Part shown: positions 1 to 64,000 of the stretch, one piece after another
Layout of the letters: the number at the start of each line of letters is the position of its first letter
Position numbering within the stretch: the first letter of the stretch is position 1
From: Rothia aerolata
GTDB taxonomy: Bacteria; Actinomycetota; Actinomycetes; Actinomycetales; Micrococcaceae
Assembly (NCBI RefSeq): GCF_014635585.1
Contig: NZ_BMDC01000001.1
Location: 782,139 to 846,138 of the forward strand
Length of the DNA stretch: 64,000 nt
Direction: 5' to 3'
The notes under the pieces: generated by a model
Seen by the model: only the letters and a program-made list of their open reading frames with translations
Database searches by the model: none
What the model was told of the DNA's origin: nothing
Position numbers and translations under genes: made by a program

Positions 1-16
1 ACGCCTTTATAAGAGA

Positions 17-52
17 GCGCTGGCCGCCCCTTCGTGCAGGGGCGGCCAGCGC
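17..52 (-). terminator. Strong GC-rich hairpin downstream of udk
   Basis: Perfect 14 bp arms (GCGCTGGCCGCCCC and its complement) around an 8 nt loop, lying 17 bases beyond the udk stop codon. The tail on the minus strand is only mildly U-rich. Probably the udk terminator, possibly bidirectional with a gene outside the window. Confidence 0.7.
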
Positions 53-69
53 CGTCCTCACCTCGTTTC

Positions 70-684
70 CTAAGCAGACAGCTGGCTGTTGATGCGGTGA
101 ATCAGCATCTCCAGGGCAACCAGGTTAGTACCGCCCTCGGGAATAATCATGTCTGCCTGCCGTTTGGAGGGCTCAACATAGAGCTCGTGCATGGGCTTGA
201 CCGTCTCAAGGTACTGGGTCTGCACCGATTCAATGGTGCGGCCGCGCTCCAAAACGTCCCGGCGCATGCGGCGCAAAATCCGCACGTCGGCGTCGGTATC
301 GACAAAAAGTTTAATGTCGCAGCGGCTACAGATTTCTTCTTCGGCAAAGATGAGAATGCCCTCAACAATAATGATGGGCCGGGGCTCAATCAGAATGGTC
401 TCTTCAGAGCGGTTATGGATGGTGTAGTCATAGACCGGGCACTCAATCTTCTGCCCCTGCACCAGGGCATCAAGCTGCTTAATGAGCAGGTCATTATCGA
501 AAGCCTCGGGAGCATCGTAGTTCAGCCGGCACCGTTCTTCGTAGCTGAGCTCATCGTGCTGCTTGTAATAGTTATCGTGGTAGACCACGGCAACCTGAGT
601 TTTAAAGGATTCAATCAGAGCGCGGGTCAGGGTAGTTTTACCGGAGCCGGTTCCTCCGGCAATTCCGATGACGAGCGGCTTCAA
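70..684 (-). CDS. udk: Uridine kinase
   Basis: Phosphorylates uridine and cytidine to the monophosphates in pyrimidine salvage, in the cytosol. The 204-residue product has the full family length. It opens with the P-loop GIAGGTGSGKTT at residues 7-18 and has the YHDNYYK substrate segment near residue 35, a Walker-B-like stretch IIIVEGILIF in the middle and the RRMRRDVLERGR lid helix. The start is TTG, chosen because AGGAG sits five bases upstream and the P-loop position then matches the family. It is transcribed alone, divergent from the MFS gene at 842, and ends in a strong hairpin. Confidence 0.95.
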   Translation of the reverse strand: MKPLVIGIAGGTGSGKTTLTRALIESFKTQVAVVYHDNYYKQHDELSYEERCRLNYDAPEAFDNDLLIKQLDALVQGQKIECPVYDYTIHNRSEETILIEPRPIIIVEGILIFAEEEICSRCDIKLFVDTDADVRILRRMRRDVLERGRTIESVQTQYLETVKPMHELYVEPSKRQADMIIPEGGTNLVALEMLIHRINSQLSA

Positions 685-841
685 AAGGTCTCCTAGGCAC
701 TAGCTCAGATCAGTTGGGCTGTCTTTTATTCTGCCATGAAGTAACGAAGAGAAGAAAACGTAATATCCGCGCCAAGCGCGAGTTTCCGGGGTTCTAGGAC
801 TACCCTTGAAGCGTTGTTTCCCCCACATTTGCAGGATTAAT

Positions 842-2170
842 ATGGCTACTCTCAACCAACGTTTAGACTCTCTTCCTTTCACCCGCAAGCATTCCCGGCT
901 CTTAGCGGGATCTGGCCTGGGCTGGGCCCTGGACGCTATGGACGTGGGCCTGATTTCCTTCATCATGGCGGCTCTCGCCGCACACTGGGGTCTGAGCGCT
1001 ACCGAGATTTCCTGGCTGGGTTCCATCGGTTTTGTGGGCATGGCGCTGGGAGCCACCCTGGGTGGGCTCCTGGCTGACCGACTGGGTCGCCGCCAGGTTT
1101 TCGCGCTAACCCTGCTCGTCTACGGCTTGGCAACGGGTGCTTCTGCCCTCTCCACCTCGCTGGCTATGCTGCTTGTCTTCCGTTTTATTGTGGGCCTGGG
1201 TCTGGGAGCCGAGCTGCCGGTTGCCTCAACCCTGGTCTCTGAATTTTCACCGGCACGAATCAGAGGCCGAACCGTGGTCATCCTGGAGGCTTTCTGGGCT
1301 GTGGGCTGGCTACTGGCTGCAATTATTGGCGCTACCGTGGTGGCAGGCGGCGAACAGGGCTGGCGCTGGGCCTTGGCTCTGGGCCTGGTTCCCGCCCTCT
1401 ACGCGGCGGTGATTCGCTGGGGCCTGCCCGAGTCGGTCCGCTTTCTGCAGGGCAAGGGAAAACAGCAGGAGGCAGAACGGATTGTCAAAGAGTTTGAAGC
1501 CTCGCCCGCCCTCTTCGCCAGCCGGGGCGCGGCCAAGCCGCAGCAGCAGACGAGGCCAGCGGCGGCGTCCTTGGAAGAAGGCAGACAAAGTCTCTTCTCG
1601 CCGGCCTACCGGCGCCGCACCCTCGCGCTGTGGACCATCTGGTTCTGCATCAACTTCGCCTACTACGGCGCCTTTATCTGGATTCCCTCCCTGCTGCTTT
1701 CATCGGGTTTCTCGCTGGTGCAGTCTTTCACCTTCACCCTGGTGATGACCTGCGCGCAGCTACCCGGCTACGCCGCCTCTGCCTGGCTGGTTGAGGTGTG
1801 GGGACGGCGCCGCACGCTGGCGGTCTTTCTGTTCGGCTCGGCTGCCTCTGCTGTTTTCTATGGTCTGGCAGACTCCGAACCACTCATTATTACCGCCGGT
1901 TGTCTGCTCTCTTTCTTCAACCTGGGTGCCTGGGGTGCCCTCTACGCGCTGACCCCGGAGCTCTACCCCACTGCCGTGCGGGCATCCGGCGCAGGTGCCG
2001 CTATGGGCTTTGGCAGAATCGCCTCGATTCTTGCCCCGCTGGCGGTGCCTCCGCTGGTGGCTGCAGGTGGTATCTACCTTCTCTTTATTCTTTTTGCCCT
2101 GGTTTTCTGCCTGGCAGCCGCCGCTTCTTTCGCCCTGCCGGAGAAACGGGGTGTCTCACTCGCGGCCTAG
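842..2170 (+). CDS. MFS transporter, NiaP-like
   Basis: Predicted 442-residue inner-membrane carrier with about 12 hydrophobic segments. The TM1 stretch GWALDAMDVGLISF (residues 27-40) and the loop 2-3 motif DRLGRR (79-84) are typical of MFS members related to the NiaP niacin and AAHS aromatic-acid carriers; the long cytoplasmic loop of about 50 residues between the two six-helix halves is also normal. An upstream ATG at 806 exists in frame, but 842 is preferred because GCAGGA lies five bases before it and the extra 12 residues are uncharacteristic. The acyl-CoA synthetase gene follows after 45 bases, so uptake of a carboxylic acid followed by CoA activation is a reasonable inference. The substrate is not shown by sequence. 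Confidence 0.8.
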   Translation: MATLNQRLDSLPFTRKHSRLLAGSGLGWALDAMDVGLISFIMAALAAHWGLSATEISWLGSIGFVGMALGATLGGLLADRLGRRQVFALTLLVYGLATGASALSTSLAMLLVFRFIVGLGLGAELPVASTLVSEFSPARIRGRTVVILEAFWAVGWLLAAIIGATVVAGGEQGWRWALALGLVPALYAAVIRWGLPESVRFLQGKGKQQEAERIVKEFEASPALFASRGAAKPQQQTRPAAASLEEGRQSLFSPAYRRRTLALWTIWFCINFAYYGAFIWIPSLLLSSGFSLVQSFTFTLVMTCAQLPGYAASAWLVEVWGRRRTLAVFLFGSAASAVFYGLADSEPLIITAGCLLSFFNLGAWGALYALTPELYPTAVRASGAGAAMGFGRIASILAPLAVPPLVAAGGIYLLFILFALVFCLAAAASFALPEKRGVSLAA

Positions 2171-2215
2171 GTTCTATAGTGAGATAAAAGAAGATTCACC
2201 ATCGGAGATAAACAC

Positions 2216-3994
2216 ATGAATCCCACCGAGATTTTCCGTTCGGCCCGCGACCAGCTACTTGACCTGCGCGAAGACTATGCCGCCGCCAATGAGCAGTTCA
2301 CCTGGCCCCAGCTGAGCGAATTCAACTTTGCCCTGGACTGGTTCGATGCTGTTGCCGCCCTACCGGAACGCAAGAACCAGGATGCCCTGGTGATTGTTGA
2401 GCAAGACGGTTCTTCAACCCGGCTCACCTACGGGGAGCTCTCTGCCTGGTCAAACCGGGTGGCGAATTGGTTGCGGTCGCTGGGTGCCCAACGCGGAGAC
2501 CGCATGCTGGTGATGCTGGATAACCAGACAGAGCTCTGGGCAGCCATGCTGGCGGGTATGAAGCTGGGCGTGGTCTTGCTACCGACCACCACCATGCTCT
2601 CCCCCGCCGGCTTGCAGGAAAGAATTGACCGCACTGCTTCGGGTTGGGTAATCACCAACCCCGCCAACGCACGAAAGTTTGACCATGTCTCCGGCGACTT
2701 TGGGGTGATTGTTACCGGCCAGCCCGAAGCCTCCCGCTTTGAACAGCCCCACCCCGAATTTTTGTTTGCCGAGAGCGCCGATTTCCCCCAAGAATTTGAA
2801 GCTGACGGCCCCTTCAAGGCTGACGAGCCCCTGATGATTTACTTCACCTCGGGAACCACCAGCCAGTCCAAGATGGTGGAACATACCCAGGTCTCCTACC
2901 CGGTGGGTCACCTCTCCACCATGTACTGGATTGGCCTGGAACCCGGCGACGTTCACCTCAACGTTGCCTCCCCCGGCTGGGGCAAGCACGCCTGGTCGAA
3001 CTTCTTCGCCCCCTGGATTGCCGAGGCAACCGTCTTTATCTACAACTACTCCCGCTTTGACGCCCTGGCTCTCATGAAGGCGATGGAGGACGAAAAGGTA
3101 GCGAGCTTCTGCGCCCCGCCCACAGTTTGGCGCATGCTCATTCAGGCTGATTTACACACCCTCAAAAACCCTCCCCGCAAGGTGGTGGCAGCCGGCGAGC
3201 CCCTGAACCCCACCGTCATCGAGGCGGTCAAAGAAGCCTGGGGCGTGGACGTTCGCGACGGCTTTGGCCAGACCGAGACCACCGTGCAGATTGCCAACAC
3301 CCCCGGCCAGCCGGTCAAGGCAGGTTCGGTGGGTCGTTCGGTTCCCGGATTTGAGCACGAAATTATTGACGAGCAGACCGGTGAGATTATCGAGGGCGAA
3401 GGTACCGGCGAGGTCTGCATCCGCCTAGAGCCCCGCCCCGTTGGTTTGACCCCGGGCTACCTCAATGATCCCCACAAGACCGCCAAAACCTTCAAGAACG
3501 GGCTCTACCACACCGGCGACGTCATGCACCGCGATGCCAAGGGGCTCTACACCTACGTAGGCCGCTCCGACGATCTCTTCAAGTCGTCAGACTACAAGCT
3601 CTCCCCCTTTGAGCTTGAGTCTTTGGCCATGGGCCATGCCGCTATTTCGGAGATTGCGGTGGTGCCCTCGCCCGATCCGATTCGCCTAGCGGTACCCAAG
3701 GCCTACATCGTGCTGCGCGAGGGCTTTGAAGCCAACGCTGAAACCGCCGAGTCCATTCTGCGCTACTGCAAGCGGGTTATTCCGCCCTACGGCCGTATTC
3801 GCCGCCTGGAATTTTTGGACCTTCCCAAGACTGTCTCGGGCAAAATCCGCCGGGTGGAGTTGCGGCAGCGAGAAATTGACTTTCACGGTGCGGCCGGCGA
3901 ACTCACTGAGTCGGCTTTGGCTGCCAGGACGACGAGCGGCGGCTTTGGCCACGAGTTTCAGTACTCGGACTTCCCGGACCTGAAGAAGGTCTAG
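2216..3994 (+). CDS. AMP-forming acyl-CoA synthetase (MbcS/medium-chain type)
   Basis: A 592-residue member of the ANL adenylate-forming superfamily that activates a carboxylate to acyl-AMP and then acyl-CoA. The phosphate-binding A3 motif YFTSGTTSQSK (from residue 209) deviates from the common TSGTTGxPK, as in some medium- and branched-chain synthetases. The hinge GLYHTGDVMHRDAKG and the C-terminal catalytic-lysine motif LPKTVSGKIRR are intact. GGAGA sits seven bases before the ATG. It is probably co-transcribed with the MFS gene upstream. It differs clearly from prpE at 14909, so it is unlikely to be the propionyl or acetyl enzyme; the acid used is unknown. Confidence 0.85.
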   Translation: MNPTEIFRSARDQLLDLREDYAAANEQFTWPQLSEFNFALDWFDAVAALPERKNQDALVIVEQDGSSTRLTYGELSAWSNRVANWLRSLGAQRGDRMLVMLDNQTELWAAMLAGMKLGVVLLPTTTMLSPAGLQERIDRTASGWVITNPANARKFDHVSGDFGVIVTGQPEASRFEQPHPEFLFAESADFPQEFEADGPFKADEPLMIYFTSGTTSQSKMVEHTQVSYPVGHLSTMYWIGLEPGDVHLNVASPGWGKHAWSNFFAPWIAEATVFIYNYSRFDALALMKAMEDEKVASFCAPPTVWRMLIQADLHTLKNPPRKVVAAGEPLNPTVIEAVKEAWGVDVRDGFGQTETTVQIANTPGQPVKAGSVGRSVPGFEHEIIDEQTGEIIEGEGTGEVCIRLEPRPVGLTPGYLNDPHKTAKTFKNGLYHTGDVMHRDAKGLYTYVGRSDDLFKSSDYKLSPFELESLAMGHAAISEIAVVPSPDPIRLAVPKAYIVLREGFEANAETAESILRYCKRVIPPYGRIRRLEFLDLPKTVSGKIRRVELRQREIDFHGAAGELTESALAARTTSGGFGHEFQYSDFPDLKKV

Positions 3995-4020
3995 GCTGGG
4001 TAGCTCTGGCTTGTTGCCGG

Positions 4021-4115
4021 TTTGTACAGGGTTGTCTCCCGGGCTGATATCGGTTTGTACAAGGTTATCTCTTGTGTACAGAGTTAGCCTTGTACAGAGG
4101 AGATAACCCTGTACA
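4021..4115. repeat. Nested TGTACA palindromic repeat, copy A
   Basis: Contains TTTGTACAGGGTTGTCTC, then TTTGTACAAGGTTATCTC, TGTACAGAGTTAGCC, TTGTACAGAG and GAGATAACCCTGTACA. The second and last units pair as a 16 bp stem with one mismatch, enclosing an inner TGTACA pair. The same order of five units recurs at 5142-5234. It lies between the synthetase stop and the oxidoreductase start. Confidence 0.85.
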
Positions 4116-4141
4116 CATTTAGTCATCTGAGGAGCTAGCCC

Positions 4142-5122
4142 GTGCTTATTTCTGTTCTCGATCGAGCAGCTGCCGCCAGCCAGGAGAGCGAGGCAGAAAC
4201 CCTGCGGCAGGTTTCTGCCCATGCCCAGCATGTTGAATCTCTGGGCTTTCACCGATTTATGGTGGCAGAACACCACGCCGTTGCAGGAATCCCCGGTTCT
4301 CAGCCAGCGATCCTGGCCGCTCACGTTGCCTCCTCCACCTCTACACTTCGCGTGGGGACGGCGGGGGTTATGGTTCCAGACCACCCTCCGCTGATTATCG
4401 CCGAACAGGTTGGTCTGCTCGAAGCACTCTATCCCGGAAGGATTGACATTGGTCTGGGCTCATCGGTTGGCTTTACTGCCCCGGTACGGCAGGCCTTGCG
4501 CCAGGGCACTCCCTCCGAAGCCAAGGCTCGGCTCGAAGATGATTTTCGGGAGCTCCTAAGCTACCTTTCCGGCTCTGCCGGTATTACCGCCCGCCCCGAG
4601 AATCGGGCGCAGACACCCCTCTATGTTTTGGCCGGTTACCGCTCGGCTTTCCTCGCAGCCAAGCTGGGGCTGAAAGTAATCTTGGGTGGCCCGGTAGAGG
4701 TACAGCTCAAAGCAGCTCAAGTGTATCGGGGAAATTTTGTGCCCTCGGCTTTTGCGGCTGAGCCTGAGGTTGTCTCATCTCTCAACATTGCGGTGGCGGA
4801 AAGTGAACGGGCTGCCTCAGACCTCCTGTTACCGGAAAGCTACGCTAAGGCCCTCTCCCGCTCCACCGGTGTCTTCTCTGCCCTAGCTCCTGCGGCAGAG
4901 CTTGACCTTGAAAGTCTTACGAGCCAGCAGAAGAAAAGAATTGCCGATTTTCAAGCCCACTGCATTGTGGGTACCCCGGCCCAGGTCAGGGAATCTCTGA
5001 TGGCTGCGTCTGAAAAATTGGGGGTGCAGGAATTCCTGGTGACCGGCGATATTCCGGATCAGGCGGGCAGGGCTCGTTCGGAGGAGCTGCTGGCGGAGAT
5101 AGCTCAGGGGCTGAGTCGTTAG
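4142..5122 (+). CDS. Luciferase-like flavin-dependent oxidoreductase (LLM class)
   Basis: A 326-residue (beta/alpha)8-barrel protein of the bacterial luciferase-like monooxygenase class, of the short single-component type (MsnO8-like). The N-terminal part has FMVAEHHAVAGIPGSQPA, where the paired histidines are the usual LLM hallmark, and then LRVGTAGVMVPDHPPLIIAEQ and LEALYPGRIDIGLGSS, both characteristic. Such enzymes bind FMN or F420 and oxidise varied small molecules; the substrate is not predictable. The start is GTG with GAGGAG eight bases upstream. The gene is monocistronic and bracketed by two copies of the TGTACA palindromic repeat, which is unusual. Confidence 0.85.
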   Translation: MLISVLDRAAAASQESEAETLRQVSAHAQHVESLGFHRFMVAEHHAVAGIPGSQPAILAAHVASSTSTLRVGTAGVMVPDHPPLIIAEQVGLLEALYPGRIDIGLGSSVGFTAPVRQALRQGTPSEAKARLEDDFRELLSYLSGSAGITARPENRAQTPLYVLAGYRSAFLAAKLGLKVILGGPVEVQLKAAQVYRGNFVPSAFAAEPEVVSSLNIAVAESERAASDLLLPESYAKALSRSTGVFSALAPAAELDLESLTSQQKKRIADFQAHCIVGTPAQVRESLMAASEKLGVQEFLVTGDIPDQAGRARSEELLAEIAQGLSR

Positions 5123-5141
5123 CTAGCTGCCTTCCCAGCAA

Positions 5142-5234
5142 TTTTGTACAGGATTACCTCACTACCCCAACATTTTGTACAGGGTTGTCTCTGATGTACA
5201 GAGATACCCTTGTACACCCGAGACAACCCTGTAC
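5142..5234. repeat. Nested TGTACA palindromic repeat, copy B
   Basis: Same five-unit architecture as copy A: TTTTGTACAGGATTACCTC, TTTTGTACAGGGTTGTCTC, TGTACAGAGATACCC, TTGTACACCC, GAGACAACCCTGTAC. The outer stem here is a perfect 15 bp. Relative to copy A the pair TTATCTC/GAGATAA has become TTGTCTC/GAGACAA, a compensatory change. It lies between the oxidoreductase stop and the tRNA-Pro terminator. Confidence 0.85.
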
Positions 5235-5260
5235 GAAACTGCCCTGGGCTTCAGGGCATG

Positions 5261-5291
5261 AAAAAATCCCGCCTGCCTAGCAGACGGGATT
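5261..5291 (-). terminator. Rho-independent terminator of tRNA-Pro
   Basis: On the minus strand AATCCCGTCTGC pairs across a 3 nt loop with GCAGGCGGGATT and is followed directly by TTTTTT, seven bases after the tRNA 3' end. Confidence 0.9.
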
Positions 5292-5298
5292 CGATGTG

Positions 5299-5372
<74 letters not shown>

Positions 5373-5409
5373 ATTGTTTCTCGAGGGGATTCCCTCAAGC
5401 ACTCGTATA

Positions 5410-5438
5410 ACTATACGCACCCCAGCGGCGGTTCGCAA
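5410..5438 (-). promoter_or_regulatory. Sigma-70-type promoter of tRNA-Pro
   Basis: On the minus strand TTGCGA (-35), a 17 bp spacer and TATAGT (-10), ending 37 bases before the tRNA 5' end. The same TATAGT box with a 17 bp spacer is found before tRNA-fMet. Confidence 0.75.
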
Positions 5439-5477
5439 ATCGAGAGACCACTTTTTTGAGCGAACTGCATCACAATT

Positions 5478-6668
5478 TTAGTCAATGTACCGGTCACGGC
5501 TCACCATCACGCCCAGCACCACCTCAATCAGACCCAGTACTACCAGTAACCACAGAGCCAAAGACCACGAATCGGTGGCATCGTGCAGGGCACCGATAGC
5601 GAGCGGGCCCGCCGCAGCAATAATGTAGCCCACCGACTGACCCATACCAGAGAGAGCACCGGCATTTACGTGGTGGCGGGTGCGCAAACCAAACAGAGAC
5701 AGGGCCAGCACAAAGAAAGTTCCGCAGCTCAGGCCCCCGGTGAAAGCCGGAATAACAGCTAACTCGGGGAAGAAGAGTAGCCCCAGCAGGCTCACAATCC
5801 ACAGGGCAAGCATAAAGAGCATCAGGGGTCTAATCGAGTGCGTCTTGGGTAGCAGGGCGGTGCAGAGCAGCGAGCCGAAGAGGCTACCCAGGTTGAAGAG
5901 GAACTGGTGGAAACCCGCTGTTTCAGCGCTAATGCCAAAGCTCTGCTCAATAGGTGATAGCCAGGCGAGAAGGGTGTAAAAGAACAGCGACTGCACTCCC
6001 ATAAAGGCTGCAATCTGCCAAGACAGCGATGAGCGCCAGGGGTTAATAGCCTTTCTACGCTGAGGTAGGTTTCCACTACCACCACCCACCGTTGAGGTAC
6101 GCGCCTGGGGAACCAACAGTAGGGCGGTGACCACGGCAAGCACGGCCCACACACCCAGCGAAAAACGCCAGCCGGTATCACTGGCAGAAGCCAGGGGCAG
6201 GGCTATACCGGCTGCCATCGCCGCAAAGCCACCCTGCACCGCCGAGTAAATACCGGTCATCGACCCAATTCGGGCGGGAAAATCTCGTTTGACCATTACC
6301 GGCAGCGAAACGTTGAGCACGGCAATCGAAACACCGATACAGGCAGTTCCTACCCAGATTATCCCCGGCAGCGGCAGGCTACGAACCAGAATGCCCACAG
6401 CGAGCCCAACCACCGCGATTAAGAGCGTTTTCTCCAGACCCAGTTTCTGAACAAGTTTGGGCGCTACCGGAGAAACCGCTGCGAAAGCCAATAGAGGAAT
6501 AGATGTCAGTAGTGAAACGGCCGAAGAAGACAACCCCAGGGTTGTCTGAATATTACTAACGAGTGGCCCTACGGCGGTCAGGGCAACACGGAGGTTAGCC
6601 GCAAGAAGCAGAAGAGTAATAAGAATTAAACCAGCCGGGTGAAACCGGCGCTGAACATTCAAGACCAT
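5478..6668 (-). CDS. MFS transporter, CynX/NimT family
   Basis: Predicted 396-residue, about 12-helix permease resembling the cyanate transporter CynX and nitroimidazole-resistance NimT group. Recognisable stretches are ILITLLLLAANLRVALTAVGP in TM1, where NLR is a family signature, and FAFMGVQSLFFYTLLAWLSP-like sequence at the start of the second half. The reading frame is open to 6713, but that ATG falls inside the hairpin that ends der. The ATG at 6668 keeps TM1 intact and has a TACCTT box exactly seven bases upstream, so it may be leaderless. The substrate is unknown; many relatives export toxic compounds. Confidence 0.8.
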   Translation of the reverse strand: MVLNVQRRFHPAGLILITLLLLAANLRVALTAVGPLVSNIQTTLGLSSSAVSLLTSIPLLAFAAVSPVAPKLVQKLGLEKTLLIAVVGLAVGILVRSLPLPGIIWVGTACIGVSIAVLNVSLPVMVKRDFPARIGSMTGIYSAVQGGFAAMAAGIALPLASASDTGWRFSLGVWAVLAVVTALLLVPQARTSTVGGGSGNLPQRRKAINPWRSSLSWQIAAFMGVQSLFFYTLLAWLSPIEQSFGISAETAGFHQFLFNLGSLFGSLLCTALLPKTHSIRPLMLFMLALWIVSLLGLLFFPELAVIPAFTGGLSCGTFFVLALSLFGLRTRHHVNAGALSGMGQSVGYIIAAAGPLAIGALHDATDSWSLALWLLVVLGLIEVVLGVMVSRDRYID

Positions 6669-6699
6669 GTGAACTAAGGTAACCCTTACTTGTTCACAT
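6667..6699. promoter_or_regulatory. Palindromic candidate operator and -10 box at the CynX-type MFS start
   Basis: Perfect 8 bp inverted repeat ATGTGAAC and GTTCACAT separated by 17 bp, with inner AAGG/CCTT symmetry. It covers the minus-strand -10-like TACCTT (6676-6681) and touches the start codon at 6668. Binding here would block initiation; no regulator gene is adjacent. Confidence 0.5.
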
Positions 6700-6709
6700 A
6701 ACCAAAAAA

Positions 6710-6756
6710 CCATTTCGGTCAGCGGAACACGACATATGTTCCACTGCCCGAAATGG
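6710..6756 (-). terminator. Long hairpin downstream of der
   Basis: Arms of 20 bp with two mismatches (CCATTTCGGTCAGCGGAACA against its partner at 6737-6756) and a 7 nt loop. It lies 39 bases past the der stop codon. Read on the minus strand, the stem is followed by TTTTTTGG, a plausible U tract. Confidence 0.75.
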
Positions 6757-6795
6757 CTCAGGCAGCCCTAACCCAGCGGCGTGAAGCCGCCTGCC

Positions 6796-8376
6796 CTAGC
6801 GGCGCTTACGGCCGCCGTCCTTGGCAGACTGGCGCTCCGCCAGGGTGCGGCGCTCACGCACGCGCATCGCAATCTCAATCGGGGTTCCGGTGAACTCGAA
6901 AGTCTCGCGCAGACGGCGAACGATGAAACGGCGGTAACCGGGATCCAGGAAGCCGGTGGTGAAGAGCACGAACTTGGGCGGACGTGACTGCACCTGAGTA
7001 CCGAAGAGAATTCGGGGCTGCTTGCCACCGCGCAGCGGGTGCGGGTGGGCCGCCACGATCTCGCCCAGGAAAGCGTTGAGACGGCCGGTAGGAATACGGG
7101 CGTCCCAGGAGTCCAGGGCGGTTTCCAGCGCAGGAACCAGCTTGTCTTTATGCCAGCCGGTACGGGCAGAGATATTGACGCGCGGCGCCCAGGCTACGTG
7201 CGCCAGGTCGCGGTCAATCTCGCGTTCAAGCTGCTCGCGGCGCTCTTCATCCAGGGTGTCCCACTTGTTGAAGGCAAGAACCAGGGCCCGGCCAGAGTCA
7301 ACAACCTGCTGGATAATACGAACGTCCTGCTCAGAGATGGGCTCGGAGACATCCAGTAGCACCACGCAGACCTCAGAACGCTCAATAGCGGTCTGGGTGC
7401 GCAGGGAAGCGTAGAAGTCAGCGCCCTTCGCCATGTGCACACGACGGCGGATACCGGCGGTATCCACGAAACGCCAGGGCTTCTCCCCCAGCTCCACGAT
7501 TTCGTCCACGGGGTCGCGCGTGGTACCGGCGAGGTCATTGACCACCGCGCGCTCCTCGCCCGCCAGCTTGTTGAGCAGGGAGGACTTACCCACGTTGGGT
7601 CGGCCCACCAGGGCTACACGGCGGGGGCCGCCCAGGGCCTCGGGCTCAGCATACTGGGAGTGCTCGGGCATGACCTCAAGCAGTTTATCCAGCACGTCTG
7701 CCAGACCGCGACCGTGCAGGCCGGAGACCGGGAAGGGCTCGCCCATACCCAAGGCCCAGAGAGCGTGAATCTCGGCTTCCTGGTGCTCGGCATCGACCTT
7801 GTTGGCAATGAGCAGAATCGGCTTCTTCACCCGGCGGAGCATTCGAACAATGGCCTCATCGGTATTGGAGATACCCACCATGGCATCGACCACCAGCAGC
7901 ACAACGTCAGCGTGGGCCACCGCGATTTCTGCCTGGGCCGCCACCTGGGCGTCAATGCCCTTGGCATCGGCTTCCCAGCCGCCGGTATCTACCAGGGTAA
8001 AGTCCTTGCCACTCCACTCGGCCTTGTAGGAGACACGGTCGCGTGTTACGCCGGGCTTATCTTCCACCACGGCCTCGCGACGGCCCAGGATTCGGTTGAT
8101 GATGGTGGACTTACCCACGTTGGGGCGGCCCACAATGGCAACCACCGGGTCTGCCTCTTCGTTTTCTTCAAGGTCAATGTCAAAGCCCCAGGCGCCCAGC
8201 AGCTCCTGGTCTTCTTCGTCGAGGTCGTAGTCTTCAAGACCTGCTAGCAGGGCCTCGGCGCGCTGGTCAGCGGTCTCGTCGTCGATTTCAGCGAGGCGTT
8301 CCGAAACGTCGTCATCGCCGCCGCCGAGAAACTTCTCTTCGTATTCGTCGTGCTCGGAACCAAAATTTTCAGCCAT
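6796..8376 (-). CDS. der: Ribosome-assembly GTPase Der (EngA)
   Basis: Double GTPase needed for 50S subunit maturation. The 526 residues comprise an acidic extension of about 75 residues, a first G domain with P-loop [14 protein letters not shown] switch and NKVD, a second G domain with [17 protein letters not shown] and NKWD, and a KH-like C-terminal domain ending in a basic tail (KDGGRKRR). The acidic N-terminus ([21 protein letters not shown]) is longer than in the E. coli protein and is common in actinobacteria. It is the last gene of the parA-to-der block, 36 bases after cmk, and is followed by a long hairpin. Confidence 0.97.
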
Positions 8377-8412
8377 GTCACGCTCCTTCGTGTCTCAGGT
8401 GTTGTCTCTAGT

Positions 8413-9084
8413 CTATCGGTTGAGCTGCTTTTGCACGGCAGCGATAGTTGCCGCCACGGTAGCCTCGTAGTCCAGGTCGGTGGAGTCGATGGTTACCACG
8501 CCGTCTGCCGCCTCGGTAAAGTTGTTGACCCGCGAATCCTTAGCGTCTCGCTCAGCCACCTGGGCCTTCAGTTGCTCGGCATTCTGGGTTCCACCCAGCT
8601 GTAGACCGCGGCGGGCCATGCGCACCTCTTCGGAGGCGGTTAGCAGCAGGCGGGCATCGGCGTCAGGGGCCACCACGGTGGTGATGTCGCGGCCCTCAGC
8701 GACGATTCCCGCCGACGCCCCCGCGATAAAGTCGCGCTGGAGCTGGATGAGGATTTCGCGGACGCGCGGCACGGCGGCTACCGCTGAGACCGCTGAGGAA
8801 ATCTCGGGGCTGCGGATTTCCTCTGCCACGTCGGTTCCACCCACAAGAATCGATTCTGCATCGGGGTTGGTGCCCTGCTGAAGCGGGAAATCCTCGGCGG
8901 CAGCAATGATGGCGGCGGGGTCTTCGAGGCTGGCACCGGAGCGCACCACGTGCCAGGTCAGAGCGCGGTACATGGCACCGGTATCGAGGTATTCCAAGCC
9001 AAAGTGGCGGGCAACGGCCTTAGAGACCGATGACTTGCCGGAACCGGAAGGTCCGTCAATAGCAATCACAATTTTCTCAGTCAT
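8413..9084 (-). CDS. cmk: Cytidylate kinase
   Basis: Phosphorylates CMP and dCMP. The 223-residue protein begins IAIDGPSGSGKSSVSKA, the P-loop of this family, followed by LDTGAMYRALTWH, which places the NMP-binding threonine and arginine. GIVAEGRDITTVV and the DSRVNNFTEAADGV lid region are also canonical. An AAGG-containing ribosome site precedes the ATG. Cmk directly upstream of der is the standard actinobacterial arrangement. A conserved-loop hairpin at 9135-9204 separates it from tyrA, so cmk-der may be a separate transcript. Confidence 0.97.
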   Translation of the reverse strand: MTEKIVIAIDGPSGSGKSSVSKAVARHFGLEYLDTGAMYRALTWHVVRSGASLEDPAAIIAAAEDFPLQQGTNPDAESILVGGTDVAEEIRSPEISSAVSAVAAVPRVREILIQLQRDFIAGASAGIVAEGRDITTVVAPDADARLLLTASEEVRMARRGLQLGGTQNAEQLKAQVAERDAKDSRVNNFTEAADGVVTIDSTDLDYEATVAATIAAVQKQLNR

Positions 9085-9134
9085 GAGAAAAGCCTTTCTT
9101 CTGTATTCCTGGCTAAGACAAACACACTAGCGGT

Positions 9135-9204
9135 GAGGTGCGCCGCCCCGACCAACTGGCATCGGGGCTGGCGTTTAAGGGAGGTTGGGCGGGCGGCGCG
9201 CCTC
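9135..9204 (-). repeat. Conserved-loop hairpin, copy 1 (downstream of tyrA)
   Basis: Arms of 21-22 nt (GAGGTGCGCCGCCCCG plus ACCAAC on the plus strand) pair with 9184-9204 apart from a bulge and few mismatches. The 27 nt loop, read on the minus strand, contains CCCTTAAACGCCAGCCCCGA followed by TGCCA, identical to the loop at 63363-63389. It begins 32 bases past the tyrA stop codon, in the same orientation as the gene. Confidence 0.85.
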
Positions 9205-9235
9205 AGCGCCTACATTGCGTTTGTTCTCAGCCTCT

Positions 9236-10405
9236 CTATCGAACGACCTTCCAGCCTGCGCTGGTCAGATCAGCCTTGAGTTTGTCGTGTTCGTTGGGGT
9301 TGACAGCTATTTCCACCATACCCACCGGCTGCCCCGGTGAGTGTTCCATGCGGAGGTCTTCGAGGTTGACTCCCAGCTCTCCGATTTCGGTGAGCAGGCG
9401 GGCAATCTGGCCCGGGGTGTCGTCTACCAGCACGGTCATGTGGGCAAAAGCCGCCGGGGCACCGCCGTGTTTACCGGGGATTCTTGCCACGCCGGCATTG
9501 CCCTCGCTCATGAGCTGGGCGATGTCTAGGCGGGCACCGGCTGCGGTGGGGTCTTCCAGGGTTGCGATCAACCGTTCCAAATCTTCGCGCACCCCGTAGA
9601 GGGTCTGTACCACCGGCTGGGCGTTGGCCGCAAGAATCTGTACCCACAGGGAGGGGTCGCTTCCGGCAATCCGCACGGTATCGCGCAGGCCCTGCCCCGC
9701 CAGTCCCAGGGCATAGAGCGGGGTCTCCTGCAGGCGGGAGGCCAGCAGGGAGCTCATTACCTGGGGCACATGGGAAATCAGCGCCACGGTTCTGTCGTGC
9801 TCTTCCACTGTCAAATAGGTGATGGTGGACCCCAGCTCCACGCCCAGGGTCTGAGCGAGCTTGACCGAGTCTTTGCGGGCAAGCTCATGCTCACAAATCA
9901 CAAAGGGGCGGGAGGTAAACAGCTCGCCGCTGGCGGCCACCGGCCCCGACTTTTCGCGACCCGCCATGGGGTGGGTACCCACATAGCGGGAGGCATCGGC
10001 ACCAGAGGCCAGCACCTGAGACAGAATCGGTGCCTTGACCGAGGCAATATCAATCACCGTTGCGGTGGGCCAGGCACGGAGCTGGTCAATCACCACCTCG
10101 GCGGTAACGTCCGGCGGAGGGGCCGCGACCACCAGCTGCGGCTCGGCAGGCAGCAGGGCGGCGGCGTCCACGGTCGAAGAACCGGCAGCAGCGGCTAAAG
10201 CGCGCAGGGAAAGCCCCGCGCCAATATCCTGCGCCACCGCCTCAACCGTGGGTGAGACGTCGGAGAGATAGACCGGCACACCCTGGGCCCTCAGGGCAAG
10301 CCCCACCGAGGCACCCAGCAGGCCCGCGCCGATGATGAGCACCGGCCCCTCAACCGCCGAGGTGTTCTCCTCTGGGCGGGGTTGCATGGAAAGGTAGTTA
10401 TCCAT
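9236..10405 (-). CDS. tyrA: Prephenate dehydrogenase with C-terminal ACT domain
   Basis: Oxidatively decarboxylates prephenate to 4-hydroxyphenylpyruvate in tyrosine synthesis. The 389 residues show an N-terminal Rossmann fold with VLIIGAGLLGASVGLALRA (from about residue 22), the prephenate-site stretch GTHPMAGREKSG, and a helical dimerisation region with LISHVPQVMSSLLA. From about residue 315 there is an ACT domain (MTVLVDDTPGQIARLLTEIG), which usually gives tyrosine feedback inhibition. It starts 9 bases after the rluB stop codon, within the scpA-scpB-rluB-tyrA transcript. Confidence 0.95.
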   Translation of the reverse strand: MDNYLSMQPRPEENTSAVEGPVLIIGAGLLGASVGLALRAQGVPVYLSDVSPTVEAVAQDIGAGLSLRALAAAAGSSTVDAAALLPAEPQLVVAAPPPDVTAEVVIDQLRAWPTATVIDIASVKAPILSQVLASGADASRYVGTHPMAGREKSGPVAASGELFTSRPFVICEHELARKDSVKLAQTLGVELGSTITYLTVEEHDRTVALISHVPQVMSSLLASRLQETPLYALGLAGQGLRDTVRIAGSDPSLWVQILAANAQPVVQTLYGVREDLERLIATLEDPTAAGARLDIAQLMSEGNAGVARIPGKHGGAPAAFAHMTVLVDDTPGQIARLLTEIGELGVNLEDLRMEHSPGQPVGMVEIAVNPNEHDKLKADLTSAGWKVVR

Positions 10406-10414
10406 TCTCAGCCC

Positions 10415-11422
10415 TTACATATCAACGGAGGCCAGCAGCTCACCAATCTCAACCTTAGACAGGTTGCGAATCGTGCCCTGCTTCTGAGAGCCAATGCGAA
10501 TGGGGCCCATCTCCACGCGCACCAGCTTCTCCACCGGGTAGCCCACGGCATCAAAGAGACGGCGCACAATGCGGTTGCGACCGGAATGGATCGACACCTC
10601 AATCAGCACGTGACCGGGGGTGGAGTCCACCAGCTTGAAGGAATCCAGGCGGGCAGTGCCGTCTTCAAGACGGATGCCCCGCTTCAGCTCCTCGCCCACG
10701 CCGGAGGCCACCGGGCCGCGCACCTGCACCAGGTAGGTCTTGGGAACCTCATAGGAGGGGTGGGTCAGCCGGTTAGCCAGCTCGCCGTCATTGGTCAAAA
10801 GCAGCAGGCCCTCGGTCTCCACATCCAGGCGGCCCACATGGAAAACGCGATGGTTGAAGGAATCACGCAGGAAGTCCTTAATGCAGGGGCGGCCCTCAGG
10901 ATCTTCCATAGTCGAGACCACGCCGGCAGGCTTGTTAAAGGCCATGTAGATGTACTTCTCATCGGTCTGAATCGAGATACCGTCTACGCGCACCACCACC
11001 TTCTCGGGGTTCACGCGCACACCCAGCTCGGTCACAACCTGGTCATTGACGGTCACGCGACCCTCTTCAATCATCTGCTCGCACACCCGGCGCGAGGCTA
11101 CACCTGCGCCCGCCATGAGCTTCTGCAGGCGCACGCCGTCATGATCGTAAAAATCGTAGTGGTCTACGGGGTCAGCCTGGGGACGGCGCGGACGGTGCGG
11201 CCCGGCGTAGTTGGGGTTCTTTCCGCGGTGAGGACGCCGCTCGCCGAACTCATTGGCGAAAGGCTGGCCCGAACGGAAACGGGGGCCCTTGCCGGTGCCT
11301 GCCTTGCGGGGGCCGCCTGGCTGGCCGGGGCGGGCACCCTTGTTAGATGCCTTGCCCGCACCGGGCTTTCCCGCTTTACCGGCGCCACCGCGGCCGTGGT
11401 TACCTGAACGTCCCTGTGCCAT
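10415..11422 (-). CDS. rluB: 23S rRNA pseudouridine synthase, RluB/RsuA family
   Basis: Isomerises a 23S rRNA uridine to pseudouridine. The 335-residue product has about 85 residues of basic, Gly/Pro/Lys-rich low-complexity sequence, then an S4 RNA-binding domain (VRLQKLMAGAGVASRRVCEQ) and the catalytic domain with GRLDVETEGLLLLTNDG, which holds the catalytic aspartate. The C-terminal IHSGRNRIVRRLFDAVG is the other family hallmark. The disordered extension is usual in actinobacterial RluB proteins. It sits between scpB and tyrA. The symbol rests on neighbourhood and family, since the exact target base is not visible. Confidence 0.92.
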   Translation of the reverse strand: MAQGRSGNHGRGGAGKAGKPGAGKASNKGARPGQPGGPRKAGTGKGPRFRSGQPFANEFGERRPHRGKNPNYAGPHRPRRPQADPVDHYDFYDHDGVRLQKLMAGAGVASRRVCEQMIEEGRVTVNDQVVTELGVRVNPEKVVVRVDGISIQTDEKYIYMAFNKPAGVVSTMEDPEGRPCIKDFLRDSFNHRVFHVGRLDVETEGLLLLTNDGELANRLTHPSYEVPKTYLVQVRGPVASGVGEELKRGIRLEDGTARLDSFKLVDSTPGHVLIEVSIHSGRNRIVRRLFDAVGYPVEKLVRVEMGPIRIGSQKQGTIRNLSKVEIGELLASVDM

Positions 11423-11461
11423 GTTTGACTCCTTTACTCGTCTTCTATTTCTTCTTCTCGT

Positions 11462-12265
11462 TTAGGGATTCTCGCCGCTGAGCTCTATATCGCCCACATC
11501 CGGCAAGAAAGGTGCCAGGGGCGGAAGATCGTCCAAAGAATCCAGCCCCATCTTTTCTAGGAAAAAATCTGTGGTGATGTACTGGGCCGCTCCCGTTTCG
11601 GGGTCGGGCACCGTCTGGTCAATCAGCCCCCGCTGTTGCAGGGTGCGAAAGGCCGCATCGGCGTTGACGCCGCGCACGCTGGCCACGTAGCTTCGGGTCA
11701 CCGGCTGCTGATAGGCAATCACGCTCAGCGTTTCCATCACCGCCTTGGGTAGTTTCTTCGCGGTGGATCCCACCACGAACCTACCCACCCAGGGACTAAA
11801 GTCAGACCTGGCGTAGAGGCGCCAGCCCCCGGCGATTCGGCGCAACTCAAAGCCCCGGGGCTCGTGCACCGTCTCACCGTCGTCATACCCGTTGTAGTCG
11901 CGGTAGAGCTCGTCCAGGGCGGCCTCGACGGTAGGCTCGGAAACAATCAGAGCCGCCGAGAGCTCGCGGGCACTTACCGGCTGGTCCGCCACCGCCAGAA
12001 TCGCCTCTACTGCCGCCTTCACACCGCCGGGTTGCAGCTCAACCCTGGAAATAACGGTCTCAGCAGCAACCTGCCGATGCCCCTTATTCTGCTGGGTTTG
12101 GGCGTACTGTTCAGCCTCTGCGGGCTCCGACCAGGGGTTCTCCGGCGCCGTAGGCTCTTCTGCTTCAACAGTGTCTTCAGCTTCCTCAGCTCCCCAGGAG
12201 CCCGAGAGCAGAATCGCCAGGTCATCATCGGTAAAATCGGGATTTTCTCCGGTAATGTCACTCAT
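11462..12265 (-). CDS. scpB: Segregation and condensation protein B
   Basis: Kleisin-interacting winged-helix subunit of the SMC-ScpAB condensin. The 267-residue protein has an acidic, poorly conserved N-terminal region of about 80 residues, then the two winged-helix domains with VEAILAVADQPVSARELSAAL and METLSVIAYQQPVTRSYVASVRGVN, both diagnostic. Its start overlaps the end of scpA by eight bases, so the two are translationally coupled. The smc gene is not in the window. Confidence 0.95.
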   Translation of the reverse strand: MSDITGENPDFTDDDLAILLSGSWGAEEAEDTVEAEEPTAPENPWSEPAEAEQYAQTQQNKGHRQVAAETVISRVELQPGGVKAAVEAILAVADQPVSARELSAALIVSEPTVEAALDELYRDYNGYDDGETVHEPRGFELRRIAGGWRLYARSDFSPWVGRFVVGSTAKKLPKAVMETLSVIAYQQPVTRSYVASVRGVNADAAFRTLQQRGLIDQTVPDPETGAAQYITTDFFLEKMGLDSLDDLPPLAPFLPDVGDIELSGENP

Positions 12266-13139
12266 GCTCCACCTCCTGGTCGGTCTGCACTTCGGGTGCT
12301 GGTTCTTCCGCCAGTGTAAGGGTAATTTCTCCCAGGGGATCTGCCTGAACAGCCTGCACGCTCTTGCGGCGCACCAGTTCCAGCACCGCTAAAAAGCGAA
12401 CCACGGCAATTTCAAACTCCCCCGCACCCTTCACCAACTCAGCAAAGGTATGCTCCCGCTGATCGTTGAGACAGGAAAGCAGAAACCTCTCTTCCGCCTC
12501 AATCGAGGTCAGCGGCTCCCGCAGGTGCCCCAGGCTCAGGCGCTCGCCCTCCGCGGCGTCGTCCTCAAAATGAGACTTGCTCAGGGCAACCGCTGCAATC
12601 TGCGCGAACTCCTGCGCCCCGATATCAAATACCAGCTCGGGCAAAACCTTCTTGAACTGCGGTTCCAGCGCAACCTTGCGGGGAAAACGCTGGGCCTCGC
12701 GTTGGAAACGGGTCTGAAGCACCGCAGAAACCTCGCGGTAGGCCCGATACTGTAACAGGCGGGCAAAAAGCAGGTCGCGGGCTTCGAGCAGGGCAAGGTC
12801 TTCTTCAGTCTCAACCGTGCCCCGGGGCAAAAGTCGCGCCGCTTTGAGATCAAGCAGGGTTGCTGCGGTAACCAGAAAATCGCTGGCCTGGTTCAGGGCC
12901 TCAGAGGTGCCCCGGTCATAGAGAGCTGAAATGTAGCTCATGAACTCATCGGTGACCTCGGCAAGCGCTACCTCGGTGATGTCCAGCTTGCGGCGGGCGA
13001 TGAGGGAAAGTAAAAGATCAAAGGGACCCTCAAAATTAGTCAGGGTCAGAGTAAAGCCGGCAGAATCAGCGGCTTGGTCAGCAGGCGCATCGTCGATGTG
13101 CGCGGAATCTAAATCATGGGTGTGTGTCGGTGCCCTCAC
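12258..13139 (-). CDS. scpA: Segregation and condensation protein A
   Basis: Kleisin subunit that bridges the SMC heads. The 293-residue protein has FTLTLTNFEGPFDLLLSLI near residue 28, the classic ScpA opening, then RKLDITEVALAEVTDEFMSYI, and a C-terminal winged helix with VVRFLAVLELVRRKSV. The start is GTG with AAAGG ten bases upstream; about 27 variable residues precede the conserved region. It overlaps scpB by eight bases. In related genomes parA usually adjoins scpA; here a toxin-antitoxin pair lies between. Confidence 0.95.
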   Translation of the reverse strand: MRAPTHTHDLDSAHIDDAPADQAADSAGFTLTLTNFEGPFDLLLSLIARRKLDITEVALAEVTDEFMSYISALYDRGTSEALNQASDFLVTAATLLDLKAARLLPRGTVETEEDLALLEARDLLFARLLQYRAYREVSAVLQTRFQREAQRFPRKVALEPQFKKVLPELVFDIGAQEFAQIAAVALSKSHFEDDAAEGERLSLGHLREPLTSIEAEERFLLSCLNDQREHTFAELVKGAGEFEIAVVRFLAVLELVRRKSVQAVQADPLGEITLTLAEEPAPEVQTDQEVEHE

Positions 13140-13296
13140 GGCAGCGTACCTTTTCGTTCGTGCGTAGGTCTCTACGGCGATTCAGACCGGCTCCTTGCCG
13201 GCTCCTTTAAATTTTGCCGCATTGCCCGCGCCACTTCAAGGGTCGGGCGCGGTTATATCGCCCACGTGGAAAATATATGGAGGGGCTCCATCTAGA
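13140..13296. other. Spacer between relE and scpA
   Basis: 157 bases. It must hold the scpA promoter if the toxin-antitoxin pair ends its own transcript. A short GC hairpin (GGCTCCTTGCCGGCTCC region, 13189-13205) is visible. I find no convincing -35/-10 pair. Confidence 0.4.
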
Positions 13297-13554
13297 TTAT
13301 CGGTATACCTCACGTCGATGAGCAGCTCTCACTACGCTAACCACCAGCTCTGCATCAAAAATATCGTAGATAACCCTGTATTGCCCCACCTTAATGCGCC
13401 AGGCGGTTTGATGCCCTACCAGTTTGGTCGAATGATAAGGTCGGGGGTCTTCTGATAATCCCTCAAGCATAAAAATAATTTGTTCCTGCACAGACCGCGG
13501 CAATTTTCGTATTTGCTTTTTCGCAGGATTAGTCAGTACTACCGTATAGCTCAT
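13297..13554 (-). CDS. relE: RelE-family mRNA interferase toxin
   Basis: Small basic protein of 85 residues with the RelE/ParE fold: YTVVLTNPAKKQIRKLPRSVQ at the N-terminus, then the KLVGHQTAWRIKVGQYRVIYDI core whose arginines and tyrosine match ribosome-dependent RelE nucleases, and the VVSVVRAAHRREVY C-terminus. The start overlaps the antitoxin stop by four bases. It is likely to cleave translated mRNA when freed from its antitoxin. The pair is visibly more AT-rich than its neighbours and interrupts the parA-scpA order, suggesting transfer. Confidence 0.92.
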   Translation of the reverse strand: MSYTVVLTNPAKKQIRKLPRSVQEQIIFMLEGLSEDPRPYHSTKLVGHQTAWRIKVGQYRVIYDIFDAELVVSVVRAAHRREVYR

Positions 13555-13814
13555 AAACCAAGCTCAGCTTTAAAATCCTGAAGAATAGTACGTTCGCCGT
13601 CGTCCTCGGCCTGAGCTTCTTCATACGCCAAAGAATCTTGTTGAAGCTCATACGCCTCTAAAGCTTCTAAATCTTCGACGCTCACCAGAACTGCGGTGAG
13701 CTTTCCATTTCTAGTAATTCCGATACGTTCATTACCATATTTTGCACGACTTAGCACATCAGAAAGATCGCCCCTGAGCTCACGAGTAGAAACGGTATTT
13801 GTAAGAGTAGCCAT
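13551..13814 (-). CDS. yefM: Phd/YefM-family antitoxin
   Basis: Predicted 87 residues from the ATG at 13814: MATLTNTVSTRELRGDLSDVL, a Phd/YefM DNA-binding N-terminus, followed by RAKYGNERIGITRNGKLTAVLVSVEDLEALE and an acidic C-terminus that would wrap the toxin. The frame stays open to a TTG at 13850 with AGGAAA upstream, but that would make the two palindromic operators coding. The choice between the two is open. It is co-transcribed with relE with a four-base overlap. Confidence 0.88.
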   Translation of the reverse strand: MATLTNTVSTRELRGDLSDVLSRAKYGNERIGITRNGKLTAVLVSVEDLEALEAYELQQDSLAYEEAQAEDDGERTILQDFKAELGL

Positions 13815-13842
13815 GTCTACATTGTAGACATTGTGTACACAA
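13814..13842. promoter_or_regulatory. Two palindromes, probable toxin-antitoxin autoregulatory operator
   Basis: TGTCTAC-ATT-GTAGACA (13814-13830) is directly followed by the perfect 12 bp palindrome TTGTGTACACAA (13831-13842). Both abut the antitoxin ATG. Phd/YefM dimers typically bind such sites and repress their own operon. Confidence 0.65.
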
Positions 13843-13894
13843 TTCAACAAGACACCATTTCCTGTAGCCCAGGGGCGGAAAAGTTTCCTACGTC

Positions 13895-14758
13895 TTAGGG
13901 CGCTCCCCCACGACTAATGAGCTCGCGCGCCAGCTGGCGGTAGGCCTCGGCACCGGGGTGGTTAGAGGCGTAGGAGAGAATGGGCTCTGCTGAGACGGTG
14001 GCGTCGGGGAACTTCACGGTGCGCTTGATCACCGTATCGAAGACCTTATCGCCGAAGGCATCGATAATACGCGCCAGTACTTCCTTAGAGTGCAGGGTGC
14101 GGGAGTCAAACATGGTGGCTAGCACGCCGTCAATCTGCAGCTTGGGGTTTAGGCGGTCTTGTACCTTCTCAATGGAGTCCACCAGCAGGGCCACCGCTCG
14201 CAGGGCAAAGAACTCGCAGATGAGCGGAATAATGACGCCGTGGCTGGCGGTCAGCGCGTTGACGGTCAGCAGACCCAGGGAGGGCTGGCAGTCAATCAAA
14301 ATGACGTCGTACTCGTGCTCAACCTTGCGCAGGGCAGAGGCGAGCACCTGCTCACGGGCTACCTCATTGACCAGCTGCACCTCGGCGGCCGAAAGATCAA
14401 TGTTAGCGGGTAGCAGGTCGATGTTTTCGGTTTCGGTGGGCTGAATGACCTCGTGAATATCGACCTTGCGGTCCATCATCACGTTATAAACGGTGAGGTC
14501 AAGCTCATGGGGGTTGGCACCAAAGCCTGCCGAGAGAGCACCCTGGGGGTCAAAATCTACCAGTAGCACCTTGCGGCCGCACTCTGCCAGGGCAGCGCCC
14601 AGGTTAATGGTGGAGGTGGTTTTACCCACGCCACCCTTCTGGTTCACCATGGAGATAATGCGGGCGGGGCCGTGGGTCTGTAGCGGCGCAGGGTCGGGGT
14701 AGGTCACCAGCGGGCGACCTGTGGGGCCAAGCTGCTGTTCGTTAGGAGACTGAGTCAC
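13895..14758 (-). CDS. parA: ParA/Soj-family chromosome-partitioning ATPase
   Basis: Deviant Walker ATPase of 287 residues. About 30 variable residues precede IISMVNQKGGVGKTTSTINLG (deviant Walker A), LLVDFDPQGALSAGFG follows, and VILIDCQPSLGLLTVNAL is the Walker B region. The start is GTG with AGGTGA upstream. This copy sits with scpAB rather than beside parB near oriC, so it is the ParA paralogue commonly found at the scpA locus in actinobacteria; its role there is not settled. Parsing as a MinD-like protein is less likely. Confidence 0.9.
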   Translation of the reverse strand: MTQSPNEQQLGPTGRPLVTYPDPAPLQTHGPARIISMVNQKGGVGKTTSTINLGAALAECGRKVLLVDFDPQGALSAGFGANPHELDLTVYNVMMDRKVDIHEVIQPTETENIDLLPANIDLSAAEVQLVNEVAREQVLASALRKVEHEYDVILIDCQPSLGLLTVNALTASHGVIIPLICEFFALRAVALLVDSIEKVQDRLNPKLQIDGVLATMFDSRTLHSKEVLARIIDAFGDKVFDTVIKRTVKFPDATVSAEPILSYASNHPGAEAYRQLARELISRGGAP

Positions 14759-14840
14759 TCACTTCACCTATTCACTAGCGGAAAAAATTAACTCTGTCTA
14801 CTAGAGTACAGTGCCGGGGCAAATTGGCCGCGTCACTACG

Positions 14841-14897
14841 CGAGTGGTGGATTTTAGGCTTAATTTTCGTGAAAAAGAGCCTAAAATCCACCACTCG
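14841..14897 (-). terminator. Long perfect hairpin downstream of prpE
   Basis: Perfect 20 bp arms (CGAGTGGTGGATTTTAGGCT) and a 17 nt loop, starting 12 bases beyond the prpE stop codon. No strong U tract follows. It belongs to the set of long hairpins with locus-specific arms. Confidence 0.75.
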
Positions 14898-14908
14898 GCA
14901 AAACAGAA

Positions 14909-16831
14909 CTAGCCAGCCCGCAACACCTTCATCAGATTGTCCAGCACCGAGGCATCCTCAATGGTTGAGGGAACCTTAAAGTCGTCGCCGGCGGCAATCT
15001 GGCGCATGGTCTTGCGCAGAATCTTGCCGGAGCGAGTCTTGGGCAGGGCGTCAACAATCTGAACATCCTTGAAGTCAGCCACCGCACCAATCTTGTCTCG
15101 CACCGAGGCAACCAGCTCGCTGGCAAGTTGCTCCTGCGTAATGTCCGCACCGGATTTGAGCACCACGTAACCTGCGGGCTTTTGCCCCTTAAGCGGGTCA
15201 GAAATACCGATCACCGCGCACTCTGCCACGGCAGGGTGGGCTGCAAGCACCTGCTCCATTGCCCCGGTAGAGAGACGGTGGCCCGAGACATTAATGACGT
15301 CGTCGGTTCGGCCCATCACAAAGACGTAGCCGTCTTCGTCGATGTAGCCAGAATCGCCTGTGGCATAGTAGCCGTCAAAGGCGGTGAGGTAGGAGCTCAC
15401 AAAACGTTCGTCATTGCCCCAGAGGGTCGGCAGACAGCCAGGAGGCAGGGGGAGCTTAATGGCCAGGTTGCCTTCCTCCCCGGGGGCAACCTTCTCGCCG
15501 AAGGGGTCGAGGGTCTCCAGGTTGTAGCCGGGCACGGGTACAGAGGGGGAACCGGGCTTGATGTTCATGGGGTCGAGCCCGCGCATGTTGGCACAGATGG
15601 CCCAGCCGGTTTCGGTCTGCCACCAGTTATCCACCACGGGCACACCCAGCTGCTTAGATGCCCAGTGGTAGGTTTCGGGGTCGAGGCGCTCCCCCGCCAC
15701 AAAGAGGGTTTTCAGCGAGGAAATATCGTAGTTAGCCAGCAGGTCTGCCTCCGGGTCTGCCTTACGGATAGCCCGTAGCGCGGTGGGGGCGGTAAAGAGC
15801 ACCTTGGCCGAAGAATCCTGAATAACCCGCCAGAAAGCCCCGGCATCGGGGGTGCCAATGGGCTTGCCCTCGTACATCACCGAGGTGGCGCCCGCCAGCA
15901 GGGGGCCGTAGACAATGTAGGAGTGGCCAACCACCCAGCCCACGTCAGAGGCTGTCCACATGGTCTCCCCCGCTGAGATGTCGTAGATATTTTTCATGGA
16001 CCAGATCATAGCCACAGCGTGGCCACCGTTATCACGCACCACGCCCTTAGGAGTACCGGTGGTACCCGAGGTGTAGAGGATATAGAGGGGATCGGTGGCT
16101 GCCACCTCTACAGGGTCAGCCGGTTCTGCCGCCGAGCAGGCCTCGGCCCAATCCAACCAGGCAATTTCCTGCCCGGCGGCAGCTGCTCGCCCAGCGGCGT
16201 CCTGAAGAGAAGTCTCAAAACCCTCACGCTCGTGAACGATTACCGTGGCCGGTGCCGACGTGCACAGCTCGATGGCTTTCTCGACGGCGGGAATGTACTC
16301 AATCTTGCGCTTGGGCTCGAGACCGCCGCTGGTGGTCACAATCACCTTGGGCTGGCAGTCATCGATGCGGGTGGCCAGCTCACTGGGCGCAAAACCGCCA
16401 AAGACGACCGAATGGACGGCGCCCAGGCGGGCGGTTGCTAGCATAGCAACATAGGCCTGGGGCACCATGGGCATATAGATCAGCACACGGTCGCCCTTTT
16501 CAACACCGGCATGAGCGAGCGCGCCGGCAAAAAGTGCCACCTCGTCTTTGAGCTGGGAGTAGGTGATTTCCCGGTGGGTTTTCTGCATGGCCGAGTCGAA
16601 GATGATAGCGGGCTGGTCTCCCCGACCGGCTTCAACGTGGCGGTCAACGGCGTTATAACAGGTGTTCAGCGTGGCGTCGGGGAACCAGCGATAGATGGGC
16701 TTGTTCGAATCATCGAGTGCCCGGGTAGGCTTGCTAATCCAGTCGATGGCTTCAGCGGCCTCCAACCAGAACCCTTCGGGATCCTCAACACTGCGCTGGT
16801 AGGTAGAGGCGTAGGTATTGTGCTCGGTCAT
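14909..16831 (-). CDS. prpE: Propionyl-CoA synthetase
   Basis: Activates propionate to propionyl-CoA through an adenylate, feeding the methylcitrate cycle. The predicted 640 residues carry the ANL motifs YILYTSGTTGTPKGVVRDNGGH, whose RDNGGH ending is typical of PrpE, the hinge YYATGDSGYIDEDGYVFVMGR and the catalytic lysine in LPKTRSGKILRK. The frame extends upstream to 16960, but the ATG at 16831 is preceded by AGGAGAGAAGAG and starts the conserved sequence. It is divergent from prpR-prpD-prpB-prpC, with shared candidate operators between. An acetyl-CoA synthetase is the alternative, but the neighbourhood supports PrpE. Confidence 0.92.
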   Translation of the reverse strand: MTEHNTYASTYQRSVEDPEGFWLEAAEAIDWISKPTRALDDSNKPIYRWFPDATLNTCYNAVDRHVEAGRGDQPAIIFDSAMQKTHREITYSQLKDEVALFAGALAHAGVEKGDRVLIYMPMVPQAYVAMLATARLGAVHSVVFGGFAPSELATRIDDCQPKVIVTTSGGLEPKRKIEYIPAVEKAIELCTSAPATVIVHEREGFETSLQDAAGRAAAAGQEIAWLDWAEACSAAEPADPVEVAATDPLYILYTSGTTGTPKGVVRDNGGHAVAMIWSMKNIYDISAGETMWTASDVGWVVGHSYIVYGPLLAGATSVMYEGKPIGTPDAGAFWRVIQDSSAKVLFTAPTALRAIRKADPEADLLANYDISSLKTLFVAGERLDPETYHWASKQLGVPVVDNWWQTETGWAICANMRGLDPMNIKPGSPSVPVPGYNLETLDPFGEKVAPGEEGNLAIKLPLPPGCLPTLWGNDERFVSSYLTAFDGYYATGDSGYIDEDGYVFVMGRTDDVINVSGHRLSTGAMEQVLAAHPAVAECAVIGISDPLKGQKPAGYVVLKSGADITQEQLASELVASVRDKIGAVADFKDVQIVDALPKTRSGKILRKTMRQIAAGDDFKVPSTIEDASVLDNLMKVLRAG

Positions 16832-16912
16832 CTCTTCTCTCCTTGCCTGTTTCATGAGTGAATGAGCGAGATTGAAAGCAAATCTAGTGGTGAGAATCAC
16901 AATAATCAATAC

Positions 16913-16985
16913 TTTGTATACATAAAATCCAAAAAATTTCTTAAAGCCGTCTTTTTTCAAGAAAATTTTTGATTTTTGTATACAT
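16913..16985. promoter_or_regulatory. Paired TTTGTATACAT boxes between prpE and prpR
   Basis: Two identical copies of TTTGTATACAT, at 16913-16923 and 16975-16985, each containing the palindrome TGTATACA. They lie about 80 bases upstream of prpE and about 60 upstream of prpR. Palindromes of this kind suit a dimeric GntR protein, and PrpR next door is the likely ligand. The surrounding 130 bases are very AT-rich. Confidence 0.65.
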
Positions 16986-17046
16986 TGAGGCTTTTACCCT
17001 CTACAGTGGTGTGCAACACAGATCGTGGGAAGCAAGAGAGGTAGAG

Positions 17047-17718
17047 ATGAGAGCCAGCGACAAAGCCTATGAAACCCTCAAGGCAGACATCATGGCGGCT
17101 CATCTCACCCCCGGCTCGGTTCTTGCCGAGGTTGAACAGGCCCAGCGGCTGGGGGTTTCAAGAACCCCCGTTCGCGAAGCTATTAGCCGTCTGGTCTCCG
17201 AAGGTCTGGTGGAGCCCAACCCCGGGCGCGGGGCGATGGTCTCGCCGGTGTCTTTGGAGAACGTCTACCGGCTGTTTGAGCTGAGGGTCAGCCTAGATTG
17301 CACGGCGGCCCAGCTTGCCGCACAGAGGGGTGACCCCCTGGTTTTTGAGGCTTTAGCGCAGAGGTTTCAGGCGGCGGTAAAAGAGCTCGAAGCAGAGAAG
17401 CAGAATCTCCAGCTCTACTACGCGCTGGTTCAAGAGCTCGATCAACGGATTGATGAAGCCGCCGATAACCGCTATCTGCTTCAGGCACAACAGAATATCC
17501 GTTCCCAGCTCACCAGAATTAGAACCCTGTCGAAGACCAATCCGGCCCGGCTGATTCAGGCAGCACGCGAGCACCAGCAGATTTGTCAGGCGATAGCCTC
17601 GGGCGAGCCCGAGATTGCCGTGGCAGCCACCAAGGTTCACCTGTACAACGCACTGGTTGCTATCGAAGCCGCCCAGAGCCAGCACCACGAACTTTTCACC
17701 ACCACGTCAGAGAGGTAA
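17047..17718 (+). CDS. GntR-family (FCD) regulator of the methylcitrate genes
   Basis: Predicted 223 residues: an N-terminal winged helix with [20 protein letters not shown] and [23 protein letters not shown], then an all-helical FCD ligand domain. The frame opens at 16969, but the ATG at 17047, with AGAGAGG six bases before it, fits the family. It is the first gene of the prpDBC transcript (prpD starts four bases after its stop), and it faces prpE across two TGTATACA boxes. It probably senses a methylcitrate-cycle intermediate; that is inference from position. Confidence 0.85.
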
Positions 17719-17722
17719 GAAG

Positions 17723-19240
17723 ATGACCGTAATGCACAAGGTCCGCGTATACAAGTCCGAAGAGAACCTTCCCCGCGAAGACCAGCTCGCCTTTAAAATC
17801 GCCCAGGTTGCCGCCGACCCCGTAGAGGTGAGCCCCGAGGTTGAGGAAATGGTCATCAACCGCATCCTTGATAACGCCTCGGTTGCCATTGCTTCGCTGA
17901 ACCGCGGCCCTATTGTTTCTGCCCGAGGCCAGGCGCTGGCTGCCCGCCCCGGCCCCGGCGGCTCGGGTTCCACTGTTTTCGGGGTGGACGCCGCCACTAA
18001 GGTTTCTCCCGAATGGGCGGCCTGGGCCAACGGTGTGGCGGTGCGCGAGCTGGACTACCACGATACTTTTCTGGCAGCGGAGTACTCCCACCCCGGAGAT
18101 AATATTCCTCCGATTTTGGCGGTGGCCCAGCACATGGGCGCCACCGGCAAAGACCTGGTGCGCGGTATTGCGACCGGCTACGAGATTCAGGTGGATCTGG
18201 CCAAGGCAATCTGCCTGCACAAGCACAAGATTGACCACGTTGCCCACCTGGGCCCCTCGGCGGCAGCGGGTATCGGCACCCTGCTGAAGCTCGATACCGA
18301 GACCATCTTCCAGGCGGTTGGCCAGGCCCTGCACACCACCACCGCCACCCGCCAGTCCCGCAAGGGCGAAATCTCCACCTGGAAGGCCCACGCCCCCGCT
18401 TTCGCCGGAAAAATGGCGGTTGAGGCGGTAGACCGGGCCATGCGGGGCCAGACCTCCCCGGTGCCCATTTACGAGGGTGAGGACGGCGTGATTGCCTGGC
18501 TGCTGGACGGCCCCGATGCCCGCTATGAGGTTCCCCTCCCCGCTCCCGGCGAGGCTAAGCGCGCCATTCTTGATACCTACACCAAGGAGCACTCAGCAGA
18601 GTACCAGGCCCAGGCATGGATTGACCTGGCCCGCAAGCTCCACCGCGAGCACCCCGAGTTCGCCAACCCCGAGAACATCGAGAAGATTGTTCTGCATACC
18701 TCCCACCACACCCACTATGTGATTGGCTCGGGCGCCAACGATCCGCAGAAGTACGACCCTACGGCTACCCGCGAAACCCTGGATCACTCCATTCCCTACA
18801 TCTTCACCGTGATGCTCCAGGACGGCGAGTGGGACCACGTTGCCTCCTACGCCCCCGACCGCGCCCAGCGGGCTGAGACCGTAGCGCTGTGGCACAAGGT
18901 CACCACCGAAGAAGACCCCGAGTGGACCCGCCGCTACCACTCCCTGGATCCCCAGGAGAAGGCCTTTGGTGGCCGGGCGGAGATTACCCTGGCCGACGGC
19001 ACGGTCTTCACCGAAGAAATAGCCGTAGCAGACGCTCACCCGCTCGGCGCTCGTCCTTTCGCCCGCGAAGACTACATCGGCAAGCTGCGCAAGCTGGCCG
19101 AGGGCACAATCGACGAGAAAGAACTCAATCGCTTTATCGAAGCAACCGAAAACCTCTCCTCGCTTGAGGCCGGTGACCTTGACCTACTCAACGTCACCGC
19201 GGCAATCGAGCTGGAGAAAGCTCAGGGAGGTATCTTCTAA
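17723..19240 (+). CDS. prpD: 2-Methylcitrate dehydratase
   Basis: Dehydrates 2-methylcitrate to 2-methyl-cis-aconitate. The 505-residue product fits the MmgE/PrpD family, with a helical domain containing [26 protein letters not shown] (conserved D and H residues) and [15 protein letters not shown], and a C-terminal domain with [12 protein letters not shown]. The start at 17723 has GAGG upstream and removes 36 non-homologous residues from the open frame. Its TAA overlaps the prpB ATG by one base. Together with prpB and prpC it completes the cycle. Confidence 0.95.
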
Positions 19241-20151
19241 TGCTGTTTTCACAAAAAACCGCCGCCGAAAAGCGCAAGCACCTTCGGGAGATTCTTGCCT
19301 CGGGTAAGACCCTACAGTTCCCCGGCGCCTTCACTCCCCTCTCAGCCCGCCTGATTGAGGAGAAGGGCTTTGACGGAATTTACATCTCCGGCGCCGTGCT
19401 GGCTAACGAACTGGGCTACCCCGATATTGGCCTGACTTCACTGACCGAGGTTGCCCAGCGCGCCGGCCAGATTGCACGACTGACTGACTTACCCGCCATT
19501 GTGGACGCCGACACCGGCTTTGGCGAGCCCATGAACGTTGCCCGTACTATCCAGGAGCTAGAAGAGGCTGGTCTGGCTGGCTGCCACATTGAAGACCAGT
19601 TTAACCCCAAGCGCTGCGGCCACTTAGACGGTAAGAATATCGTGGACGAAGACACCGCGGTGAAGCGCATTCGCGCGGCAGCCCAGGCCCGGCGCGATGA
19701 GAATTTTCTGATTATGGCCCGCACCGACCTGCGCGGTATCGACACCCTTGAGGCGGCTATTGAGCGTATGAAGGTGCTGGTGGACGCCGGTGCCGATGCG
19801 ATCTTCCCCGAAGCGATGAAGGATCTCTCAGAGTTTCAGGCAGTGCGCGATGCGCTGGAGGTTCCAGTACTGGCCAACATGACCGAGTTCGGCAAATCGG
19901 CGCTCTATACCAAATCGGATTTTGAGAAGATCGGTATCAACCTGATTATCTACCCGGTAACCCTGTTGCGTTCTTCCCTGGGCGCTATGGAGCGGGTCTT
20001 GGACACCATCGAGGCAGAGGGTACCCAGGAATCCTACGTTGATCAGATGTTCACCCGCGCCCGTCTCTACGACCTGGTTGATTACGAGGCCTATAACACC
20101 TTCGACACCGGAATCTTCAATTTTGAAGTACCCGACCGTTTTAAGTCCTAA
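19240..20151 (+). CDS. prpB: 2-Methylisocitrate lyase
   Basis: Cleaves 2-methylisocitrate to pyruvate and succinate. The 303 residues of the PEP-mutase/isocitrate-lyase barrel include the catalytic-cysteine loop KRCGHLDGK, preceded by GCHIEDQ, and DADTGFGEP for magnesium binding. MARTDLRGIDTLEAAIERM and ANMTEFGKS also match PrpB rather than larger isocitrate lyases. The start codon overlaps the prpD stop (TAATG), indicating coupled translation. Confidence 0.97.
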   Translation: MLFSQKTAAEKRKHLREILASGKTLQFPGAFTPLSARLIEEKGFDGIYISGAVLANELGYPDIGLTSLTEVAQRAGQIARLTDLPAIVDADTGFGEPMNVARTIQELEEAGLAGCHIEDQFNPKRCGHLDGKNIVDEDTAVKRIRAAAQARRDENFLIMARTDLRGIDTLEAAIERMKVLVDAGADAIFPEAMKDLSEFQAVRDALEVPVLANMTEFGKSALYTKSDFEKIGINLIIYPVTLLRSSLGAMERVLDTIEAEGTQESYVDQMFTRARLYDLVDYEAYNTFDTGIFNFEVPDRFKS

Positions 20152-20178
20152 CACTTTTTGATTCAAAGGAGAATCACC

Positions 20179-21318
20179 ATGACCGAAGCAGATATTAAAA
20201 AAGGGCTCGCCGGAGTAGTAGCTGACTACACCGCTATCTCCAAGGTCAACGCCGAGACCAACTCCCTGCTCTACCGCGGCTATCCGGTACAGGATCTCTC
20301 CGCCAAGGTGGGAACCTTCGAGGAGGTTGCTCTGCTGTTGTGGGACGGCGAGCTGCCCGACTCCCAGCGGCTGAGCGAGTTTGAGCGCTTTGAGCGCTCC
20401 CACCGTGCCTTAGATGAGAAGCTCAAAGCGGTGATTGATGCCCTGCCCACGGACTGCCACCCCATGGATGTCTGCCGCACCGCGGTCTCTTTCTTGGGTG
20501 CGGCCGATCCGCTCTCAGAGGACTCCTCCGAGTCAGCCAATATGGAAAAGGCATGGTCACTTTTTGCCACCATGCCGGCGGTCGTTTGCTACGACCAGCG
20601 GCGGCGTCGCGGTGAAGAAATCATTGCCCCGCGGGAGGATCTCGACTACTGCGACAACTTCCTCTATATGGCCTTTGGCGAGGTGCCCAGCCCCGAGGTT
20701 AAAGAAGCCTTCAAGGTCTCAATGGTGCTCTACGCCGAGCACTCCTTTAACGCCTCCACCTTCACCGCGCGCGTCATTACCTCCTCCCTCTCCGACCTGC
20801 ATTCGGCCATCACCGGCGCAATCGGGGCGCTGAAAGGCCCCCTGCACGGCGGCGCTAACGAGGCGGTACAGCACACCTTTGACGAAATCGGTGTAATCGA
20901 GGGTGAGTCAGAGGCAGACGCCAAGGCCCGCGCTAAGGCATGGATGGACGACGCTCTGGCGGCCAAGAAGAAAGTGATGGGCTTCGGCCACCGGGTCTAT
21001 AAGAACGGTGACTCGCGCGTGCCCACCATGCAGGATGCTTTCTTCGACATGGTGCGCTACTTCGACCGCGAAGACATGATTGGCCTCTACAAGGGTCTGG
21101 CAGAATCCATGGACGAAGCCAAGGGAATCAAGCCCAACCTGGACTACCCCGCCGGCCCCACCTACCACCTGATGGGCTTTGACACCCCCACCTTCACCCC
21201 CATCTTTGTCTGCTCCCGCCTCACCGGCTGGACAGCCCACGTGATGGAGCAGCTGGCAAATAACTCGCTGATTCGCCCGCTGTCTGCCTACAACGGGGTA
21301 GATGAGCGCTCAGTATAA
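20179..21318 (+). CDS. prpC: 2-Methylcitrate synthase
   Basis: Condenses propionyl-CoA with oxaloacetate. The 379-residue protein is of the short type II-like citrate synthase class, with LLYRGYPVQDLSAKVGTFEEVALLLWDGELP at the N-terminus, catalytic histidines in GPLHGGANEAVQ and GFGHRVYKNGDSR, and the FDTPTFTPIFVCSRLTGWTAHVMEQ C-terminal region. The ATG at 20179 has AAAGGAG seven bases upstream. It could also act as a citrate synthase, but the operon supports methylcitrate. It ends 11 bases from the convergent gntR gene. Confidence 0.93.
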   Translation: MTEADIKKGLAGVVADYTAISKVNAETNSLLYRGYPVQDLSAKVGTFEEVALLLWDGELPDSQRLSEFERFERSHRALDEKLKAVIDALPTDCHPMDVCRTAVSFLGAADPLSEDSSESANMEKAWSLFATMPAVVCYDQRRRRGEEIIAPREDLDYCDNFLYMAFGEVPSPEVKEAFKVSMVLYAEHSFNASTFTARVITSSLSDLHSAITGAIGALKGPLHGGANEAVQHTFDEIGVIEGESEADAKARAKAWMDDALAAKKKVMGFGHRVYKNGDSRVPTMQDAFFDMVRYFDREDMIGLYKGLAESMDEAKGIKPNLDYPAGPTYHLMGFDTPTFTPIFVCSRLTGWTAHVMEQLANNSLIRPLSAYNGVDERSV

Positions 21319-21329
21319 GGGAACTCCCC

Positions 21330-22022
21330 TTAGAGGTTGGCCATAAAGTAGTCGCTTGACTTGGCAAGATAGCTACGCAGGGCTTTCTGAGCGGCTACTT
21401 TCTCGCCAGCCTCTATGAGTTCTAAGAGCTCCGCGTTGAGGTCAACAAACTGGGCGTGAAAATCCACCACGGTCACAAAGCTGAAGAAGAGCAGGCGCAT
21501 CTCTGCCAGCGCAGAGCTCATCAGGGTATCGAGCCGAAGGCTACCAGCCTGGGCCACCAGCAGACGGTGGAAGTCCTGGTTCGCTGACGCCATAGCCGAG
21601 ACAGACCCGGCGGCTCGAGCCTGCCGGGCTTTCTCAATGACGGCGCGGATCGCGGGCTTCTCGCCGGGGCCTGAAAGCTCAATGGCCGTGGATTCTAGAG
21701 CCAGGCGCATCACCATCAGCTCAGAAATTTGCTCCTTATCGGGGCTTGCCACAAATACGCCGCGGTTAGGAATCTGCTCCACCAGGTTCTGGGCAGACAG
21801 TACGGTAAAGGCCTGGCGCAGGGTATTGCGGGAGATTCCCAGCTCGGCAGAGATTTTCTGCTCGGAGAGCTTACAGCCGGGCACCAGAGCGCCGTCATTC
21901 ATGGCTTTTTTCAGCACCTTCACCGCCCAGGCTGTAGCGTGGGCGTGTGAAGGTGCTGGCAAAGACCCAGCTATCTCTTTGAGGCTGGGAACAAGGTCTA
22001 GGGTTGTGGTTTCTGGATTCAC
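21330..22022 (-). CDS. GntR-family (FCD) regulator of the 5-oxoprolinase locus
   Basis: Full-length 230-residue regulator with a winged helix (VKVLKKAMNDGALVPGCKLSEQKISAELGISRNTLRQAF) and an FCD domain with a helical ligand pocket (MASANQDFHRLLVAQAG). It is the last gene of the pxpA-pxpBC-biotin carboxylase transcript, starting 22 bases after the carboxylase stop. By position it should regulate that operon and the divergent transporter; the ligand could be 5-oxoproline. The two GntR proteins of this window are clearly different sequences. Confidence 0.85.
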   Translation of the reverse strand: MNPETTTLDLVPSLKEIAGSLPAPSHAHATAWAVKVLKKAMNDGALVPGCKLSEQKISAELGISRNTLRQAFTVLSAQNLVEQIPNRGVFVASPDKEQISELMVMRLALESTAIELSGPGEKPAIRAVIEKARQARAAGSVSAMASANQDFHRLLVAQAGSLRLDTLMSSALAEMRLLFFSFVTVVDFHAQFVDLNAELLELIEAGEKVAAQKALRSYLAKSSDYFMANL

Positions 22023-22044
22023 ACACCTATTTTAGGGGTCAGCC

Positions 22045-23802
22045 TCAAGATTTTTCGGCAAAGCGAACCAGCACATCACCGGCAGCTACGCGATCTCCGG
22101 TAGACAGCGGAAGCTCAGCCACCGTACCCGCGGCATCGGAGTAAACGGGCACCTCCGTTTTCATGGCTTCCAGCAAAGCCACCTGGTCCCCGGCAGAAAC
22201 CGCATCACCTTCAGCAACCAGCAACCGAATCACAGAACCCGCCATGGGGGCGGTCACCGCCGCAGCGGCGTCGTCCTGAGAATCCTCGGCAAGCCCCTGC
22301 CCCGAGCCCATCGAGGCAAAGACCGCATCGGGCATGCCCACCTGCTTGGGCGAGCCGTCAATTTCCAGGGTAAAGCGGGTCATACCCGTGCCCGGAAAGC
22401 TTCGAGCGCCCACCGGCAGCAGGCCCTGCTGATAGGCCGGGTCGATCTCTAGCTGCTCCCCCAGCTCGTTATCAATCCAGGTGGTGTAGATGCCCAGCTC
22501 GCCATCCTCGGCGGTGAAAGCGGGGTGCTCCATCATCATGCGGCTAAAAGGAATCACGGTGGCGATACCCTGAATTTCCAGCTGTTTGAGGGCAAAGCGG
22601 GCACGGTTGATAGCGCGCTGGCGAGTGGTGCCGGTGACAATCAATTTAGCGAGCATGGAATCGAAGCTACCGTCGATCACGGTGCCGTCTCGCACGCCCG
22701 AATCCCAGCGGATACCGTGGCCGGTGGGCACGTTGATAGCCTCGATGGTACCGGCTGAGGGCAGGAAACCCCGGGCCGGGTCTTCGGCGTTGATACGGAA
22801 CTCGATAGCGTGCATCTTCGGCCGGGGCATCTCGGTGAAGGCCAGGGGCTTACCAGCGGCAATATCCAGCTGCATGCGCACCAGGTCTACCCCGGCGCTT
22901 TCCTCGGTGACCGGGTGCTCCACCTGAATACGGGTATTGACCTCAAGGAAGGAAACGGTGCCGTCTGCGGCAATGAGGAACTCACAGGTTCCCACGCCCA
23001 GGTACCGAGCCTCACGGAAAATATCCCGCGAGGCCTTTTCTAGCAGGGCAACCTGCCCATCGCTGAGGAAGGGGGCGGGCGCTTCTTCGATGAGCTTCTG
23101 GTGCCGCCGCTGGAGCGAGCAGTCGCGGGTGCCCAGCACGACGACGCCGCCGTGGGAATCTGCCGCCACCTGGGTTTCCACGTGGCGGGGCTTCTCTAGA
23201 AACCGCTCCACAAAACATTCGCCGTTTCCAAAGGCACCCACCGCTTCGCGGACCGCCGCTTCAAAGGCTGACTCGACCTCAGAGAGATCTCGCACCACGC
23301 GCATGCCGCGGCCACCACCGCCGTGGGCTGCCTTGATGACGATGGGCAGACCGTGCTCCTCGGCAAAAGCGCGGGCGCCGTCGGGGCCGTCCACCGGGCC
23401 GTCGCTGCCCGGTGCCAGCGGAGCCTGCACAGCCTGAGCTATCTTGCGGGCCTTGACCTTATCCCCCAGGGCGTCGATGGTCTCGGGCGAGGGACCAATC
23501 CAGGTGAGGCCGGCGTCAATCACGGCCTGGGCGAACTCGGCATTCTCTGCCAGAAAGCCGTAACCGGGGTGAATATCGGTGGCTTCTGCCCGAGCCGCGA
23601 TCTTCATAATTTTCTCGATGTTGAGGTAGGTTTCGGCAGGAGTAGTACCCTCAAGCGCGTAGGCTTCATCGGCGAGTACGGTGTGAAGGGCCTGGGCATC
23701 TGAATCAGCGTAGACCGCAATGCTTCCAATGCCCTCCTGCGCGCAGGCTCCAATAATTCTCACAGCGATTTCACCGCGGTTGGCGATGAGTACTTTACGC
23801 AC
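22045..23802 (-). CDS. Biotin carboxylase fused to biotin carboxyl carrier domain
   Basis: Predicted 585 residues. The first 450 are an AccC-type biotin carboxylase: VRKVLIANRGEIAVRI, DIHPGYGFLAENAEFA, the ATP-binding loop KAAHGGGGRGMR and FLEVNTRIQVEHPVTEE. The last 70 are a biotinyl/lipoyl domain with the biotin lysine in LLEAMKTEV, where AMKT replaces the usual AMKM. The start is GTG with AAGGAG six bases upstream, overlapping pxpBC by eight bases. No carboxyltransferase of the AccA/D or PccB type is adjacent; instead the neighbour is a KipI/KipA fusion, the same fold as the carboxyltransferase part of urea carboxylase. Confidence 0.9.
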   Translation of the reverse strand: MRKVLIANRGEIAVRIIGACAQEGIGSIAVYADSDAQALHTVLADEAYALEGTTPAETYLNIEKIMKIAARAEATDIHPGYGFLAENAEFAQAVIDAGLTWIGPSPETIDALGDKVKARKIAQAVQAPLAPGSDGPVDGPDGARAFAEEHGLPIVIKAAHGGGGRGMRVVRDLSEVESAFEAAVREAVGAFGNGECFVERFLEKPRHVETQVAADSHGGVVVLGTRDCSLQRRHQKLIEEAPAPFLSDGQVALLEKASRDIFREARYLGVGTCEFLIAADGTVSFLEVNTRIQVEHPVTEESAGVDLVRMQLDIAAGKPLAFTEMPRPKMHAIEFRINAEDPARGFLPSAGTIEAINVPTGHGIRWDSGVRDGTVIDGSFDSMLAKLIVTGTTRQRAINRARFALKQLEIQGIATVIPFSRMMMEHPAFTAEDGELGIYTTWIDNELGEQLEIDPAYQQGLLPVGARSFPGTGMTRFTLEIDGSPKQVGMPDAVFASMGSGQGLAEDSQDDAAAAVTAPMAGSVIRLLVAEGDAVSAGDQVALLEAMKTEVPVYSDAAGTVAELPLSTGDRVAAGDVLVRFAEKS

Positions 23803-25450
23803 GGGACTCTCCTTGGTCGTCAGTGGTGGGAAGGGGGAAATAGGTAAAACGTAGGTGGCTTCCGGGAGCTGCCTGGGCCACCAGCCGCAGATCTTGGGGG
23901 TGCACCGTGGCAATCACCGGGTAGCCGCCGGTCACCGGCCTGTCTGCCAGAAAGACCACGGGTTCACCGTTGGGCGGCACCTGGATAGCCCCGGTCACCA
24001 TTCCCTCTGAGGCAAGCTCGCCGGTGCGTTTTCTTTCAAGAACCTGAGCGGGGTGAGAGTCGCCGTTTTCTTCCGGGGCCACCCCGGCGGCGTCCTGCGG
24101 ATTCTCCGCCGGCTTGAGCCGGGCTCCGATTCGGTTAGATTCGGCGGTCACCTGCCAGGTGGTCTCGGTGAAACGGGCCAGCGACTCCGGGGTAAACCAG
24201 TCGTCGCGGGGCCCGGCAATCACGCGGATTTCGGTGGGCTCCTGCTGGTTGGGCAGGGGCGCAAGCCGCTCAATGGGCTGGACGGCGCCCACCTGCTCCT
24301 GCGCCGGAGCTAGGCTAGCGCCGGCGGCCAGGGGCGGGCTACCGATACCCGAGAGGGTATCGTAAGAAACCGACTCGGCACTGACCGATGCCCTCACGCC
24401 TCCGCGCAGGGCGCAGTAGACGCGCAGGCCTCGCTCGGCAAGACCCACGTGGAGCTTCTGCCCGGCTAGCAGGGCAAAGGGCTTACCTGCGGGAACCTGC
24501 ATATCAATCTTGCCCGGTTCGGCAATGGTCGCAAAGGCCTCAGCGCCGGTGAGGGCCAGCACGGAATCCTGCTGAGCCTGGAGGGTAAAACCGCCCATCA
24601 GAGATTCCAGCACCGGCGCCGTTTCACGGTTGCCCACGGCAAAATTAGCATCGCGGGCAGAGGTTTCATCGGCAAACCCCGAGGGAGAAACACCCCAGTG
24701 AGTGAGCCCGAACCTGCCGGAATCCTGAATCAAAAGCTGGGCACCGGGGTTGGTGACCGTCAGAGCGGCCCGGTGATCAGAAACCGGGAGGACTTCCTCC
24801 TCTTTCTGAAGATCGGAGCGAACCTCGATGCTCTCGCGCACGGCTTTAAATTTCACCCTCTGGCCGGGTTCCAGCAGCGCCGGAGGGTCTTGCTTGAGAT
24901 CCCACAGCGGCGCCGCCGTCCTGCCAATCAGCTGCCAGCCGCCCGGCGACGTCCTCGGATAAACCCCCGAAAAATCTCCCGCCAAGCCCACCGCACCGGC
25001 CGGTACCGCGGTGCGCGGGGATGAACGGCGCGGCACCTTCAGCGCATTATCTTCGGCGTGCAGGTAGAAAAAACCGGGGGCGAAACCGGCGAAAGCAACG
25101 GTCCAGACCTGCTCGGTATGGGCCCTCACCACGGCCTCGGTGCTCAGGTCGGTCAGCTGCGCGACTTCGGCGAGATCATCACCGTCATAGAACACCTCAA
25201 TCACCTGCTCCTTGCCCGCCTGGGCACCGGCCTCCCCCGCGCCGTCCCACCTAAACCCTGCGCGAAACTCCCGAGCACACGAGACAGAGTCGAAACGTAC
25301 CAGCACCGTTTGGGCAGCGGGAACAAACTCCTGCGCTCCCCGCGGCGGGTGGGCCTTCAAGTGGGCGTGCACCGCCAGGGCGGTCTGCAAGTCGGAGCAG
25401 TCCACCATAACGGAGACGAGGCCAAAAGGCTTAAGTTCAATCTGTGACAT
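23795..25450 (-). CDS. pxpBC: 5-Oxoprolinase subunits B and C fused (KipI-KipA)
   Basis: A 551-residue fusion. Residues 1 to about 220 are the KipI/PxpB (allophanate hydrolase subunit 1, AHS1) domain, with FAGFAPGFFYLHAEDNALKVPR and VGLAGDFSGVYPRTSPGGWQLIGRT. From about 230 onward is the KipA/PxpC (AHS2) domain, with LIQDSGRFGLTHWGVSPSGFAD and the VIAGPRDDWFTPESLARF and GYPVIATVHPQDL stretches. With PxpA it should form the ATP-dependent 5-oxoprolinase that opens 5-oxoproline to glutamate. It starts three bases after pxpA and overlaps the carboxylase gene. Fused B/C forms are known in actinobacteria. Confidence 0.93.
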   Translation of the reverse strand: MSQIELKPFGLVSVMVDCSDLQTALAVHAHLKAHPPRGAQEFVPAAQTVLVRFDSVSCAREFRAGFRWDGAGEAGAQAGKEQVIEVFYDGDDLAEVAQLTDLSTEAVVRAHTEQVWTVAFAGFAPGFFYLHAEDNALKVPRRSSPRTAVPAGAVGLAGDFSGVYPRTSPGGWQLIGRTAAPLWDLKQDPPALLEPGQRVKFKAVRESIEVRSDLQKEEEVLPVSDHRAALTVTNPGAQLLIQDSGRFGLTHWGVSPSGFADETSARDANFAVGNRETAPVLESLMGGFTLQAQQDSVLALTGAEAFATIAEPGKIDMQVPAGKPFALLAGQKLHVGLAERGLRVYCALRGGVRASVSAESVSYDTLSGIGSPPLAAGASLAPAQEQVGAVQPIERLAPLPNQQEPTEIRVIAGPRDDWFTPESLARFTETTWQVTAESNRIGARLKPAENPQDAAGVAPEENGDSHPAQVLERKRTGELASEGMVTGAIQVPPNGEPVVFLADRPVTGGYPVIATVHPQDLRLVAQAAPGSHLRFTYFPLPTTDDQGESRA

Positions 25451-25453
25451 TGA

Positions 25454-26221
25454 CTAGCTCGCGGTAAAGGGAGCAATGTCCACGCCGTAGCCGGTCAGTT
25501 TCTCTCTGACAGCGCGGGTAATCTCCACAGCGCCCGGGGTATCGCCGTGCACGCAGACGCTCTGGGCGTCGAGTTTAACGATTGAGCCGTCTACAGCTAC
25601 AACCGTGCCCTCCAGCGCCATGCGCAGCACCCGCTCGGCAACGGCCTGCGCATCGTGGACGACGGCGCCCGGCTCGGTGCGCGGCACCAGGGTTCCCTGC
25701 GGGGTATAGCCGCGGTCAGCAAAAGCCTCGTGCACCACGGGGATATCCAGCCTCTGAGCGGCCTTCTCAATCTCAGAATTGGGCAGGCAGAGAATGGACA
25801 GGTCCCCCCCAAAATCCTTCATCGCCTGAGCAACCGCCTGTGCCTGCTTCTCGTGGTGAACAATCGCGTTATAGAGACCGCCGTGAGGCTTCACATAGCT
25901 GACCCTGCTACCGGCGGTTCTGGCAACTGCCTCCAGGGCACCCATCTGATAAATCACCGCGTTGGTGAGCTCAGCGGGAGCAATCTCCATGAAACGGCGG
26001 CCAAAACCCACCAGATCGGGATACGCAACGTGGGCACCCACAGCTACCCCGTTACGAGCGGCGGCGGTGCAGGTCTTGCGCATGGTCAGCGGATCGCCGG
26101 CATGAAAGCCGCAGGCAATATTGGCAGAGGAAACGAGGGTCATCATGGTCTCGTCGTCTCCCATTGCCCAGGAGCCAAACGCCTCACCCGAATCTGAGTT
26201 GAGGTCAACGGTCACTGCCAT
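25454..26221 (-). CDS. pxpA: 5-Oxoprolinase subunit A (LamB/YcsF family)
   Basis: The 255-residue protein begins VDLNSDSGEAFGSWAMGDDETMM, the LamB/YcsF signature in which conserved aspartates and glutamate face the active site. SSANIACGFHAGDPLTM and GVAVGAHVAYPDLVGFGRRFM follow, with YVKPHGGLYN in the middle and VCVHGDTPGAVEI near the C-terminus. It is the first gene of the leftward operon; the ATG has AAAGGA upstream. It acts with PxpBC on 5-oxoproline. Confidence 0.95.
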   Translation of the reverse strand: MAVTVDLNSDSGEAFGSWAMGDDETMMTLVSSANIACGFHAGDPLTMRKTCTAAARNGVAVGAHVAYPDLVGFGRRFMEIAPAELTNAVIYQMGALEAVARTAGSRVSYVKPHGGLYNAIVHHEKQAQAVAQAMKDFGGDLSILCLPNSEIEKAAQRLDIPVVHEAFADRGYTPQGTLVPRTEPGAVVHDAQAVAERVLRMALEGTVVAVDGSIVKLDAQSVCVHGDTPGAVEITRAVREKLTGYGVDIAPFTAS

Positions 26222-26493
26222 GTGGAGTCCTTTCTTTAGCTGGCGCAGGGGCTTATTTTTCTTGCTCTTACCGGTAGTTACTCAACGGTGGATTCTCGGG
26301 GCGTAGCTTTTCCTCCGCCGTGAAGAATTTTTTCGAGCCCTACAGGAAAAATTGTTGAACAAAATGTAATCTGTGATGTAATTCTATGACCTAGATAACC
26401 AAAATGCACAATCACCCCGTGCCGCTGTTTCGAAATTTGACCCGGGAAACCGGCTCGACCCAGTCCGCACACCTCACAGTTCAAGGAGCTCTC
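26222..26493. promoter_or_regulatory. Divergent control region between pxpA and the NRAMP-like gene
   Basis: 272 bases that hold promoters for both directions. Rightward, TTGAAC (26355-26360) and TAATTC (26379-26384) are 18 bases apart. A 7 bp direct repeat ATGTAAT (26364-26370 and 26376-26382, period 12) overlaps this promoter and is a candidate site for the locus GntR protein. I find no clear leftward promoter. Confidence 0.5.
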
Positions 26494-27741
26494 GTGGCAG
26501 AACACAACCCCACGCCCGCTTCAGTCTCAGCCCACACTGAGAAGAAAAAGCAGGGCCAGCGCTCGGTCTTACTCGGCGCGCTCTTCCTCATGGCAACCTC
26601 TGCCATTGGGCCGGGCTTCATCACCCAAACAGGTCAATTCACCTACACCCTGGGCGTTTCTTTCGCCTTTGCCATCTTGGTCTCAATCCTGATTGACATC
26701 GCCGTGCAGCTCAACGTCTGGCGGGTTATCGGCGTCTCCGGCATGAAAGCCCAGGAACTGAGCAACCGGGTACTCCCCGGGCTGGGAATTTTACTCTCAG
26801 TCCTGGTTGCTCTGGGCGGCTTCGTCTTCAACGTGGGCAACGTGGCGGGCGGCGGCCTGGGTCTGAACTCCATGCTGGGGCTCGATGCCACCACCGGCGG
26901 AATTATTACCGCGGTGCTGGCAATTCTGGTCTTCCTCTCCAAAAAAGCAGGGGCTGCACTAGACAAAATCGTGGTGGTGCTGGGCGTCGTCATGATTGTC
27001 GCAACCGCCTACGTTGCAATCGTCTCCAACCCGCCGGTGGGCGATGCCGTGAAGAATATGGTGATTCCCGAGCAGATTGACTTCACCATTATCACCACCC
27101 TGGTGGGTGGCACCGTGGGCGGCTACATCACCTATGCCGGGGCCCACCGCATGATTGACGCGGGTATTTCCGGCCCCGAATATGTCAAAGACATTGCTGC
27201 CTCTTCGGTCACCGGCATTATCGTCACCGGCGTCATGCGCTTTTTGCTCTTCCTGGCAATTCTGGGAGTGGTGGTTACCGGGGTTGCCCTGGATACCGAA
27301 TCTTCCATCGCCGGCCAGGCCTTCGGCATTGCAGCCGGCGACATCGGAACCCGCATTTTCGGTCTGATTCTCTGGGGTGCCGCCATTTCATCGGTGATTG
27401 GTGCCGCCTACACCTCGGTCTCCTTCTTGACCACGGCCAAGACCTCGGTGGGCGTGAAGAACGCGCTGACCGTGGGATTTATTGCTATCTCAACCCTGGT
27501 CTTCGCCTTTGCAGGCAAGGCTCCTGCCACCCTGCTGATTGTTGCCGGCGCCGTCAACGGCCTCATTCTGCCGGTAGGCTTTGCGGTGCTCTTGATTGTG
27601 GCAACTTTCAAGCGGGCTTCTCTCCTGCAGGGGTACAAGTACCCGGCCTGGCTTCTGGTAATTGGCTGGCTGTGCTGGCTGCTGACCATCTACCTGGGAG
27701 TGAACTCCCTCAGCGGCATTGCCGCCCTGTGGAATGGCTAG
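26494..27741 (+). CDS. NRAMP-fold transporter, probably not a metal carrier
   Basis: Predicted 415-residue membrane protein with about 11 helices. TM1 reads ATSAIGPGFITQTGQFTYTL: the GPG opening of the NRAMP family is present but the metal-site DPGN is missing, and the TM6 metal motif MPH is absent (GGYITYAGAHRM instead). This matches the NRAMP branch linked to KipI/KipA/YcsF loci, such as B. subtilis YcsG. The start is GTG with AAGGAG five bases before it; an upstream ATG at 26404 would add 30 unrelated residues. Uptake of 5-oxoproline or a related lactam is inferred from the divergent pxp operon. Confidence 0.82.
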   Translation: MAEHNPTPASVSAHTEKKKQGQRSVLLGALFLMATSAIGPGFITQTGQFTYTLGVSFAFAILVSILIDIAVQLNVWRVIGVSGMKAQELSNRVLPGLGILLSVLVALGGFVFNVGNVAGGGLGLNSMLGLDATTGGIITAVLAILVFLSKKAGAALDKIVVVLGVVMIVATAYVAIVSNPPVGDAVKNMVIPEQIDFTIITTLVGGTVGGYITYAGAHRMIDAGISGPEYVKDIAASSVTGIIVTGVMRFLLFLAILGVVVTGVALDTESSIAGQAFGIAAGDIGTRIFGLILWGAAISSVIGAAYTSVSFLTTAKTSVGVKNALTVGFIAISTLVFAFAGKAPATLLIVAGAVNGLILPVGFAVLLIVATFKRASLLQGYKYPAWLLVIGWLCWLLTIYLGVNSLSGIAALWNG

Positions 27742-27777
27742 GCTCCGCTAGTTCCTTTCTCTCACTCGCACCTGTTC

Positions 27778-27834
27778 CGAGAGGCCATTTTTAGACCGTT
27801 TTTCTCAACTTTTCGGTCTAAAAATGGCCTCTCG
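27778..27834 (+). terminator. Long perfect hairpin downstream of the NRAMP-like gene
   Basis: Perfect 21 bp arms (CGAGAGGCCATTTTTAGACC plus G) with a 15 nt loop, followed by GCGTTTT. It starts 37 bases after the stop codon. Part of its sequence recurs at 29529-29552. Confidence 0.8.
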
Positions 27835-27955
27835 GCGTTTTACTGGCGCTAGAAGTAAAAGCTCAGTTTCCAGCACGTAAATGATCGCAGAATCTATTTA
27901 TTTTTTTGGCCGCCTTTCACTAAAGTAAAAGTAATCTAAATCACAGAGGAGGGTT

Positions 27956-28234
27956 ATGCCAATCTACGAGTACAGATGCCCAGCTTGCGGTGTTTTTGAG
28001 CAAAATTTTTCGATGTCCAGTGTTCCGAAAGAAGTTGATTGCACGCACTGCGCGAGCAAAGCGAAGAAATTAATCTCAGCTGTAGGGCTCTCCCACATCG
28101 GTTCAGAACGAATGAAGATGATTGATTCAACTCAATCAAGTGCCTACGAACCACAGGTAATTAGCTCCCAGCCTTCGCCTGCACAAACCAACTACACGCG
28201 AAATCCGCTTCACATGAAGTTGCCCCGCCCCTGA
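27956..28234 (+). CDS. fmdB: FmdB-type zinc-ribbon protein
   Basis: Small protein of 92 residues with MPIYEYRCPACGVFEQ and CTHC, two Cys pairs forming the FmdB zinc ribbon seen in regulators of formamide metabolism. The region after residue 50 is polar and unconserved. GAGGAGGG lies before the ATG. It is 37 bases upstream of the formamidase gene and probably co-transcribed. It may regulate the formamidase, but the family is poorly characterised and many members are named only by this domain. Confidence 0.85.
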   Translation: MPIYEYRCPACGVFEQNFSMSSVPKEVDCTHCASKAKKLISAVGLSHIGSERMKMIDSTQSSAYEPQVISSQPSPAQTNYTRNPLHMKLPRP

Positions 28235-28271
28235 GCCCCACACTAAACACACCAGATATTGGAGACCAAAG

Positions 28272-29528
28272 ATGCCTGAAGTACTCTTTCCGCTTGATTC
28301 CAATAAGCCCTTTACCGAACAAGAAAAAATCGGCCATAACCGTTGGCACCCCGAGATTCCTCCCGTAGCCACGGTAAAGCCCGGCACTACTTTCCGAGCA
28401 GACTGCCGCGAGTGGTTTGACGGTGCCATTAAGAACGATGATTCAGCGGATGATATTAGGGACGCACCGCTACACAAGGTGCATGCCCTGGCTGGCCCTT
28501 TCGCGGTAGAGGGAGCCGAACCTGGAGATCTACTCATCGTCGATATCGTTGATATCGGCCCGATTCCTCAAGAGGAAGGCCCGCTGGCTGGTCAGGGCTG
28601 GGGCTATACGGGAATTTTTGCCCAACACAACGGGGGCGGCTTTCTTACAGAGCAGTTTCCTGACGCTTATAAAGCGATTTGGGACTTCCAGGGTAGCGAG
28701 TGCACTTCGCGGCACATTCCCCACGTTAAATTTACCGGGATTCATCACCCAGGCTTGATGGGAACTGCGCCCTCGGCCAAGCTCTTGCAGAAATGGAACA
28801 AGCGTGAGGGAGACTTAATTGCGACTGACCCACATCGTCAGCCTCCGCTAGCTTTGCCGCCAGAGCCCGAGGGAGCAATTTTAGGTTCTCTTTCAGGAGA
28901 AGAATTCAACCGAGTTGCTAACGAAGCTGCCCGCACCGCTCCCCCGCGTGAAAATGGCGGTAACCAAGACATTAAGAATCTGACCAAGGGTTCTCGCGTT
29001 TTCTATCCGGTATATGTTCCCGGAGCAAACCTTTCGGTGGGTGATCTTCACTTTTCTCAGGGCGACGGTGAAATAACCTTCTGCGGTGCTATCGAGATGG
29101 GCGGTTATATTGATCTGCATGTAGATATCATCAAAGACGGCATGGAAAAGTACGGCGTAAAAGAAAACGCCATTTTTATGCCCGGTCGAGGTGGCCCAGT
29201 ATATTCCGAGTGGCTAGCTTTCTCGGGCACATCAGTAACCTTGGAGGGCGAACAGAAGTACCTTGATTCTCAGCTTGCCTACCAGCGAGCTATCCTCCAC
29301 GCTATCGATTATCTGACCCAATTCGGCTATTCCCCCGAACAGGCCTATCTGCTCTTGGGCGCTGCACCTATTGAGGGTCGCTTCTCGGGAGTCGTTGACG
29401 TGCCAAACTCCTGCGCGACCGTCTACCTGCCCACAGAAATCTTTGATTTTGATGTTCGCCCCGGTGCGGACGGTCCCACCAAGATTGACCCCGGAATGGG
29501 AGCGCCGAAGTCGCTCAATCCTTCATAG
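28272..29528 (+). CDS. fmdA: Formamidase
   Basis: The 418-residue protein matches the acetamidase/formamidase family that hydrolyses formamide to formate and ammonia: HNRWHPEIPPVATVKPG at the N-terminus, DIVDIGPIPQEEGPLAGQGWGYTGIF, HPGLMGTAPS, FPVYVPGANLSVGDLHFSQGDGE-like sequence with its metal-binding histidine and glutamate, and LDSQLAYQRAILHAIDYLTQFGYSPEQAYLLLGAAPIEGR near the end. No urea/amide transporter or other nitrogen gene is adjacent. Base composition and codon use are less GC-biased than the neighbours. Confidence 0.94.
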   Translation: MPEVLFPLDSNKPFTEQEKIGHNRWHPEIPPVATVKPGTTFRADCREWFDGAIKNDDSADDIRDAPLHKVHALAGPFAVEGAEPGDLLIVDIVDIGPIPQEEGPLAGQGWGYTGIFAQHNGGGFLTEQFPDAYKAIWDFQGSECTSRHIPHVKFTGIHHPGLMGTAPSAKLLQKWNKREGDLIATDPHRQPPLALPPEPEGAILGSLSGEEFNRVANEAARTAPPRENGGNQDIKNLTKGSRVFYPVYVPGANLSVGDLHFSQGDGEITFCGAIEMGGYIDLHVDIIKDGMEKYGVKENAIFMPGRGGPVYSEWLAFSGTSVTLEGEQKYLDSQLAYQRAILHAIDYLTQFGYSPEQAYLLLGAAPIEGRFSGVVDVPNSCATVYLPTEIFDFDVRPGADGPTKIDPGMGAPKSLNPS

Positions 29529-29552
29529 TTGAGAAAAATGGCCTCTCGGCGG
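29529..29552. repeat. Partial copy of the 27.8 kb hairpin
   Basis: GTTGAG plus AAAAATGGCCTCTCGGCG (29535-29552) reproduces the 3' arm of the hairpin at 27778-27834; the GTTGAG corresponds to its loop read on the other strand. The stretch CGGTCTA that joins loop and arm there is missing. Confidence 0.6.
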
Positions 29553-29571
29553 GTTTGCCCGGGCTAACCCA

Positions 29572-29626
29572 AAAGTTGCAGTTTTGGTTCTTATTCGGCG
29601 GTTTTAAGAACCAAAATTGCAACTTT
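29572..29626 (+). terminator. Long hairpin downstream of formamidase
   Basis: Arms of 22 bp with one mismatch (AAAGTTGCAGTTTTGGTTCT plus TA), loop of 11 nt, starting 44 bases past the fmdA stop. It is followed by ATTTATG. It probably serves both fmdA and the opposing tRNA transcript. Confidence 0.75.
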
Positions 29627-29673
29627 ATTTATGAGAGAAAAAGAAAAGCGCCTCACTTTCGTGAGACGCTTTT
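29627..29673 (-). terminator. Rho-independent terminator of tRNA-fMet
   Basis: On the minus strand AAAAGCGTCTCAC pairs with GTGAGGCGCTTTT over a 4 nt loop and runs into TTTTCTTTTTCTC, six bases after the CCA end. Confidence 0.88.
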
Positions 29674-29678
29674 CGTCT

Positions 29679-29755
29679 TGGTTGCGGGGGCAAGATTTGA
29701 ACTTGCGACCTCCGGGTTATGAGCCCGGCGAGCTACCGAACTGCTCCACCCCGCG
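29679..29755 (-). tRNA. Initiator tRNA-fMet (CAT)
   Basis: 77 nt including an encoded CCA. The first base C faces A72, so the top acceptor pair is open, and the anticodon stem ends in three G-C pairs (CCGGG/CCCGG around CTCATAA); both are initiator hallmarks. T-arm GGTTC-type sequence reads AGTTCAAATCT. Single gene with its own promoter and terminator. Confidence 0.95.
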
Positions 29756-29767
29756 GCGACTCATTCA

Positions 29768-29796
29768 ACTATACACACCCACCGAGACTCATGCAA
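29768..29796 (-). promoter_or_regulatory. Sigma-70-type promoter of tRNA-fMet
   Basis: Minus strand TTGCAT, 17 bp spacer, TATAGT; the -10 box ends 12 bases before the tRNA 5' end. Confidence 0.78.
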
Positions 29797-29841
29797 ACCA
29801 AATGAGGCTTTTGTAAGTGAGAACACACCTGGGTGGAGTCA

Positions 29842-29911
29842 AAAAGAAGTGTCGTTCAGTCAACCGGCACCGGATCGTGCCTTTAAAGGATGACCGAACG
29901 ACACTTCTTTT
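29842..29911 (-). terminator. Long hairpin downstream of the UPF0182 gene
   Basis: Arms of 21 bp with one G-T mismatch (AAAAGAAGTGTCGTTCAGTC plus A), enclosing a 28 nt loop that itself holds a small GGCAC/GTGCC hairpin. It begins 28 bases past the stop codon and ends in T-rich sequence on the minus strand. Confidence 0.75.
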
Positions 29912-29939
29912 GAGCTACTCAAGAAGAAAAGCCAGAGCT

Positions 29940-32900
29940 TTACTCTTGAGCACCTCCCCCAGCGCTACCGGTGTCTACGCCGTCAGCCGCCAGGGCGTCG
30001 TCCAGAGCCTTCTGCAGGCGGTCCTGAGCCTCGCCGTACTTAGCCCAGTCACCGTCCTTCATCGCCTGGTCGGCATCCTGCATTGCACGGTTTGCCTCGT
30101 TGAGGGCTTCTTTAAGCGAAGCAGAATCCGATGAACCAGACGATCCCTGGTCAGCACCGGAGTCAGCAGCGGCGGCGTCCACACCCGCATCGACTGCGGT
30201 ATCAGCACCCGAGGAACCGTCGAAGAGCTCGTTGAGCGCCTCGTCCAGGGTCGGGGCAAAGCCCACCTTCTCACCGAAGCCAACCAGCACGCGGCGCAGG
30301 GTCGGGTAGGCGGCGTCACCGGAGGACTGAACGTAGACCGGCTGAACGTAGAGAATACCGTCACCCACCGGCAGAGTCAGCAGGTTACCGTTGATCACGT
30401 TCGAGGCACCCTGGCGCAGCAGGTTCAGCTCGGTTGATACATCGGTATCAGAGTTGAAGTTGTTCTGCGCCTGGCCGGGACCGGGAACCACAGAAGAACG
30501 CGGTAGCTCCAGCATGGTCAGCTTGCCGTAGTCTGGCGAAATCTCGCCGTCCTTACCGGTGCCAGCATCGCCGTTAGCAGCCATGAAACCGTACATCACG
30601 TTACGGGTGTTCTCATCAGACTGCTGAGGGATCCAGCTGGTGGTCAGAGAGAAGGATGCTTCATCCTGGCCCGGCATCTTCAGTGAGGTGTAGTAGGGAG
30701 GCAACGGGGTGTTGGTGTCGGTGGTGGGATCGTTGGGGGTTGCCCACACGTCGTCACCGGCGTAGAAACTTCCCGCATCAGTCACGTGGTAGCGGTTGAG
30801 AATCTCGCGCTGCACCTTGAACATGTCCTGGGGGTAGCGCACGTGGTCAATCAGCTCGGCGCTCATCTCGGAATGGGACTTCACCGTGTTGGGGAATACT
30901 CCCTGCCATGCCTGCAACAGAGGATCCTGGTCATCCCAGGCGTAGAGGGTCACCGAACCGTCATAGGCATTCACGGTCGCCTTGACCGAGTTGCGAATGT
31001 AGTTGACGTCCTCATTAGGAAGGGCAGAAGTGGCACCGGCAGATACCTCAGAATCCACGGTGGCAGATTCCAGCTCCGAGGCCTGCGAGTAGGGGTAGCG
31101 GTCGCTGGTGGTGTAGGCATCAACAATCCAGACCACCTGGTTATCAACAATCGCCGGGTAGGGGTTGCCGTCTACGGTCAGGTAGGGGGCAGCCTTTTCC
31201 ACGCGCTGGGTGGGGTCGCGATCGTAGAGAATCTGAGATTCAGGCCGGATTGCGTCAGAGAGTAGCAGGTCTGAGGATTGGAACTTAATGGCGTAGGCAA
31301 GGCGGGAGAAAGCGTTGCCCACGTTGGGGCCGCCGTCACCGGTGAAGGTGTACTTGGCGTCTGAGTTCTCGTCGCCGGCGGTAGCGGGGCGGTCAAGTTC
31401 CAGCGCCTCGTCGCCCTCAGAGCCACCCACAATCGAGTAGTCCGGGGAGGACTGGCCGAAGTAGATACGGGGCTCGTAGTCTTCGGAAATTTCACCGGTT
31501 GCGGTAATGCCCGACTGCATGAACTTGGGCTTACCGTCTGCCTCCACCTGGTTACCGTAGGCGGCAATCACACCGTAACCGTGCGTGTAGACCACGTGCT
31601 GGTTGAACCAGGAGGAGTCAGCGTTCTGCGCCGGATTGAGCTCGCGCGCAGAAATCACGGTGTCTTGGGTGGTGCCGTCAATGTCGTAGCGGTCTACCGC
31701 CAGGGTCTGCCCGAACTGGTAGTAGGGGCGGAACTGCTGGAGCTGGGAGAAGGCAGCCGAGACCACGTTGGGGTCGAGCAGACGGATGTTGGAGATAGTC
31801 TCCGACTCCCCTGCCAATGCGCCGGACGACGTCGCGGTGGTGGCGTCGTAGTTTTCGGTTTCAAGGTTGTTGAGCCCGTAGGCGGCCAGGGTCGAGTCGA
31901 TATTGCGCTGGATGTACTCGGCTTCGCTCGCCTGCTCGTTGGGAACCACCTGGAAGCGCTGAACGATCCAGGGGTAGATGCCACCGGCAACAACAGCGGC
32001 AATCACCATCACCGCGGTACCGATCATGGGAAGACGCCACTTATTGGTAACGGCTGCCACCACGAAGAGCGCGGCCACCAGCACGGAGACAATCGCCAGG
32101 ATTCCCTGCATGGGAATAATGGCGTTGACGTCGGTGTACATAGCGCCCGCCCACGAGCCAGACTGGTCTTGGGTTGCGGTGTAGCGGTTGAGCCAGAAAG
32201 TCACGCCGCGCAGCAGCAGGAAGATAGCCAGCATGACGGCGGCGTGGCGGCGGAAGGCGCGGGTGGTGTTAATGCCCTTATCGTGAACCTTAATGCCGCC
32301 GTAGAAGTAGTGCATAACAACGGCAGCAAGGCCGGAAATCACCACGATGGTGTTCAGCAGGGTCATCAGCATGGTCCAGAAAGGCAGGGAGAACATGAAG
32401 AATCCCAGATCTTTACCAAACTCGGGATCCTGCGAGCCGAAGTCAACCCCGTTGAAGAAGAGGGCAACGGTCTCCCACTGGGAGGTGATGCCCATGCCCA
32501 CAAAGATACCCACCAGGGCGGGCACGATGAACATGAGGGTTTTGCGAGCACGGTCTACCGTGGAGCGGTAGCGTTCCATATTCTGATTGAACATGTTCTG
32601 GAACTCGGCGAAAGGATCCTGAGGGTTGCCCGCCTGGCCTTGGCCAGCACCCGGGAAAGGATTTGCTCTCGGGCGCGGGGGTGCCGGTTCCTCACCGTGC
32701 TTATAGGCAAAGTACATGCTGACCCAGACAGCAGCGGCTGAAATCAGGCCAGCTACCAGAAAGAGAGCGATTCGGTAGATATTTTCGGTGATGAAAACAT
32801 TGAGATAGCCCAGCTGGTTGTACCAGAGCACGTTGGTGTAGACCTGGGTGGCAAACACGAAGGCAACCACCAGGGCTGCAACGATCACGATGGTAATGGT

Positions 32901-32960
32901 CAGCGTATTTTTGCGCTTGGGCGGTTGGGAACGGGGTTTGGTGGTGTCTCCGATACTCAC
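29940..32960 (-). CDS. UPF0182 family large membrane protein
   Basis: A 1006-residue protein of the COG1615/UPF0182 family, close to the usual length in actinobacteria. A short basic N-terminus is followed by about seven membrane helices within the first 330 residues, then a large extracytoplasmic region with the family stretches NLETENYDATTATSSG, YVVYTHGYG-like NQHVVYTHGYGVIAAYG and RYPQDMFKVQREILNRYHV. The last 90 residues are Ala/Ser/Asp-rich and end in a helical repeat. The start is GTG with GAGGAATAC before it. The function is unknown; in other genomes it neighbours the PDZ protease, as here. Confidence 0.93.
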   Translation of the reverse strand: MSIGDTTKPRSQPPKRKNTLTITIVIVAALVVAFVFATQVYTNVLWYNQLGYLNVFITENIYRIALFLVAGLISAAAVWVSMYFAYKHGEEPAPPRPRANPFPGAGQGQAGNPQDPFAEFQNMFNQNMERYRSTVDRARKTLMFIVPALVGIFVGMGITSQWETVALFFNGVDFGSQDPEFGKDLGFFMFSLPFWTMLMTLLNTIVVISGLAAVVMHYFYGGIKVHDKGINTTRAFRRHAAVMLAIFLLLRGVTFWLNRYTATQDQSGSWAGAMYTDVNAIIPMQGILAIVSVLVAALFVVAAVTNKWRLPMIGTAVMVIAAVVAGGIYPWIVQRFQVVPNEQASEAEYIQRNIDSTLAAYGLNNLETENYDATTATSSGALAGESETISNIRLLDPNVVSAAFSQLQQFRPYYQFGQTLAVDRYDIDGTTQDTVISARELNPAQNADSSWFNQHVVYTHGYGVIAAYGNQVEADGKPKFMQSGITATGEISEDYEPRIYFGQSSPDYSIVGGSEGDEALELDRPATAGDENSDAKYTFTGDGGPNVGNAFSRLAYAIKFQSSDLLLSDAIRPESQILYDRDPTQRVEKAAPYLTVDGNPYPAIVDNQVVWIVDAYTTSDRYPYSQASELESATVDSEVSAGATSALPNEDVNYIRNSVKATVNAYDGSVTLYAWDDQDPLLQAWQGVFPNTVKSHSEMSAELIDHVRYPQDMFKVQREILNRYHVTDAGSFYAGDDVWATPNDPTTDTNTPLPPYYTSLKMPGQDEASFSLTTSWIPQQSDENTRNVMYGFMAANGDAGTGKDGEISPDYGKLTMLELPRSSVVPGPGQAQNNFNSDTDVSTELNLLRQGASNVINGNLLTLPVGDGILYVQPVYVQSSGDAAYPTLRRVLVGFGEKVGFAPTLDEALNELFDGSSGADTAVDAGVDAAAADSGADQGSSGSSDSASLKEALNEANRAMQDADQAMKDGDWAKYGEAQDRLQKALDDALAADGVDTGSAGGGAQE

Positions 32961-33132
32961 GTATTCCTCGGGGTTGGTCTGGCGCGAACCGCGGTTCGCC
33001 TGGGCACTTGCTCTTACTCGTTAGGTCTTGTGAACCAGAGCAAATATTTCTATCTATTGTGCCAAAAAACCGCCGTTTATTCCCCCGCGCAATAGCATCT
33101 TTTTCGCTTTACGCTTCTAGCTTTCTCGCGCT

Positions 33133-34260
33133 CTAGCTACAGGTGGGGAAACTCGCCGGGTCAGCGCCGTCCCCGATTTCAGTCACCGCTTTATATGCCT
33201 CATCGAGGGTCGAGACCTTAACCGCCGAAAGCCCCTCGGGAACATTGCCCACCACCTCTGAACAGTTATCGGCCGGAGCCAGAAAAATCTCAGCGCCGGA
33301 GTCACGGGCACCCACCATCTTCTGCGCGATGCCGCCAATGGGGCCAACCGTTCCATCGGAGGATATAGTGCCGGTGCCGGCAAAGTGCTTGCCACCGGTC
33401 ATATCGCCCTCGGTGACTTCGTCAATAATACCCAGGGCAAACATCATGCCGGCACTGGGGCCGCCGACTTCTTCCACCCCGTATTTCACGTCAAAGGGAA
33501 AATCATAGTTTCGGTTGATATAGAGACCCAGAACGTAGTGACCAGCCTCCTCGTTCCAGCGGGGAGTCACCTCAAACGTTTTCTCGGCTCCCTGACGTTG
33601 CACGGTTACCTCAATGGGCTTGTCTTTGTTGTTATCAAGTATCTCGGCAATTTGGTCGTAGCTTTTCAGCTCGGTGCCACCCAGGGCGCGCAGGGTATCC
33701 CCTTCCTCAAAGAGATCTGCCCCGGCGGCGTCATCGGAAATAGCTGAAACCCGCAGTTCCTCAGAAAAATCAATACCCAGCTGGTCCAGCGCAGCGGCCT
33801 CGGCGGTCTCCTGTGAATTAGACATATCGGCGGCGTTTTGCGAGCTCACCTGCTCGTTGGTGACCGAGGGGTCGTACATCACCGCGGTGGGCACCACGAC
33901 GGTGTGGGGCGCCAGCCAGGTTGCCAGGGTTTGCAGGGCAGAGATTTTGGTGTTGGGGCCACCTGCGGTAGAAACGGTGGTCATGTCGAGCTCGCCACTG
34001 GTCTCAAAGGAGGGGCGGCCGTCAATCTCAATGAGTTGGCGGCCATCTACCTCACCAATCGTGTTGAAGGTGGGGCCCGGTTCTTCGGTCACGAAGTCCA
34101 CCGGCACGAGCATGGCTGCCAGCGCTAAAAGCGCCGTCGATCCGCCGGCTAGAGTCTGAAAGCCAGGACGACGCAGGTGCCACTTTCTCCGCGAGGGCTG
34201 CTGGGAGGGCTTTGTTTGGTCAGACTGGGGGCGTGAACCGGCATATTTCTTCTGGGGCAT
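33133..34260 (-). CDS. YlbL-type PDZ and Lon-protease-domain protein
   Basis: Predicted 375 residues: a cytoplasmic basic N-terminus, one membrane helix (STALLALAAMLVPVDF), then an extracellular part with a PDZ domain (GADLFEEGDTLRALGGTELKSYDQIAEIL) and a C-terminal S16 Lon-like domain. The catalytic serine is in EVGGPSAGMMFALGIID and the lysine in GGIAQKMVGARDSGAE. This is the YlbL/SdrC-like serine protease family. The frame is open to a TTG at 34302; ATG 34260 gives the conserved start MPQKK, though its ribosome site is weak. It probably precedes the UPF0182 gene in one transcript. Confidence 0.87.
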   Translation of the reverse strand: MPQKKYAGSRPQSDQTKPSQQPSRRKWHLRRPGFQTLAGGSTALLALAAMLVPVDFVTEEPGPTFNTIGEVDGRQLIEIDGRPSFETSGELDMTTVSTAGGPNTKISALQTLATWLAPHTVVVPTAVMYDPSVTNEQVSSQNAADMSNSQETAEAAALDQLGIDFSEELRVSAISDDAAGADLFEEGDTLRALGGTELKSYDQIAEILDNNKDKPIEVTVQRQGAEKTFEVTPRWNEEAGHYVLGLYINRNYDFPFDVKYGVEEVGGPSAGMMFALGIIDEVTEGDMTGGKHFAGTGTISSDGTVGPIGGIAQKMVGARDSGAEIFLAPADNCSEVVGNVPEGLSAVKVSTLDEAYKAVTEIGDGADPASFPTCS

Positions 34261-34424
34261 GCTTACCAGATTACCCCATAAAACCGGGAGTTTTCGGGGC
34301 AAAGAACCTTGGAATTCGCCGAGGGACTGCCTGGGGAGGGGTGTGGCCCTGGCAGAGTTTAGCTGACTTCGGTAACGTAGCTTCTAGCTAAAGGTAAGTA
34401 GTTGGAAAGTAAAGGAGATTCACC

Positions 34425-35870
34425 GTGGCAGACAGTAATAAACCCAACGGTAACAATGGTGAGAATGACCCGTTTGAAGAGCTCTTCAAGAAGCTATCAG
34501 AAAACGGTTTCACCTCTGGTAACGCCGCCGGGGGCTTTGGCCCGCAGGCGATGGGCATTGACCCCGAAGATTTGCGGCGCATGGGTCTGAACATCGACCC
34601 CAATATGATTTCTGGAATTTTTGCTTCGGTGTCGTCGATGATGAACGCGCAGAATTCCGATGAACCGGTGAACTGGAACCTTGCCCGCCAGCACGCCCGC
34701 CAGGCGCTGGCGGCGGGTGGCTCTGACCCATCAGTGACCCAGAATCAGAAGTCAGCGGTGGCAGATGCCACCCAGCTGGCAGACCTCTGGCTTGACCCGG
34801 TGACTTCTTTTGAGCGCCCCGGCTATCAGACCGAGGCCTGGTCTAAGGCAGAGTTCATTGAGAACTCCTTTGCGGTCTTTCAGGAAATTGCCGGTCCCAT
34901 TGCTGTTTCAATGTCTGAGGCCATGAACAATTCCATGGAGGCCCAGATGCCCGAAGAGATTAAGTCCATGCTGGGCGGTGGCGGCAATATTCTCTCCGGT
35001 ATTGGCGGCATGATGTTTGGCATGATGGCGGGCCAGGCGGTAGCTCAGCTGGCTAACGAGGCGGTGTCTTCCACCGATATTGGCCTGCCCCTGGCGGAGG
35101 GTCGTTCTGCCCTTCTGCCTGCCGGTGTTGCCGCTTTCGGTGAGGGCCTGGAAATTCCTACTCAGGAAGTCATGCTTTACCTGGCGGTGCGCGAGGCGGC
35201 CCTGGTGCGGCTCTATAAGTCCACCCCCTGGCTCCGCGACGACATCATTGACCTCATCAAGCGCTATGCCCGCGGTATCCACATTGATATAGAGCGGATG
35301 CAGTCTGCCGCAGAAGGCCTTGACCCCATGAATCCCGAGGCGATGCAGGAGGCCTTTGCCGCCGACATCTTCACCCCGCAAAACACCGAAGACCAGCAGC
35401 TTGCCCTGCAGCGTCTTGAGACTCTGCTGGCCCTGGTAGAGGGCTGGGTGACCGTGGTCGCAGAGCAGGCAACCAAGAACCTGCCCGCTTCGGCTCAGCT
35501 GGCTGAGACCATGAACCGCCGTCATGCGTCCGGTGGCCCCGCCGAGCACGTCTTTGCTTCTCTGGTGGGCCTTGAGCTACACCCCAAGCTCAACCGCGAG
35601 GCGGCGGCTTTCTGGCGCTCCTACGGCGAGGAGCACGGTACCGACGCCCGGGACGAACTCTGGAAGGCACCGGAAACCCTGCCCACCGCAGAGGAACTCA
35701 CCAACCTGGATTCCTACGCCCAGCGGGTGGAAATCTTTGACGCCAGCGATGACGAGTTTGACGCCGCGCTGGAGAAGCTGCTCTCCGGCGGCTACGACGA
35801 GCCTGCCTCTGATGACTCGGGCGATTCCGAGGATTCTTCTGAGGACGACACGAAGGACGACGACCGCTAG
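34425..35870 (+). CDS. DUF2342 zinc-dependent protease-like protein
   Basis: The 481-residue protein belongs to the actinobacterial DUF2342 family, annotated as zinc-dependent metalloproteases or F420-biosynthesis-associated proteins. Recognisable parts are NWNLARQHARQAL, a glycine/methionine-rich helix GIGGMMFGMMAGQAVAQL, LPAGVAAFGEGLEIPTQEVMLYLAVREAALVRLY, where the putative active-site motif would lie, and LVEGWVTVVAEQA. No HExxH is present. The last 50 residues are Asp/Ser-rich. GTG start with AAAGGAGAT upstream. It ends three bases from the convergent YgjP-like gene. Confidence 0.85.
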   Translation: MADSNKPNGNNGENDPFEELFKKLSENGFTSGNAAGGFGPQAMGIDPEDLRRMGLNIDPNMISGIFASVSSMMNAQNSDEPVNWNLARQHARQALAAGGSDPSVTQNQKSAVADATQLADLWLDPVTSFERPGYQTEAWSKAEFIENSFAVFQEIAGPIAVSMSEAMNNSMEAQMPEEIKSMLGGGGNILSGIGGMMFGMMAGQAVAQLANEAVSSTDIGLPLAEGRSALLPAGVAAFGEGLEIPTQEVMLYLAVREAALVRLYKSTPWLRDDIIDLIKRYARGIHIDIERMQSAAEGLDPMNPEAMQEAFAADIFTPQNTEDQQLALQRLETLLALVEGWVTVVAEQATKNLPASAQLAETMNRRHASGGPAEHVFASLVGLELHPKLNREAAAFWRSYGEEHGTDARDELWKAPETLPTAEELTNLDSYAQRVEIFDASDDEFDAALEKLLSGGYDEPASDDSGDSEDSSEDDTKDDDR

Positions 35871-35873
35871 GGT

Positions 35874-36440
35874 CTAGCTCCCGCGGTGAGCGAAGGTAAC
35901 CCCCGCAAGGAAGGCTTCGGCCTCAGCCTTGCGGGGATACCTGCTTTCTAGGGCTTTAAAACGCCGGTTGTGGTTGGCTTCGAGAAAATGGCAGAGCTCG
36001 TGGTGGAGCACAAACTCCAGCACATAGTCGGGGGCTCCCTGGAGCACGTGGGAGATTCTGACCCTGCCCTGGCTCGGGGTTGCAGACCCCCAGCGGCTCT
36101 TCTGGTTGGTCACCCAGCGAATCGAATCTGGCAGGCGGGCCAGCTCCGGCAGAAAGTTTTTCTGAACGTCACGGGCACGGGCCAGCAGAAAGTCATCGCT
36201 GGCAAACTTCTTTTTCTGCGTTCGTTTGCGCTCCTGCTGCCGCATGATGGACGGAAGCAGCTTCTCTAAATACTCCGCTATCTCAGCCCGCGAGGTAGCC
36301 TCCGGAACCAGCAGACGCACCCGGCCGCCGTCCTCCATACGAGCGCTGACCGTCTTGGTGCGCCGGGCAGACCGCACCACCACAACCTCGGGGCGGGTGG
36401 CGGTGGCGGGCAGAATTTCCTCGCGCCGGGACGGGCTCAT
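35874..36440 (-). CDS. YgjP-like (SprT/WLM-type) metallopeptidase
   Basis: The 188-residue protein has the zinc motif HHELCHFLEANHNRRF (HExxH plus a downstream histidine) and RWVTNQKSRWGSATPSQGRVRISHVL, both signatures of the YgjP/DUF45 family. Its ATG overlaps the uvrD2 stop by four bases (ATGA), so it is translated from the same mRNA as the helicase. The substrate is unknown. Coupling to a DNA helicase suggests a role in DNA-protein processing, as for the related SprT/Wss1-type enzymes, but that is inference. Confidence 0.87.
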   Translation of the reverse strand: MSPSRREEILPATATRPEVVVVRSARRTKTVSARMEDGGRVRLLVPEATSRAEIAEYLEKLLPSIMRQQERKRTQKKKFASDDFLLARARDVQKNFLPELARLPDSIRWVTNQKSRWGSATPSQGRVRISHVLQGAPDYVLEFVLHHELCHFLEANHNRRFKALESRYPRKAEAEAFLAGVTFAHRGS

Positions 36441-38257
36441 CGACGGTCCTTGGGCGCAAGGGCGTCAAGAAAACGCGAGCGCTTACGGTTGGCGCGGCCA
36501 CCGGGGGTGCGCGAACGCGACCAGCTGAAGGTCAAATGCTTGCGGGCTCGGGTGATTCCCACATAGAGCAGGCGCCTTTCCTCATCGATTTCATCGCCGG
36601 TTTTGGCGAAGGAGATGGGCATGAGTCCCTCGTTGAGGCCGGCGAGAAAAACGGCGTCCCACTCAAGGCCCTTCGCCGAGTGCAGCGAGGCCAGCGTGAC
36701 CCCGTTCATCACCGGGGCATCCTGGTTGGCCACGCGCTGGGCTAGATCTGCCACGCACTCGTGCATGGTCAGGGCAGGGGGAGCTTCCACGCCCGTCTCG
36801 CGCGCCTGCTCCCGGGCTTTCTCCCGCTCGGCGTGTAGGCGATCCGCCATAGAAACGAGTGCTGCCAGCGACTCCCACTTTTGCCGCACCGCTCCCGAGG
36901 ACGAGGGCCCCTGCTCCGTGTAGCCCAGGGATTTGAGGACGTCGCGGGTCAGCTGGGGCACGGACTCCTCCCCCGCCGCGTTGGCTGCCCCGCGTAGCTG
37001 CAGGATGCCGTTGCGCACCTCGGGGCGGTTGAAGAACTGTTCGGCTCCGCGCAGCTGGTAGGGTATGCCCTCATCGGTCAGCGCCTGCTCCAGAGCGGCA
37101 GACTGGCCGTTAGTTCTAAAGAGCACGGCAATTTCTGAGGGTGCTAGGCCGTCTTTGCTGATGAGGTCTTGGATATCCTCGGCGATTCCGGCGGCCTCCT
37201 GCTCGTCGTCGGCGTACTCAAACCACTCCGCCTCGACCCCCGAACCGCGCTGGGATTCCAGCCGCAGCGGCGGCGCCCAAGAACCGGGGGTGGAATCTTG
37301 GGCGGGGCGGCGGTCAGCCAGCAGACGGTTGGCCAGAGAGACCACCTGGTGGGTGGAGCGGTAGTCCCTAATCAGCTTTACCACCGTGGCGTTCTCATAG
37401 CGGCTGGGAAAATCCAGCAGGTGGCGGCTGGTTGCCCCGGTAAAAGAGTAGATGGTCTGCGAGGCATCGCCCACCACGCAGAGGTCATCGCGGCCCCCCA
37501 GCCAGGCATCGAGCAGGCGCTGTTGCAGGGGCGAGACGTCCTGGTACTCATCCACCACAAAATGCCGGTACTGCTTGCGCACCGCAGCGGCAACCTCGGG
37601 ATCGTCTTCCAGCACGCCCACGGTCAGCAGCAGCACATCCTCAAAGTCAATGATGTTGCGCTCGTCTTTGAGCTCCTCGTAGGTTCTAAAGAGGCGGGTC
37701 ATGTTCAGCGGGGTGATGTCGGCCGGTAGCTGGCGGTCGGCCAGGCGTTTCATCAGGGTATCGGGGGTGAGCATATTGACCTTGGCCCACTCGATTTCTG
37801 CCGCTAAATCGCGCACGGCGGCCCGGTCAGTGGTGATGCGCAGTCGGTTAGCAGCCTCGGTAATCAGCTGGGCTTTGTGCGGCACAATCTGCGGTGGAGT
37901 TCCGCCCACCGCCTGCGGCCAGAAGTACTTGAGCTGGCGCAGGGCAGCCGAGTGGAAGGTGCGGGTCTGCACCCCGGGCGCTCCCAGCTTACGCAGGCGC
38001 ACCCTCATCTCATCGGCAGCGCGGGTGGTAAAGGTCAGGGCCAGCACCCGGTTGGCAACATAGCGGCCGGTGGCGATTCCGTAGGCGATACGGTGGGTAA
38101 TTGCCCGGGTCTTGCCGGTACCCGCGCCCGCTAGAACGCACATGGGCCCGGAAAGCTCGGTGGCAACCCGGCGTTGCTCAGGGTCCAGCCCTTCCAGAAT
38201 TTGCTCGGGGCTGGGCGCCTGGGCGGCGCCCTGTCCGGTCATGGGCTGGGAGGGCAT
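36437..38257 (-). CDS. uvrD2: UvrD2-type superfamily 1 DNA helicase
   Basis: A 606-residue 3'-5' helicase with Walker A LAGAGTGKTRAITHRIAYG (residue 42 on), motif Ia LALTFTTRAADEMRVRL, motif II VDEYQDVSPLQQ, motif III VVGDASQTIYSFTGA, motif IV KLIRDYRSTHQVV and motif VI YVGITRARKHL. It ends shortly after motif VI in a basic tail. Mycobacterial UvrD2 continues with an HRDC and zinc-cysteine region of about 100 residues that is missing here. GAGGAG precedes the ATG. It likely acts in DNA repair with the adjacent peptidase. Confidence 0.9.
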   Translation of the reverse strand: MPSQPMTGQGAAQAPSPEQILEGLDPEQRRVATELSGPMCVLAGAGTGKTRAITHRIAYGIATGRYVANRVLALTFTTRAADEMRVRLRKLGAPGVQTRTFHSAALRQLKYFWPQAVGGTPPQIVPHKAQLITEAANRLRITTDRAAVRDLAAEIEWAKVNMLTPDTLMKRLADRQLPADITPLNMTRLFRTYEELKDERNIIDFEDVLLLTVGVLEDDPEVAAAVRKQYRHFVVDEYQDVSPLQQRLLDAWLGGRDDLCVVGDASQTIYSFTGATSRHLLDFPSRYENATVVKLIRDYRSTHQVVSLANRLLADRRPAQDSTPGSWAPPLRLESQRGSGVEAEWFEYADDEQEAAGIAEDIQDLISKDGLAPSEIAVLFRTNGQSAALEQALTDEGIPYQLRGAEQFFNRPEVRNGILQLRGAANAAGEESVPQLTRDVLKSLGYTEQGPSSSGAVRQKWESLAALVSMADRLHAEREKAREQARETGVEAPPALTMHECVADLAQRVANQDAPVMNGVTLASLHSAKGLEWDAVFLAGLNEGLMPISFAKTGDEIDEERRLLYVGITRARKHLTFSWSRSRTPGGRANRKRSRFLDALAPKDRR

Positions 38258-38324
38258 GGAACTCCTCGGTTTATCTCAAAAATTTATCTCAAAGGTGGGC
38301 GGATTCTATTGTAGGTCTCTGCAC

Positions 38325-39551
38325 CTAGGCCTCGGTAGGTTCCTCGTCGAGAGAACCGCCATAGAAGTCTTCTATAAGTTTTCGGCTGATGGAGGATCGC
38401 CCGGGCAGGACGACGCTTTCGCTGCTGTGTGCCTCAAAGAGCTCGCGGCGGCTAAACCAGCGGACTCTCTCAATCTCGTCTCCGTCTGCTTGCACCGAGC
38501 CGGGGTTAGAAATCTGAGCTCGAAACCCCAGCATGAGAGAGCGGGGAAAGGGCCAGGGCTGGGAGCCCATGTAGGTCATGGAAACCACCTCACCCCCGCA
38601 CTCTTCGGCAATTTCCCGCGCAACGGCATTTTCCAGAGATTCGCCCACCTCCACAAAACCGGCGAAGGTAGAGAACCGGTTAGCCGCCCAGGCCCGGGCC
38701 TGGCCCAGCAGAATCTTCTCCTGCCCCTCGACGGTGGCAGTCACCGCTGTAATCACCGCCGGGTCAGTACGGGGAAAGAGGTCCCCACCCTGCCTGGTTT
38801 TCCGCGCCCAGCCGGCGTGAATCACCTCGGTGGCCTCGCCCGTGGCGGGGTCGAAAGCATGGCGGGCGTGCCAGAAGTCAAGCGCAGTTGCAGCCGCCAG
38901 CAGTTCTCCCCACTCGCGGGCAACCGCCGTCTCGGCGCCGTCCTCAAAACCGAACTCGGCAAAGCTGCGTACCGCCAGCCAGCTACCTCCTGCCTGGATC
39001 GCCAGTACATCGGTGATGCTCTGTTGCTCGCCGTCGGGGCCCAGCAGGTTCAGCGGAGCAGAACCAAAATCAATAAAGTCCTCCCAGCCACCGGTCAGCA
39101 CGAGCACGGGCGCGGTCTGGCCCGTCTCCGGCTGGCGGTACTCACCGGCGAAGAGAAGGTGGGCGGTGAGTATCGGCTTTTGAACAAACTCACGAAGCAC
39201 CTGAACCTTCAGCCCCCGAAAATCCGCTAGATTCAGGGGCATCTGGTGGGAGCCCACCAGCACCTTTCCCCGCTCTAGGGCCAGAAGAATCGGCCGCTGC
39301 GACCAGGGGTAAAGCTCAGTCTGAGATTGAGACTGGTTAGCTGCCGCATCGTGCTCCTGCTCCAGGGCAGAAACCAGCTCCTGCAGAAAGCCCTCTCGAG
39401 CACGCAGTTCGTTCCAGCGGCGCAGCTTAGATGCCGCCAGTGGTATATGCCCCAGCGGTGAAAAATCAGCAAAAGCTGAGGTCACAGCCGGGTTCCCTGT
39501 TGCCCGAGCCTGAGAGTTTTCGCCCAAATTATTCTGCATCTCCCGCTTCAT
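38325..39551 (-). CDS. nudC: NAD-capped RNA/NADH pyrophosphatase NudC
   Basis: Hydrolyses NADH and can remove NAD caps from RNA. In about 408 residues the nudix box GFVEVGESLENAVAREIAEECGGEV is intact, preceded by PRTDPAVITAV and followed by SQPWPFPRSLMLGF, the NudC signature that selects NADH. The zinc ribbon normally found before PRTDPAVI has lost its four cysteines (WHARHAFDPATGEATEVIHAG). ATG 39551 is preferred because GAGGAG is ten bases upstream; ATGs at 39539 and 39569 and the frame to 39608 are alternatives. It is divergent from the phosphotransferase gene. Confidence 0.88.
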   Translation of the reverse strand: MKREMQNNLGENSQARATGNPAVTSAFADFSPLGHIPLAASKLRRWNELRAREGFLQELVSALEQEHDAAANQSQSQTELYPWSQRPILLALERGKVLVGSHQMPLNLADFRGLKVQVLREFVQKPILTAHLLFAGEYRQPETGQTAPVLVLTGGWEDFIDFGSAPLNLLGPDGEQQSITDVLAIQAGGSWLAVRSFAEFGFEDGAETAVAREWGELLAAATALDFWHARHAFDPATGEATEVIHAGWARKTRQGGDLFPRTDPAVITAVTATVEGQEKILLGQARAWAANRFSTFAGFVEVGESLENAVAREIAEECGGEVVSMTYMGSQPWPFPRSLMLGFRAQISNPGSVQADGDEIERVRWFSRRELFEAHSSESVVLPGRSSISRKLIEDFYGGSLDEEPTEA

Positions 39552-39574
39552 TCCCTCTTTGCTCCTCATCTCTT

Positions 39575-39580
39575 GTACCC
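39575..39580 (+). promoter_or_regulatory. -10 box for a leaderless phosphotransferase mRNA
   Basis: TACCCT fits TANNNT and ends seven bases before the GTG at 39588, the spacing expected when transcription starts at the start codon. No usable ribosome site is present, since GGAAGG abuts the codon. Confidence 0.55.
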
Positions 39581-39587
39581 TGGAAGG

Positions 39588-40619
39588 GTGACTGTTACAC
39601 CGCTTCAACTTGCCGCCATTGTCTCCGCTGGCGTCCCCGGGCTCTACCCCGTGGCTGCGCTCCCCTCTGCTGATGACGCCGCTGACTTCGACTCAGCGAT
39701 TATCATCGACTCGGCAGATAAGCGCTGGCGCGTGCGCTCACCCAAGCACCCTGAAGCTAGCGTACGCCTTGAAGCCGAACACGTCATCCTTCAATCCTTC
39801 TCTGCCGGGCTCCGCGCCCGCCTGCCCTTTCTGGTTCCGACCATTGTGGGGTCGGTGCCGCTGAACGGTATGCAGACTTTTATCTACACCCACATCCCCG
39901 GTGTGCACTACGAGATTGACGAGCTGGCAGAAATTTCTGCCCACGCTCCGGCAGAGTCCGAGAATCTGGCGACCTCCCTGGGCAGGATGATCGCGACCAT
40001 CCACGTGATGCCCGAGACGATTATTGAGGACGCCGACCTGCCGGTCTACACCGCCGATCAGATTCGTTCCCGCCGCCGGGCCGAGCTCGAGCGCGCTGCC
40101 GAAACCGGCAAGCTACCGCAGGGGCTGCTGAAGCGCTGGCGCGCCCAGATGGACGACGACTCCCTCTGGAACTTCCGCCCCCGAGTGATCCACGGCGACC
40201 TCAACGAAGACAACCTAGTGCTGGACAAGAAGAAAATCACCGAGATTACCGGCTGGTCTGAGGTCTGCGTGGGCGACCCCGCCCTGGATTTCTCCTGGTT
40301 GCTGGCCTGCTCTGACGACGCTTTCCGCGACGAAGTGATCGAGGTCTACACCCGGCAGATGCCCCAGCTACCCGATGAAGCCCTCTGCGACCGCGCCAAC
40401 CTCTACGCTGAATTTGCCCTGGCCCAGTGGCTGATTCGCGGTATCGAACTTGAGGATTCCGATATGGTGGCCCAGGCCGTCGAGCTCCTCGAGGGGCTGG
40501 AAGAGGGAATGCGCGGCACCGGCGATATTCCTTCTGAGCAGCCCTCCTCCCCGCAGCGGCCTGCCTCTAGCGGCGGTTCCGTTGCCGTCCGATTTTCTGA
40601 GCCCGACGAATCAGCCTAA
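39588..40619 (+). CDS. Aminoglycoside/macrolide phosphotransferase-like kinase
   Basis: Predicted 343 residues of the APH/choline-kinase fold: PFLVPTIVG in the N-lobe, RVIHGDLNEDNLVLDKKK as the catalytic loop with its aspartate, and EITGWSEVCVGDPALDFSWLL. In the last motif the metal-binding aspartate expected before W is a glycine, so activity is uncertain or the next Asp serves. This type of gene often lies between nudC and uvrD/adn genes in actinobacteria; the substrate is unknown and resistance need not be implied. Its final 53 bases overlap the convergent adnB gene. Confidence 0.8.
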   Translation: MTVTPLQLAAIVSAGVPGLYPVAALPSADDAADFDSAIIIDSADKRWRVRSPKHPEASVRLEAEHVILQSFSAGLRARLPFLVPTIVGSVPLNGMQTFIYTHIPGVHYEIDELAEISAHAPAESENLATSLGRMIATIHVMPETIIEDADLPVYTADQIRSRRRAELERAAETGKLPQGLLKRWRAQMDDDSLWNFRPRVIHGDLNEDNLVLDKKKITEITGWSEVCVGDPALDFSWLLACSDDAFRDEVIEVYTRQMPQLPDEALCDRANLYAEFALAQWLIRGIELEDSDMVAQAVELLEGLEEGMRGTGDIPSEQPSSPQRPASSGGSVAVRFSEPDESA

Positions 40620-43600
40620 CCAGCTCCGCTTCATCGGCAAGTTTTTCCGGCTGCCACACTTTCTTCTCTGCCACGTAGAAGAAGGTGCCGGTCACCGATT
40701 CCACCGGCACCCCCATCAGCCGGGCGAAGCCCAGGCGGTAGAGGGCCAGCTGAAGCGACTTAGCCTTCTTCTCGGCGGCGGTGCGGGGTGAGCGACCGGT
40801 CTTCCAGTCCACCATCTCCCAGAGAACCTCTCCCCGCTCGTTTTCAGAGCGGTAGATAGCATCCACCCTGCCTCGAATTGAGATGCCCTCCACCGGGGTT
40901 TCGATGGGATACTCCACAGCCCAGGGTTGCAGCTTGGCCCACGGGCTAGCCAGGAAGTTTTCCTGCAGGGTCGGCAGGTTAAGAGAGTCGTCTACAGCTT
41001 CATCTGCATAGTCCTCTTCTTCAAAGTCCAGCATGGCTGCCTTCTCAAAGTGGGACTCCACCCAGGCGTGGAAGAGGGAACCCTGGCGGGCCGCAATCCC
41101 CGGCTTCTGCGGCATGGGGCGCACGATGTTCTCTACCACCGCGGTCGTATCAGTTTGCAGGGCCACCAGGTCTGAGGCACTGAGGTGGCTGGGTAGCTCA
41201 AAGTCGTCAGTATCGCTCGGGGCGTTGAGCAGGCTCAAGAGCAGGTCGGCTTCGTGGAACCAGTCGTCAATCGAAGGTCCGGAATCTTCACCTGCTGTCT
41301 CAGCTGCACCGATAACCGGTGACTGCTCTGCGTGAAAGCCCTCTTCCAGTCCCCCGCGTAGCACGTTCTGCGCTGCCCGTTCCATGCGGGCTCGTCGGCT
41401 GGTGTGCAACCGTTCTTCCTGCAGGAGGGATGCACGACGGCGGGCCTCCACCGCCTCATCGCTAAAGTCACCCTGATCGTGGGCCTGGTTTAGGCTCTCC
41501 ACCGACTTCCAATCAAAGGTTTCAGGCCCGTCAATGGGGTCAAAGGGCCACAGGGCCGTGGTAATCGATTCAGACTGGGGGTTCTCGCTGCCCACCTGAT
41601 CTTCGGGAAAGATATAGCCCAGGGCGAAGGAGCTCGAGCCAGCTGCCCCTGCCCCGTTCTCTTCGTAGAGCTCTGCCCAGAAATCTGATGCTGCGGCTGG
41701 CTTAGACTTGGTTCCCTGCCAGGCAGAGTTCGAGAGCACCAGTAGCGACCGGGCCCGGGTAATACCCACGTAGGCCAGGCGCCGTTCTTCGTTAATGCGG
41801 TAGAGCTGGGCTTCTTCTTTGAGCTGGTTCAAGAAGTCTTTAAGCTCCACCACGTTTTCAAAGTCTGAACGCCAGGTAGGGAGAAAGCCCGAGTCCCCGC
41901 GCAGGGGCCAGGGCAGGGTATCGGAATTTTGAGTCCACCGAGGGTCATCGGTGCGGGGAAAATCCCCCTGGTTCATGCCGGGAATGAAAACCTGGTCCCA
42001 CTCCAAACCCTTCGAAGCGTGAACGGTCAGAATCTGCACCGCATCGTGGCGGGGTTCATCTGCCACCATATCCAGCCCCTTTTCCTCGGCTGCTGCGGCA
42101 TCGAGCCAGGCCAAGAAGCCGTTGACCCCGCTGGCCGAACCGCTGCTTGCCGAAAGGGTAAATCGGAGGGGGCGATCGCCGTCCTCGGACTCTTCCGCCT
42201 CGGGGTCGGCAGAGACCAGCTCGGCTCCGGCCAGCAGGGTGGCGTTAATGCGCGGGGCACTGAGCGAATACTGGGCGGCAAAATCGTAAAAGGCATCGAT
42301 ATTTTTACGGGCTAGAGAAGTCGGCAGACCGGGCTTGGCGGCCAGCTCAATATCCAGCAGAGTTTTTTGCTCAATGGCCGCAATCAAAACGGTGAGGTCG
42401 TCTGCCATAAACTCCCGCAGCTGCCCCAGTTCCTCAGCCAACATGTTGAGGCGGGCTAGCCCCTCGTTTGTGAGCGAGCGCCCCTGGAAGGAAGTCCAGC
42501 CCGGCTCTGGCAGGTTTTCCAGAGCCTCAATCAGCGAGGCGCCGTCGGTGATGTCTGAGGTGGTCTGTTTAGCCAGGCGCTCCATCTCCTCCCGGGCTTC
42601 TTCCTCGGTCATTTCGGCGTAGAGGTCTTCGGCTAGACCGGTGCGGATCGACTGACGACGGCGCCGCTCAAGATGGGCTGCCCAGTCGGAGAAGGCCAGC
42701 AGGTCAGAGACGCCCAGGCGCCAGCGGGCTCCCGCCAAGAGCCGCATGAGGGCGTCTGAGCGGCCGGGGTCTGCCAGCACCCGCAGGGTGGAGACCACAT
42801 CAATCACTTCGGGGGTATCGAGTAGGCCGCCCAGGCCCACAATCTGGCAGGGCACCGCCAGCTCATCGAAGGCGCGGGCAATCGGTTCCATCTGGGACCG
42901 TTTCTTGCAGAGCACCGCCATGGTGGGCATCTCGCTCAGCGGCCTGCCTGCATACCTGCCTCGTTCGGCTGAGACTGTCTGGGCCAGGGCAACTGCCTCT
43001 TGGGCGTCGGTTTCAAAACGTTCCAGGCGGACTGTTCCGGTACCCGGCTCCGGGCGCGGAGCTAGGTCAGGCACCTGAACCTGGGTTCTCACCTCAACCC
43101 AGTCGGGCTGCTCTTGCAGAGGCTTGGCCACCGTATTGGCCGCCTCTAGAATCTGGGTGTCGTTGCGCCAGGCAACGGTGAGGTAGCTTGCGGTGGTGTC
43201 TGCGGTGGGAAAGTAGTTGTAGAAGTTAAGGAGCTGGCCGTCGGAGGCACCGCGGAAACCGTAGATAGACTGCTTGGGATCCCCCACCGCCATCACCGGG
43301 TGTTCGCTCCTGCCCTTTACCGCTCCAAAGAGGTCTGAGAAGAGCTCCATCTGAGCGTGGGAGGTATCTTGAAACTCATCGAGCAAGACCACCCGATAGC
43401 GGTCGCGTTCGGTCTGTCGGGCCTGGGGAATGGTGCGGGCAATCTTGGCTGCCAGCGCAATCAAATCGCCGTAGTCCATCACCTGCATGTTCTTCTTAAC
43501 GGTGGCATACATCTGCACCAGCTGCGCATAGAAAATCCGGTTCTTGAGCCGGTCCACCAGCTTGTTGCGGTCAGCGCCCCGGTTCCGCCCTGCCAGCGGC

Positions 43601-44214
43601 AGGTTCTCCAAGACGGTAATTTCACGTTGGCACCAGTCAATAACATCTTGGGGGTCACGCAGGTGCTCGGCGCACTCCCCCGCCAGCTTCAGCACGGCGT
43701 CAATCATGCTCTGCTTGGCCTGCGGATCGGCGGGAATCAGGCGGGGGTCAACATACTCCACCAGCTGGGCAACCAGCTGCCAGGCCTGGGCACCACCGAG
43801 CATCTGGGAATCCTGCTCTACCCCCAAGCGCAGACCGTAGTTGGTCACCAGATAGTTGGCGTAGGAATGGTAGGTGGACACGCTAGGGTCAACCACCGGT
43901 GCAGCTTCTTCGCCTGCGGGCTGGGCAACCATACCCAGTCGCCGCAGCTCCTCCAGCCGCAAACGCATTCTCTCGCGCAGCTCCCCGGCAGCTTTACGGG
44001 TAAAGGTCACGCCCAGTACCTGGTCAGCCCGAACCAGGCCGTTGGCCACCAGAAAGACCACCCGGTCAACCATGGTGGCGGTCTTACCGGAACCGGCTCC
44101 GGCAACTACCAGGCGGGGAGCCAGTGGTGAAGAGATAATCGCAGACTGCTCGGGGGTGGGTGCTGGCCGCCCCAGCGCCTCGGCAATCTCTTCGGGAGTG
44201 TAGCGGTAGTTCAT
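40567..44214 (-). CDS. adnB: Helicase-nuclease subunit AdnB
   Basis: UvrD-like motor-nuclease subunit of the AdnAB double-strand-break resection machine. About 1215 residues: Walker A VVAGAGSGKTATMVDRVVFLV, motif II VVLLDEFQDTSHAQMELF, motif III AVGDPKQSIYGFRGA, motif VI AYVGITRARSLLVL, and a C-terminal RecB-type nuclease with GRVDAIYR and MVDWKTGR, whose aspartates and lysine are catalytic. ATG 44214 has GAGGAAAG upstream; the frame to 44271 would overlap adnA. It follows adnA after 14 bases. About 150 acidic residues between motor and nuclease make it longer than mycobacterial AdnB. Confidence 0.92.
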   Translation of the reverse strand: MNYRYTPEEIAEALGRPAPTPEQSAIISSPLAPRLVVAGAGSGKTATMVDRVVFLVANGLVRADQVLGVTFTRKAAGELRERMRLRLEELRRLGMVAQPAGEEAAPVVDPSVSTYHSYANYLVTNYGLRLGVEQDSQMLGGAQAWQLVAQLVEYVDPRLIPADPQAKQSMIDAVLKLAGECAEHLRDPQDVIDWCQREITVLENLPLAGRNRGADRNKLVDRLKNRIFYAQLVQMYATVKKNMQVMDYGDLIALAAKIARTIPQARQTERDRYRVVLLDEFQDTSHAQMELFSDLFGAVKGRSEHPVMAVGDPKQSIYGFRGASDGQLLNFYNYFPTADTTASYLTVAWRNDTQILEAANTVAKPLQEQPDWVEVRTQVQVPDLAPRPEPGTGTVRLERFETDAQEAVALAQTVSAERGRYAGRPLSEMPTMAVLCKKRSQMEPIARAFDELAVPCQIVGLGGLLDTPEVIDVVSTLRVLADPGRSDALMRLLAGARWRLGVSDLLAFSDWAAHLERRRRQSIRTGLAEDLYAEMTEEEAREEMERLAKQTTSDITDGASLIEALENLPEPGWTSFQGRSLTNEGLARLNMLAEELGQLREFMADDLTVLIAAIEQKTLLDIELAAKPGLPTSLARKNIDAFYDFAAQYSLSAPRINATLLAGAELVSADPEAEESEDGDRPLRFTLSASSGSASGVNGFLAWLDAAAAEEKGLDMVADEPRHDAVQILTVHASKGLEWDQVFIPGMNQGDFPRTDDPRWTQNSDTLPWPLRGDSGFLPTWRSDFENVVELKDFLNQLKEEAQLYRINEERRLAYVGITRARSLLVLSNSAWQGTKSKPAAASDFWAELYEENGAGAAGSSSFALGYIFPEDQVGSENPQSESITTALWPFDPIDGPETFDWKSVESLNQAHDQGDFSDEAVEARRRASLLQEERLHTSRRARMERAAQNVLRGGLEEGFHAEQSPVIGAAETAGEDSGPSIDDWFHEADLLLSLLNAPSDTDDFELPSHLSASDLVALQTDTTAVVENIVRPMPQKPGIAARQGSLFHAWVESHFEKAAMLDFEEEDYADEAVDDSLNLPTLQENFLASPWAKLQPWAVEYPIETPVEGISIRGRVDAIYRSENERGEVLWEMVDWKTGRSPRTAAEKKAKSLQLALYRLGFARLMGVPVESVTGTFFYVAEKKVWQPEKLADEAELVRLIRRAQKIGRQRNRR

Positions 44215-44228
44215 ATCTTTCCTCACGA

Positions 44229-47200
44229 CTAGCTCTGGGTGACCTGACGGCCGCGGGTACACAGGGGGCAAATCTCGGGCAGGCGGCAGCTCTTTCCAAA
44301 ACTCCCGTTCTTAGAGGAGTCATGGCGAGCCTCAAGATGCTTAGCCGAAATCAGCTCTGCTGCCCTGTTAATCAGATCAACCGCCCACTGGGCATCCCGG
44401 CTCAGCGCCTGCTGCTCCTGGGAACCGTACTTCTTGGTATCTTTACCAATCTGCACCAGATAGGCTCCCCCCGATTCCTCGTGGAGCTGCCGGAACTCGA
44501 GCGCCTCAGCGGCGGCGTCCTGCCCCTCTTGTTCCTGAGCAGCTTCCATCGCCTGCCCAGCACCGGCCTCCAGCGCTACCTGGTAGGAGGCAAGCTGCGG
44601 GTGCTGTTCCAGCTCCCCCTGGGTGGGCGAAGACTTGCCCGTTTTGAGGTCCACAATCACGTACTTGCCCTGGTCCAGGGTTTTCTCCAGCCGGTCTACC
44701 CGGCCCGAGAGCAGGGCGTCCCGTCGGGGCCCGGGCACAAAGACTTTAAAAGATCCTTCTACCCCCACCAGTTCACGGCCGTGTACCCCGTGCAGGTCTA
44801 CCACGTAGTTAACAAATTTCTCCACCATGGTGACCGCCCGCTGATAAACCACCTGTGTCTCCCAGGTATCGGGCAGACCCAGCCGCTGGAAACGAACTTC
44901 CAGCTCCCTGAGTATCTGGGTGCGAAAGCTCTCTGCCGGGTTGAGATCATCGGCCTTCCAGTCCGGCATATCCTCCGCCAATTCATGCACCAGGGTACCG
45001 ATGGAGCGCGCCATATCGGTGGCAGCCTCAGCGCGGGCCTGGGCCACGAACCAGTCCAGCGGGGAAGAATGGATTGCCTCCACCCGCGAGGGCGAAACGG
45101 GCACCGGTGTTGAAGGGTCAAAGGTCGGCGCATCAGATGAGAGGGGCCGCATACCCCACCAGCTGGCAGGGTGGGCGCCCGGCAGCTGCGCACCGGCGGT
45201 CTGGTCTGGGTCATTGAAGCGGTGCAAAATCTGAGCGGCAGCGGCAGCCCGGGCAGGGTCTCTATCCTGGCCCTCGCTAAACTGGCGCAGTTCAGCAATC
45301 ATGGCGCGCAGGGTCATAGGACGGCGCACGGGTGTGTTCGCCCGCTCCCCTCCGGGAGCCGGCGCCACCATATCCAGTAGCTCGCTGGGCATATCGTCAG
45401 CAGAAGAAACAGCCGTGCAGACCAGGCGGAAGCTCGCCCGAGACACTGCGGTGGAGAACATACGGAGCTCGTCAAAGCGGGTGGCCTTGAGCCGGTCGAC
45501 GATTCCCACCGCCGCGGCGGCGTCCGCGCCCAAATCCAAGATGTCGGTAAGGGTTTGGGTGTTGAGCAGGGAACCGCGGATGGTGGTGTTGGGCCAGGTT
45601 CCTTCTTGGAGACCCGCGATATAGACAATATCCCAGCCGCGGCCGGCGGCTACGGCGGGAGTCATAATCTCTACGGCATCGGTTTCAGCAGCACGGGCAG
45701 CCAGGGTATCCATGGGGAGGTCCTGGGCATCGATATAGTCGAGGAACTGGGCGGCAGTTGCGCCGGGCATCTGGTCTACATAGCGGCTTGCTGCCTCAAA
45801 AAGGCCAATCATGGCGTCCAGGTCTCGGTGGGCTCGCTCGGCGGCAGAACCGCCCATGCCGCTGGCTTCTTTCCAGAGAGGGGCCAGGCCCGAGGTTTCC
45901 CAGAGCTCCCACAGCACAGTCTCGGCGGTAGCACCGGGCAGGTCAAGGGCCCGATCACCGGCTGCCAAAACCCGGGCAACCCGGCGGGCGGCATCTGCTC
46001 CCCTACCGGCCGGTAGCTTCTCGGCATCCATAAGGGCCTCAACCAATAGGTCATCGCTGGCCCGGTTCCCTCCCGACCGCAGTTCCTGTGCCCGGAGCCC
46101 CTGCCGCAGACGGCGGATATCCATAGCTGAGGCACCGCCTAAACGGCTGGTCAGCAGGGCCAGGGCAACGTCTACCCCGATACCCCAGCCGGGCGCGTCT
46201 GTCTCCCCTGTCTCCGTTGCAGAACGCACCGACCTGGCATGCAAAATAAGCCCTAGAGCATCCAGAAAGGGGCGCACCGCCGGTTCATCACGCACCGGGG
46301 TCAGGGCCTGAGCGGTCTTGACCGGAATGCCCTGGCTCTGTAGCACCCGCTTGAAACGGGTCACCGCTGACCCGTTACGCACGATAATGGCCGAGCGGGA
46401 AAAAGCCCTGCCACGATAGAGGTGGTCTTCTAGAATCAGCTGGGCCAGCAGGCGGGCCTCGCTCTGGGGCGAATCTACCGTAAAGCCCTGCACAGCCGCC
46501 CCCAGATCTTGGGATTTTACGGGGTCGAGCAGGCTGCCGTCGTCCCCGGTCTCCCACAGCGCCTGAACCTCCGGCTCCGTCTCCACTGGCTCTGCGAGAT
46601 CCCGGCTGTGCTGTACCCCCGCCACCACCGGAATCCTTACCGCCACCGACTCCCAGGCGCGGGCAATCTCCGGGGGCATACGGTAGGACTGGTCAAGAAC
46701 GGTGATCGAGGCCGCCGGTAAAATCTCCCGCAGCCGAGAAGCAGAGTCAGGCCGGGCACCACGGAAGCCCTGCACCGCCGTGTCGGTGCAGAGGCTAATC
46801 ACGACTTCCCCAGGGTAGCTAGAACCGCAGAGCAGGTTGAGAAGACGGTAGATGGAGGGCGTGGCCTCCTGCATATCGTCAATTAGAATCAGCTGAAGGG
46901 TTTCTTGTTCCTCTTGCAAAAAGCTCGGGTTCTTCTCAAAGACATCGCAGGCCTCATTGATAAGGGCGGCCGGATCGTAAGCATTGGGCATCCGAAGCCG
47001 GCGAATCTGCCGGTACTCGGTATAGAGCTTGGCGGTAGCTGCCCACTCGGGGTGGCCCTGCTCTTCTGCCAGGCCAGCTAGGTCTTCAGCAGAAAGATTG
47101 TATTCCACCATACGGTCAAAAAAGTCGCGCAGCTCGTGGCGGAAACCCTGAGTTCCCAGGGCCTCCTGCAAATCAACCGGCCACTGCACTGCCGCCCCCT

Positions 47201-47537
47201 CACCCCGGGCGTGGCCCGCCAGAAGCTCGGCAATCAGAACATCCTGTTCGGGGCCGGAGAGTAGCTTGGGGGAAAATTCAACCCCGGGCAGAAGCCCGGC
47301 GATGTGGGCCCGGCGCAGCACGTCGAAGGCGTAGGCCTGCCAGGCCCGCATGGGTGCGGCAGACATGGTGGTTTGAGCCGCCGAGGTCAGGGCCTCTCGA
47401 AAGCGAGCGGCGCTCACGCGGGAAGGAGTCAGCACTAGCATGCGCGCCGGGTCACCGGTTTTCAGAAAATCCAGGGCCCGGTTGAGGAGGGCCCGAGTTT
47501 TTCCCGTTCCCGGCGCCCCCAGAATCAGCTCCGCCAT
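44229..47537 (-). CDS. adnA: Helicase-nuclease subunit AdnA
   Basis: The 1102-residue partner of AdnB, transcribed first. N-terminal Walker A LILGAPGTGKTRALLNRALDF, a degenerate helicase core with LILIDDMQEATPSIYRLLN and DQSYRMPPEIARAWE, and a C-terminal nuclease with GRVDRLEKTL and IVDLKTGKSSPTQGELEQHPQLASYQ. It ends with SCRLPEICPLC, a cysteine group like that of Fe-S-clasped AddB-type nucleases, but the matching upstream site reads SPSRVEAIHSSPLDWF, with Ser where Cys is usual. ATG with AAGGAGAGA upstream. It likely drives RecBCD-like end resection. Confidence 0.92.
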   Translation of the reverse strand: MAELILGAPGTGKTRALLNRALDFLKTGDPARMLVLTPSRVSAARFREALTSAAQTTMSAAPMRAWQAYAFDVLRRAHIAGLLPGVEFSPKLLSGPEQDVLIAELLAGHARGEGAAVQWPVDLQEALGTQGFRHELRDFFDRMVEYNLSAEDLAGLAEEQGHPEWAATAKLYTEYRQIRRLRMPNAYDPAALINEACDVFEKNPSFLQEEQETLQLILIDDMQEATPSIYRLLNLLCGSSYPGEVVISLCTDTAVQGFRGARPDSASRLREILPAASITVLDQSYRMPPEIARAWESVAVRIPVVAGVQHSRDLAEPVETEPEVQALWETGDDGSLLDPVKSQDLGAAVQGFTVDSPQSEARLLAQLILEDHLYRGRAFSRSAIIVRNGSAVTRFKRVLQSQGIPVKTAQALTPVRDEPAVRPFLDALGLILHARSVRSATETGETDAPGWGIGVDVALALLTSRLGGASAMDIRRLRQGLRAQELRSGGNRASDDLLVEALMDAEKLPAGRGADAARRVARVLAAGDRALDLPGATAETVLWELWETSGLAPLWKEASGMGGSAAERAHRDLDAMIGLFEAASRYVDQMPGATAAQFLDYIDAQDLPMDTLAARAAETDAVEIMTPAVAAGRGWDIVYIAGLQEGTWPNTTIRGSLLNTQTLTDILDLGADAAAAVGIVDRLKATRFDELRMFSTAVSRASFRLVCTAVSSADDMPSELLDMVAPAPGGERANTPVRRPMTLRAMIAELRQFSEGQDRDPARAAAAAQILHRFNDPDQTAGAQLPGAHPASWWGMRPLSSDAPTFDPSTPVPVSPSRVEAIHSSPLDWFVAQARAEAATDMARSIGTLVHELAEDMPDWKADDLNPAESFRTQILRELEVRFQRLGLPDTWETQVVYQRAVTMVEKFVNYVVDLHGVHGRELVGVEGSFKVFVPGPRRDALLSGRVDRLEKTLDQGKYVIVDLKTGKSSPTQGELEQHPQLASYQVALEAGAGQAMEAAQEQEGQDAAAEALEFRQLHEESGGAYLVQIGKDTKKYGSQEQQALSRDAQWAVDLINRAAELISAKHLEARHDSSKNGSFGKSCRLPEICPLCTRGRQVTQS

Positions 47538-47637
47538 GATCTCTCCTTCCGCTCTTTTCCTCTCTCTAGAGTGACACGGGGGTATGACAAAATAAGCTCA
47601 TTTCTGCTGCCATCGGTCACAATTTTTTCAGTCAAGA

Positions 47638-47643
47638 TATAGT
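47638..47643 (+). promoter_or_regulatory. -10 box for a leaderless exonuclease mRNA
   Basis: TATAGT ends six bases before the ATG at 47650, with no ribosome-binding sequence between, so transcription should begin at or next to the start codon. Confidence 0.6.
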
Positions 47644-47649
47644 TTTTGT

Positions 47650-48333
47650 ATGACTTCATGGACTGAACTGCCCCGCGCAACCTTTGACCTCGAGACCACC
47701 GGCGTGGATCCCAAGACCGCCCGTATTGTCACCGCCTCGCTGATTCTGGTGGCTCCCGACGGTAGCGAGTTGCGCTCGGGCGAGTGGCTGGCTGACCCGG
47801 GAGTTGAGATTCCCGATCAGGCCACCCAGGTTCACGGTATTTCTACCCAGCACGCCCGCGAGCACGGCCAGCAGGCTCCCCAGGTGGTTTTTGAGCTGGC
47901 TTCAGCCCTGGGCGGTCTCTTTCATGACGGCGTGCCGGTGATTGCTTTCAACGCCGCCTACGATTTCTCCGTGCTCCACCACGAGCTGGCGCGCTACAAC
48001 TATCCCGAGCTCGACTGCATACCGGTTCTCGATCCCTTCGTTATCAACAAACAGGTGCACAAGTTCCGCAAGGGTAAGCGTACGCTGGAGGCCCTGTGCG
48101 AGGAGTACGGAGTTAGCCTCGAGAACGCCCACACTTCTAAGGACGACGCCCTGGCGGCCGAGCGCCTGCTGGCAGCTATGGCCACCAAGTTCGCCGACCT
48201 TGAGGCAGAGGCTGCCACCCTGCACAACCAGCAGGTTCGCTGGGCAAAAGACCAGGCTGCGGATTTTCAGGCCTACCTGCAGAAGCAGGGTAAGAATGAG
48301 ACAATTGACGGTTCCTGGCCCATCCGCCGCTAG
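47650..48333 (+). CDS. DnaQ-like 3'-5' exonuclease
   Basis: A 227-residue DEDD exonuclease. ExoI is ATFDLETTGVD with its two acidic residues, ExoII is VIAFNAAYDFSVLHHEL, and ExoIII is AHTSKDDALAAERLL with the DEDDh histidine. QVHGIS lies between ExoI and ExoII. It resembles the epsilon-like proteins used as stand-alone exonucleases in actinobacteria; no polymerase or helicase domain is fused. It is divergent from adnA, and the thrE gene follows after 21 bases. Proofreading partner or repair nuclease cannot be told apart from sequence alone. Confidence 0.9.
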   Translation: MTSWTELPRATFDLETTGVDPKTARIVTASLILVAPDGSELRSGEWLADPGVEIPDQATQVHGISTQHAREHGQQAPQVVFELASALGGLFHDGVPVIAFNAAYDFSVLHHELARYNYPELDCIPVLDPFVINKQVHKFRKGKRTLEALCEEYGVSLENAHTSKDDALAAERLLAAMATKFADLEAEAATLHNQQVRWAKDQAADFQAYLQKQGKNETIDGSWPIRR

Positions 48334-48354
48334 CTTTCAGTTCCAAGGATTACC

Positions 48355-49704
48355 TTGACAAACTCCCCAGATTTTCCGCCCACCAACAGCATCTATCTTG
48401 GCTCCTCCCGGCAACAGCACGAGTACCTGGTCGCCCAGTCGGCGGTGGTCATGAAGCTCGGTCTGCTCCTGCTCAAGTCGGGTGCCAGCGCCTATCGAGT
48501 CAAAAACTCTATGGCACGCCTGGCCCGGGCGGTGGGGCTGGAAGAGCACCGCTCCCAGGTGACCTTCACCGAGATCACCACCACCTCCTACGCCATCGGT
48601 AATTTCAGAACCGAGATTGCTGAACAGCGGGCCATGGGCATTTCTGCCTACCGGATTGACCTGCTCAGCGACTTCGTTTCCTCTTTGCCGGAACGGATTA
48701 CCCCGCGTGAGGCAGAAAAAGAAATTGACCGGATTGAAAAGCTACCCCACCTCTACACCCGGTGGATGCTCACCCTTGCCGCCGCTTTTGCCTGCGCCGG
48801 TTTCGCCTTCCTCAACAACGGCGGGCTGGTGGAGTGCGCCGTCGTCTTTCTCGCCGCCGGTATGGGCCAGTTCCTGCGGGCTAGCCTGATGAAGCGGGAG
48901 GTCAACCATCTGGTGATTTGGTTCCTGTGTGGAGTTCTTGCCGCGGGCTTCTACATTGGAGCTATCTTTTCGCTGGTGGCAACCGGGCTTGAAACCGCCG
49001 ACCATATGGTGGGCTTTATCTCCGCGGTGCTCTTCTTGGTTCCCGGTTTTCCCCTGGTCACCGGCATGTTGGATCTAGCGCGGTTCGACTTCTCCGCGGC
49101 CCTTTCCCGGCTCACCTATGTTGGGCTGCTGCTGGTCAGTGCCTCGGCGGCTATCTGGCTTCTCGCAATGATTTTTGAGCTACCGCTCAAGGTCGCCGAA
49201 CCGCTACCTATCAACCCGGTTCTGCACTATAGCCTTCGGGTGGCCTCATCTTTTATTGCCGCCTACGGCTTTGCCATGCTCTTCTCGGCCATGCCGCTGA
49301 GCGCCATGTGGGCGGGACTAATTGCTGGAATTATCAACCCCCTGCGTATTTTGATGACGGATTTGGGCTTAGCTCCCCAGCTCTCGGTTTTCCTCGCTTC
49401 GCTGCTGGCAGCGCTACTGGCAGAGATCATTGCGCCCCTGCACCGCCACCGCTTCTCCAGGATTTCGCTCTCCGTTCCGGCGGTGGTCACCATGGTGCCC
49501 GGCGTGACTTTCTACCGGTCTATGGCAAATATGTCGAACGGCGATCTCACCCAGGCGGCTACCGGCATCGTGGAGGTTCTGCTGATTTTCTTTGCCATTG
49601 GCATGGGCCTGGTGGCCTCCCGCTTCATGATGGACAAAAACTGGTTCTATAATCGGGATCTACAGAAGGTGCGCTACTTCAACATCGACCACCACCTCCG
49701 CTAA
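48355..49704 (+). CDS. thrE: ThrE-type threonine/serine exporter
   Basis: The 449-residue membrane protein has the two-part ThrE architecture: a cytoplasmic N-terminal region (KLGLLLLKSGASAYRVKNSMARLARAVGLE) and a DUF1212 membrane part, then a DUF3815-like C-terminal group of helices, about ten in all. LVPGFPLVTGMLDLARFDF and SVPAVVTMVPGVTFYRSM are the repeated family motifs. The start appears to be TTG with AAGGA six bases upstream. It would export threonine or serine using the proton gradient. It ends in a hairpin shared with convergent hemL. Confidence 0.85.
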   Translation: MTNSPDFPPTNSIYLGSSRQQHEYLVAQSAVVMKLGLLLLKSGASAYRVKNSMARLARAVGLEEHRSQVTFTEITTTSYAIGNFRTEIAEQRAMGISAYRIDLLSDFVSSLPERITPREAEKEIDRIEKLPHLYTRWMLTLAAAFACAGFAFLNNGGLVECAVVFLAAGMGQFLRASLMKREVNHLVIWFLCGVLAAGFYIGAIFSLVATGLETADHMVGFISAVLFLVPGFPLVTGMLDLARFDFSAALSRLTYVGLLLVSASAAIWLLAMIFELPLKVAEPLPINPVLHYSLRVASSFIAAYGFAMLFSAMPLSAMWAGLIAGIINPLRILMTDLGLAPQLSVFLASLLAALLAEIIAPLHRHRFSRISLSVPAVVTMVPGVTFYRSMANMSNGDLTQAATGIVEVLLIFFAIGMGLVASRFMMDKNWFYNRDLQKVRYFNIDHHLR

Positions 49705-49705
49705 A

Positions 49706-49779
49706 CCGCGAGGGGTCACATATCATTCACAATTTGCCCTAAAACAGGGATTTTTTGAACGATATGTGACCCCTCGCGG
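49706..49779. terminator. Long hairpin between convergent thrE and hemL
   Basis: Perfect 19 bp arms (CCGCGAGGGGTCACATATC) around a 36 nt loop that holds its own CCCT/AGGG hairpin and a T run. It begins two bases after the thrE stop and ends 14 bases from the hemL stop, so it probably ends both transcripts. Confidence 0.8.
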
Positions 49780-49793
49780 GTAGGGAGGCAGAA

Positions 49794-51119
49794 CTAGGCA
49801 GTCGCCGCAGCTGCCGCCTCGGCCGCCGCGGGCAGAGCATCGATAATCCGCTCCATCGCCTCATCGGTGTGGGCTGCCGAGAGGAACCAGGCCTCAAAGG
49901 CGCTGGGCGGCAGGTAGATACCGGAGTTCAGCATGGAGTGGAAGAAGGCGGTGTAGCGGAAAGTCTCTGACCCCTTAATGTCGGCGTAGTTGCGCACACC
50001 GGTTTCGGCGGTTCCAAAAGCCACCGAGAAGAGGTTGCCTGCGGTCTGAATCGAGTGGTTGAGACCGGCAGCGTTGAAGGTCTCTGCCACCGCGGTGCGC
50101 AACTGCTCAGAGCGGGCGTCAATGGTCTCATAGACCGAAGAATCCGCCGCCTGCAGGGTGGCAATGCCCGCCGCCATAGAAATCGGGTTACCAGAGAGGG
50201 TACCTGCCTGGTAAACCGGGCCGGTGGGGGCCAGGTATTCCATAATCTCCCGTTTGCCAGCCAGAGCTGCGATGGGCATACCTCCGCCAATCACCTTGCC
50301 AAAGGTGAAGAGATCGGGTGCCCAGCCGCCCTCAGCCGGTGCCGAGTAGCCCCAGTATCCCGCAGATGAAACACGGAAGCCGGTCAGCACCTCGTCAAAA
50401 ATCAGCAGGGCGCCCTGGGAACGGGTCAGCTCGCGCAGGCCCCGGTTGAAGCCCTCGGCGGGGGTAACCACGCCCATATTGGCGGGTGCCGCTTCGGTAA
50501 TGACGGCGGCGATTTCGCCGGGGTGCGCCTCGAAAGCCGCGCGGACGGCGTCCAAATCGTTGTAGGGCACAACGATAGTCTCAGCCGCGGTGGCTTCGGT
50601 AACGCCGGCTGAGCCGGGCATAGCCAGGGTGGCAACGCCCGATCCTGCCTCGGAGAGCAGGGCGTCGACGTGGCCGTGGTAGCAACCTGCGAACTTAATA
50701 ATTTTGGCACGGCCGGTGTAGCCGCGGGCCAGGCGAATGGCTGTCATGGTTGCCTCGGTACCGGTGGAAACCATGCGTACCTGGTCGATGGTGCTAGGAA
50801 CCACCGCGTTGATGCGGTCTACCACCATCTCTGCCAGGCGGGTCTCGGCTTCGGTAGAGGTGCCGAAGGTCAGGCCGTGTTCGACGGCGGCGTGCACGGC
50901 CTCAATCACCCGCTGGTCTTTGTGACCCAGCAGGCCGGGGCCCCAGCTCATCACCAAATCAACGTAGTTACGGCCGTCTGCGTCGGTGAGGTAGGGGCCG
51001 GATGCCTCCACCATGAAGGCGGGGGTGCCGCCCACCGAATTGAAGGCGCGCACCGGCGAGTTAACACCGCCGGGAATCACCTTGCGGGAGCGTTCAAAGA
51101 GGTCTTCGGAAACAGTCAT
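49794..51119 (-). CDS. hemL: Glutamate-1-semialdehyde 2,1-aminomutase
   Basis: Second committed step of C5-type 5-aminolevulinate synthesis, PLP-dependent. The 441-residue protein has [20 protein letters not shown] at the start, [41 protein letters not shown] (aspartate contacting PLP) and [17 protein letters not shown] with the Schiff-base lysine. It is the last gene of the leftward haem block, 14 bases after hemB. Its partner hemA lies at the other end of the cluster on the opposite strand. Confidence 0.97.
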
Positions 51120-51133
51120 GGAGAGTTCCTTTC

Positions 51134-52132
51134 TTACTTAAGCCAGTTCGCTACCTCGGTAGCATAGTAGGTCAGAATCAAATCTGCACCGGCGCGGCGG
51201 ATTCCGGTGAGGGCCTCAAGCACAATCTTCTGGCGGTCTACCCAGCCGTTAGCGGCGGCGGCCTCAATCATGGCATATTCGCCGGAGACCTGGTAGGCGG
51301 CGACGGGTACCGGGGAGAAGTCAGCGACTTCTCGCACCAGGTCTAGGTAGGCCATGGCGGGCTTGACCATCACAAAGTCTGCGCCCTCTTCGATGTCCAG
51401 CTGGGCTTCGAGAAGCCCCTCGCGGCGGTTGGCGGGATCCTGCTGGTAGGTCTTGCGGTCGCCGTCCAGAGAAGAACCCACGGCATCGCGGAAGGGGCCG
51501 AAGAAGGCTGAGGCGTACTTGGCGGAGTAGGCCATAATCGAAACGTCTTCAAAGCCGGCGTCGTCAAGGGCGGCGCGGATAGCCGCCACCTGGCCGTCCA
51601 TCATGCCCGAGGGGCTCACGGTGTGGGCGCCGGCTTCAGCCTGTGCCAGGGCCATCTTGCAGTAGGCTTCCACCGAAGCGTCATTATCCACCACGGTGTT
51701 ACCGAAGCGGTCGGTGGTGAGCGGGCCACAGTGGCCGTGGCTGGTGAACTCGTCCAGGCAGGTGTCTGCCATAATCACAATCTGATCGCCGAACTTCTCG
51801 CGGATCACGCGAATTGCCCGGTTGAGAATACCCTCGGGGTCCCAGGCAACAGAGCCGGTCTCATCTTTGTCTTCGTCGCGGGGCACGCCGAAGAGGTCGA
51901 TGCAGGCAACCCCGGAGTCAATGGCTTTCTGCACCTCCCCCAGTACCGATTCCAGGGTGTGCTGGAACTGGCCGGGCATGGAGGGAATCTCCTGGGGAAG
52001 CTCAATGCCGTCTCGCACGAAGAGCACCTGAATCAGGTTCTCGGGAGCCAGCCGGGTCTGCGCCACCAGGGAGCGCATAGCCGGGGTGGTACGTAGACGG
52101 CGCGGGCGGAAGGGAAGGTCAAGATTTTTCAT
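51134..52132 (-). CDS. hemB: Porphobilinogen synthase (delta-aminolevulinate dehydratase)
   Basis: Condenses two aminolevulinates. The 332 residues include the Schiff-base lysines in [20 protein letters not shown] and [12 protein letters not shown], and the metal segment [15 protein letters not shown]. There the three-cysteine zinc site of the E. coli type is reduced to Cys, Asp, Cys, a mixed pattern seen in other actinobacteria. It is separated from hemD by two hairpins of the conserved-loop family, so hemB-hemL may be transcribed or processed apart from the rest of the operon. Confidence 0.96.
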
Positions 52133-52178
52133 GATTGCTCCTTTGCATGGTTTGAAAGTCTAAATATGGTTGTTGAGC

Positions 52179-52249
52179 GGCGGTAAGCCCCGTCACCCAA
52201 CAACCCTTAACGCCAGCCCCGAGCCAGTTGGGTGCCGGGACTTACCGCC
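52179..52249 (+). repeat. Conserved-loop hairpin, copy 2 (hemD-hemB gap)
   Basis: Arms of 23 bp with two mismatches (GGCGGTAAGCCCCGTCACCC plus AAC), loop of 25 nt containing ACCCTTAACGCCAGCCCCGA then GCCA. This shorter loop class is shared with copy 4. It is oriented opposite to the haem genes and lies back to back with copy 3. Confidence 0.85.
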
Positions 52250-52270
52250 TTCTCTCCGTTTAGGAACTGG

Positions 52271-52346
52271 GTGGAGGGGTCGCTCCCCCGGTCAACTGGC
52301 ATCGGGTCTGGCGTTTGAGGGAGGTTGACCGGGGAGCGGCCCCTCC
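52271..52346 (-). repeat. Conserved-loop hairpin, copy 3 (overlaps the hemD end)
   Basis: Arms of 23-26 nt (GGAGGGGTCGCTCCCCC and its complement) with one bulge and one mismatch. The 27 nt loop on the minus strand contains CCCTCAAACGCCAGACCCGA. The closing pair CCAAC/GTTGG of the other copies is here TCAAC/GTTGA, a compensatory change. The hemD stop codon sits in the far arm. Confidence 0.85.
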
Positions 52347-53134
52347 GCCGAAGGGCTCCTAAGCTGCTCATACAGCGCGCGGGCCAAGTCACCCGGCCCC
52401 GGCGAGGCAGAGACGCCCACCCGCAATCCCAGTTCCCGGGCGGTGGCGGCAGTGGTGGCACCGATGGCCACCACGGGCGGTAGGGTGTGCGGTGGCAGCC
52501 CTGCCACCAGTTTTTTTAGTAAGGACGGCGCGGTAGCAGCTATCGCCGTGTAGTCGGTCAGGTGCCGCCTGGCTTCTTCCAGGGAGAGCGCTACCGTTCC
52601 AGCTGGCTGTTCTTCTGCTACCAGCGGAGAGTCTGCCGGGTAATCTGCCATGTCATAGACCACAGCGGTTGCAACCTGTGCTCCCCGAGCCCGGAGATCC
52701 CTCACCAGGTGGGGTCTGGCGGTGGCTCCCAGAATACTCACCACGGTCTTTGTCTCTGCCAGGGGAAGTTCCCGAGCCAGGTGGGCGGCGTCGGAGACAG
52801 AGGGCTGAAAGTCCACGGCGACCCCGTGCCGAGCTAAAGCATCAGCGGTAGCCGATCCCACGCTGGCTACCTTCGCCGGGGCAAGCAGCCGCACCAGCGT
52901 CGTCCCCCTTGATTCAGCCCAGCAGGCCAAACCCGCAACGCCATTGGCGGAGGAAAAAGTAACCCAGGCAGCGGCGAAGTCCGCCGGTTCGATCTCCTGT
53001 GGTGCTAGATAAACCGCTTGCTGAAGCGGGGCGCAGTCCACCTTTGCATCCGGCAGTAGAGTCAGGAGCTCCCCCACCAGGGCCTGTGCCTTGGTGGGGG
53101 ATCTCGTCACCAGAAACCTGGGGGCAGAAGTCAC
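52292..53134 (-). CDS. hemD: Uroporphyrinogen-III synthase
   Basis: Closes and inverts ring D of hydroxymethylbilane. The family is weakly conserved; support comes from 280 residues of the two-domain HemD pattern (WVTFSSANGVAGLACWAES, KVASVGSATADALARHGVAVDF, PPVVAIGATTAATARELGLRVG) and from its place after hemC, whose TAG overlaps the hemD GTG. The last 17 codons (ending PPSNARPDAS) are encoded by the conserved-loop hairpin, so the C-terminus seems to have been replaced or extended by the repeat. Confidence 0.9.
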   Translation of the reverse strand: MTSAPRFLVTRSPTKAQALVGELLTLLPDAKVDCAPLQQAVYLAPQEIEPADFAAAWVTFSSANGVAGLACWAESRGTTLVRLLAPAKVASVGSATADALARHGVAVDFQPSVSDAAHLARELPLAETKTVVSILGATARPHLVRDLRARGAQVATAVVYDMADYPADSPLVAEEQPAGTVALSLEEARRHLTDYTAIAATAPSLLKKLVAGLPPHTLPPVVAIGATTAATARELGLRVGVSASPGPGDLARALYEQLRSPSAEGPLPGQPPSNARPDAS

Positions 53135-54102
53135 TAGAGGGTCAACCCCGCCAAACGAGCCGCGCCTTGTTCCAGCAGGGAGTCAGCAAGGGAAATGCCC
53201 AGCTGTTCAGCGGCCTCCACGGTCAGCTCGGCAACCGAGGCGGAGGCCCGCATAGTTTCGGTTCCCTGTGGGTGGGCAACCAGCGAGTCAAGAACCAGTT
53301 CCCCGTCAATGACTCGCCCATAGGTTCCCACCGGGGCGGCACAGCCGGCTTCGAGGCGGCGCAGCAGGGCGCGCTCGGCGGTCACCGCCAGGCGGGTTTC
53401 CAGGTGGTCAACGGCGGCGACGGCGCGGGCCAGCTCAGAATCGGCTTCCACCTCAGCGGTGCGGATTTCCAGTGCCAGGGCGCCCTGACCCGGGGCTGGC
53501 AGGATCTGCGAGGGGTCGAGGTAGTCGGTGATGACCTCTTCAAAGCCCAGGCGCTTGAGCCCGGAGGCTGCCAGCACCACCGCATCGCAGTCGCCCTGGG
53601 GCTTCTTGCCCTCGGTTCCGTAGGATTCCAGCCCGGCAACGCGGGCCAGGCGGGTTCCCACGTTGCCGCGGATATCAACGATTTCAAGATCGGGGCGGGC
53701 AGCTCGAATCTGGGCTGCCCGACGCGGTGAGCCGGTACCCACGCGGGCACCGGAGGGCAGAGTCTCCAGGGTCAGTCCATCGCGGGCGCAGAGGGCATCG
53801 CGCAGGTCTTCGCGCTGCGGAATACCGGCAACGGTCAGGCCCTCGGTGGGCAGGGTCGGAAGATCCTTGAGCGAGTGCACCGCCAAATCCACATCGCCCT
53901 CAAGCAGGCGGGTGCGCAGGGTTGCGGCAAAGACACCGGTACCGCCCATCTGAGACAGCGGGCCGGTAAGAATATCGCCCTCGGTCTTGACGATTTCCAG
54001 ATCGACCTCGAAGCCACCGGCATCTGCCACCTGCTGGCCCGCCATACCCGACTGGGTTAGGGCCAGGGCAGAGCCGCGGGTTCCTAGAAGATACTTAGCC
54101 AC
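53134..54102 (-). CDS. hemC: Hydroxymethylbilane synthase (porphobilinogen deaminase)
   Basis: Polymerises four porphobilinogens on a dipyrromethane cofactor. The predicted 322 residues contain LLGTRGSALALTQSGMAG, GSPRRAAQIRAARPDLEIVDIRGNVGTRL and the cofactor cysteine in RRLEAGCAAPVG. GTG 54102 is chosen because GGGAGG lies six bases upstream and it brings the start onto the conserved sequence; the frame to 54141 would run 47 bases into hemH. It overlaps hemH by eight bases and hemD by one. Confidence 0.96.
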   Translation of the reverse strand: MAKYLLGTRGSALALTQSGMAGQQVADAGGFEVDLEIVKTEGDILTGPLSQMGGTGVFAATLRTRLLEGDVDLAVHSLKDLPTLPTEGLTVAGIPQREDLRDALCARDGLTLETLPSGARVGTGSPRRAAQIRAARPDLEIVDIRGNVGTRLARVAGLESYGTEGKKPQGDCDAVVLAASGLKRLGFEEVITDYLDPSQILPAPGQGALALEIRTAEVEADSELARAVAAVDHLETRLAVTAERALLRRLEAGCAAPVGTYGRVIDGELVLDSLVAHPQGTETMRASASVAELTVEAAEQLGISLADSLLEQGAARLAGLTL

Positions 54103-55423
54103 GGGCTCCCTCCCGAACATCCTCACCGCTGTAGCTTGCAATCACCGGCTTGGGTGTTTTGGCGCGGGCGGGCAGGCAGCAGTCGGGGTTGCAGGCATCG
54201 AACCAGCCCCGGGAACCGCAGACGGTCTCCCGCTGAGCTTCGAGCTCTGCCGGGTCAGAGGAGACCGCGGTGGAGGCAACCCGCTCGGCAATCAGCGTGC
54301 GCAGGGACTCCACGTAGTCGGGGTGAACCCCCGGAGTGGGCGTGCGGGTGGCAACAAAGCCCAGCCGGGCGCAGGTATCCAGCGCCTCGGTATCCAAGTC
54401 CCACTTGACCTCCATGTGGTCGGAGACAAAGCCCAGGGGCACCAGCACCACGCCGTCCACCTGCCCCTCCAGGGCTTCCAGAGCATCGTTGACGTCGGGC
54501 TCCAGCCAGGGCATGGTGGGCGGGCCCGAGCGGGACTGATAAACCAGCTCCCAGTCCACCTTCTCCAGCAGGGCGGGGTCAATGGCCTCAACGCCTGCCA
54601 GCACCGCCCGGGCAGCCTGCAGGTGCTTCTCCACGTAGGCAGAGCCACCCTCATAGTCCACACCGCGCGGGCCAGCCTCATTAGCGGCCGAGGTGGGTAC
54701 AGAGTGGGTGCAGAACATAATACGGATTCGGCCGTTACCCGCCACAGCAGACTCAGCCGCCGCCACGCCGTCCTTGACCTCGCGCAGGCCCTCTACCAGG
54801 CCGTCTACAAAAGACTTGATAAAGCCCGGAGCGTCCCAGAACTGGCGCACCTTATCAATCTGCATCTTGCCGGTCAGACCCAGCTCTTCCAGGGCGATGC
54901 CGTAGTCTTCGCGGTACTGGCGGCAGGAGGAATAGCCGGGGTAGGCAGAGGTTGCCAGCACCAGCACCTTGCGGGCGCCGTCGTTATAGGCCTGCTGCAC
55001 CACGTCCTTCACGTAGGGTTCCCAGTTGCGGTTGGCCCAGGTGATGGGCAGGTTGGGTCCACGGGTCTCCAGCGCCTCGCGCAGGGCGGCCAGCAGGGCT
55101 CGGTTCTGCTCGTTGATGGGCGAAACACCGCCGTTGGCGCGGTAGTGGGTTGCCACCTCTTCCAGGCGTTCGTCGGGGATTCCGCGGCCTGCGGTGACAT
55201 TGCGCAGAAAGGGAATCACATCGTCCTGACCCTCGGGGCCGCCGAAGGAAGACAGGATCACCAGATCGTATTCTTCGGGCTTGGAAGCGCGGGCGCGGGT
55301 CAGGTTTTCCTCGCCGTGAAAGTCCGCCGCCGTTTCTGCGGTCAGTTCAGCCGGACCGTTGGACGCCGTGTTATTGGGGTCTGTGTGGTTGGGCACGGGA
55401 TCTACGGGAAGGGAGATAGACAT
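54095..55423 (-). CDS. hemH: Coproporphyrin ferrochelatase
   Basis: Inserts iron into coproporphyrin III (CpfC in the coproporphyrin-dependent route). The 442 residues have about 50 variable residues, then YDLVILSSFGGPEGQDDV, the catalytic-histidine stretch MFCTHSVPTSA and PLGFVSDHMEVKWDLDTEA. Near the C-terminus VCGSRGWFDACNPDCC holds four cysteines, as in actinobacterial ferrochelatases that carry a [2Fe-2S] cluster. It starts immediately after the hemQ stop and overlaps hemC. Confidence 0.96.
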   Translation of the reverse strand: MSISLPVDPVPNHTDPNNTASNGPAELTAETAADFHGEENLTRARASKPEEYDLVILSSFGGPEGQDDVIPFLRNVTAGRGIPDERLEEVATHYRANGGVSPINEQNRALLAALREALETRGPNLPITWANRNWEPYVKDVVQQAYNDGARKVLVLATSAYPGYSSCRQYREDYGIALEELGLTGKMQIDKVRQFWDAPGFIKSFVDGLVEGLREVKDGVAAAESAVAGNGRIRIMFCTHSVPTSAANEAGPRGVDYEGGSAYVEKHLQAARAVLAGVEAIDPALLEKVDWELVYQSRSGPPTMPWLEPDVNDALEALEGQVDGVVLVPLGFVSDHMEVKWDLDTEALDTCARLGFVATRTPTPGVHPDYVESLRTLIAERVASTAVSSDPAELEAQRETVCGSRGWFDACNPDCCLPARAKTPKPVIASYSGEDVREGARG

Positions 55424-56227
55424 TTAGGCAATCACCTGTGCAACTTCGGCTGCCTCGATGCGGCGGCCGGTGTAGAAGGGGAGCTCGTCGCGAACGTAGT
55501 GGCGGGCCTCGGTATTACGGAAGGAGCGCATGAGGTCAACCAGCAGCACCAGCTCGGGGGCCTCAAGGGCAATGAGCCACTCGTAGTCGTTGAGGCCAAA
55601 GGCGGCGATGGTGTTGGGCAGAACCTCGGGGAAGTCTACGCCCTTCAGACCGTGGTTCTTCATGATTTCACGGCGCTTTTCGGGGTTGATGGTGTACCAG
55701 TCATAGGAGCGCACGAAGGGGTAAACGCAGACCCACTTTTCGGGGTCAATGCCCTTGGCGAAGGAGGGGGTGTGGCCCGCTGAGAACTCTGCATCGCGGT
55801 GCACGCCCATGGTAGACCACACGATCTTGGTGCCGGAGAAGGCCGCGGTGCGGCGGAAGTCGCGAATAGCCGCCTGCAAATCCTCGGGGGTAGCACCATG
55901 GACCCAAACCATCACGTCTGCATCGTTGCGCATGGCAGAGACATCGTAGAAGCCGCGGGTGGTCACGCCCTTGGCTTCAAGGTTCTTCACCACGGTTTCC
56001 AGCTCGGCAACAGCCTCTGCTGAGCTGGCATTTTCCGCGGGAGCACCCTCGCGAGCAAAGACGGTGTAGAGCGCAAAGTGGAACTGGGAGTCGCCCTCGG
56101 CAACCTCACCGGGACGCTGGCCCTGAATCTTGCCGTTGGCGTCCTTCGCGGTAGGGCGCTGACCTGCTCCCCCGTGACCGTGAGAGTAGCCGCTGTAAGC
56201 GCTGTGTCCGTGAGCCTGATCTGCCAT
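55424..56227 (-). CDS. hemQ: Coproheme decarboxylase (HemQ/ChdC)
   Basis: Last step of the coproporphyrin-dependent pathway: converts coproheme to haem b with peroxide. The 267 residues have FHFALYTVF, DADVMVWVHGATPEDLQAAI, YPFVRSYDWY, which contains the reactive tyrosine, and FGLNDYEWLIALEAPELVLLVDLM. An N-terminal extension of about 48 residues is His/Gly-rich (HGHSAYSGYSHGHGG), possibly binding metal or haem. The presence of hemQ with hemY and hemH fixes the pathway as the Gram-positive type. It follows a hairpin in a 173-base gap after hemY. Confidence 0.96.
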   Translation of the reverse strand: MADQAHGHSAYSGYSHGHGGAGQRPTAKDANGKIQGQRPGEVAEGDSQFHFALYTVFAREGAPAENASSAEAVAELETVVKNLEAKGVTTRGFYDVSAMRNDADVMVWVHGATPEDLQAAIRDFRRTAAFSGTKIVWSTMGVHRDAEFSAGHTPSFAKGIDPEKWVCVYPFVRSYDWYTINPEKRREIMKNHGLKGVDFPEVLPNTIAAFGLNDYEWLIALEAPELVLLVDLMRSFRNTEARHYVRDELPFYTGRRIEAAEVAQVIA

Positions 56228-56314
56228 GATCTAGTCCTTTCCTCGCCCGTCGTCTGCGGCGGGCAGTCTGTTGGAATCTTGTGTGGGTAAAAATTATTCG
56301 GTTCTCAGGTGGTC

Positions 56315-56383
56315 GTGCGGAATGCGGACGGCCAACACCCTTAAACGCCAGCCCCGAGCCAGTTGGCTGCCCGCACTCCGCAC
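56315..56383 (+). repeat. Conserved-loop hairpin, copy 4 (hemY-hemQ gap)
   Basis: Arms of 22 bp with three transition mismatches (GTGCGGAATGCGGACGGCC plus AAC), loop of 25 nt with CCCTTAAACGCCAGCCCCGA then GCCA. Opposite in orientation to the haem genes; it lies 17 bases past the hemY stop. Confidence 0.85.
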
Positions 56384-56400
56384 TCCCCCCTGGAGTCACG

Positions 56401-57930
56401 CTAATTCTGCGGTTCCTCGAAGGCTTCCACCGGAGTACCGTCTGCCAGTTCTGCTTTCTCCGCGGCCGCCGATCTCTCCGCTGCGCCTCGCTGCTGGGAG
56501 ATGAAGGTTTGAAGGGTCTCCCTGGTATCGCGGGTCACCGCCGCCAGACCGGTACCTGCAACCCAGGCACCCACCGCCGTCACGCCGTCCAGGTTCTTCA
56601 ACCCCTCGCGGAAGGCCGCGGTCTTCTCGCGGTGGCCGGGGCTCGCGGTGGGCACCGCCGAAGACCAGCGCACCACGTCTGCGCCCACCAGGTGGGACTT
56701 GGTCAGTGAGACGTCAAAGAGCTTGGAGGCATCGTGCAGGGCCAGGGTAATCAGCTGGTCGTCGTAGAGGTTGACCTCCTGCAGCGGGCCCGAGTCGGTG
56801 CCGCGGCCGTACGACAGGCGCACCACGTGGCGGTTTTCGCCGGCCCGCTCCCTCACCCAGGCCCACTTGGCGCTGGCGTGGGTCATGGCCTTGGCGCGAA
56901 CGGTCTGCACCTCTTCGCTCACCAGCAGGCCGGTGCCCCTGGGGTTGGAGTTGAGGGCGGGCTGGTCTACCACCAGGGTCACCAGGGCAATCTCGGGGCT
57001 GGAAGCTACACTGGGTGCCAGCCCGGCGGGCATGTGCGGGCCCAGCAGCCGCGCCGCCGTCGCGCCGTCCGACGCCATCACCAGATACTTACCGGAAATC
57101 GCCGCCGCCTTCTCGCCTGCCTCGGGCTGGCGCTGAATCAGGGTCCAGTCGTGGGTGATGGGGTCACGGTCGATAGCAATGGCGTCAAAACCGGTAAGGA
57201 TACGCACGCGCTTGCGCCGAAGGTCATCCACCAGGGCTTCAGAGAGAACATTCATACCGCCCTCGATACCGCTCACCTGGGCTCCCGCCGGAGAAGCCTG
57301 GCGCAGGGTGGCAGAGGCCGCAGCCAGCGACCCCAGCTGGGCAATTTTTTGCTTGAGGGTGGGGGCAATCGTTGCCAGCTCCAGCTGGTTGGGGTGCATG
57401 GAGTGAACGCCCGAAACCACCGGTGCCACCAGGCGGTCGAGCACCTCCTGGCCCATGCGCACCCGCACCAGATCGCCCAGGGTTTTGGCGTTCTCACCGG
57501 CTGAGGCGGGCAGCAGCCGGTCGAGCTTGGCCCGGCGCATGCCCTTGCGGGTGAGGATGTTCTTCACCGAGGGGTCGCGCAAATCTCCGGGAATACCGAG
57601 AATACCGGTGCGCGGTGCCGGGGCTGCTCCCTCGGGCAGGTAGAGCCAGGAACCGGAAGAATTGGGAGAAACAATCTTGTCTGCCAGCCCCAGTTCCTCC
57701 AGCAGGTTAGCGACGTCCTGGGTACGGGTGGCAAAGGCTTCAGCGCCGGAGTCAAGTACCAGACCGGCAACCCTGTGGGCACCCACCGAACCGCCCAGAT
57801 GGTCCCGTTTTTCCACCAGCGTAACTTTGACGCCGGCTGTTGCCAGCTCGCGGGCTGCGAGAAGACCAGCAATGCCACCACCAATCACAATGGCGGTTTC
57901 TTTCGGTAAGCGCTGCCGAGATGGTGCCAT
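56401..57930 (-). CDS. hemY: Coproporphyrinogen III oxidase (CgoX, HemY type)
   Basis: FAD enzyme that oxidises coproporphyrinogen III to coproporphyrin III. The predicted 509 residues begin with the dinucleotide fold TAIVIGGGIAGLLAARELATAG, then LVEKRDHLGGSVGAHRVAGLVLDSGAEAF, and near the end VTAVGAWVAGTGLAAVTRDTRE. ATG 57930 has AAAGGAACC upstream and is eight bases after the hemE stop; the in-frame ATG at 57969 lies within hemE. By its Gram-positive context this is the coproporphyrinogen, not protoporphyrinogen, oxidase. Confidence 0.95.
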   Translation of the reverse strand: MAPSRQRLPKETAIVIGGGIAGLLAARELATAGVKVTLVEKRDHLGGSVGAHRVAGLVLDSGAEAFATRTQDVANLLEELGLADKIVSPNSSGSWLYLPEGAAPAPRTGILGIPGDLRDPSVKNILTRKGMRRAKLDRLLPASAGENAKTLGDLVRVRMGQEVLDRLVAPVVSGVHSMHPNQLELATIAPTLKQKIAQLGSLAAASATLRQASPAGAQVSGIEGGMNVLSEALVDDLRRKRVRILTGFDAIAIDRDPITHDWTLIQRQPEAGEKAAAISGKYLVMASDGATAARLLGPHMPAGLAPSVASSPEIALVTLVVDQPALNSNPRGTGLLVSEEVQTVRAKAMTHASAKWAWVRERAGENRHVVRLSYGRGTDSGPLQEVNLYDDQLITLALHDASKLFDVSLTKSHLVGADVVRWSSAVPTASPGHREKTAAFREGLKNLDGVTAVGAWVAGTGLAAVTRDTRETLQTFISQQRGAAERSAAAEKAELADGTPVEAFEEPQN

Positions 57931-57937
57931 GGTTCCT

Positions 57938-59050
57938 TTACTTTCGGGTAGAGGTGTGGATGTATTCAACCAGATCTGTCAAAACCGTGGGGTCGGTGCT
58001 CGGCGGCACGCCGTGGCCCAGGTTGACCACGTGGGTGGGCGCAGCGTTGCCGGCTTCGAGTACCCGGTCGGTATGGGCAAAGAGCGCGGTGCGACCTGCC
58101 GCCAGCAGGGCGGGGTCGATGTTGCCCTGTAGAGGGACGCCGCCGCCCAGGCGACGTTCTGCTTCGTCGAGGGGCAGGCGGTAGTCCACGCCCATGACGT
58201 CGGCACCCGCCTCGTGCATGGCGGGCAGCAGTTCTGCGGTTCCGGTGCCAAAGTGGATGCGGGGTACACCGTATTTTTCTACCTGCTGCAGGGCAAAGGC
58301 TGAATGCTTCATGACAAAGCGGCGGTAGTCAGCCTCGCCCAGGGAGCCGGCCCAGGAGTCAAAGAGCTGCACGGCAGAGGCACCCGCCTCCACCTGGGCC
58401 GCCAGGAACTGGGCGGAAGTACGGGCTGCCCAGCGTCCCAGGGCCTCCCAAGCCTCGGGGTCAGCATGCATCATGGTGCGCGGACGCAGGTGGTCGCGGG
58501 AGGGGCCGCCCTCCACCATGTAGGCGGCCACGGTAAAGGGAGCGCCCGCGAAGCCAATCAGCGGGGTGTCTCCCAGTTCCGCCACGGTCAGCGCCACCGC
58601 CTCGCGGATGGGGTCGAGAGCCGAATCTTCGAGTTCGGGCAGGGCGGCGACGTCCTCGAGAGTGCGCACCGGCGCCCCCAGCACGGGGCCACGGCCGGGC
58701 ACGATGTCTACATCGACACCGGCCAGCTTCATGGGAATAACAATGTCTGAGAAGAAAATGGCGGCGTCTACTTTATGACGGCGCACCGGCTGTAAGGTAA
58801 TCTCTGCCGCCAGCTGAGGAGTCAGGCAGGATTCCAGCATGCCAATGCCCTCGCGAGCCGCCCGGTACTCGGGCAGGGAGCGACCAGCCTGGCGCATAAA
58901 CCAGACCGGGCGGTGCTGCGGCTGGCGGCCGGTCAGGGCCTTAAGCATGGGAGAATCGGCAACGCCTGTGCTGTGAAGAGGGTGCTCACCGGAAAGGTGA
59001 GAAAGTTGCTCATCGGTGAGGAGGGGGCGTTGCTTCAGCGATTCAGTCAT
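57938..59050 (-). CDS. hemE: Uroporphyrinogen III decarboxylase
   Basis: Produces coproporphyrinogen III. The 370-residue enzyme has the signature RPVWFMRQAGRSLPEYRAAREG, FSDIVIPMKLAGVDVDIVPG with its aspartate, GFAGAPFTVAAYMVEGGPS and FGTGTAELLPAMHEAGADVMGVDYRLPL. It is the first gene of the leftward haem operon. GGAAG lies close before the ATG. The 157 bases to hemA hold both promoters. Confidence 0.97.
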   Translation of the reverse strand: MTESLKQRPLLTDEQLSHLSGEHPLHSTGVADSPMLKALTGRQPQHRPVWFMRQAGRSLPEYRAAREGIGMLESCLTPQLAAEITLQPVRRHKVDAAIFFSDIVIPMKLAGVDVDIVPGRGPVLGAPVRTLEDVAALPELEDSALDPIREAVALTVAELGDTPLIGFAGAPFTVAAYMVEGGPSRDHLRPRTMMHADPEAWEALGRWAARTSAQFLAAQVEAGASAVQLFDSWAGSLGEADYRRFVMKHSAFALQQVEKYGVPRIHFGTGTAELLPAMHEAGADVMGVDYRLPLDEAERRLGGGVPLQGNIDPALLAAGRTALFAHTDRVLEAGNAAPTHVVNLGHGVPPSTDPTVLTDLVEYIHTSTRK

Positions 59051-59207
59051 TCTTCCATTGTGCCAAGAAAATAATGATTTTTTGCCGACACTGTGTCACT
59101 ACACTTTTGGTCAGCCAGCAAGAGTTTCACTCTTTAAAGTACACCCCGTTACATTTTTTCTAGACCATTAGCATTTTGGTGTTTTAAGTGTTTATGATGA
59201 ATCAGTC
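59051..59207. promoter_or_regulatory. Divergent hemE/hemA promoter region
   Basis: 157 AT-rich bases. Rightward, TATGAT (59193-59198) ends nine bases before the hemA GTG. A short inverted repeat GAGTTTCACTC and AT-rich CTTTAAAGT lie near 59125. No Shine-Dalgarno precedes hemA. I cannot assign the leftward -35/-10 with confidence. Confidence 0.45.
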
Positions 59208-60515
59208 GTGACTATCTTTACCCTTGTTGCATCACACCAGCTTGTAGACCTCTCCACCGTCGCCCATCTGGCGGACGGTGCGCAAGTGCTATCTGAGCGA
59301 CTGACCCCTTCGCCGTTGAAGGGGCTGGTGGTTCTCTCCACCTGCAACCGTCTGGAAATGTACGCGGAAATTCCGCACACCGCCGGGTCTACCGCCGAAA
59401 CTATTCAGGCCGAGGTTAATTCCACCGCCGAGCGTATTTTTGACGACCTAGCGACCGAGTCAGGGCTGGATCGAGAGACCGTTTCTTCTAGCTTTGAGGT
59501 GCTCATTAACGAAAACGCCTCCCACCACCTCTTCACCGTTGCTTCCGGGCTTGAATCTGCCGTGGTCGGCGAGCGCGAAATTACCGGCCAGGTGCGCCGG
59601 GCTATCACCGCCGCCCAGGAGACCGACCAGGCAACCGGCAACCTGGTGCGCCTCTTTGACCGGGCGGCCCACACCGCCCGCCAGGTGGGTCAGCAGACCC
59701 TACTGGGATCGCGAGGACGGTCGGTGGTGTCGGTGGCGCTTGATCTTGCCGATGACGTCGCTGAGGGCGACTGGACCTCCCGCCGCGTGCTGATTTTCGG
59801 TACTGGCGCCTACGCCGGTGCCACGGTTGCCGCGCTGAAAGAGCGCGGCTGCACCGATATCTGGGTGCATTCTTCTTCAGGCCGCGCAGCTACTTTTGCT
59901 GACAAGCGCGGTATCTCCCCCATCTCCGCCGAGAATCTCAAGGAAGAGATTGGAAAGGCTGACCTTGTGGTGGGTTGCTCCGGCTCGGGTAGCCCCCTGC
60001 CGGCATCCTCTATTCCCTCAGGAAAGCACGTTATTTTAGACCTGGCGCTCTCCCGCGATTTCGACCCCGAGGTGGCAGATTTACCCGGTGTGGAGCTGAT
60101 TACCCTTGAGTCGGTGCGCCTTGCCGCCCCGGCCGAGACTAACGATTCGGTGGCACTTGCCCGCACAATTGTGGACACCGCATCGGCAGAATTTGCCGTT
60201 CAAGAGAAGGCTCGCAACATCGATGCTGCTATTGTTGCTCTCAGGAAGCATACAATGAGCGTACTTGACACCGAGCTGGAGAAAATGCGAAAGCAGCACG
60301 CCTGTAGCGGAGCTGCCGACCAGGTGGAACTGGCTATGCGCCGTATGGTGAAGTCCCTTCTTCACACCCCCACTACTCGAGCTCGCGCCCTGGCCAAGGA
60401 AGGACGGGCAGATGAGTATATTTCAGGCCTCGAAGCTCTCTACGGCATCGAGGTAGAACCTCCTGTTTCTCAGCCTGTCTCTGAAGAGCAATTCAGAGCG
60501 GCGGATGCCTCCTAA
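59208..60515 (+). CDS. hemA: Glutamyl-tRNA reductase
   Basis: First enzyme of the C5 pathway, reducing glutamyl-tRNA to the semialdehyde used by HemL. The 435 residues show the catalytic cysteine in VLSTCNRLEMYAE, EREITGQVRRAI, RGRSVVSVALDLADD, the NADPH-binding GTGAYAGATVAALK and the C-terminal dimerisation helix. GTG start without a visible ribosome site; a TATGAT box nearby suggests a very short or absent leader. It opens the rightward unit; the TetR gene begins 40 bases after its stop. Confidence 0.96.
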   Translation: MTIFTLVASHQLVDLSTVAHLADGAQVLSERLTPSPLKGLVVLSTCNRLEMYAEIPHTAGSTAETIQAEVNSTAERIFDDLATESGLDRETVSSSFEVLINENASHHLFTVASGLESAVVGEREITGQVRRAITAAQETDQATGNLVRLFDRAAHTARQVGQQTLLGSRGRSVVSVALDLADDVAEGDWTSRRVLIFGTGAYAGATVAALKERGCTDIWVHSSSGRAATFADKRGISPISAENLKEEIGKADLVVGCSGSGSPLPASSIPSGKHVILDLALSRDFDPEVADLPGVELITLESVRLAAPAETNDSVALARTIVDTASAEFAVQEKARNIDAAIVALRKHTMSVLDTELEKMRKQHACSGAADQVELAMRRMVKSLLHTPTTRARALAKEGRADEYISGLEALYGIEVEPPVSQPVSEEQFRAADAS

Positions 60516-60555
60516 AGTAACCACACATCCCCTTCTGAAGGCAAGGTAGTAATTA

Positions 60556-61191
60556 GTGACAGCCGAATTCCAAGCAGCTTCTGATAGCACCGGGCAGATT
60601 CGGTTGCCCCGCCAGCTCCGCCGCCAGCAGCTGGTTTATTCGGCCCTTCGGGTTTTTTCCAACCAGGGTTACCACGTAACCACCATGAACCACATAGCTT
60701 CGGCAGCCGACGTCACCAAGCCGGTACTCTACCAGCACTTCAAATCTAAGCGGGATCTCTACCTGGCGGTTCTGGACGAACAGATTGACGAGATGGTCAA
60801 GCAAGTGGTTACTCCCCTCTATGCCACAGAGTCTAACCGGGCCCGGGTTGAGGGCGCCCTCGGTGCTTTCTTTGAATTTTGCCGCACCTGCCCTCAGAGC
60901 TACCGGTTGATTTTTGAGTCTGATATTCAGTCGGATATTGGTGTTCAGGATCGCCTGAACCGGCTCCACCACAAGATTGCCGAGCATATTGCGGGGATTC
61001 TCGGTCCCAACGCGGGGCTGGGCCACGCCGAGGCGGTTCTGCTCTCCCGCTCCCTGACCGGCATGGTAATCTCAGCCACCGAACAGGCTATTAAGAACGG
61101 AGCTAGCGCCGACGAGCTGGCCCAGGTGGAGCGGTTGGTTTTCCGCTTGGCCTGGGGAGGAATCTCCATCATCGATGAGGACTGGCAGTAG
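60556..61191 (+). CDS. TetR-family regulator
   Basis: A 211-residue regulator whose N-terminal helix-turn-helix, residues 23-70, reads ALRVFSNQGYHVTTMNHIASAADVTKPVLYQHFKSKRDLYLAVLDEQ. The helical C-terminal domain has CPQSYRLIFESD. The same TetR gene beside DUF3107 and a DEAD-box helicase is conserved in actinobacteria (mycobacterial Rv3208 region). GTG start with a distant AAGG. The ligand and targets are unknown. Confidence 0.88.
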   Translation: MTAEFQAASDSTGQIRLPRQLRRQQLVYSALRVFSNQGYHVTTMNHIASAADVTKPVLYQHFKSKRDLYLAVLDEQIDEMVKQVVTPLYATESNRARVEGALGAFFEFCRTCPQSYRLIFESDIQSDIGVQDRLNRLHHKIAEHIAGILGPNAGLGHAEAVLLSRSLTGMVISATEQAIKNGASADELAQVERLVFRLAWGGISIIDEDWQ

Positions 61192-61296
61192 CTACTCCCC
61201 TGACTTGTGCGCTAAGAGTGATATTTGGTTTCGGCGAGCAGAGTCGCCCCTAGAATAGGGCTGAGAGAAGATTGATTATCTATTCAAGGAGTAACC

Positions 61297-61524
61297 GTGG
61301 AAATCAAGATTGGTGTACAGAACATCCAGCGTGAAATCGTTATTGAGACCGATGCAACCTCGGCAGATGTCAAGGCTAAGGTAGCTGATGCCCTGGCCAA
61401 CGGCACCGTGCTGGAACTTGAAGACTCCAAGGGTAACGTCACCCTGGTTCCCGGCCAGCAGGTAGGCTACGTAGAACTGGGCGCAGAGTCCAAGCGCCGC
61501 ATCGGCTTCGGCTTCGCGGAATAA
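61297..61524 (+). CDS. DUF3107 small protein
   Basis: A 75-residue protein typical of actinobacterial DUF3107 (mycobacterial TB9.4-like): VEIKIGVQNIQREIVIETDATSADVKAKVADALANG, ending in RRIGFGF. GTG start with AAGGAG six bases upstream. A TAGAAT box at 61252-61257 may be its -10. It is followed by a strong hairpin terminator. The function is unknown. Confidence 0.88.
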   Translation: MEIKIGVQNIQREIVIETDATSADVKAKVADALANGTVLELEDSKGNVTLVPGQQVGYVELGAESKRRIGFGFAE

Positions 61525-61546
61525 GTTTTCACAGCTCTATTGCTTC

Positions 61547-61611
61547 AGCGTGGTGCTGCTCCCCCAGCCCTGTATCAGGGCTACTGGGGTAGCGATACCA
61601 CGCTTTAGTTT
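61547..61611 (+). terminator. Imperfect long hairpin terminator after the DUF3107 gene
   Basis: About 25 bp imperfect stem (AGCGTGGT outer, CCCCCAGCCCT inner) with loop GTATC, followed by TTAGTTT. It starts 22 bases past the stop codon. Confidence 0.75.
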
Positions 61612-61789
61612 GCCCTCATTTGATAGACTGACACCGTTACCTATGGTTGCCCGGTCGTAACGAGCAAACAGAACCTTTAATTTATTAGCACCGCGCCCTG
61701 GTTGGGTTGGTCGGCGCAGTTATTTCACGATCGGCTCCTTCACCCGCTTTACCCGCTTGCGGGAAAGCCCCTACATCTAGGATTCTTTC
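61612..61789 (+). other. Long leader region of the DEAD-box helicase gene
   Basis: 178 bases without a reading frame of note, after the DUF3107 terminator. A weak promoter may lie at 61612-61630 (TAGACT at 61625-61630). If so, the mRNA would carry a leader of about 150 nt, with a small CCCGC/GCGGG hairpin near 61755. No known riboswitch class is recognised. Confidence 0.4.
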
Positions 61790-63316
61790 GTGACAGAAGA
61801 CAAGAAAACTTTCCAAGACTACGGCGTGCGAGAAGACATCGCGGCTGCCCTGGCCGAAAAGGGTATCACCCACCCCTTCCCCATCCAGGCGCTGACCCTG
61901 CCCGTAGCTCTTGAGGGCCACGATATTATTGGCCAGGCAAAGACCGGTACCGGTAAGACCTTAGGCTTTGGCCTGCCCGCTATCCAGCGCGTGGTTGGCC
62001 GCGATGACGAGGGCTGGGAGAAGCTCAAGTCGCCGGGCGCCCCCCAGGCGCTGATCGTCGTCCCCACCCGCGAACTGGCTATCCAGGTGGGCTCCGACCT
62101 TGAGGCTGCCGCAGCCCAGCGCAACGCCCGCATCGTAACCCTCTACGGCGGCGTCCCCTACGAACCCCAGGTCAAGAAGCTCGACCGGGGCGCCGAAATC
62201 ATTGTGGGCACCCCCGGCCGCCTGATTGACCTGCACGGGCAGAAGAAGCTGGTTCTCTCCCAGGTCAAGATCGTAGTGCTCGATGAGGCAGACGAGATGC
62301 TGGATCTGGGCTTCTTGCCCGATGTGGAGAAGCTGCTCTCCTACCTGCCCGAGATTCGCCAGACCATGCTCTTCTCGGCCACCATGCCCGGGCCCGTGAC
62401 TACCATGGCCCGCCGCTACATGAACCGGCCCATGAACATTCAGGCCTCCACTCCCGAAGAGCTGGAGATGAAGACCAAGGCCTCAATTCGCCAGGTCATC
62501 TACCGTGCCCACCCGCTGGATAAGGACGAGCTGGTGGCGCGTATCCTGCGCGCTCGGGGCCGGGGCCGCACCATTATTTTCTCGGAGACCAAGCGCTCGG
62601 CAGCCAAGCTGGCCGAAGAGCTCAACTCCCGCGGTTTTGCCGCCGCAGCCCTGCACGGTGACCTCAACCAGGGCGCCCGCGAGCAGGCTCTCAAGGCTTT
62701 CCGTGATGACACCGTAGACGTGCTGGTGGCAACCGACGTGGCCGCCCGCGGTATCGACGTTGAAGACGTCACCCACGTCATTAACCTCCAGTGCCCCAAG
62801 GACGAAAAGGCCTACCTGCACCGCGTGGGCCGCACCGGCCGCGCCCAGGCTAAGGGCACCGCTGTCACCCTGGTGGACTGGGAGGACGTTCCCCGCTGGT
62901 CGCTCATTAACAAGGCGCTGGAGCTGGGCGTGCCCGAGCCGGTAGAGACCTACTCTTCTTCGGAGCACCTCTACGCCGATTTGGACATTCCCGCCGGGGC
63001 CAAGGGCCGCCTGCCCAAGGAGGAGCAGACCCGCACCGGCCTGGACCAGTCAGGCCAGGGTCGAAGCCCCCGCGGTGGCAGGGACGGCGCCGGTTCCGGC
63101 CGCGGAGGTCGCGGTGGCCGGTCAGGTTCGGGTAATAGTCGAGGACGCCGCCGCTCGGGTGAGCAGGGCGAGAAGAAGCACAGCCAGCGCGCTGAGAAGC
63201 CTCATAACGAAAAACCCAGGGCAGAGCGGGAGAAGTCGGTGGAGAAGACCGCGGACGGCGCCCGCCGTCGGCGTCGCCGCCGTAAGCCTGCGGCTGAGGG
63301 CAAGAAGGAATCCTAG
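61790..63316 (+). CDS. DEAD-box ATP-dependent RNA helicase
   Basis: The 508-residue RNA helicase has Q motif FQDYGVREDI and FPIQ, motif I AKTGTGKTLGF, Ia PTRELAIQV, Ib TPGRLIDL, II DEADEMLDLGF, III SAT, and VI HRVGRTGRAQA, followed by about 110 residues rich in Arg, Gly and Lys (GRGGRGGRSGSGN), an RNA-binding disordered tail. It is closest in form to the RhlE/Rv3211 class. GTG start. It is followed by a conserved-loop hairpin and a second perfect hairpin. Roles in cold adaptation or RNA turnover are family expectations. Confidence 0.94.
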   Translation: MTEDKKTFQDYGVREDIAAALAEKGITHPFPIQALTLPVALEGHDIIGQAKTGTGKTLGFGLPAIQRVVGRDDEGWEKLKSPGAPQALIVVPTRELAIQVGSDLEAAAAQRNARIVTLYGGVPYEPQVKKLDRGAEIIVGTPGRLIDLHGQKKLVLSQVKIVVLDEADEMLDLGFLPDVEKLLSYLPEIRQTMLFSATMPGPVTTMARRYMNRPMNIQASTPEELEMKTKASIRQVIYRAHPLDKDELVARILRARGRGRTIIFSETKRSAAKLAEELNSRGFAAAALHGDLNQGAREQALKAFRDDTVDVLVATDVAARGIDVEDVTHVINLQCPKDEKAYLHRVGRTGRAQAKGTAVTLVDWEDVPRWSLINKALELGVPEPVETYSSSEHLYADLDIPAGAKGRLPKEEQTRTGLDQSGQGRSPRGGRDGAGSGRGGRGGRSGSGNSRGRRRSGEQGEKKHSQRAEKPHNEKPRAEREKSVEKTADGARRRRRRRKPAAEGKKES

Positions 63317-63340
63317 AGTTCTTTCTCAGAGGCATCTATC

Positions 63341-63411
63341 CAGTCTGAGAGTGCTGGCCAACCTCCCTTAAACGCCAGCCCCGATGCCAGTTGGCCAGCA
63401 CTCTCAGACTG
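63341..63411 (+). repeat. Conserved-loop hairpin, copy 5 (after the DEAD-box gene)
   Basis: Perfect 22 bp arms (CAGTCTGAGAGTGCTGGCCA plus AC) and a 27 nt loop containing CCCTTAAACGCCAGCCCCGA then TGCCA, identical to copy 1. It begins 24 bases beyond the stop codon, in gene orientation. Confidence 0.9.
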
Positions 63412-63440
63412 TCTCGTGGGCCTTTGAAGAAACCTCTCGA

Positions 63441-63496
63441 TACACATGGGGAGCGCCAGTACACGTATAGATGTGTACTGGCGCTCCCCATGTGTA
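63441..63496. terminator. Perfect 24 bp hairpin between convergent genes
   Basis: Arms of 24 bp without mismatch (TACACATGGGGAGCGCCAGT plus ACAC), loop GTATAGAT. It lies ten bases from the PHP gene stop and probably ends that leftward transcript, with copy 5 serving the helicase. Confidence 0.82.
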
Positions 63497-63506
63497 CTGA
63501 ACCGTT

Positions 63507-64000
63507 TTATACCCCCGCCAGCTCTCGAATCCGCGCCACGGTTTCAGCAGGGGTGGTGTTCTCCCCTAGCCGGTTGGGCTTACCCGCCCCGTGGTAGTCA
63601 GAAGACCCGGTAATTAGCAAGTCATGAGAGCGGGCCAGCGAAGCCAGCCACCGCTGGTCCTCTGGTGCGTTATCGCGGTGGAAGACCTCAAGGCCAGCAA
63701 GCCCGGCGACAATCATCTCTTCAATCAGCTCCGGGGAAGCAATCCGCCCGCGGCTACGCGCCCGCGGGTGTGCCATCACGGGAACTCCACCGGCGGCACG
63801 TACCAGGCGGACGGCGTCCACAGGGTCCACCGCGTAGTGCGGCACATAGTAGCGCGAACGCGGGGTCAGAATCGAAGCAAAAGCCTCAGAACGATCGGCC
63901 ACCACCCCTGCGGCTACCAGGGCATCGGCCAGATGGGGGCGACCCACGGTAGCGCCCTCGCCGGTCTGGGCCAGAACGTCGTCCCAGCAGATCGGATAGT
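63507..64000 (-). CDS. PHP-domain phosphoesterase, N-terminus beyond the window
   Basis: The C-terminal 165 or so residues of a polymerase-and-histidinol-phosphatase protein. GRPHLADALVAAGVV, GGVPVMAHPRARSR with a metal histidine, LEVFHRDN and LLITGSSDYHGAGKPNRLGE with the final aspartate-histidine pair are typical of the YciV/TrpH-like (RNase AM) family, which hydrolyses 3',5'-nucleotide bisphosphates or short RNA. The frame remains open to the last base, so the gene is cut by the window end; the ATG at 63947 is internal. Confidence 0.85.
   Translation of the reverse strand, partial: YPICWDDVLAQTGEGATVGRPHLADALVAAGVVADRSEAFASILTPRSRYYVPHYAVDPVDAVRLVRAAGGVPVMAHPRARSRGRIASPELIEEMIVAGLAGLEVFHRDNAPEDQRWLASLARSHDLLITGSSDYHGAGKPNRLGENTTPAETVARIRELAGV

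Follow-up and report, generated by a model that had tools for sequence, protein, structure and literature searches.

Correia/NEMIS, ERIC, RUP and RPE, the MITEs covered by the pertinent passages of PMC2229807, share with the Rothia hairpins described here a size of ~100–200 bp, an intergenic location and the capacity to fold back. The pneumococcal BOX, RUP and SPRITE repeats are likewise small intergenic stem-loops, SPRITE being terminator-like (PMC10969869, in its description of these repeats). A different line of work concerns how hairpins arise: template switching is reported to homogenise the arms of inverted repeats and to invert the spacer between them (PMC8604942, in the portion dealing with inverted repeats), and to both generate hairpin stems and preserve them by a single event (PMC8794818, in the portion dealing with hairpins). 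Within the open-licence PMC literature, we found no description of the Rothia repeat family itself.

The window, by which we mean the whole 64,000-nucleotide stretch of Rothia aerolata DNA that was analysed, belongs to a genome of 2.46 Mb (G000, with contigs C1, C2, C3, C4 and C5), in which genes were called with our own codon-usage scorer. It contains the following hairpins:

9135..9204, minus strand: copy 1, 27-nt loop, in the gap between prephenate dehydrogenase and cmk; the C-rich loop is sense to both genes
52179..52249, plus strand: copy 2, 25-nt loop, in the hemD/hemB gap, antisense to the genes
52271..52346, minus strand: copy 3, 27-nt loop with two substitutions, overlapping the 3′ end of the hemD reading frame
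56315..56383, plus strand: copy 4, 25-nt loop, in the hemG/hemQ gap, antisense to the genes
63341..63411, plus strand: copy 5, 27-nt loop, downstream of an RNA helicase gene
29847..29906, minus strand: copy 6, divergent, with loop TCCTTTAAAGGCACGATCCGGTGCCGGT (R1 E value 9.8e-6)

Copies 1–5 had been proposed in a first-pass annotation of this DNA, and all were confirmed, including by an independent hairpin scan, as was their division into a 27-nt loop class (copies 1, 3, and 5) and a 25-nt class (copies 2 and 4); copy 6 is absent from that annotation. The covariance model R1, comprising an 18-bp stem plus the loop and trained on 21 copies, recovered all five within the window at E values of 1.2e-19 to 6.7e-15, which are not independent, since training drew on the window copies or on their loci. 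In RNA folding, copy 5 had a z-score of −9.5 and copy 2 one of −5.5. Rfam searches returned two tRNAs and nothing else from the window, and no family above its gathering score from ten loci spanning all loop classes. Copy 3 supplies most of the last ~20 codons of hemD (frame end at 52292–52361), and since the frame terminates within it, ~22 C-terminal residues are without counterpart in relatives. The hemD-hemB junction had no hairpin reaching a score of 9 in 18 of 18 relatives compared, and the hemG-hemQ junction no family hairpin in 19 relatives compared. It follows that either this lineage acquired copies 2, 3, and 4 or every one of those relatives lost them.

Across the whole of G000, R1 identified 54 copies at an E value of 6e-6 or better (67 rows at E 0.1). 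Their 27-nt loop has a mean identity of 97.1%, whereas identity over the outer 13 nt of the stems is 37% (32% when shuffled). We aligned 21 copies, chosen by us among the exact-core matches plus copy 3, and found changes on both sides in 17 of 18 stem pairs. As proposed earlier, each stem pairs with itself despite its differing sequence: 354 of 374 cells were paired, whereas shuffling reduced pairing to 58.7% and sliding the partner to 40.6% or less. Only 3 of these cells were G-U, versus 20 mismatched; when all 54 were paired without gaps, starting from the outside and including bulged copies, there were 22 G-U and 107 mismatched cells out of 972. Single linkage of the 54 stems gave groups of 10, 4, and 4, one pair, and 34 singletons. 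The idea that the stems are unrelated between copies thus holds for most of them, as the singletons indicate, and fails for the 18 that fall into the three groups, which look mutually related and include the stem of copy 5; conservation of stems between copies elsewhere, on the absence of which the first-pass annotation had staked its reading, does occur to this extent. Nor is the loop-closing CCAAC/GTTGG that it described fixed genome-wide, as CGAC/GTCG, GCACG/CGTGC, and others are present. Its expectation that the loop seldom occurs without arms was borne out, with hairpins at all 40 of the 43 long-core matches that were listed. Among 30 loci inspected for the exact 12-mer, one (L010) was without arms and seems to match by chance; allowing up to one mismatch, the 12-mer pattern gave 115 matches and its reversed control 26.

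The short loop is one form of a larger element. A long-loop pattern matched 39 times in G000 (reversed control, 5), and 20 of 30 such loci inspected read arm-CTCCCTTAAACGC...CCCGATGCCA-arm, with a loop of ~82 nt as counted by eye. The conserved core of the larger form consists of TCCCTCTC, a helix (P2), and GATTCACGCCAGCCCCGA(T)GCCAG, and is enclosed by an outer stem, P1. In class 2, both P1 and P2 covary, with double changes at 11 of 15 pairs and 92.4% pairing. In the short loop, the 5′ portion of the long class is joined to the 3′ portion of class 2, without P2. Searches with R2, a covariance model of class 2 whose counts may take in some short-loop copies, gave matches in at least 20 of 35 Rothia genomes and, weakly (E 3.8e-4), in at least 1 of 114 genomes outside the genus. 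A deeper R2 search covered 12 genomes with 150 candidates scored; among the matches listed, there were 2 to 65 per genome, the richest having at least 65, 53, 51, 50, 45, and 40. R1 matched in 17 of the 35 Rothia genomes, and the loop pattern in 13 of the 35 and in 1 of 64 genomes outside the genus, there in apparently coding sequence. Of 21 named stretches that carry the loop pattern, 19 are from Rothia, and the viral contigs searched for the loop gave 0 matches. The hairpins are, in short, a large family of small, partly mobile repeats in Rothia.

Several further observations were made along the way. The loop pattern was also noted in two MAG contigs, one of Akkermansia and one of Hyphomicrobiales (L063 and L075), where contamination or chance may explain it. 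At L245 and at the L368 locus of G028, another repeat, GCCGAGATTTATTTTCCTCGCGCGCTCGGAATCTCGG, is nested in the class 2 P2 loop. The 3′ arm plus half of the loop is repeated in tandem at L039:1513-1647 and L049:1499-1659 (2.8 and 3.1 times, with periods of 49 and 53); these repeats lie after the hairpin and were seen as duplications. A 45-bp tandem repeat akin to the long-loop sequence is found at the ends of C1 (from 1379220 on) and C4 (15-119). Another palindromic family, with GTACA...TGTAC ends and varied middles, occurs in the window at 4056-4115, 5173-5238, and 63441-63496, and elsewhere in G000 at C1:288447, C1:866273, and C3:189557; its stems also differ yet pair. Finally, repeated long perfect hairpins in which the stems are conserved and the loops differ are located at 27777-27835 and 29572-29626 of the window, and in G000 at C1:267826, C4:252689, C5:18557, and C2:62753.

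Comparison of orthologous loci in the R. nasimurium group revealed how individual copies change. At the L350 locus, G020 carries a whole element after the stop codon and eight other genomes are without it; similar presence and absence of whole elements was seen at the L371 locus and between G033 and G032. One member has been swapped for another at the c3 site, where five genomes have a short element and five a class 2 element next to a piece of flanking gene that is 97.5–100% identical. The centre has been lost at L356, L373, and c4, and at some loci both arms are altered together between sister species. At four loci, the core aligns between species only as its reverse complement (74/79, 78/79, 74/76, and 78/79 identities), with the flanks in forward orientation. 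The arms are common to the species at L370 and L373, where inversion in place is the simplest reading, and partly different at L368 and L382, so that separate insertions are possible there. A fifth reversal was noted, by eye only, at L354 between G005 and both G002 and G014. The proposal that the loop stays while the stems differ is supported. Likewise, the earlier suggestion of an element copying the sequence beside it is close to what the sister species display, with arms altered together at some loci, and cores reversed in place fit it too.

These loci also bear on the possibility that terminator hairpins were there first and that the loop, as a tiny mobile element in its own right, entered their apex. 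Beside genes, the genome has further long, perfect hairpins whose loops are unrelated (43 of 83 in 329 kb sampled around the family), and at L373 and c4 a stem common to sister species contains the core in some and not in others. However, the core-less versions retain remnants of the element, as if they had arisen by deletion, and whole elements come and go with their stems, both of which disfavour the idea; the hem junctions of relatives, moreover, have no pre-existing hairpin. We regard insertion of the loop alone as very unlikely.

The core differs less than its surroundings. In seven orthologous groups, picked after seeing the data, there were 27 differences in 1764 loop positions, 48 in 1155 arm positions, and 88 in 2266 positions of the 5′ flank, so that the loop rate is about one-third of that of the arms or flank (loop vs. 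arms, Fisher p 2e-5, for sequences that are not independent). The exception among the seven is the class 2 group at c3, whose loop is more variable than its arms. Four groups (both at L356, the reverse group at L370, and the forward group at L373) were omitted, since distinct elements or states are mixed in them; with all eleven, the counts are 89/3144, 116/1950, and 171/3611, respectively. The lower rate suggests that the core is under some constraint; the arms show no conservation of this kind. The stem cells of the eleven groups comprised 89 unpaired, 23 G-U, 12 double, and 786 unchanged cells. Most changes between orthologs thus break pairs, which implies that stems decay in the short term and that homogenisation is not frequent everywhere; it also makes plain drift an unlikely source of the perfect, unrelated stems in G000, which look newly made or mended. 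An ordinary MITE, with a stem diversity that reflects old drift of one ancestor and no special process acting on the arms, would be in keeping with the three groups of related stems (18 of 54) and with the terminal repeats and target duplications described below. Yet the 34 singleton stems pair almost perfectly while orthologous stems gather unpaired changes, and cores have been inverted in place, and we consider this simpler account decidedly unlikely.

With respect to gene context, 18 of the G000 copies are in convergent, 29 in codirectional, and 5 in divergent regions, and 2 are inside genes; in G030, none of 22 copies is divergent (22 of 23 R1 matches placed). Among the codirectional copies scanned, 12 of 20 begin no more than ~30 nt past a stop codon. 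The orientation split by loop class proposed in the first-pass annotation survives as a tendency and not as a rule: sense and antisense copies with codirectional neighbours number 12:4 in class A and 4:9 in class B (Fisher p 0.027). The stems are G+C-rich, as an intrinsic terminator would need, and the following T-tract is weak, with 2.1 T per 10 nt after codirectional copies (n = 20) versus 3.7 after other long G000 hairpins (n = 15). T-tracts may be absent from terminators in Actinobacteria. The hairpins are candidates for a role in transcript ends.

It might be argued that the hairpins act at the level of RNA, as 3′-UTR stem-loops for termination, processing, or stability with a loop that a protein or RNA reads and stems that drift under selection for pairing. 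Iron-responsive elements are a precedent for such drift. The strong covariation of P1, P2, and the short-loop stem would fit with this explanation, as would the position of most copies beside gene 3′ ends in G000 and G030, the closeness of the codirectional copies to stop codons, and the fewer differences in loops than in arms at orthologous loci. On the other hand, divergent regions are not clearly avoided in G000 (5/52 copies vs. 15.8% of intergenic bases, p 0.26), the T content is low compared to other long hairpins, G-U intermediates are rare in G000 stems, orthologous sites carry a reversed core, and the hem hairpins are missing in 18 relatives. On balance, an RNA-level function as the cause of the pattern seems somewhat unlikely.

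Mobility can be traced through the ends of the elements. Inverted repeats of the GAGGCTTATTCA type enclose some copies in several Rothia genomes, and such ends are found both on elements of 123–183 bp and on insertion sequences of 902–904 bp. The 904-bp insertion sequence in G030 (R. terrae) has a transposase frame broken by stops, and its 902-bp relatives on R. amarae and R. terrae plasmids have intact genes. Their terminal repeats are perfect over 16–17 bp, and the transposase has HTH_Tnp_4 and DDE_Tnp_4 domains. An exact 3-bp target duplication flanks 12 of 40 candidate end-pairs, a set that includes false pairs and many without duplication; shifting by 1–3 positions gave 0, 2, and 0. The 12 comprise 3 plasmid insertion sequences and 9 small elements at 8 sites. 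As short, long, and class 2 cores are each found inside GAGGCTTATTCA-type ends (L111, L222, and L383), all three belong to one family with a MITE subset. The subset with these ends is a MITE of the IS5-like element. No terminal repeats were seen at window copies 1–4; copy 5 is flanked by degenerate, MITE-like GAGGCTTATTCA-type ends.

Other mobile systems were considered. Many-copy intergenic palindromes call to mind REP sequences mobilised by a RAYT (Y1) transposase. The corresponding domain, PF01797, was found in 3 of 35 Rothia genomes, none of them G000 or G030, the two genomes richest in short-loop copies, which makes this identity exceedingly improbable for the family; the PF01797 search found no Y1 transposase in G000 and rules it out for that genome. 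We also set aside integron attC sites, given that the copies sit between core genes such as hem and that the conserved part is the centre and not the base.

We therefore favour, with a probability of roughly 55%, a Rothia-specific foldback MITE-like family in which a subset is mobilised by an IS5-like element and the arms are rewritten by template switching or recombination. Copies that keep the GAGGCTTATTCA repeats would be moved whole by the IS5-like transposase, leaving 3-bp duplications, as seen for the subset. Once inserted, the two arms would constitute an inverted repeat, between which template switching in replication, or recombination, could copy one arm onto the other. Such switching may extend the inverted repeat into local sequence and at times invert the core, an outcome that we observed even though its mechanism is deduced. 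Stems would then differ by locus and yet pair, and the core would escape the rewriting. Movement of the subset and inversion of cores are observed; copying between arms is what we infer, and template switching would account for the locus-specific pairing stems, the scarcity of G-U pairs, and the reversed cores.

The conserved core points to a putative binding partner. It is conceivable, although we think it unlikely, that the hairpin is a self-rewriting, flipping element, in which the core is the recognition site of a putative factor and the arms are scaffolding remade in place, giving locus-specific 3′-UTR hairpins that switch orientation. If so, core inversion would be a slow genetic switch acting on transcript ends. 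More generally, covariation is usually counted as proof of selected RNA structure. Here, a mobile DNA repeat combines strong covariation with in-place inversion of its core, as expected if arm copying produces pairing without selection, and the Rothia family would then be a caution for surveys of RNA motifs. Its dozens of copies in each genome, and the many close species, could also serve to measure how often template switching makes, mends, and inverts bacterial hairpins.

Compared with known systems, the insertion sequence shares with the IS5 family a DDE transposase, short perfect terminal repeats, and 3-bp duplications, although its transposase scores 69.9 and 69.5 bits with NCBIfam IS5 models, below the curated cut-off of 140. 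The hairpins share with bacterial MITEs an origin from an insertion sequence and, in a subset, terminal repeats and target duplications; unlike the MITEs covered by the pertinent passages of PMC2229807, they have a conserved centre and variable stems, and their core is reversed in place between species. They are set apart from BOX, RUP and SPRITE, as portrayed in the same part of PMC10969869, by having no strong T-tract, the comparison being one of descriptions and not of sequences. What they have in common with template-switch hairpins, as treated in the portions of PMC8794818 and PMC8604942 cited above, is perfect stems, which in Rothia would result from arm copying, and inversion of the spacer. 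The spacer inversions published for yeast in a coding study, according to those same portions (PMC8794818; PMC8604942), span 2–5 bp, whereas the Rothia cores are ~80 bp long and belong to a mobile family.
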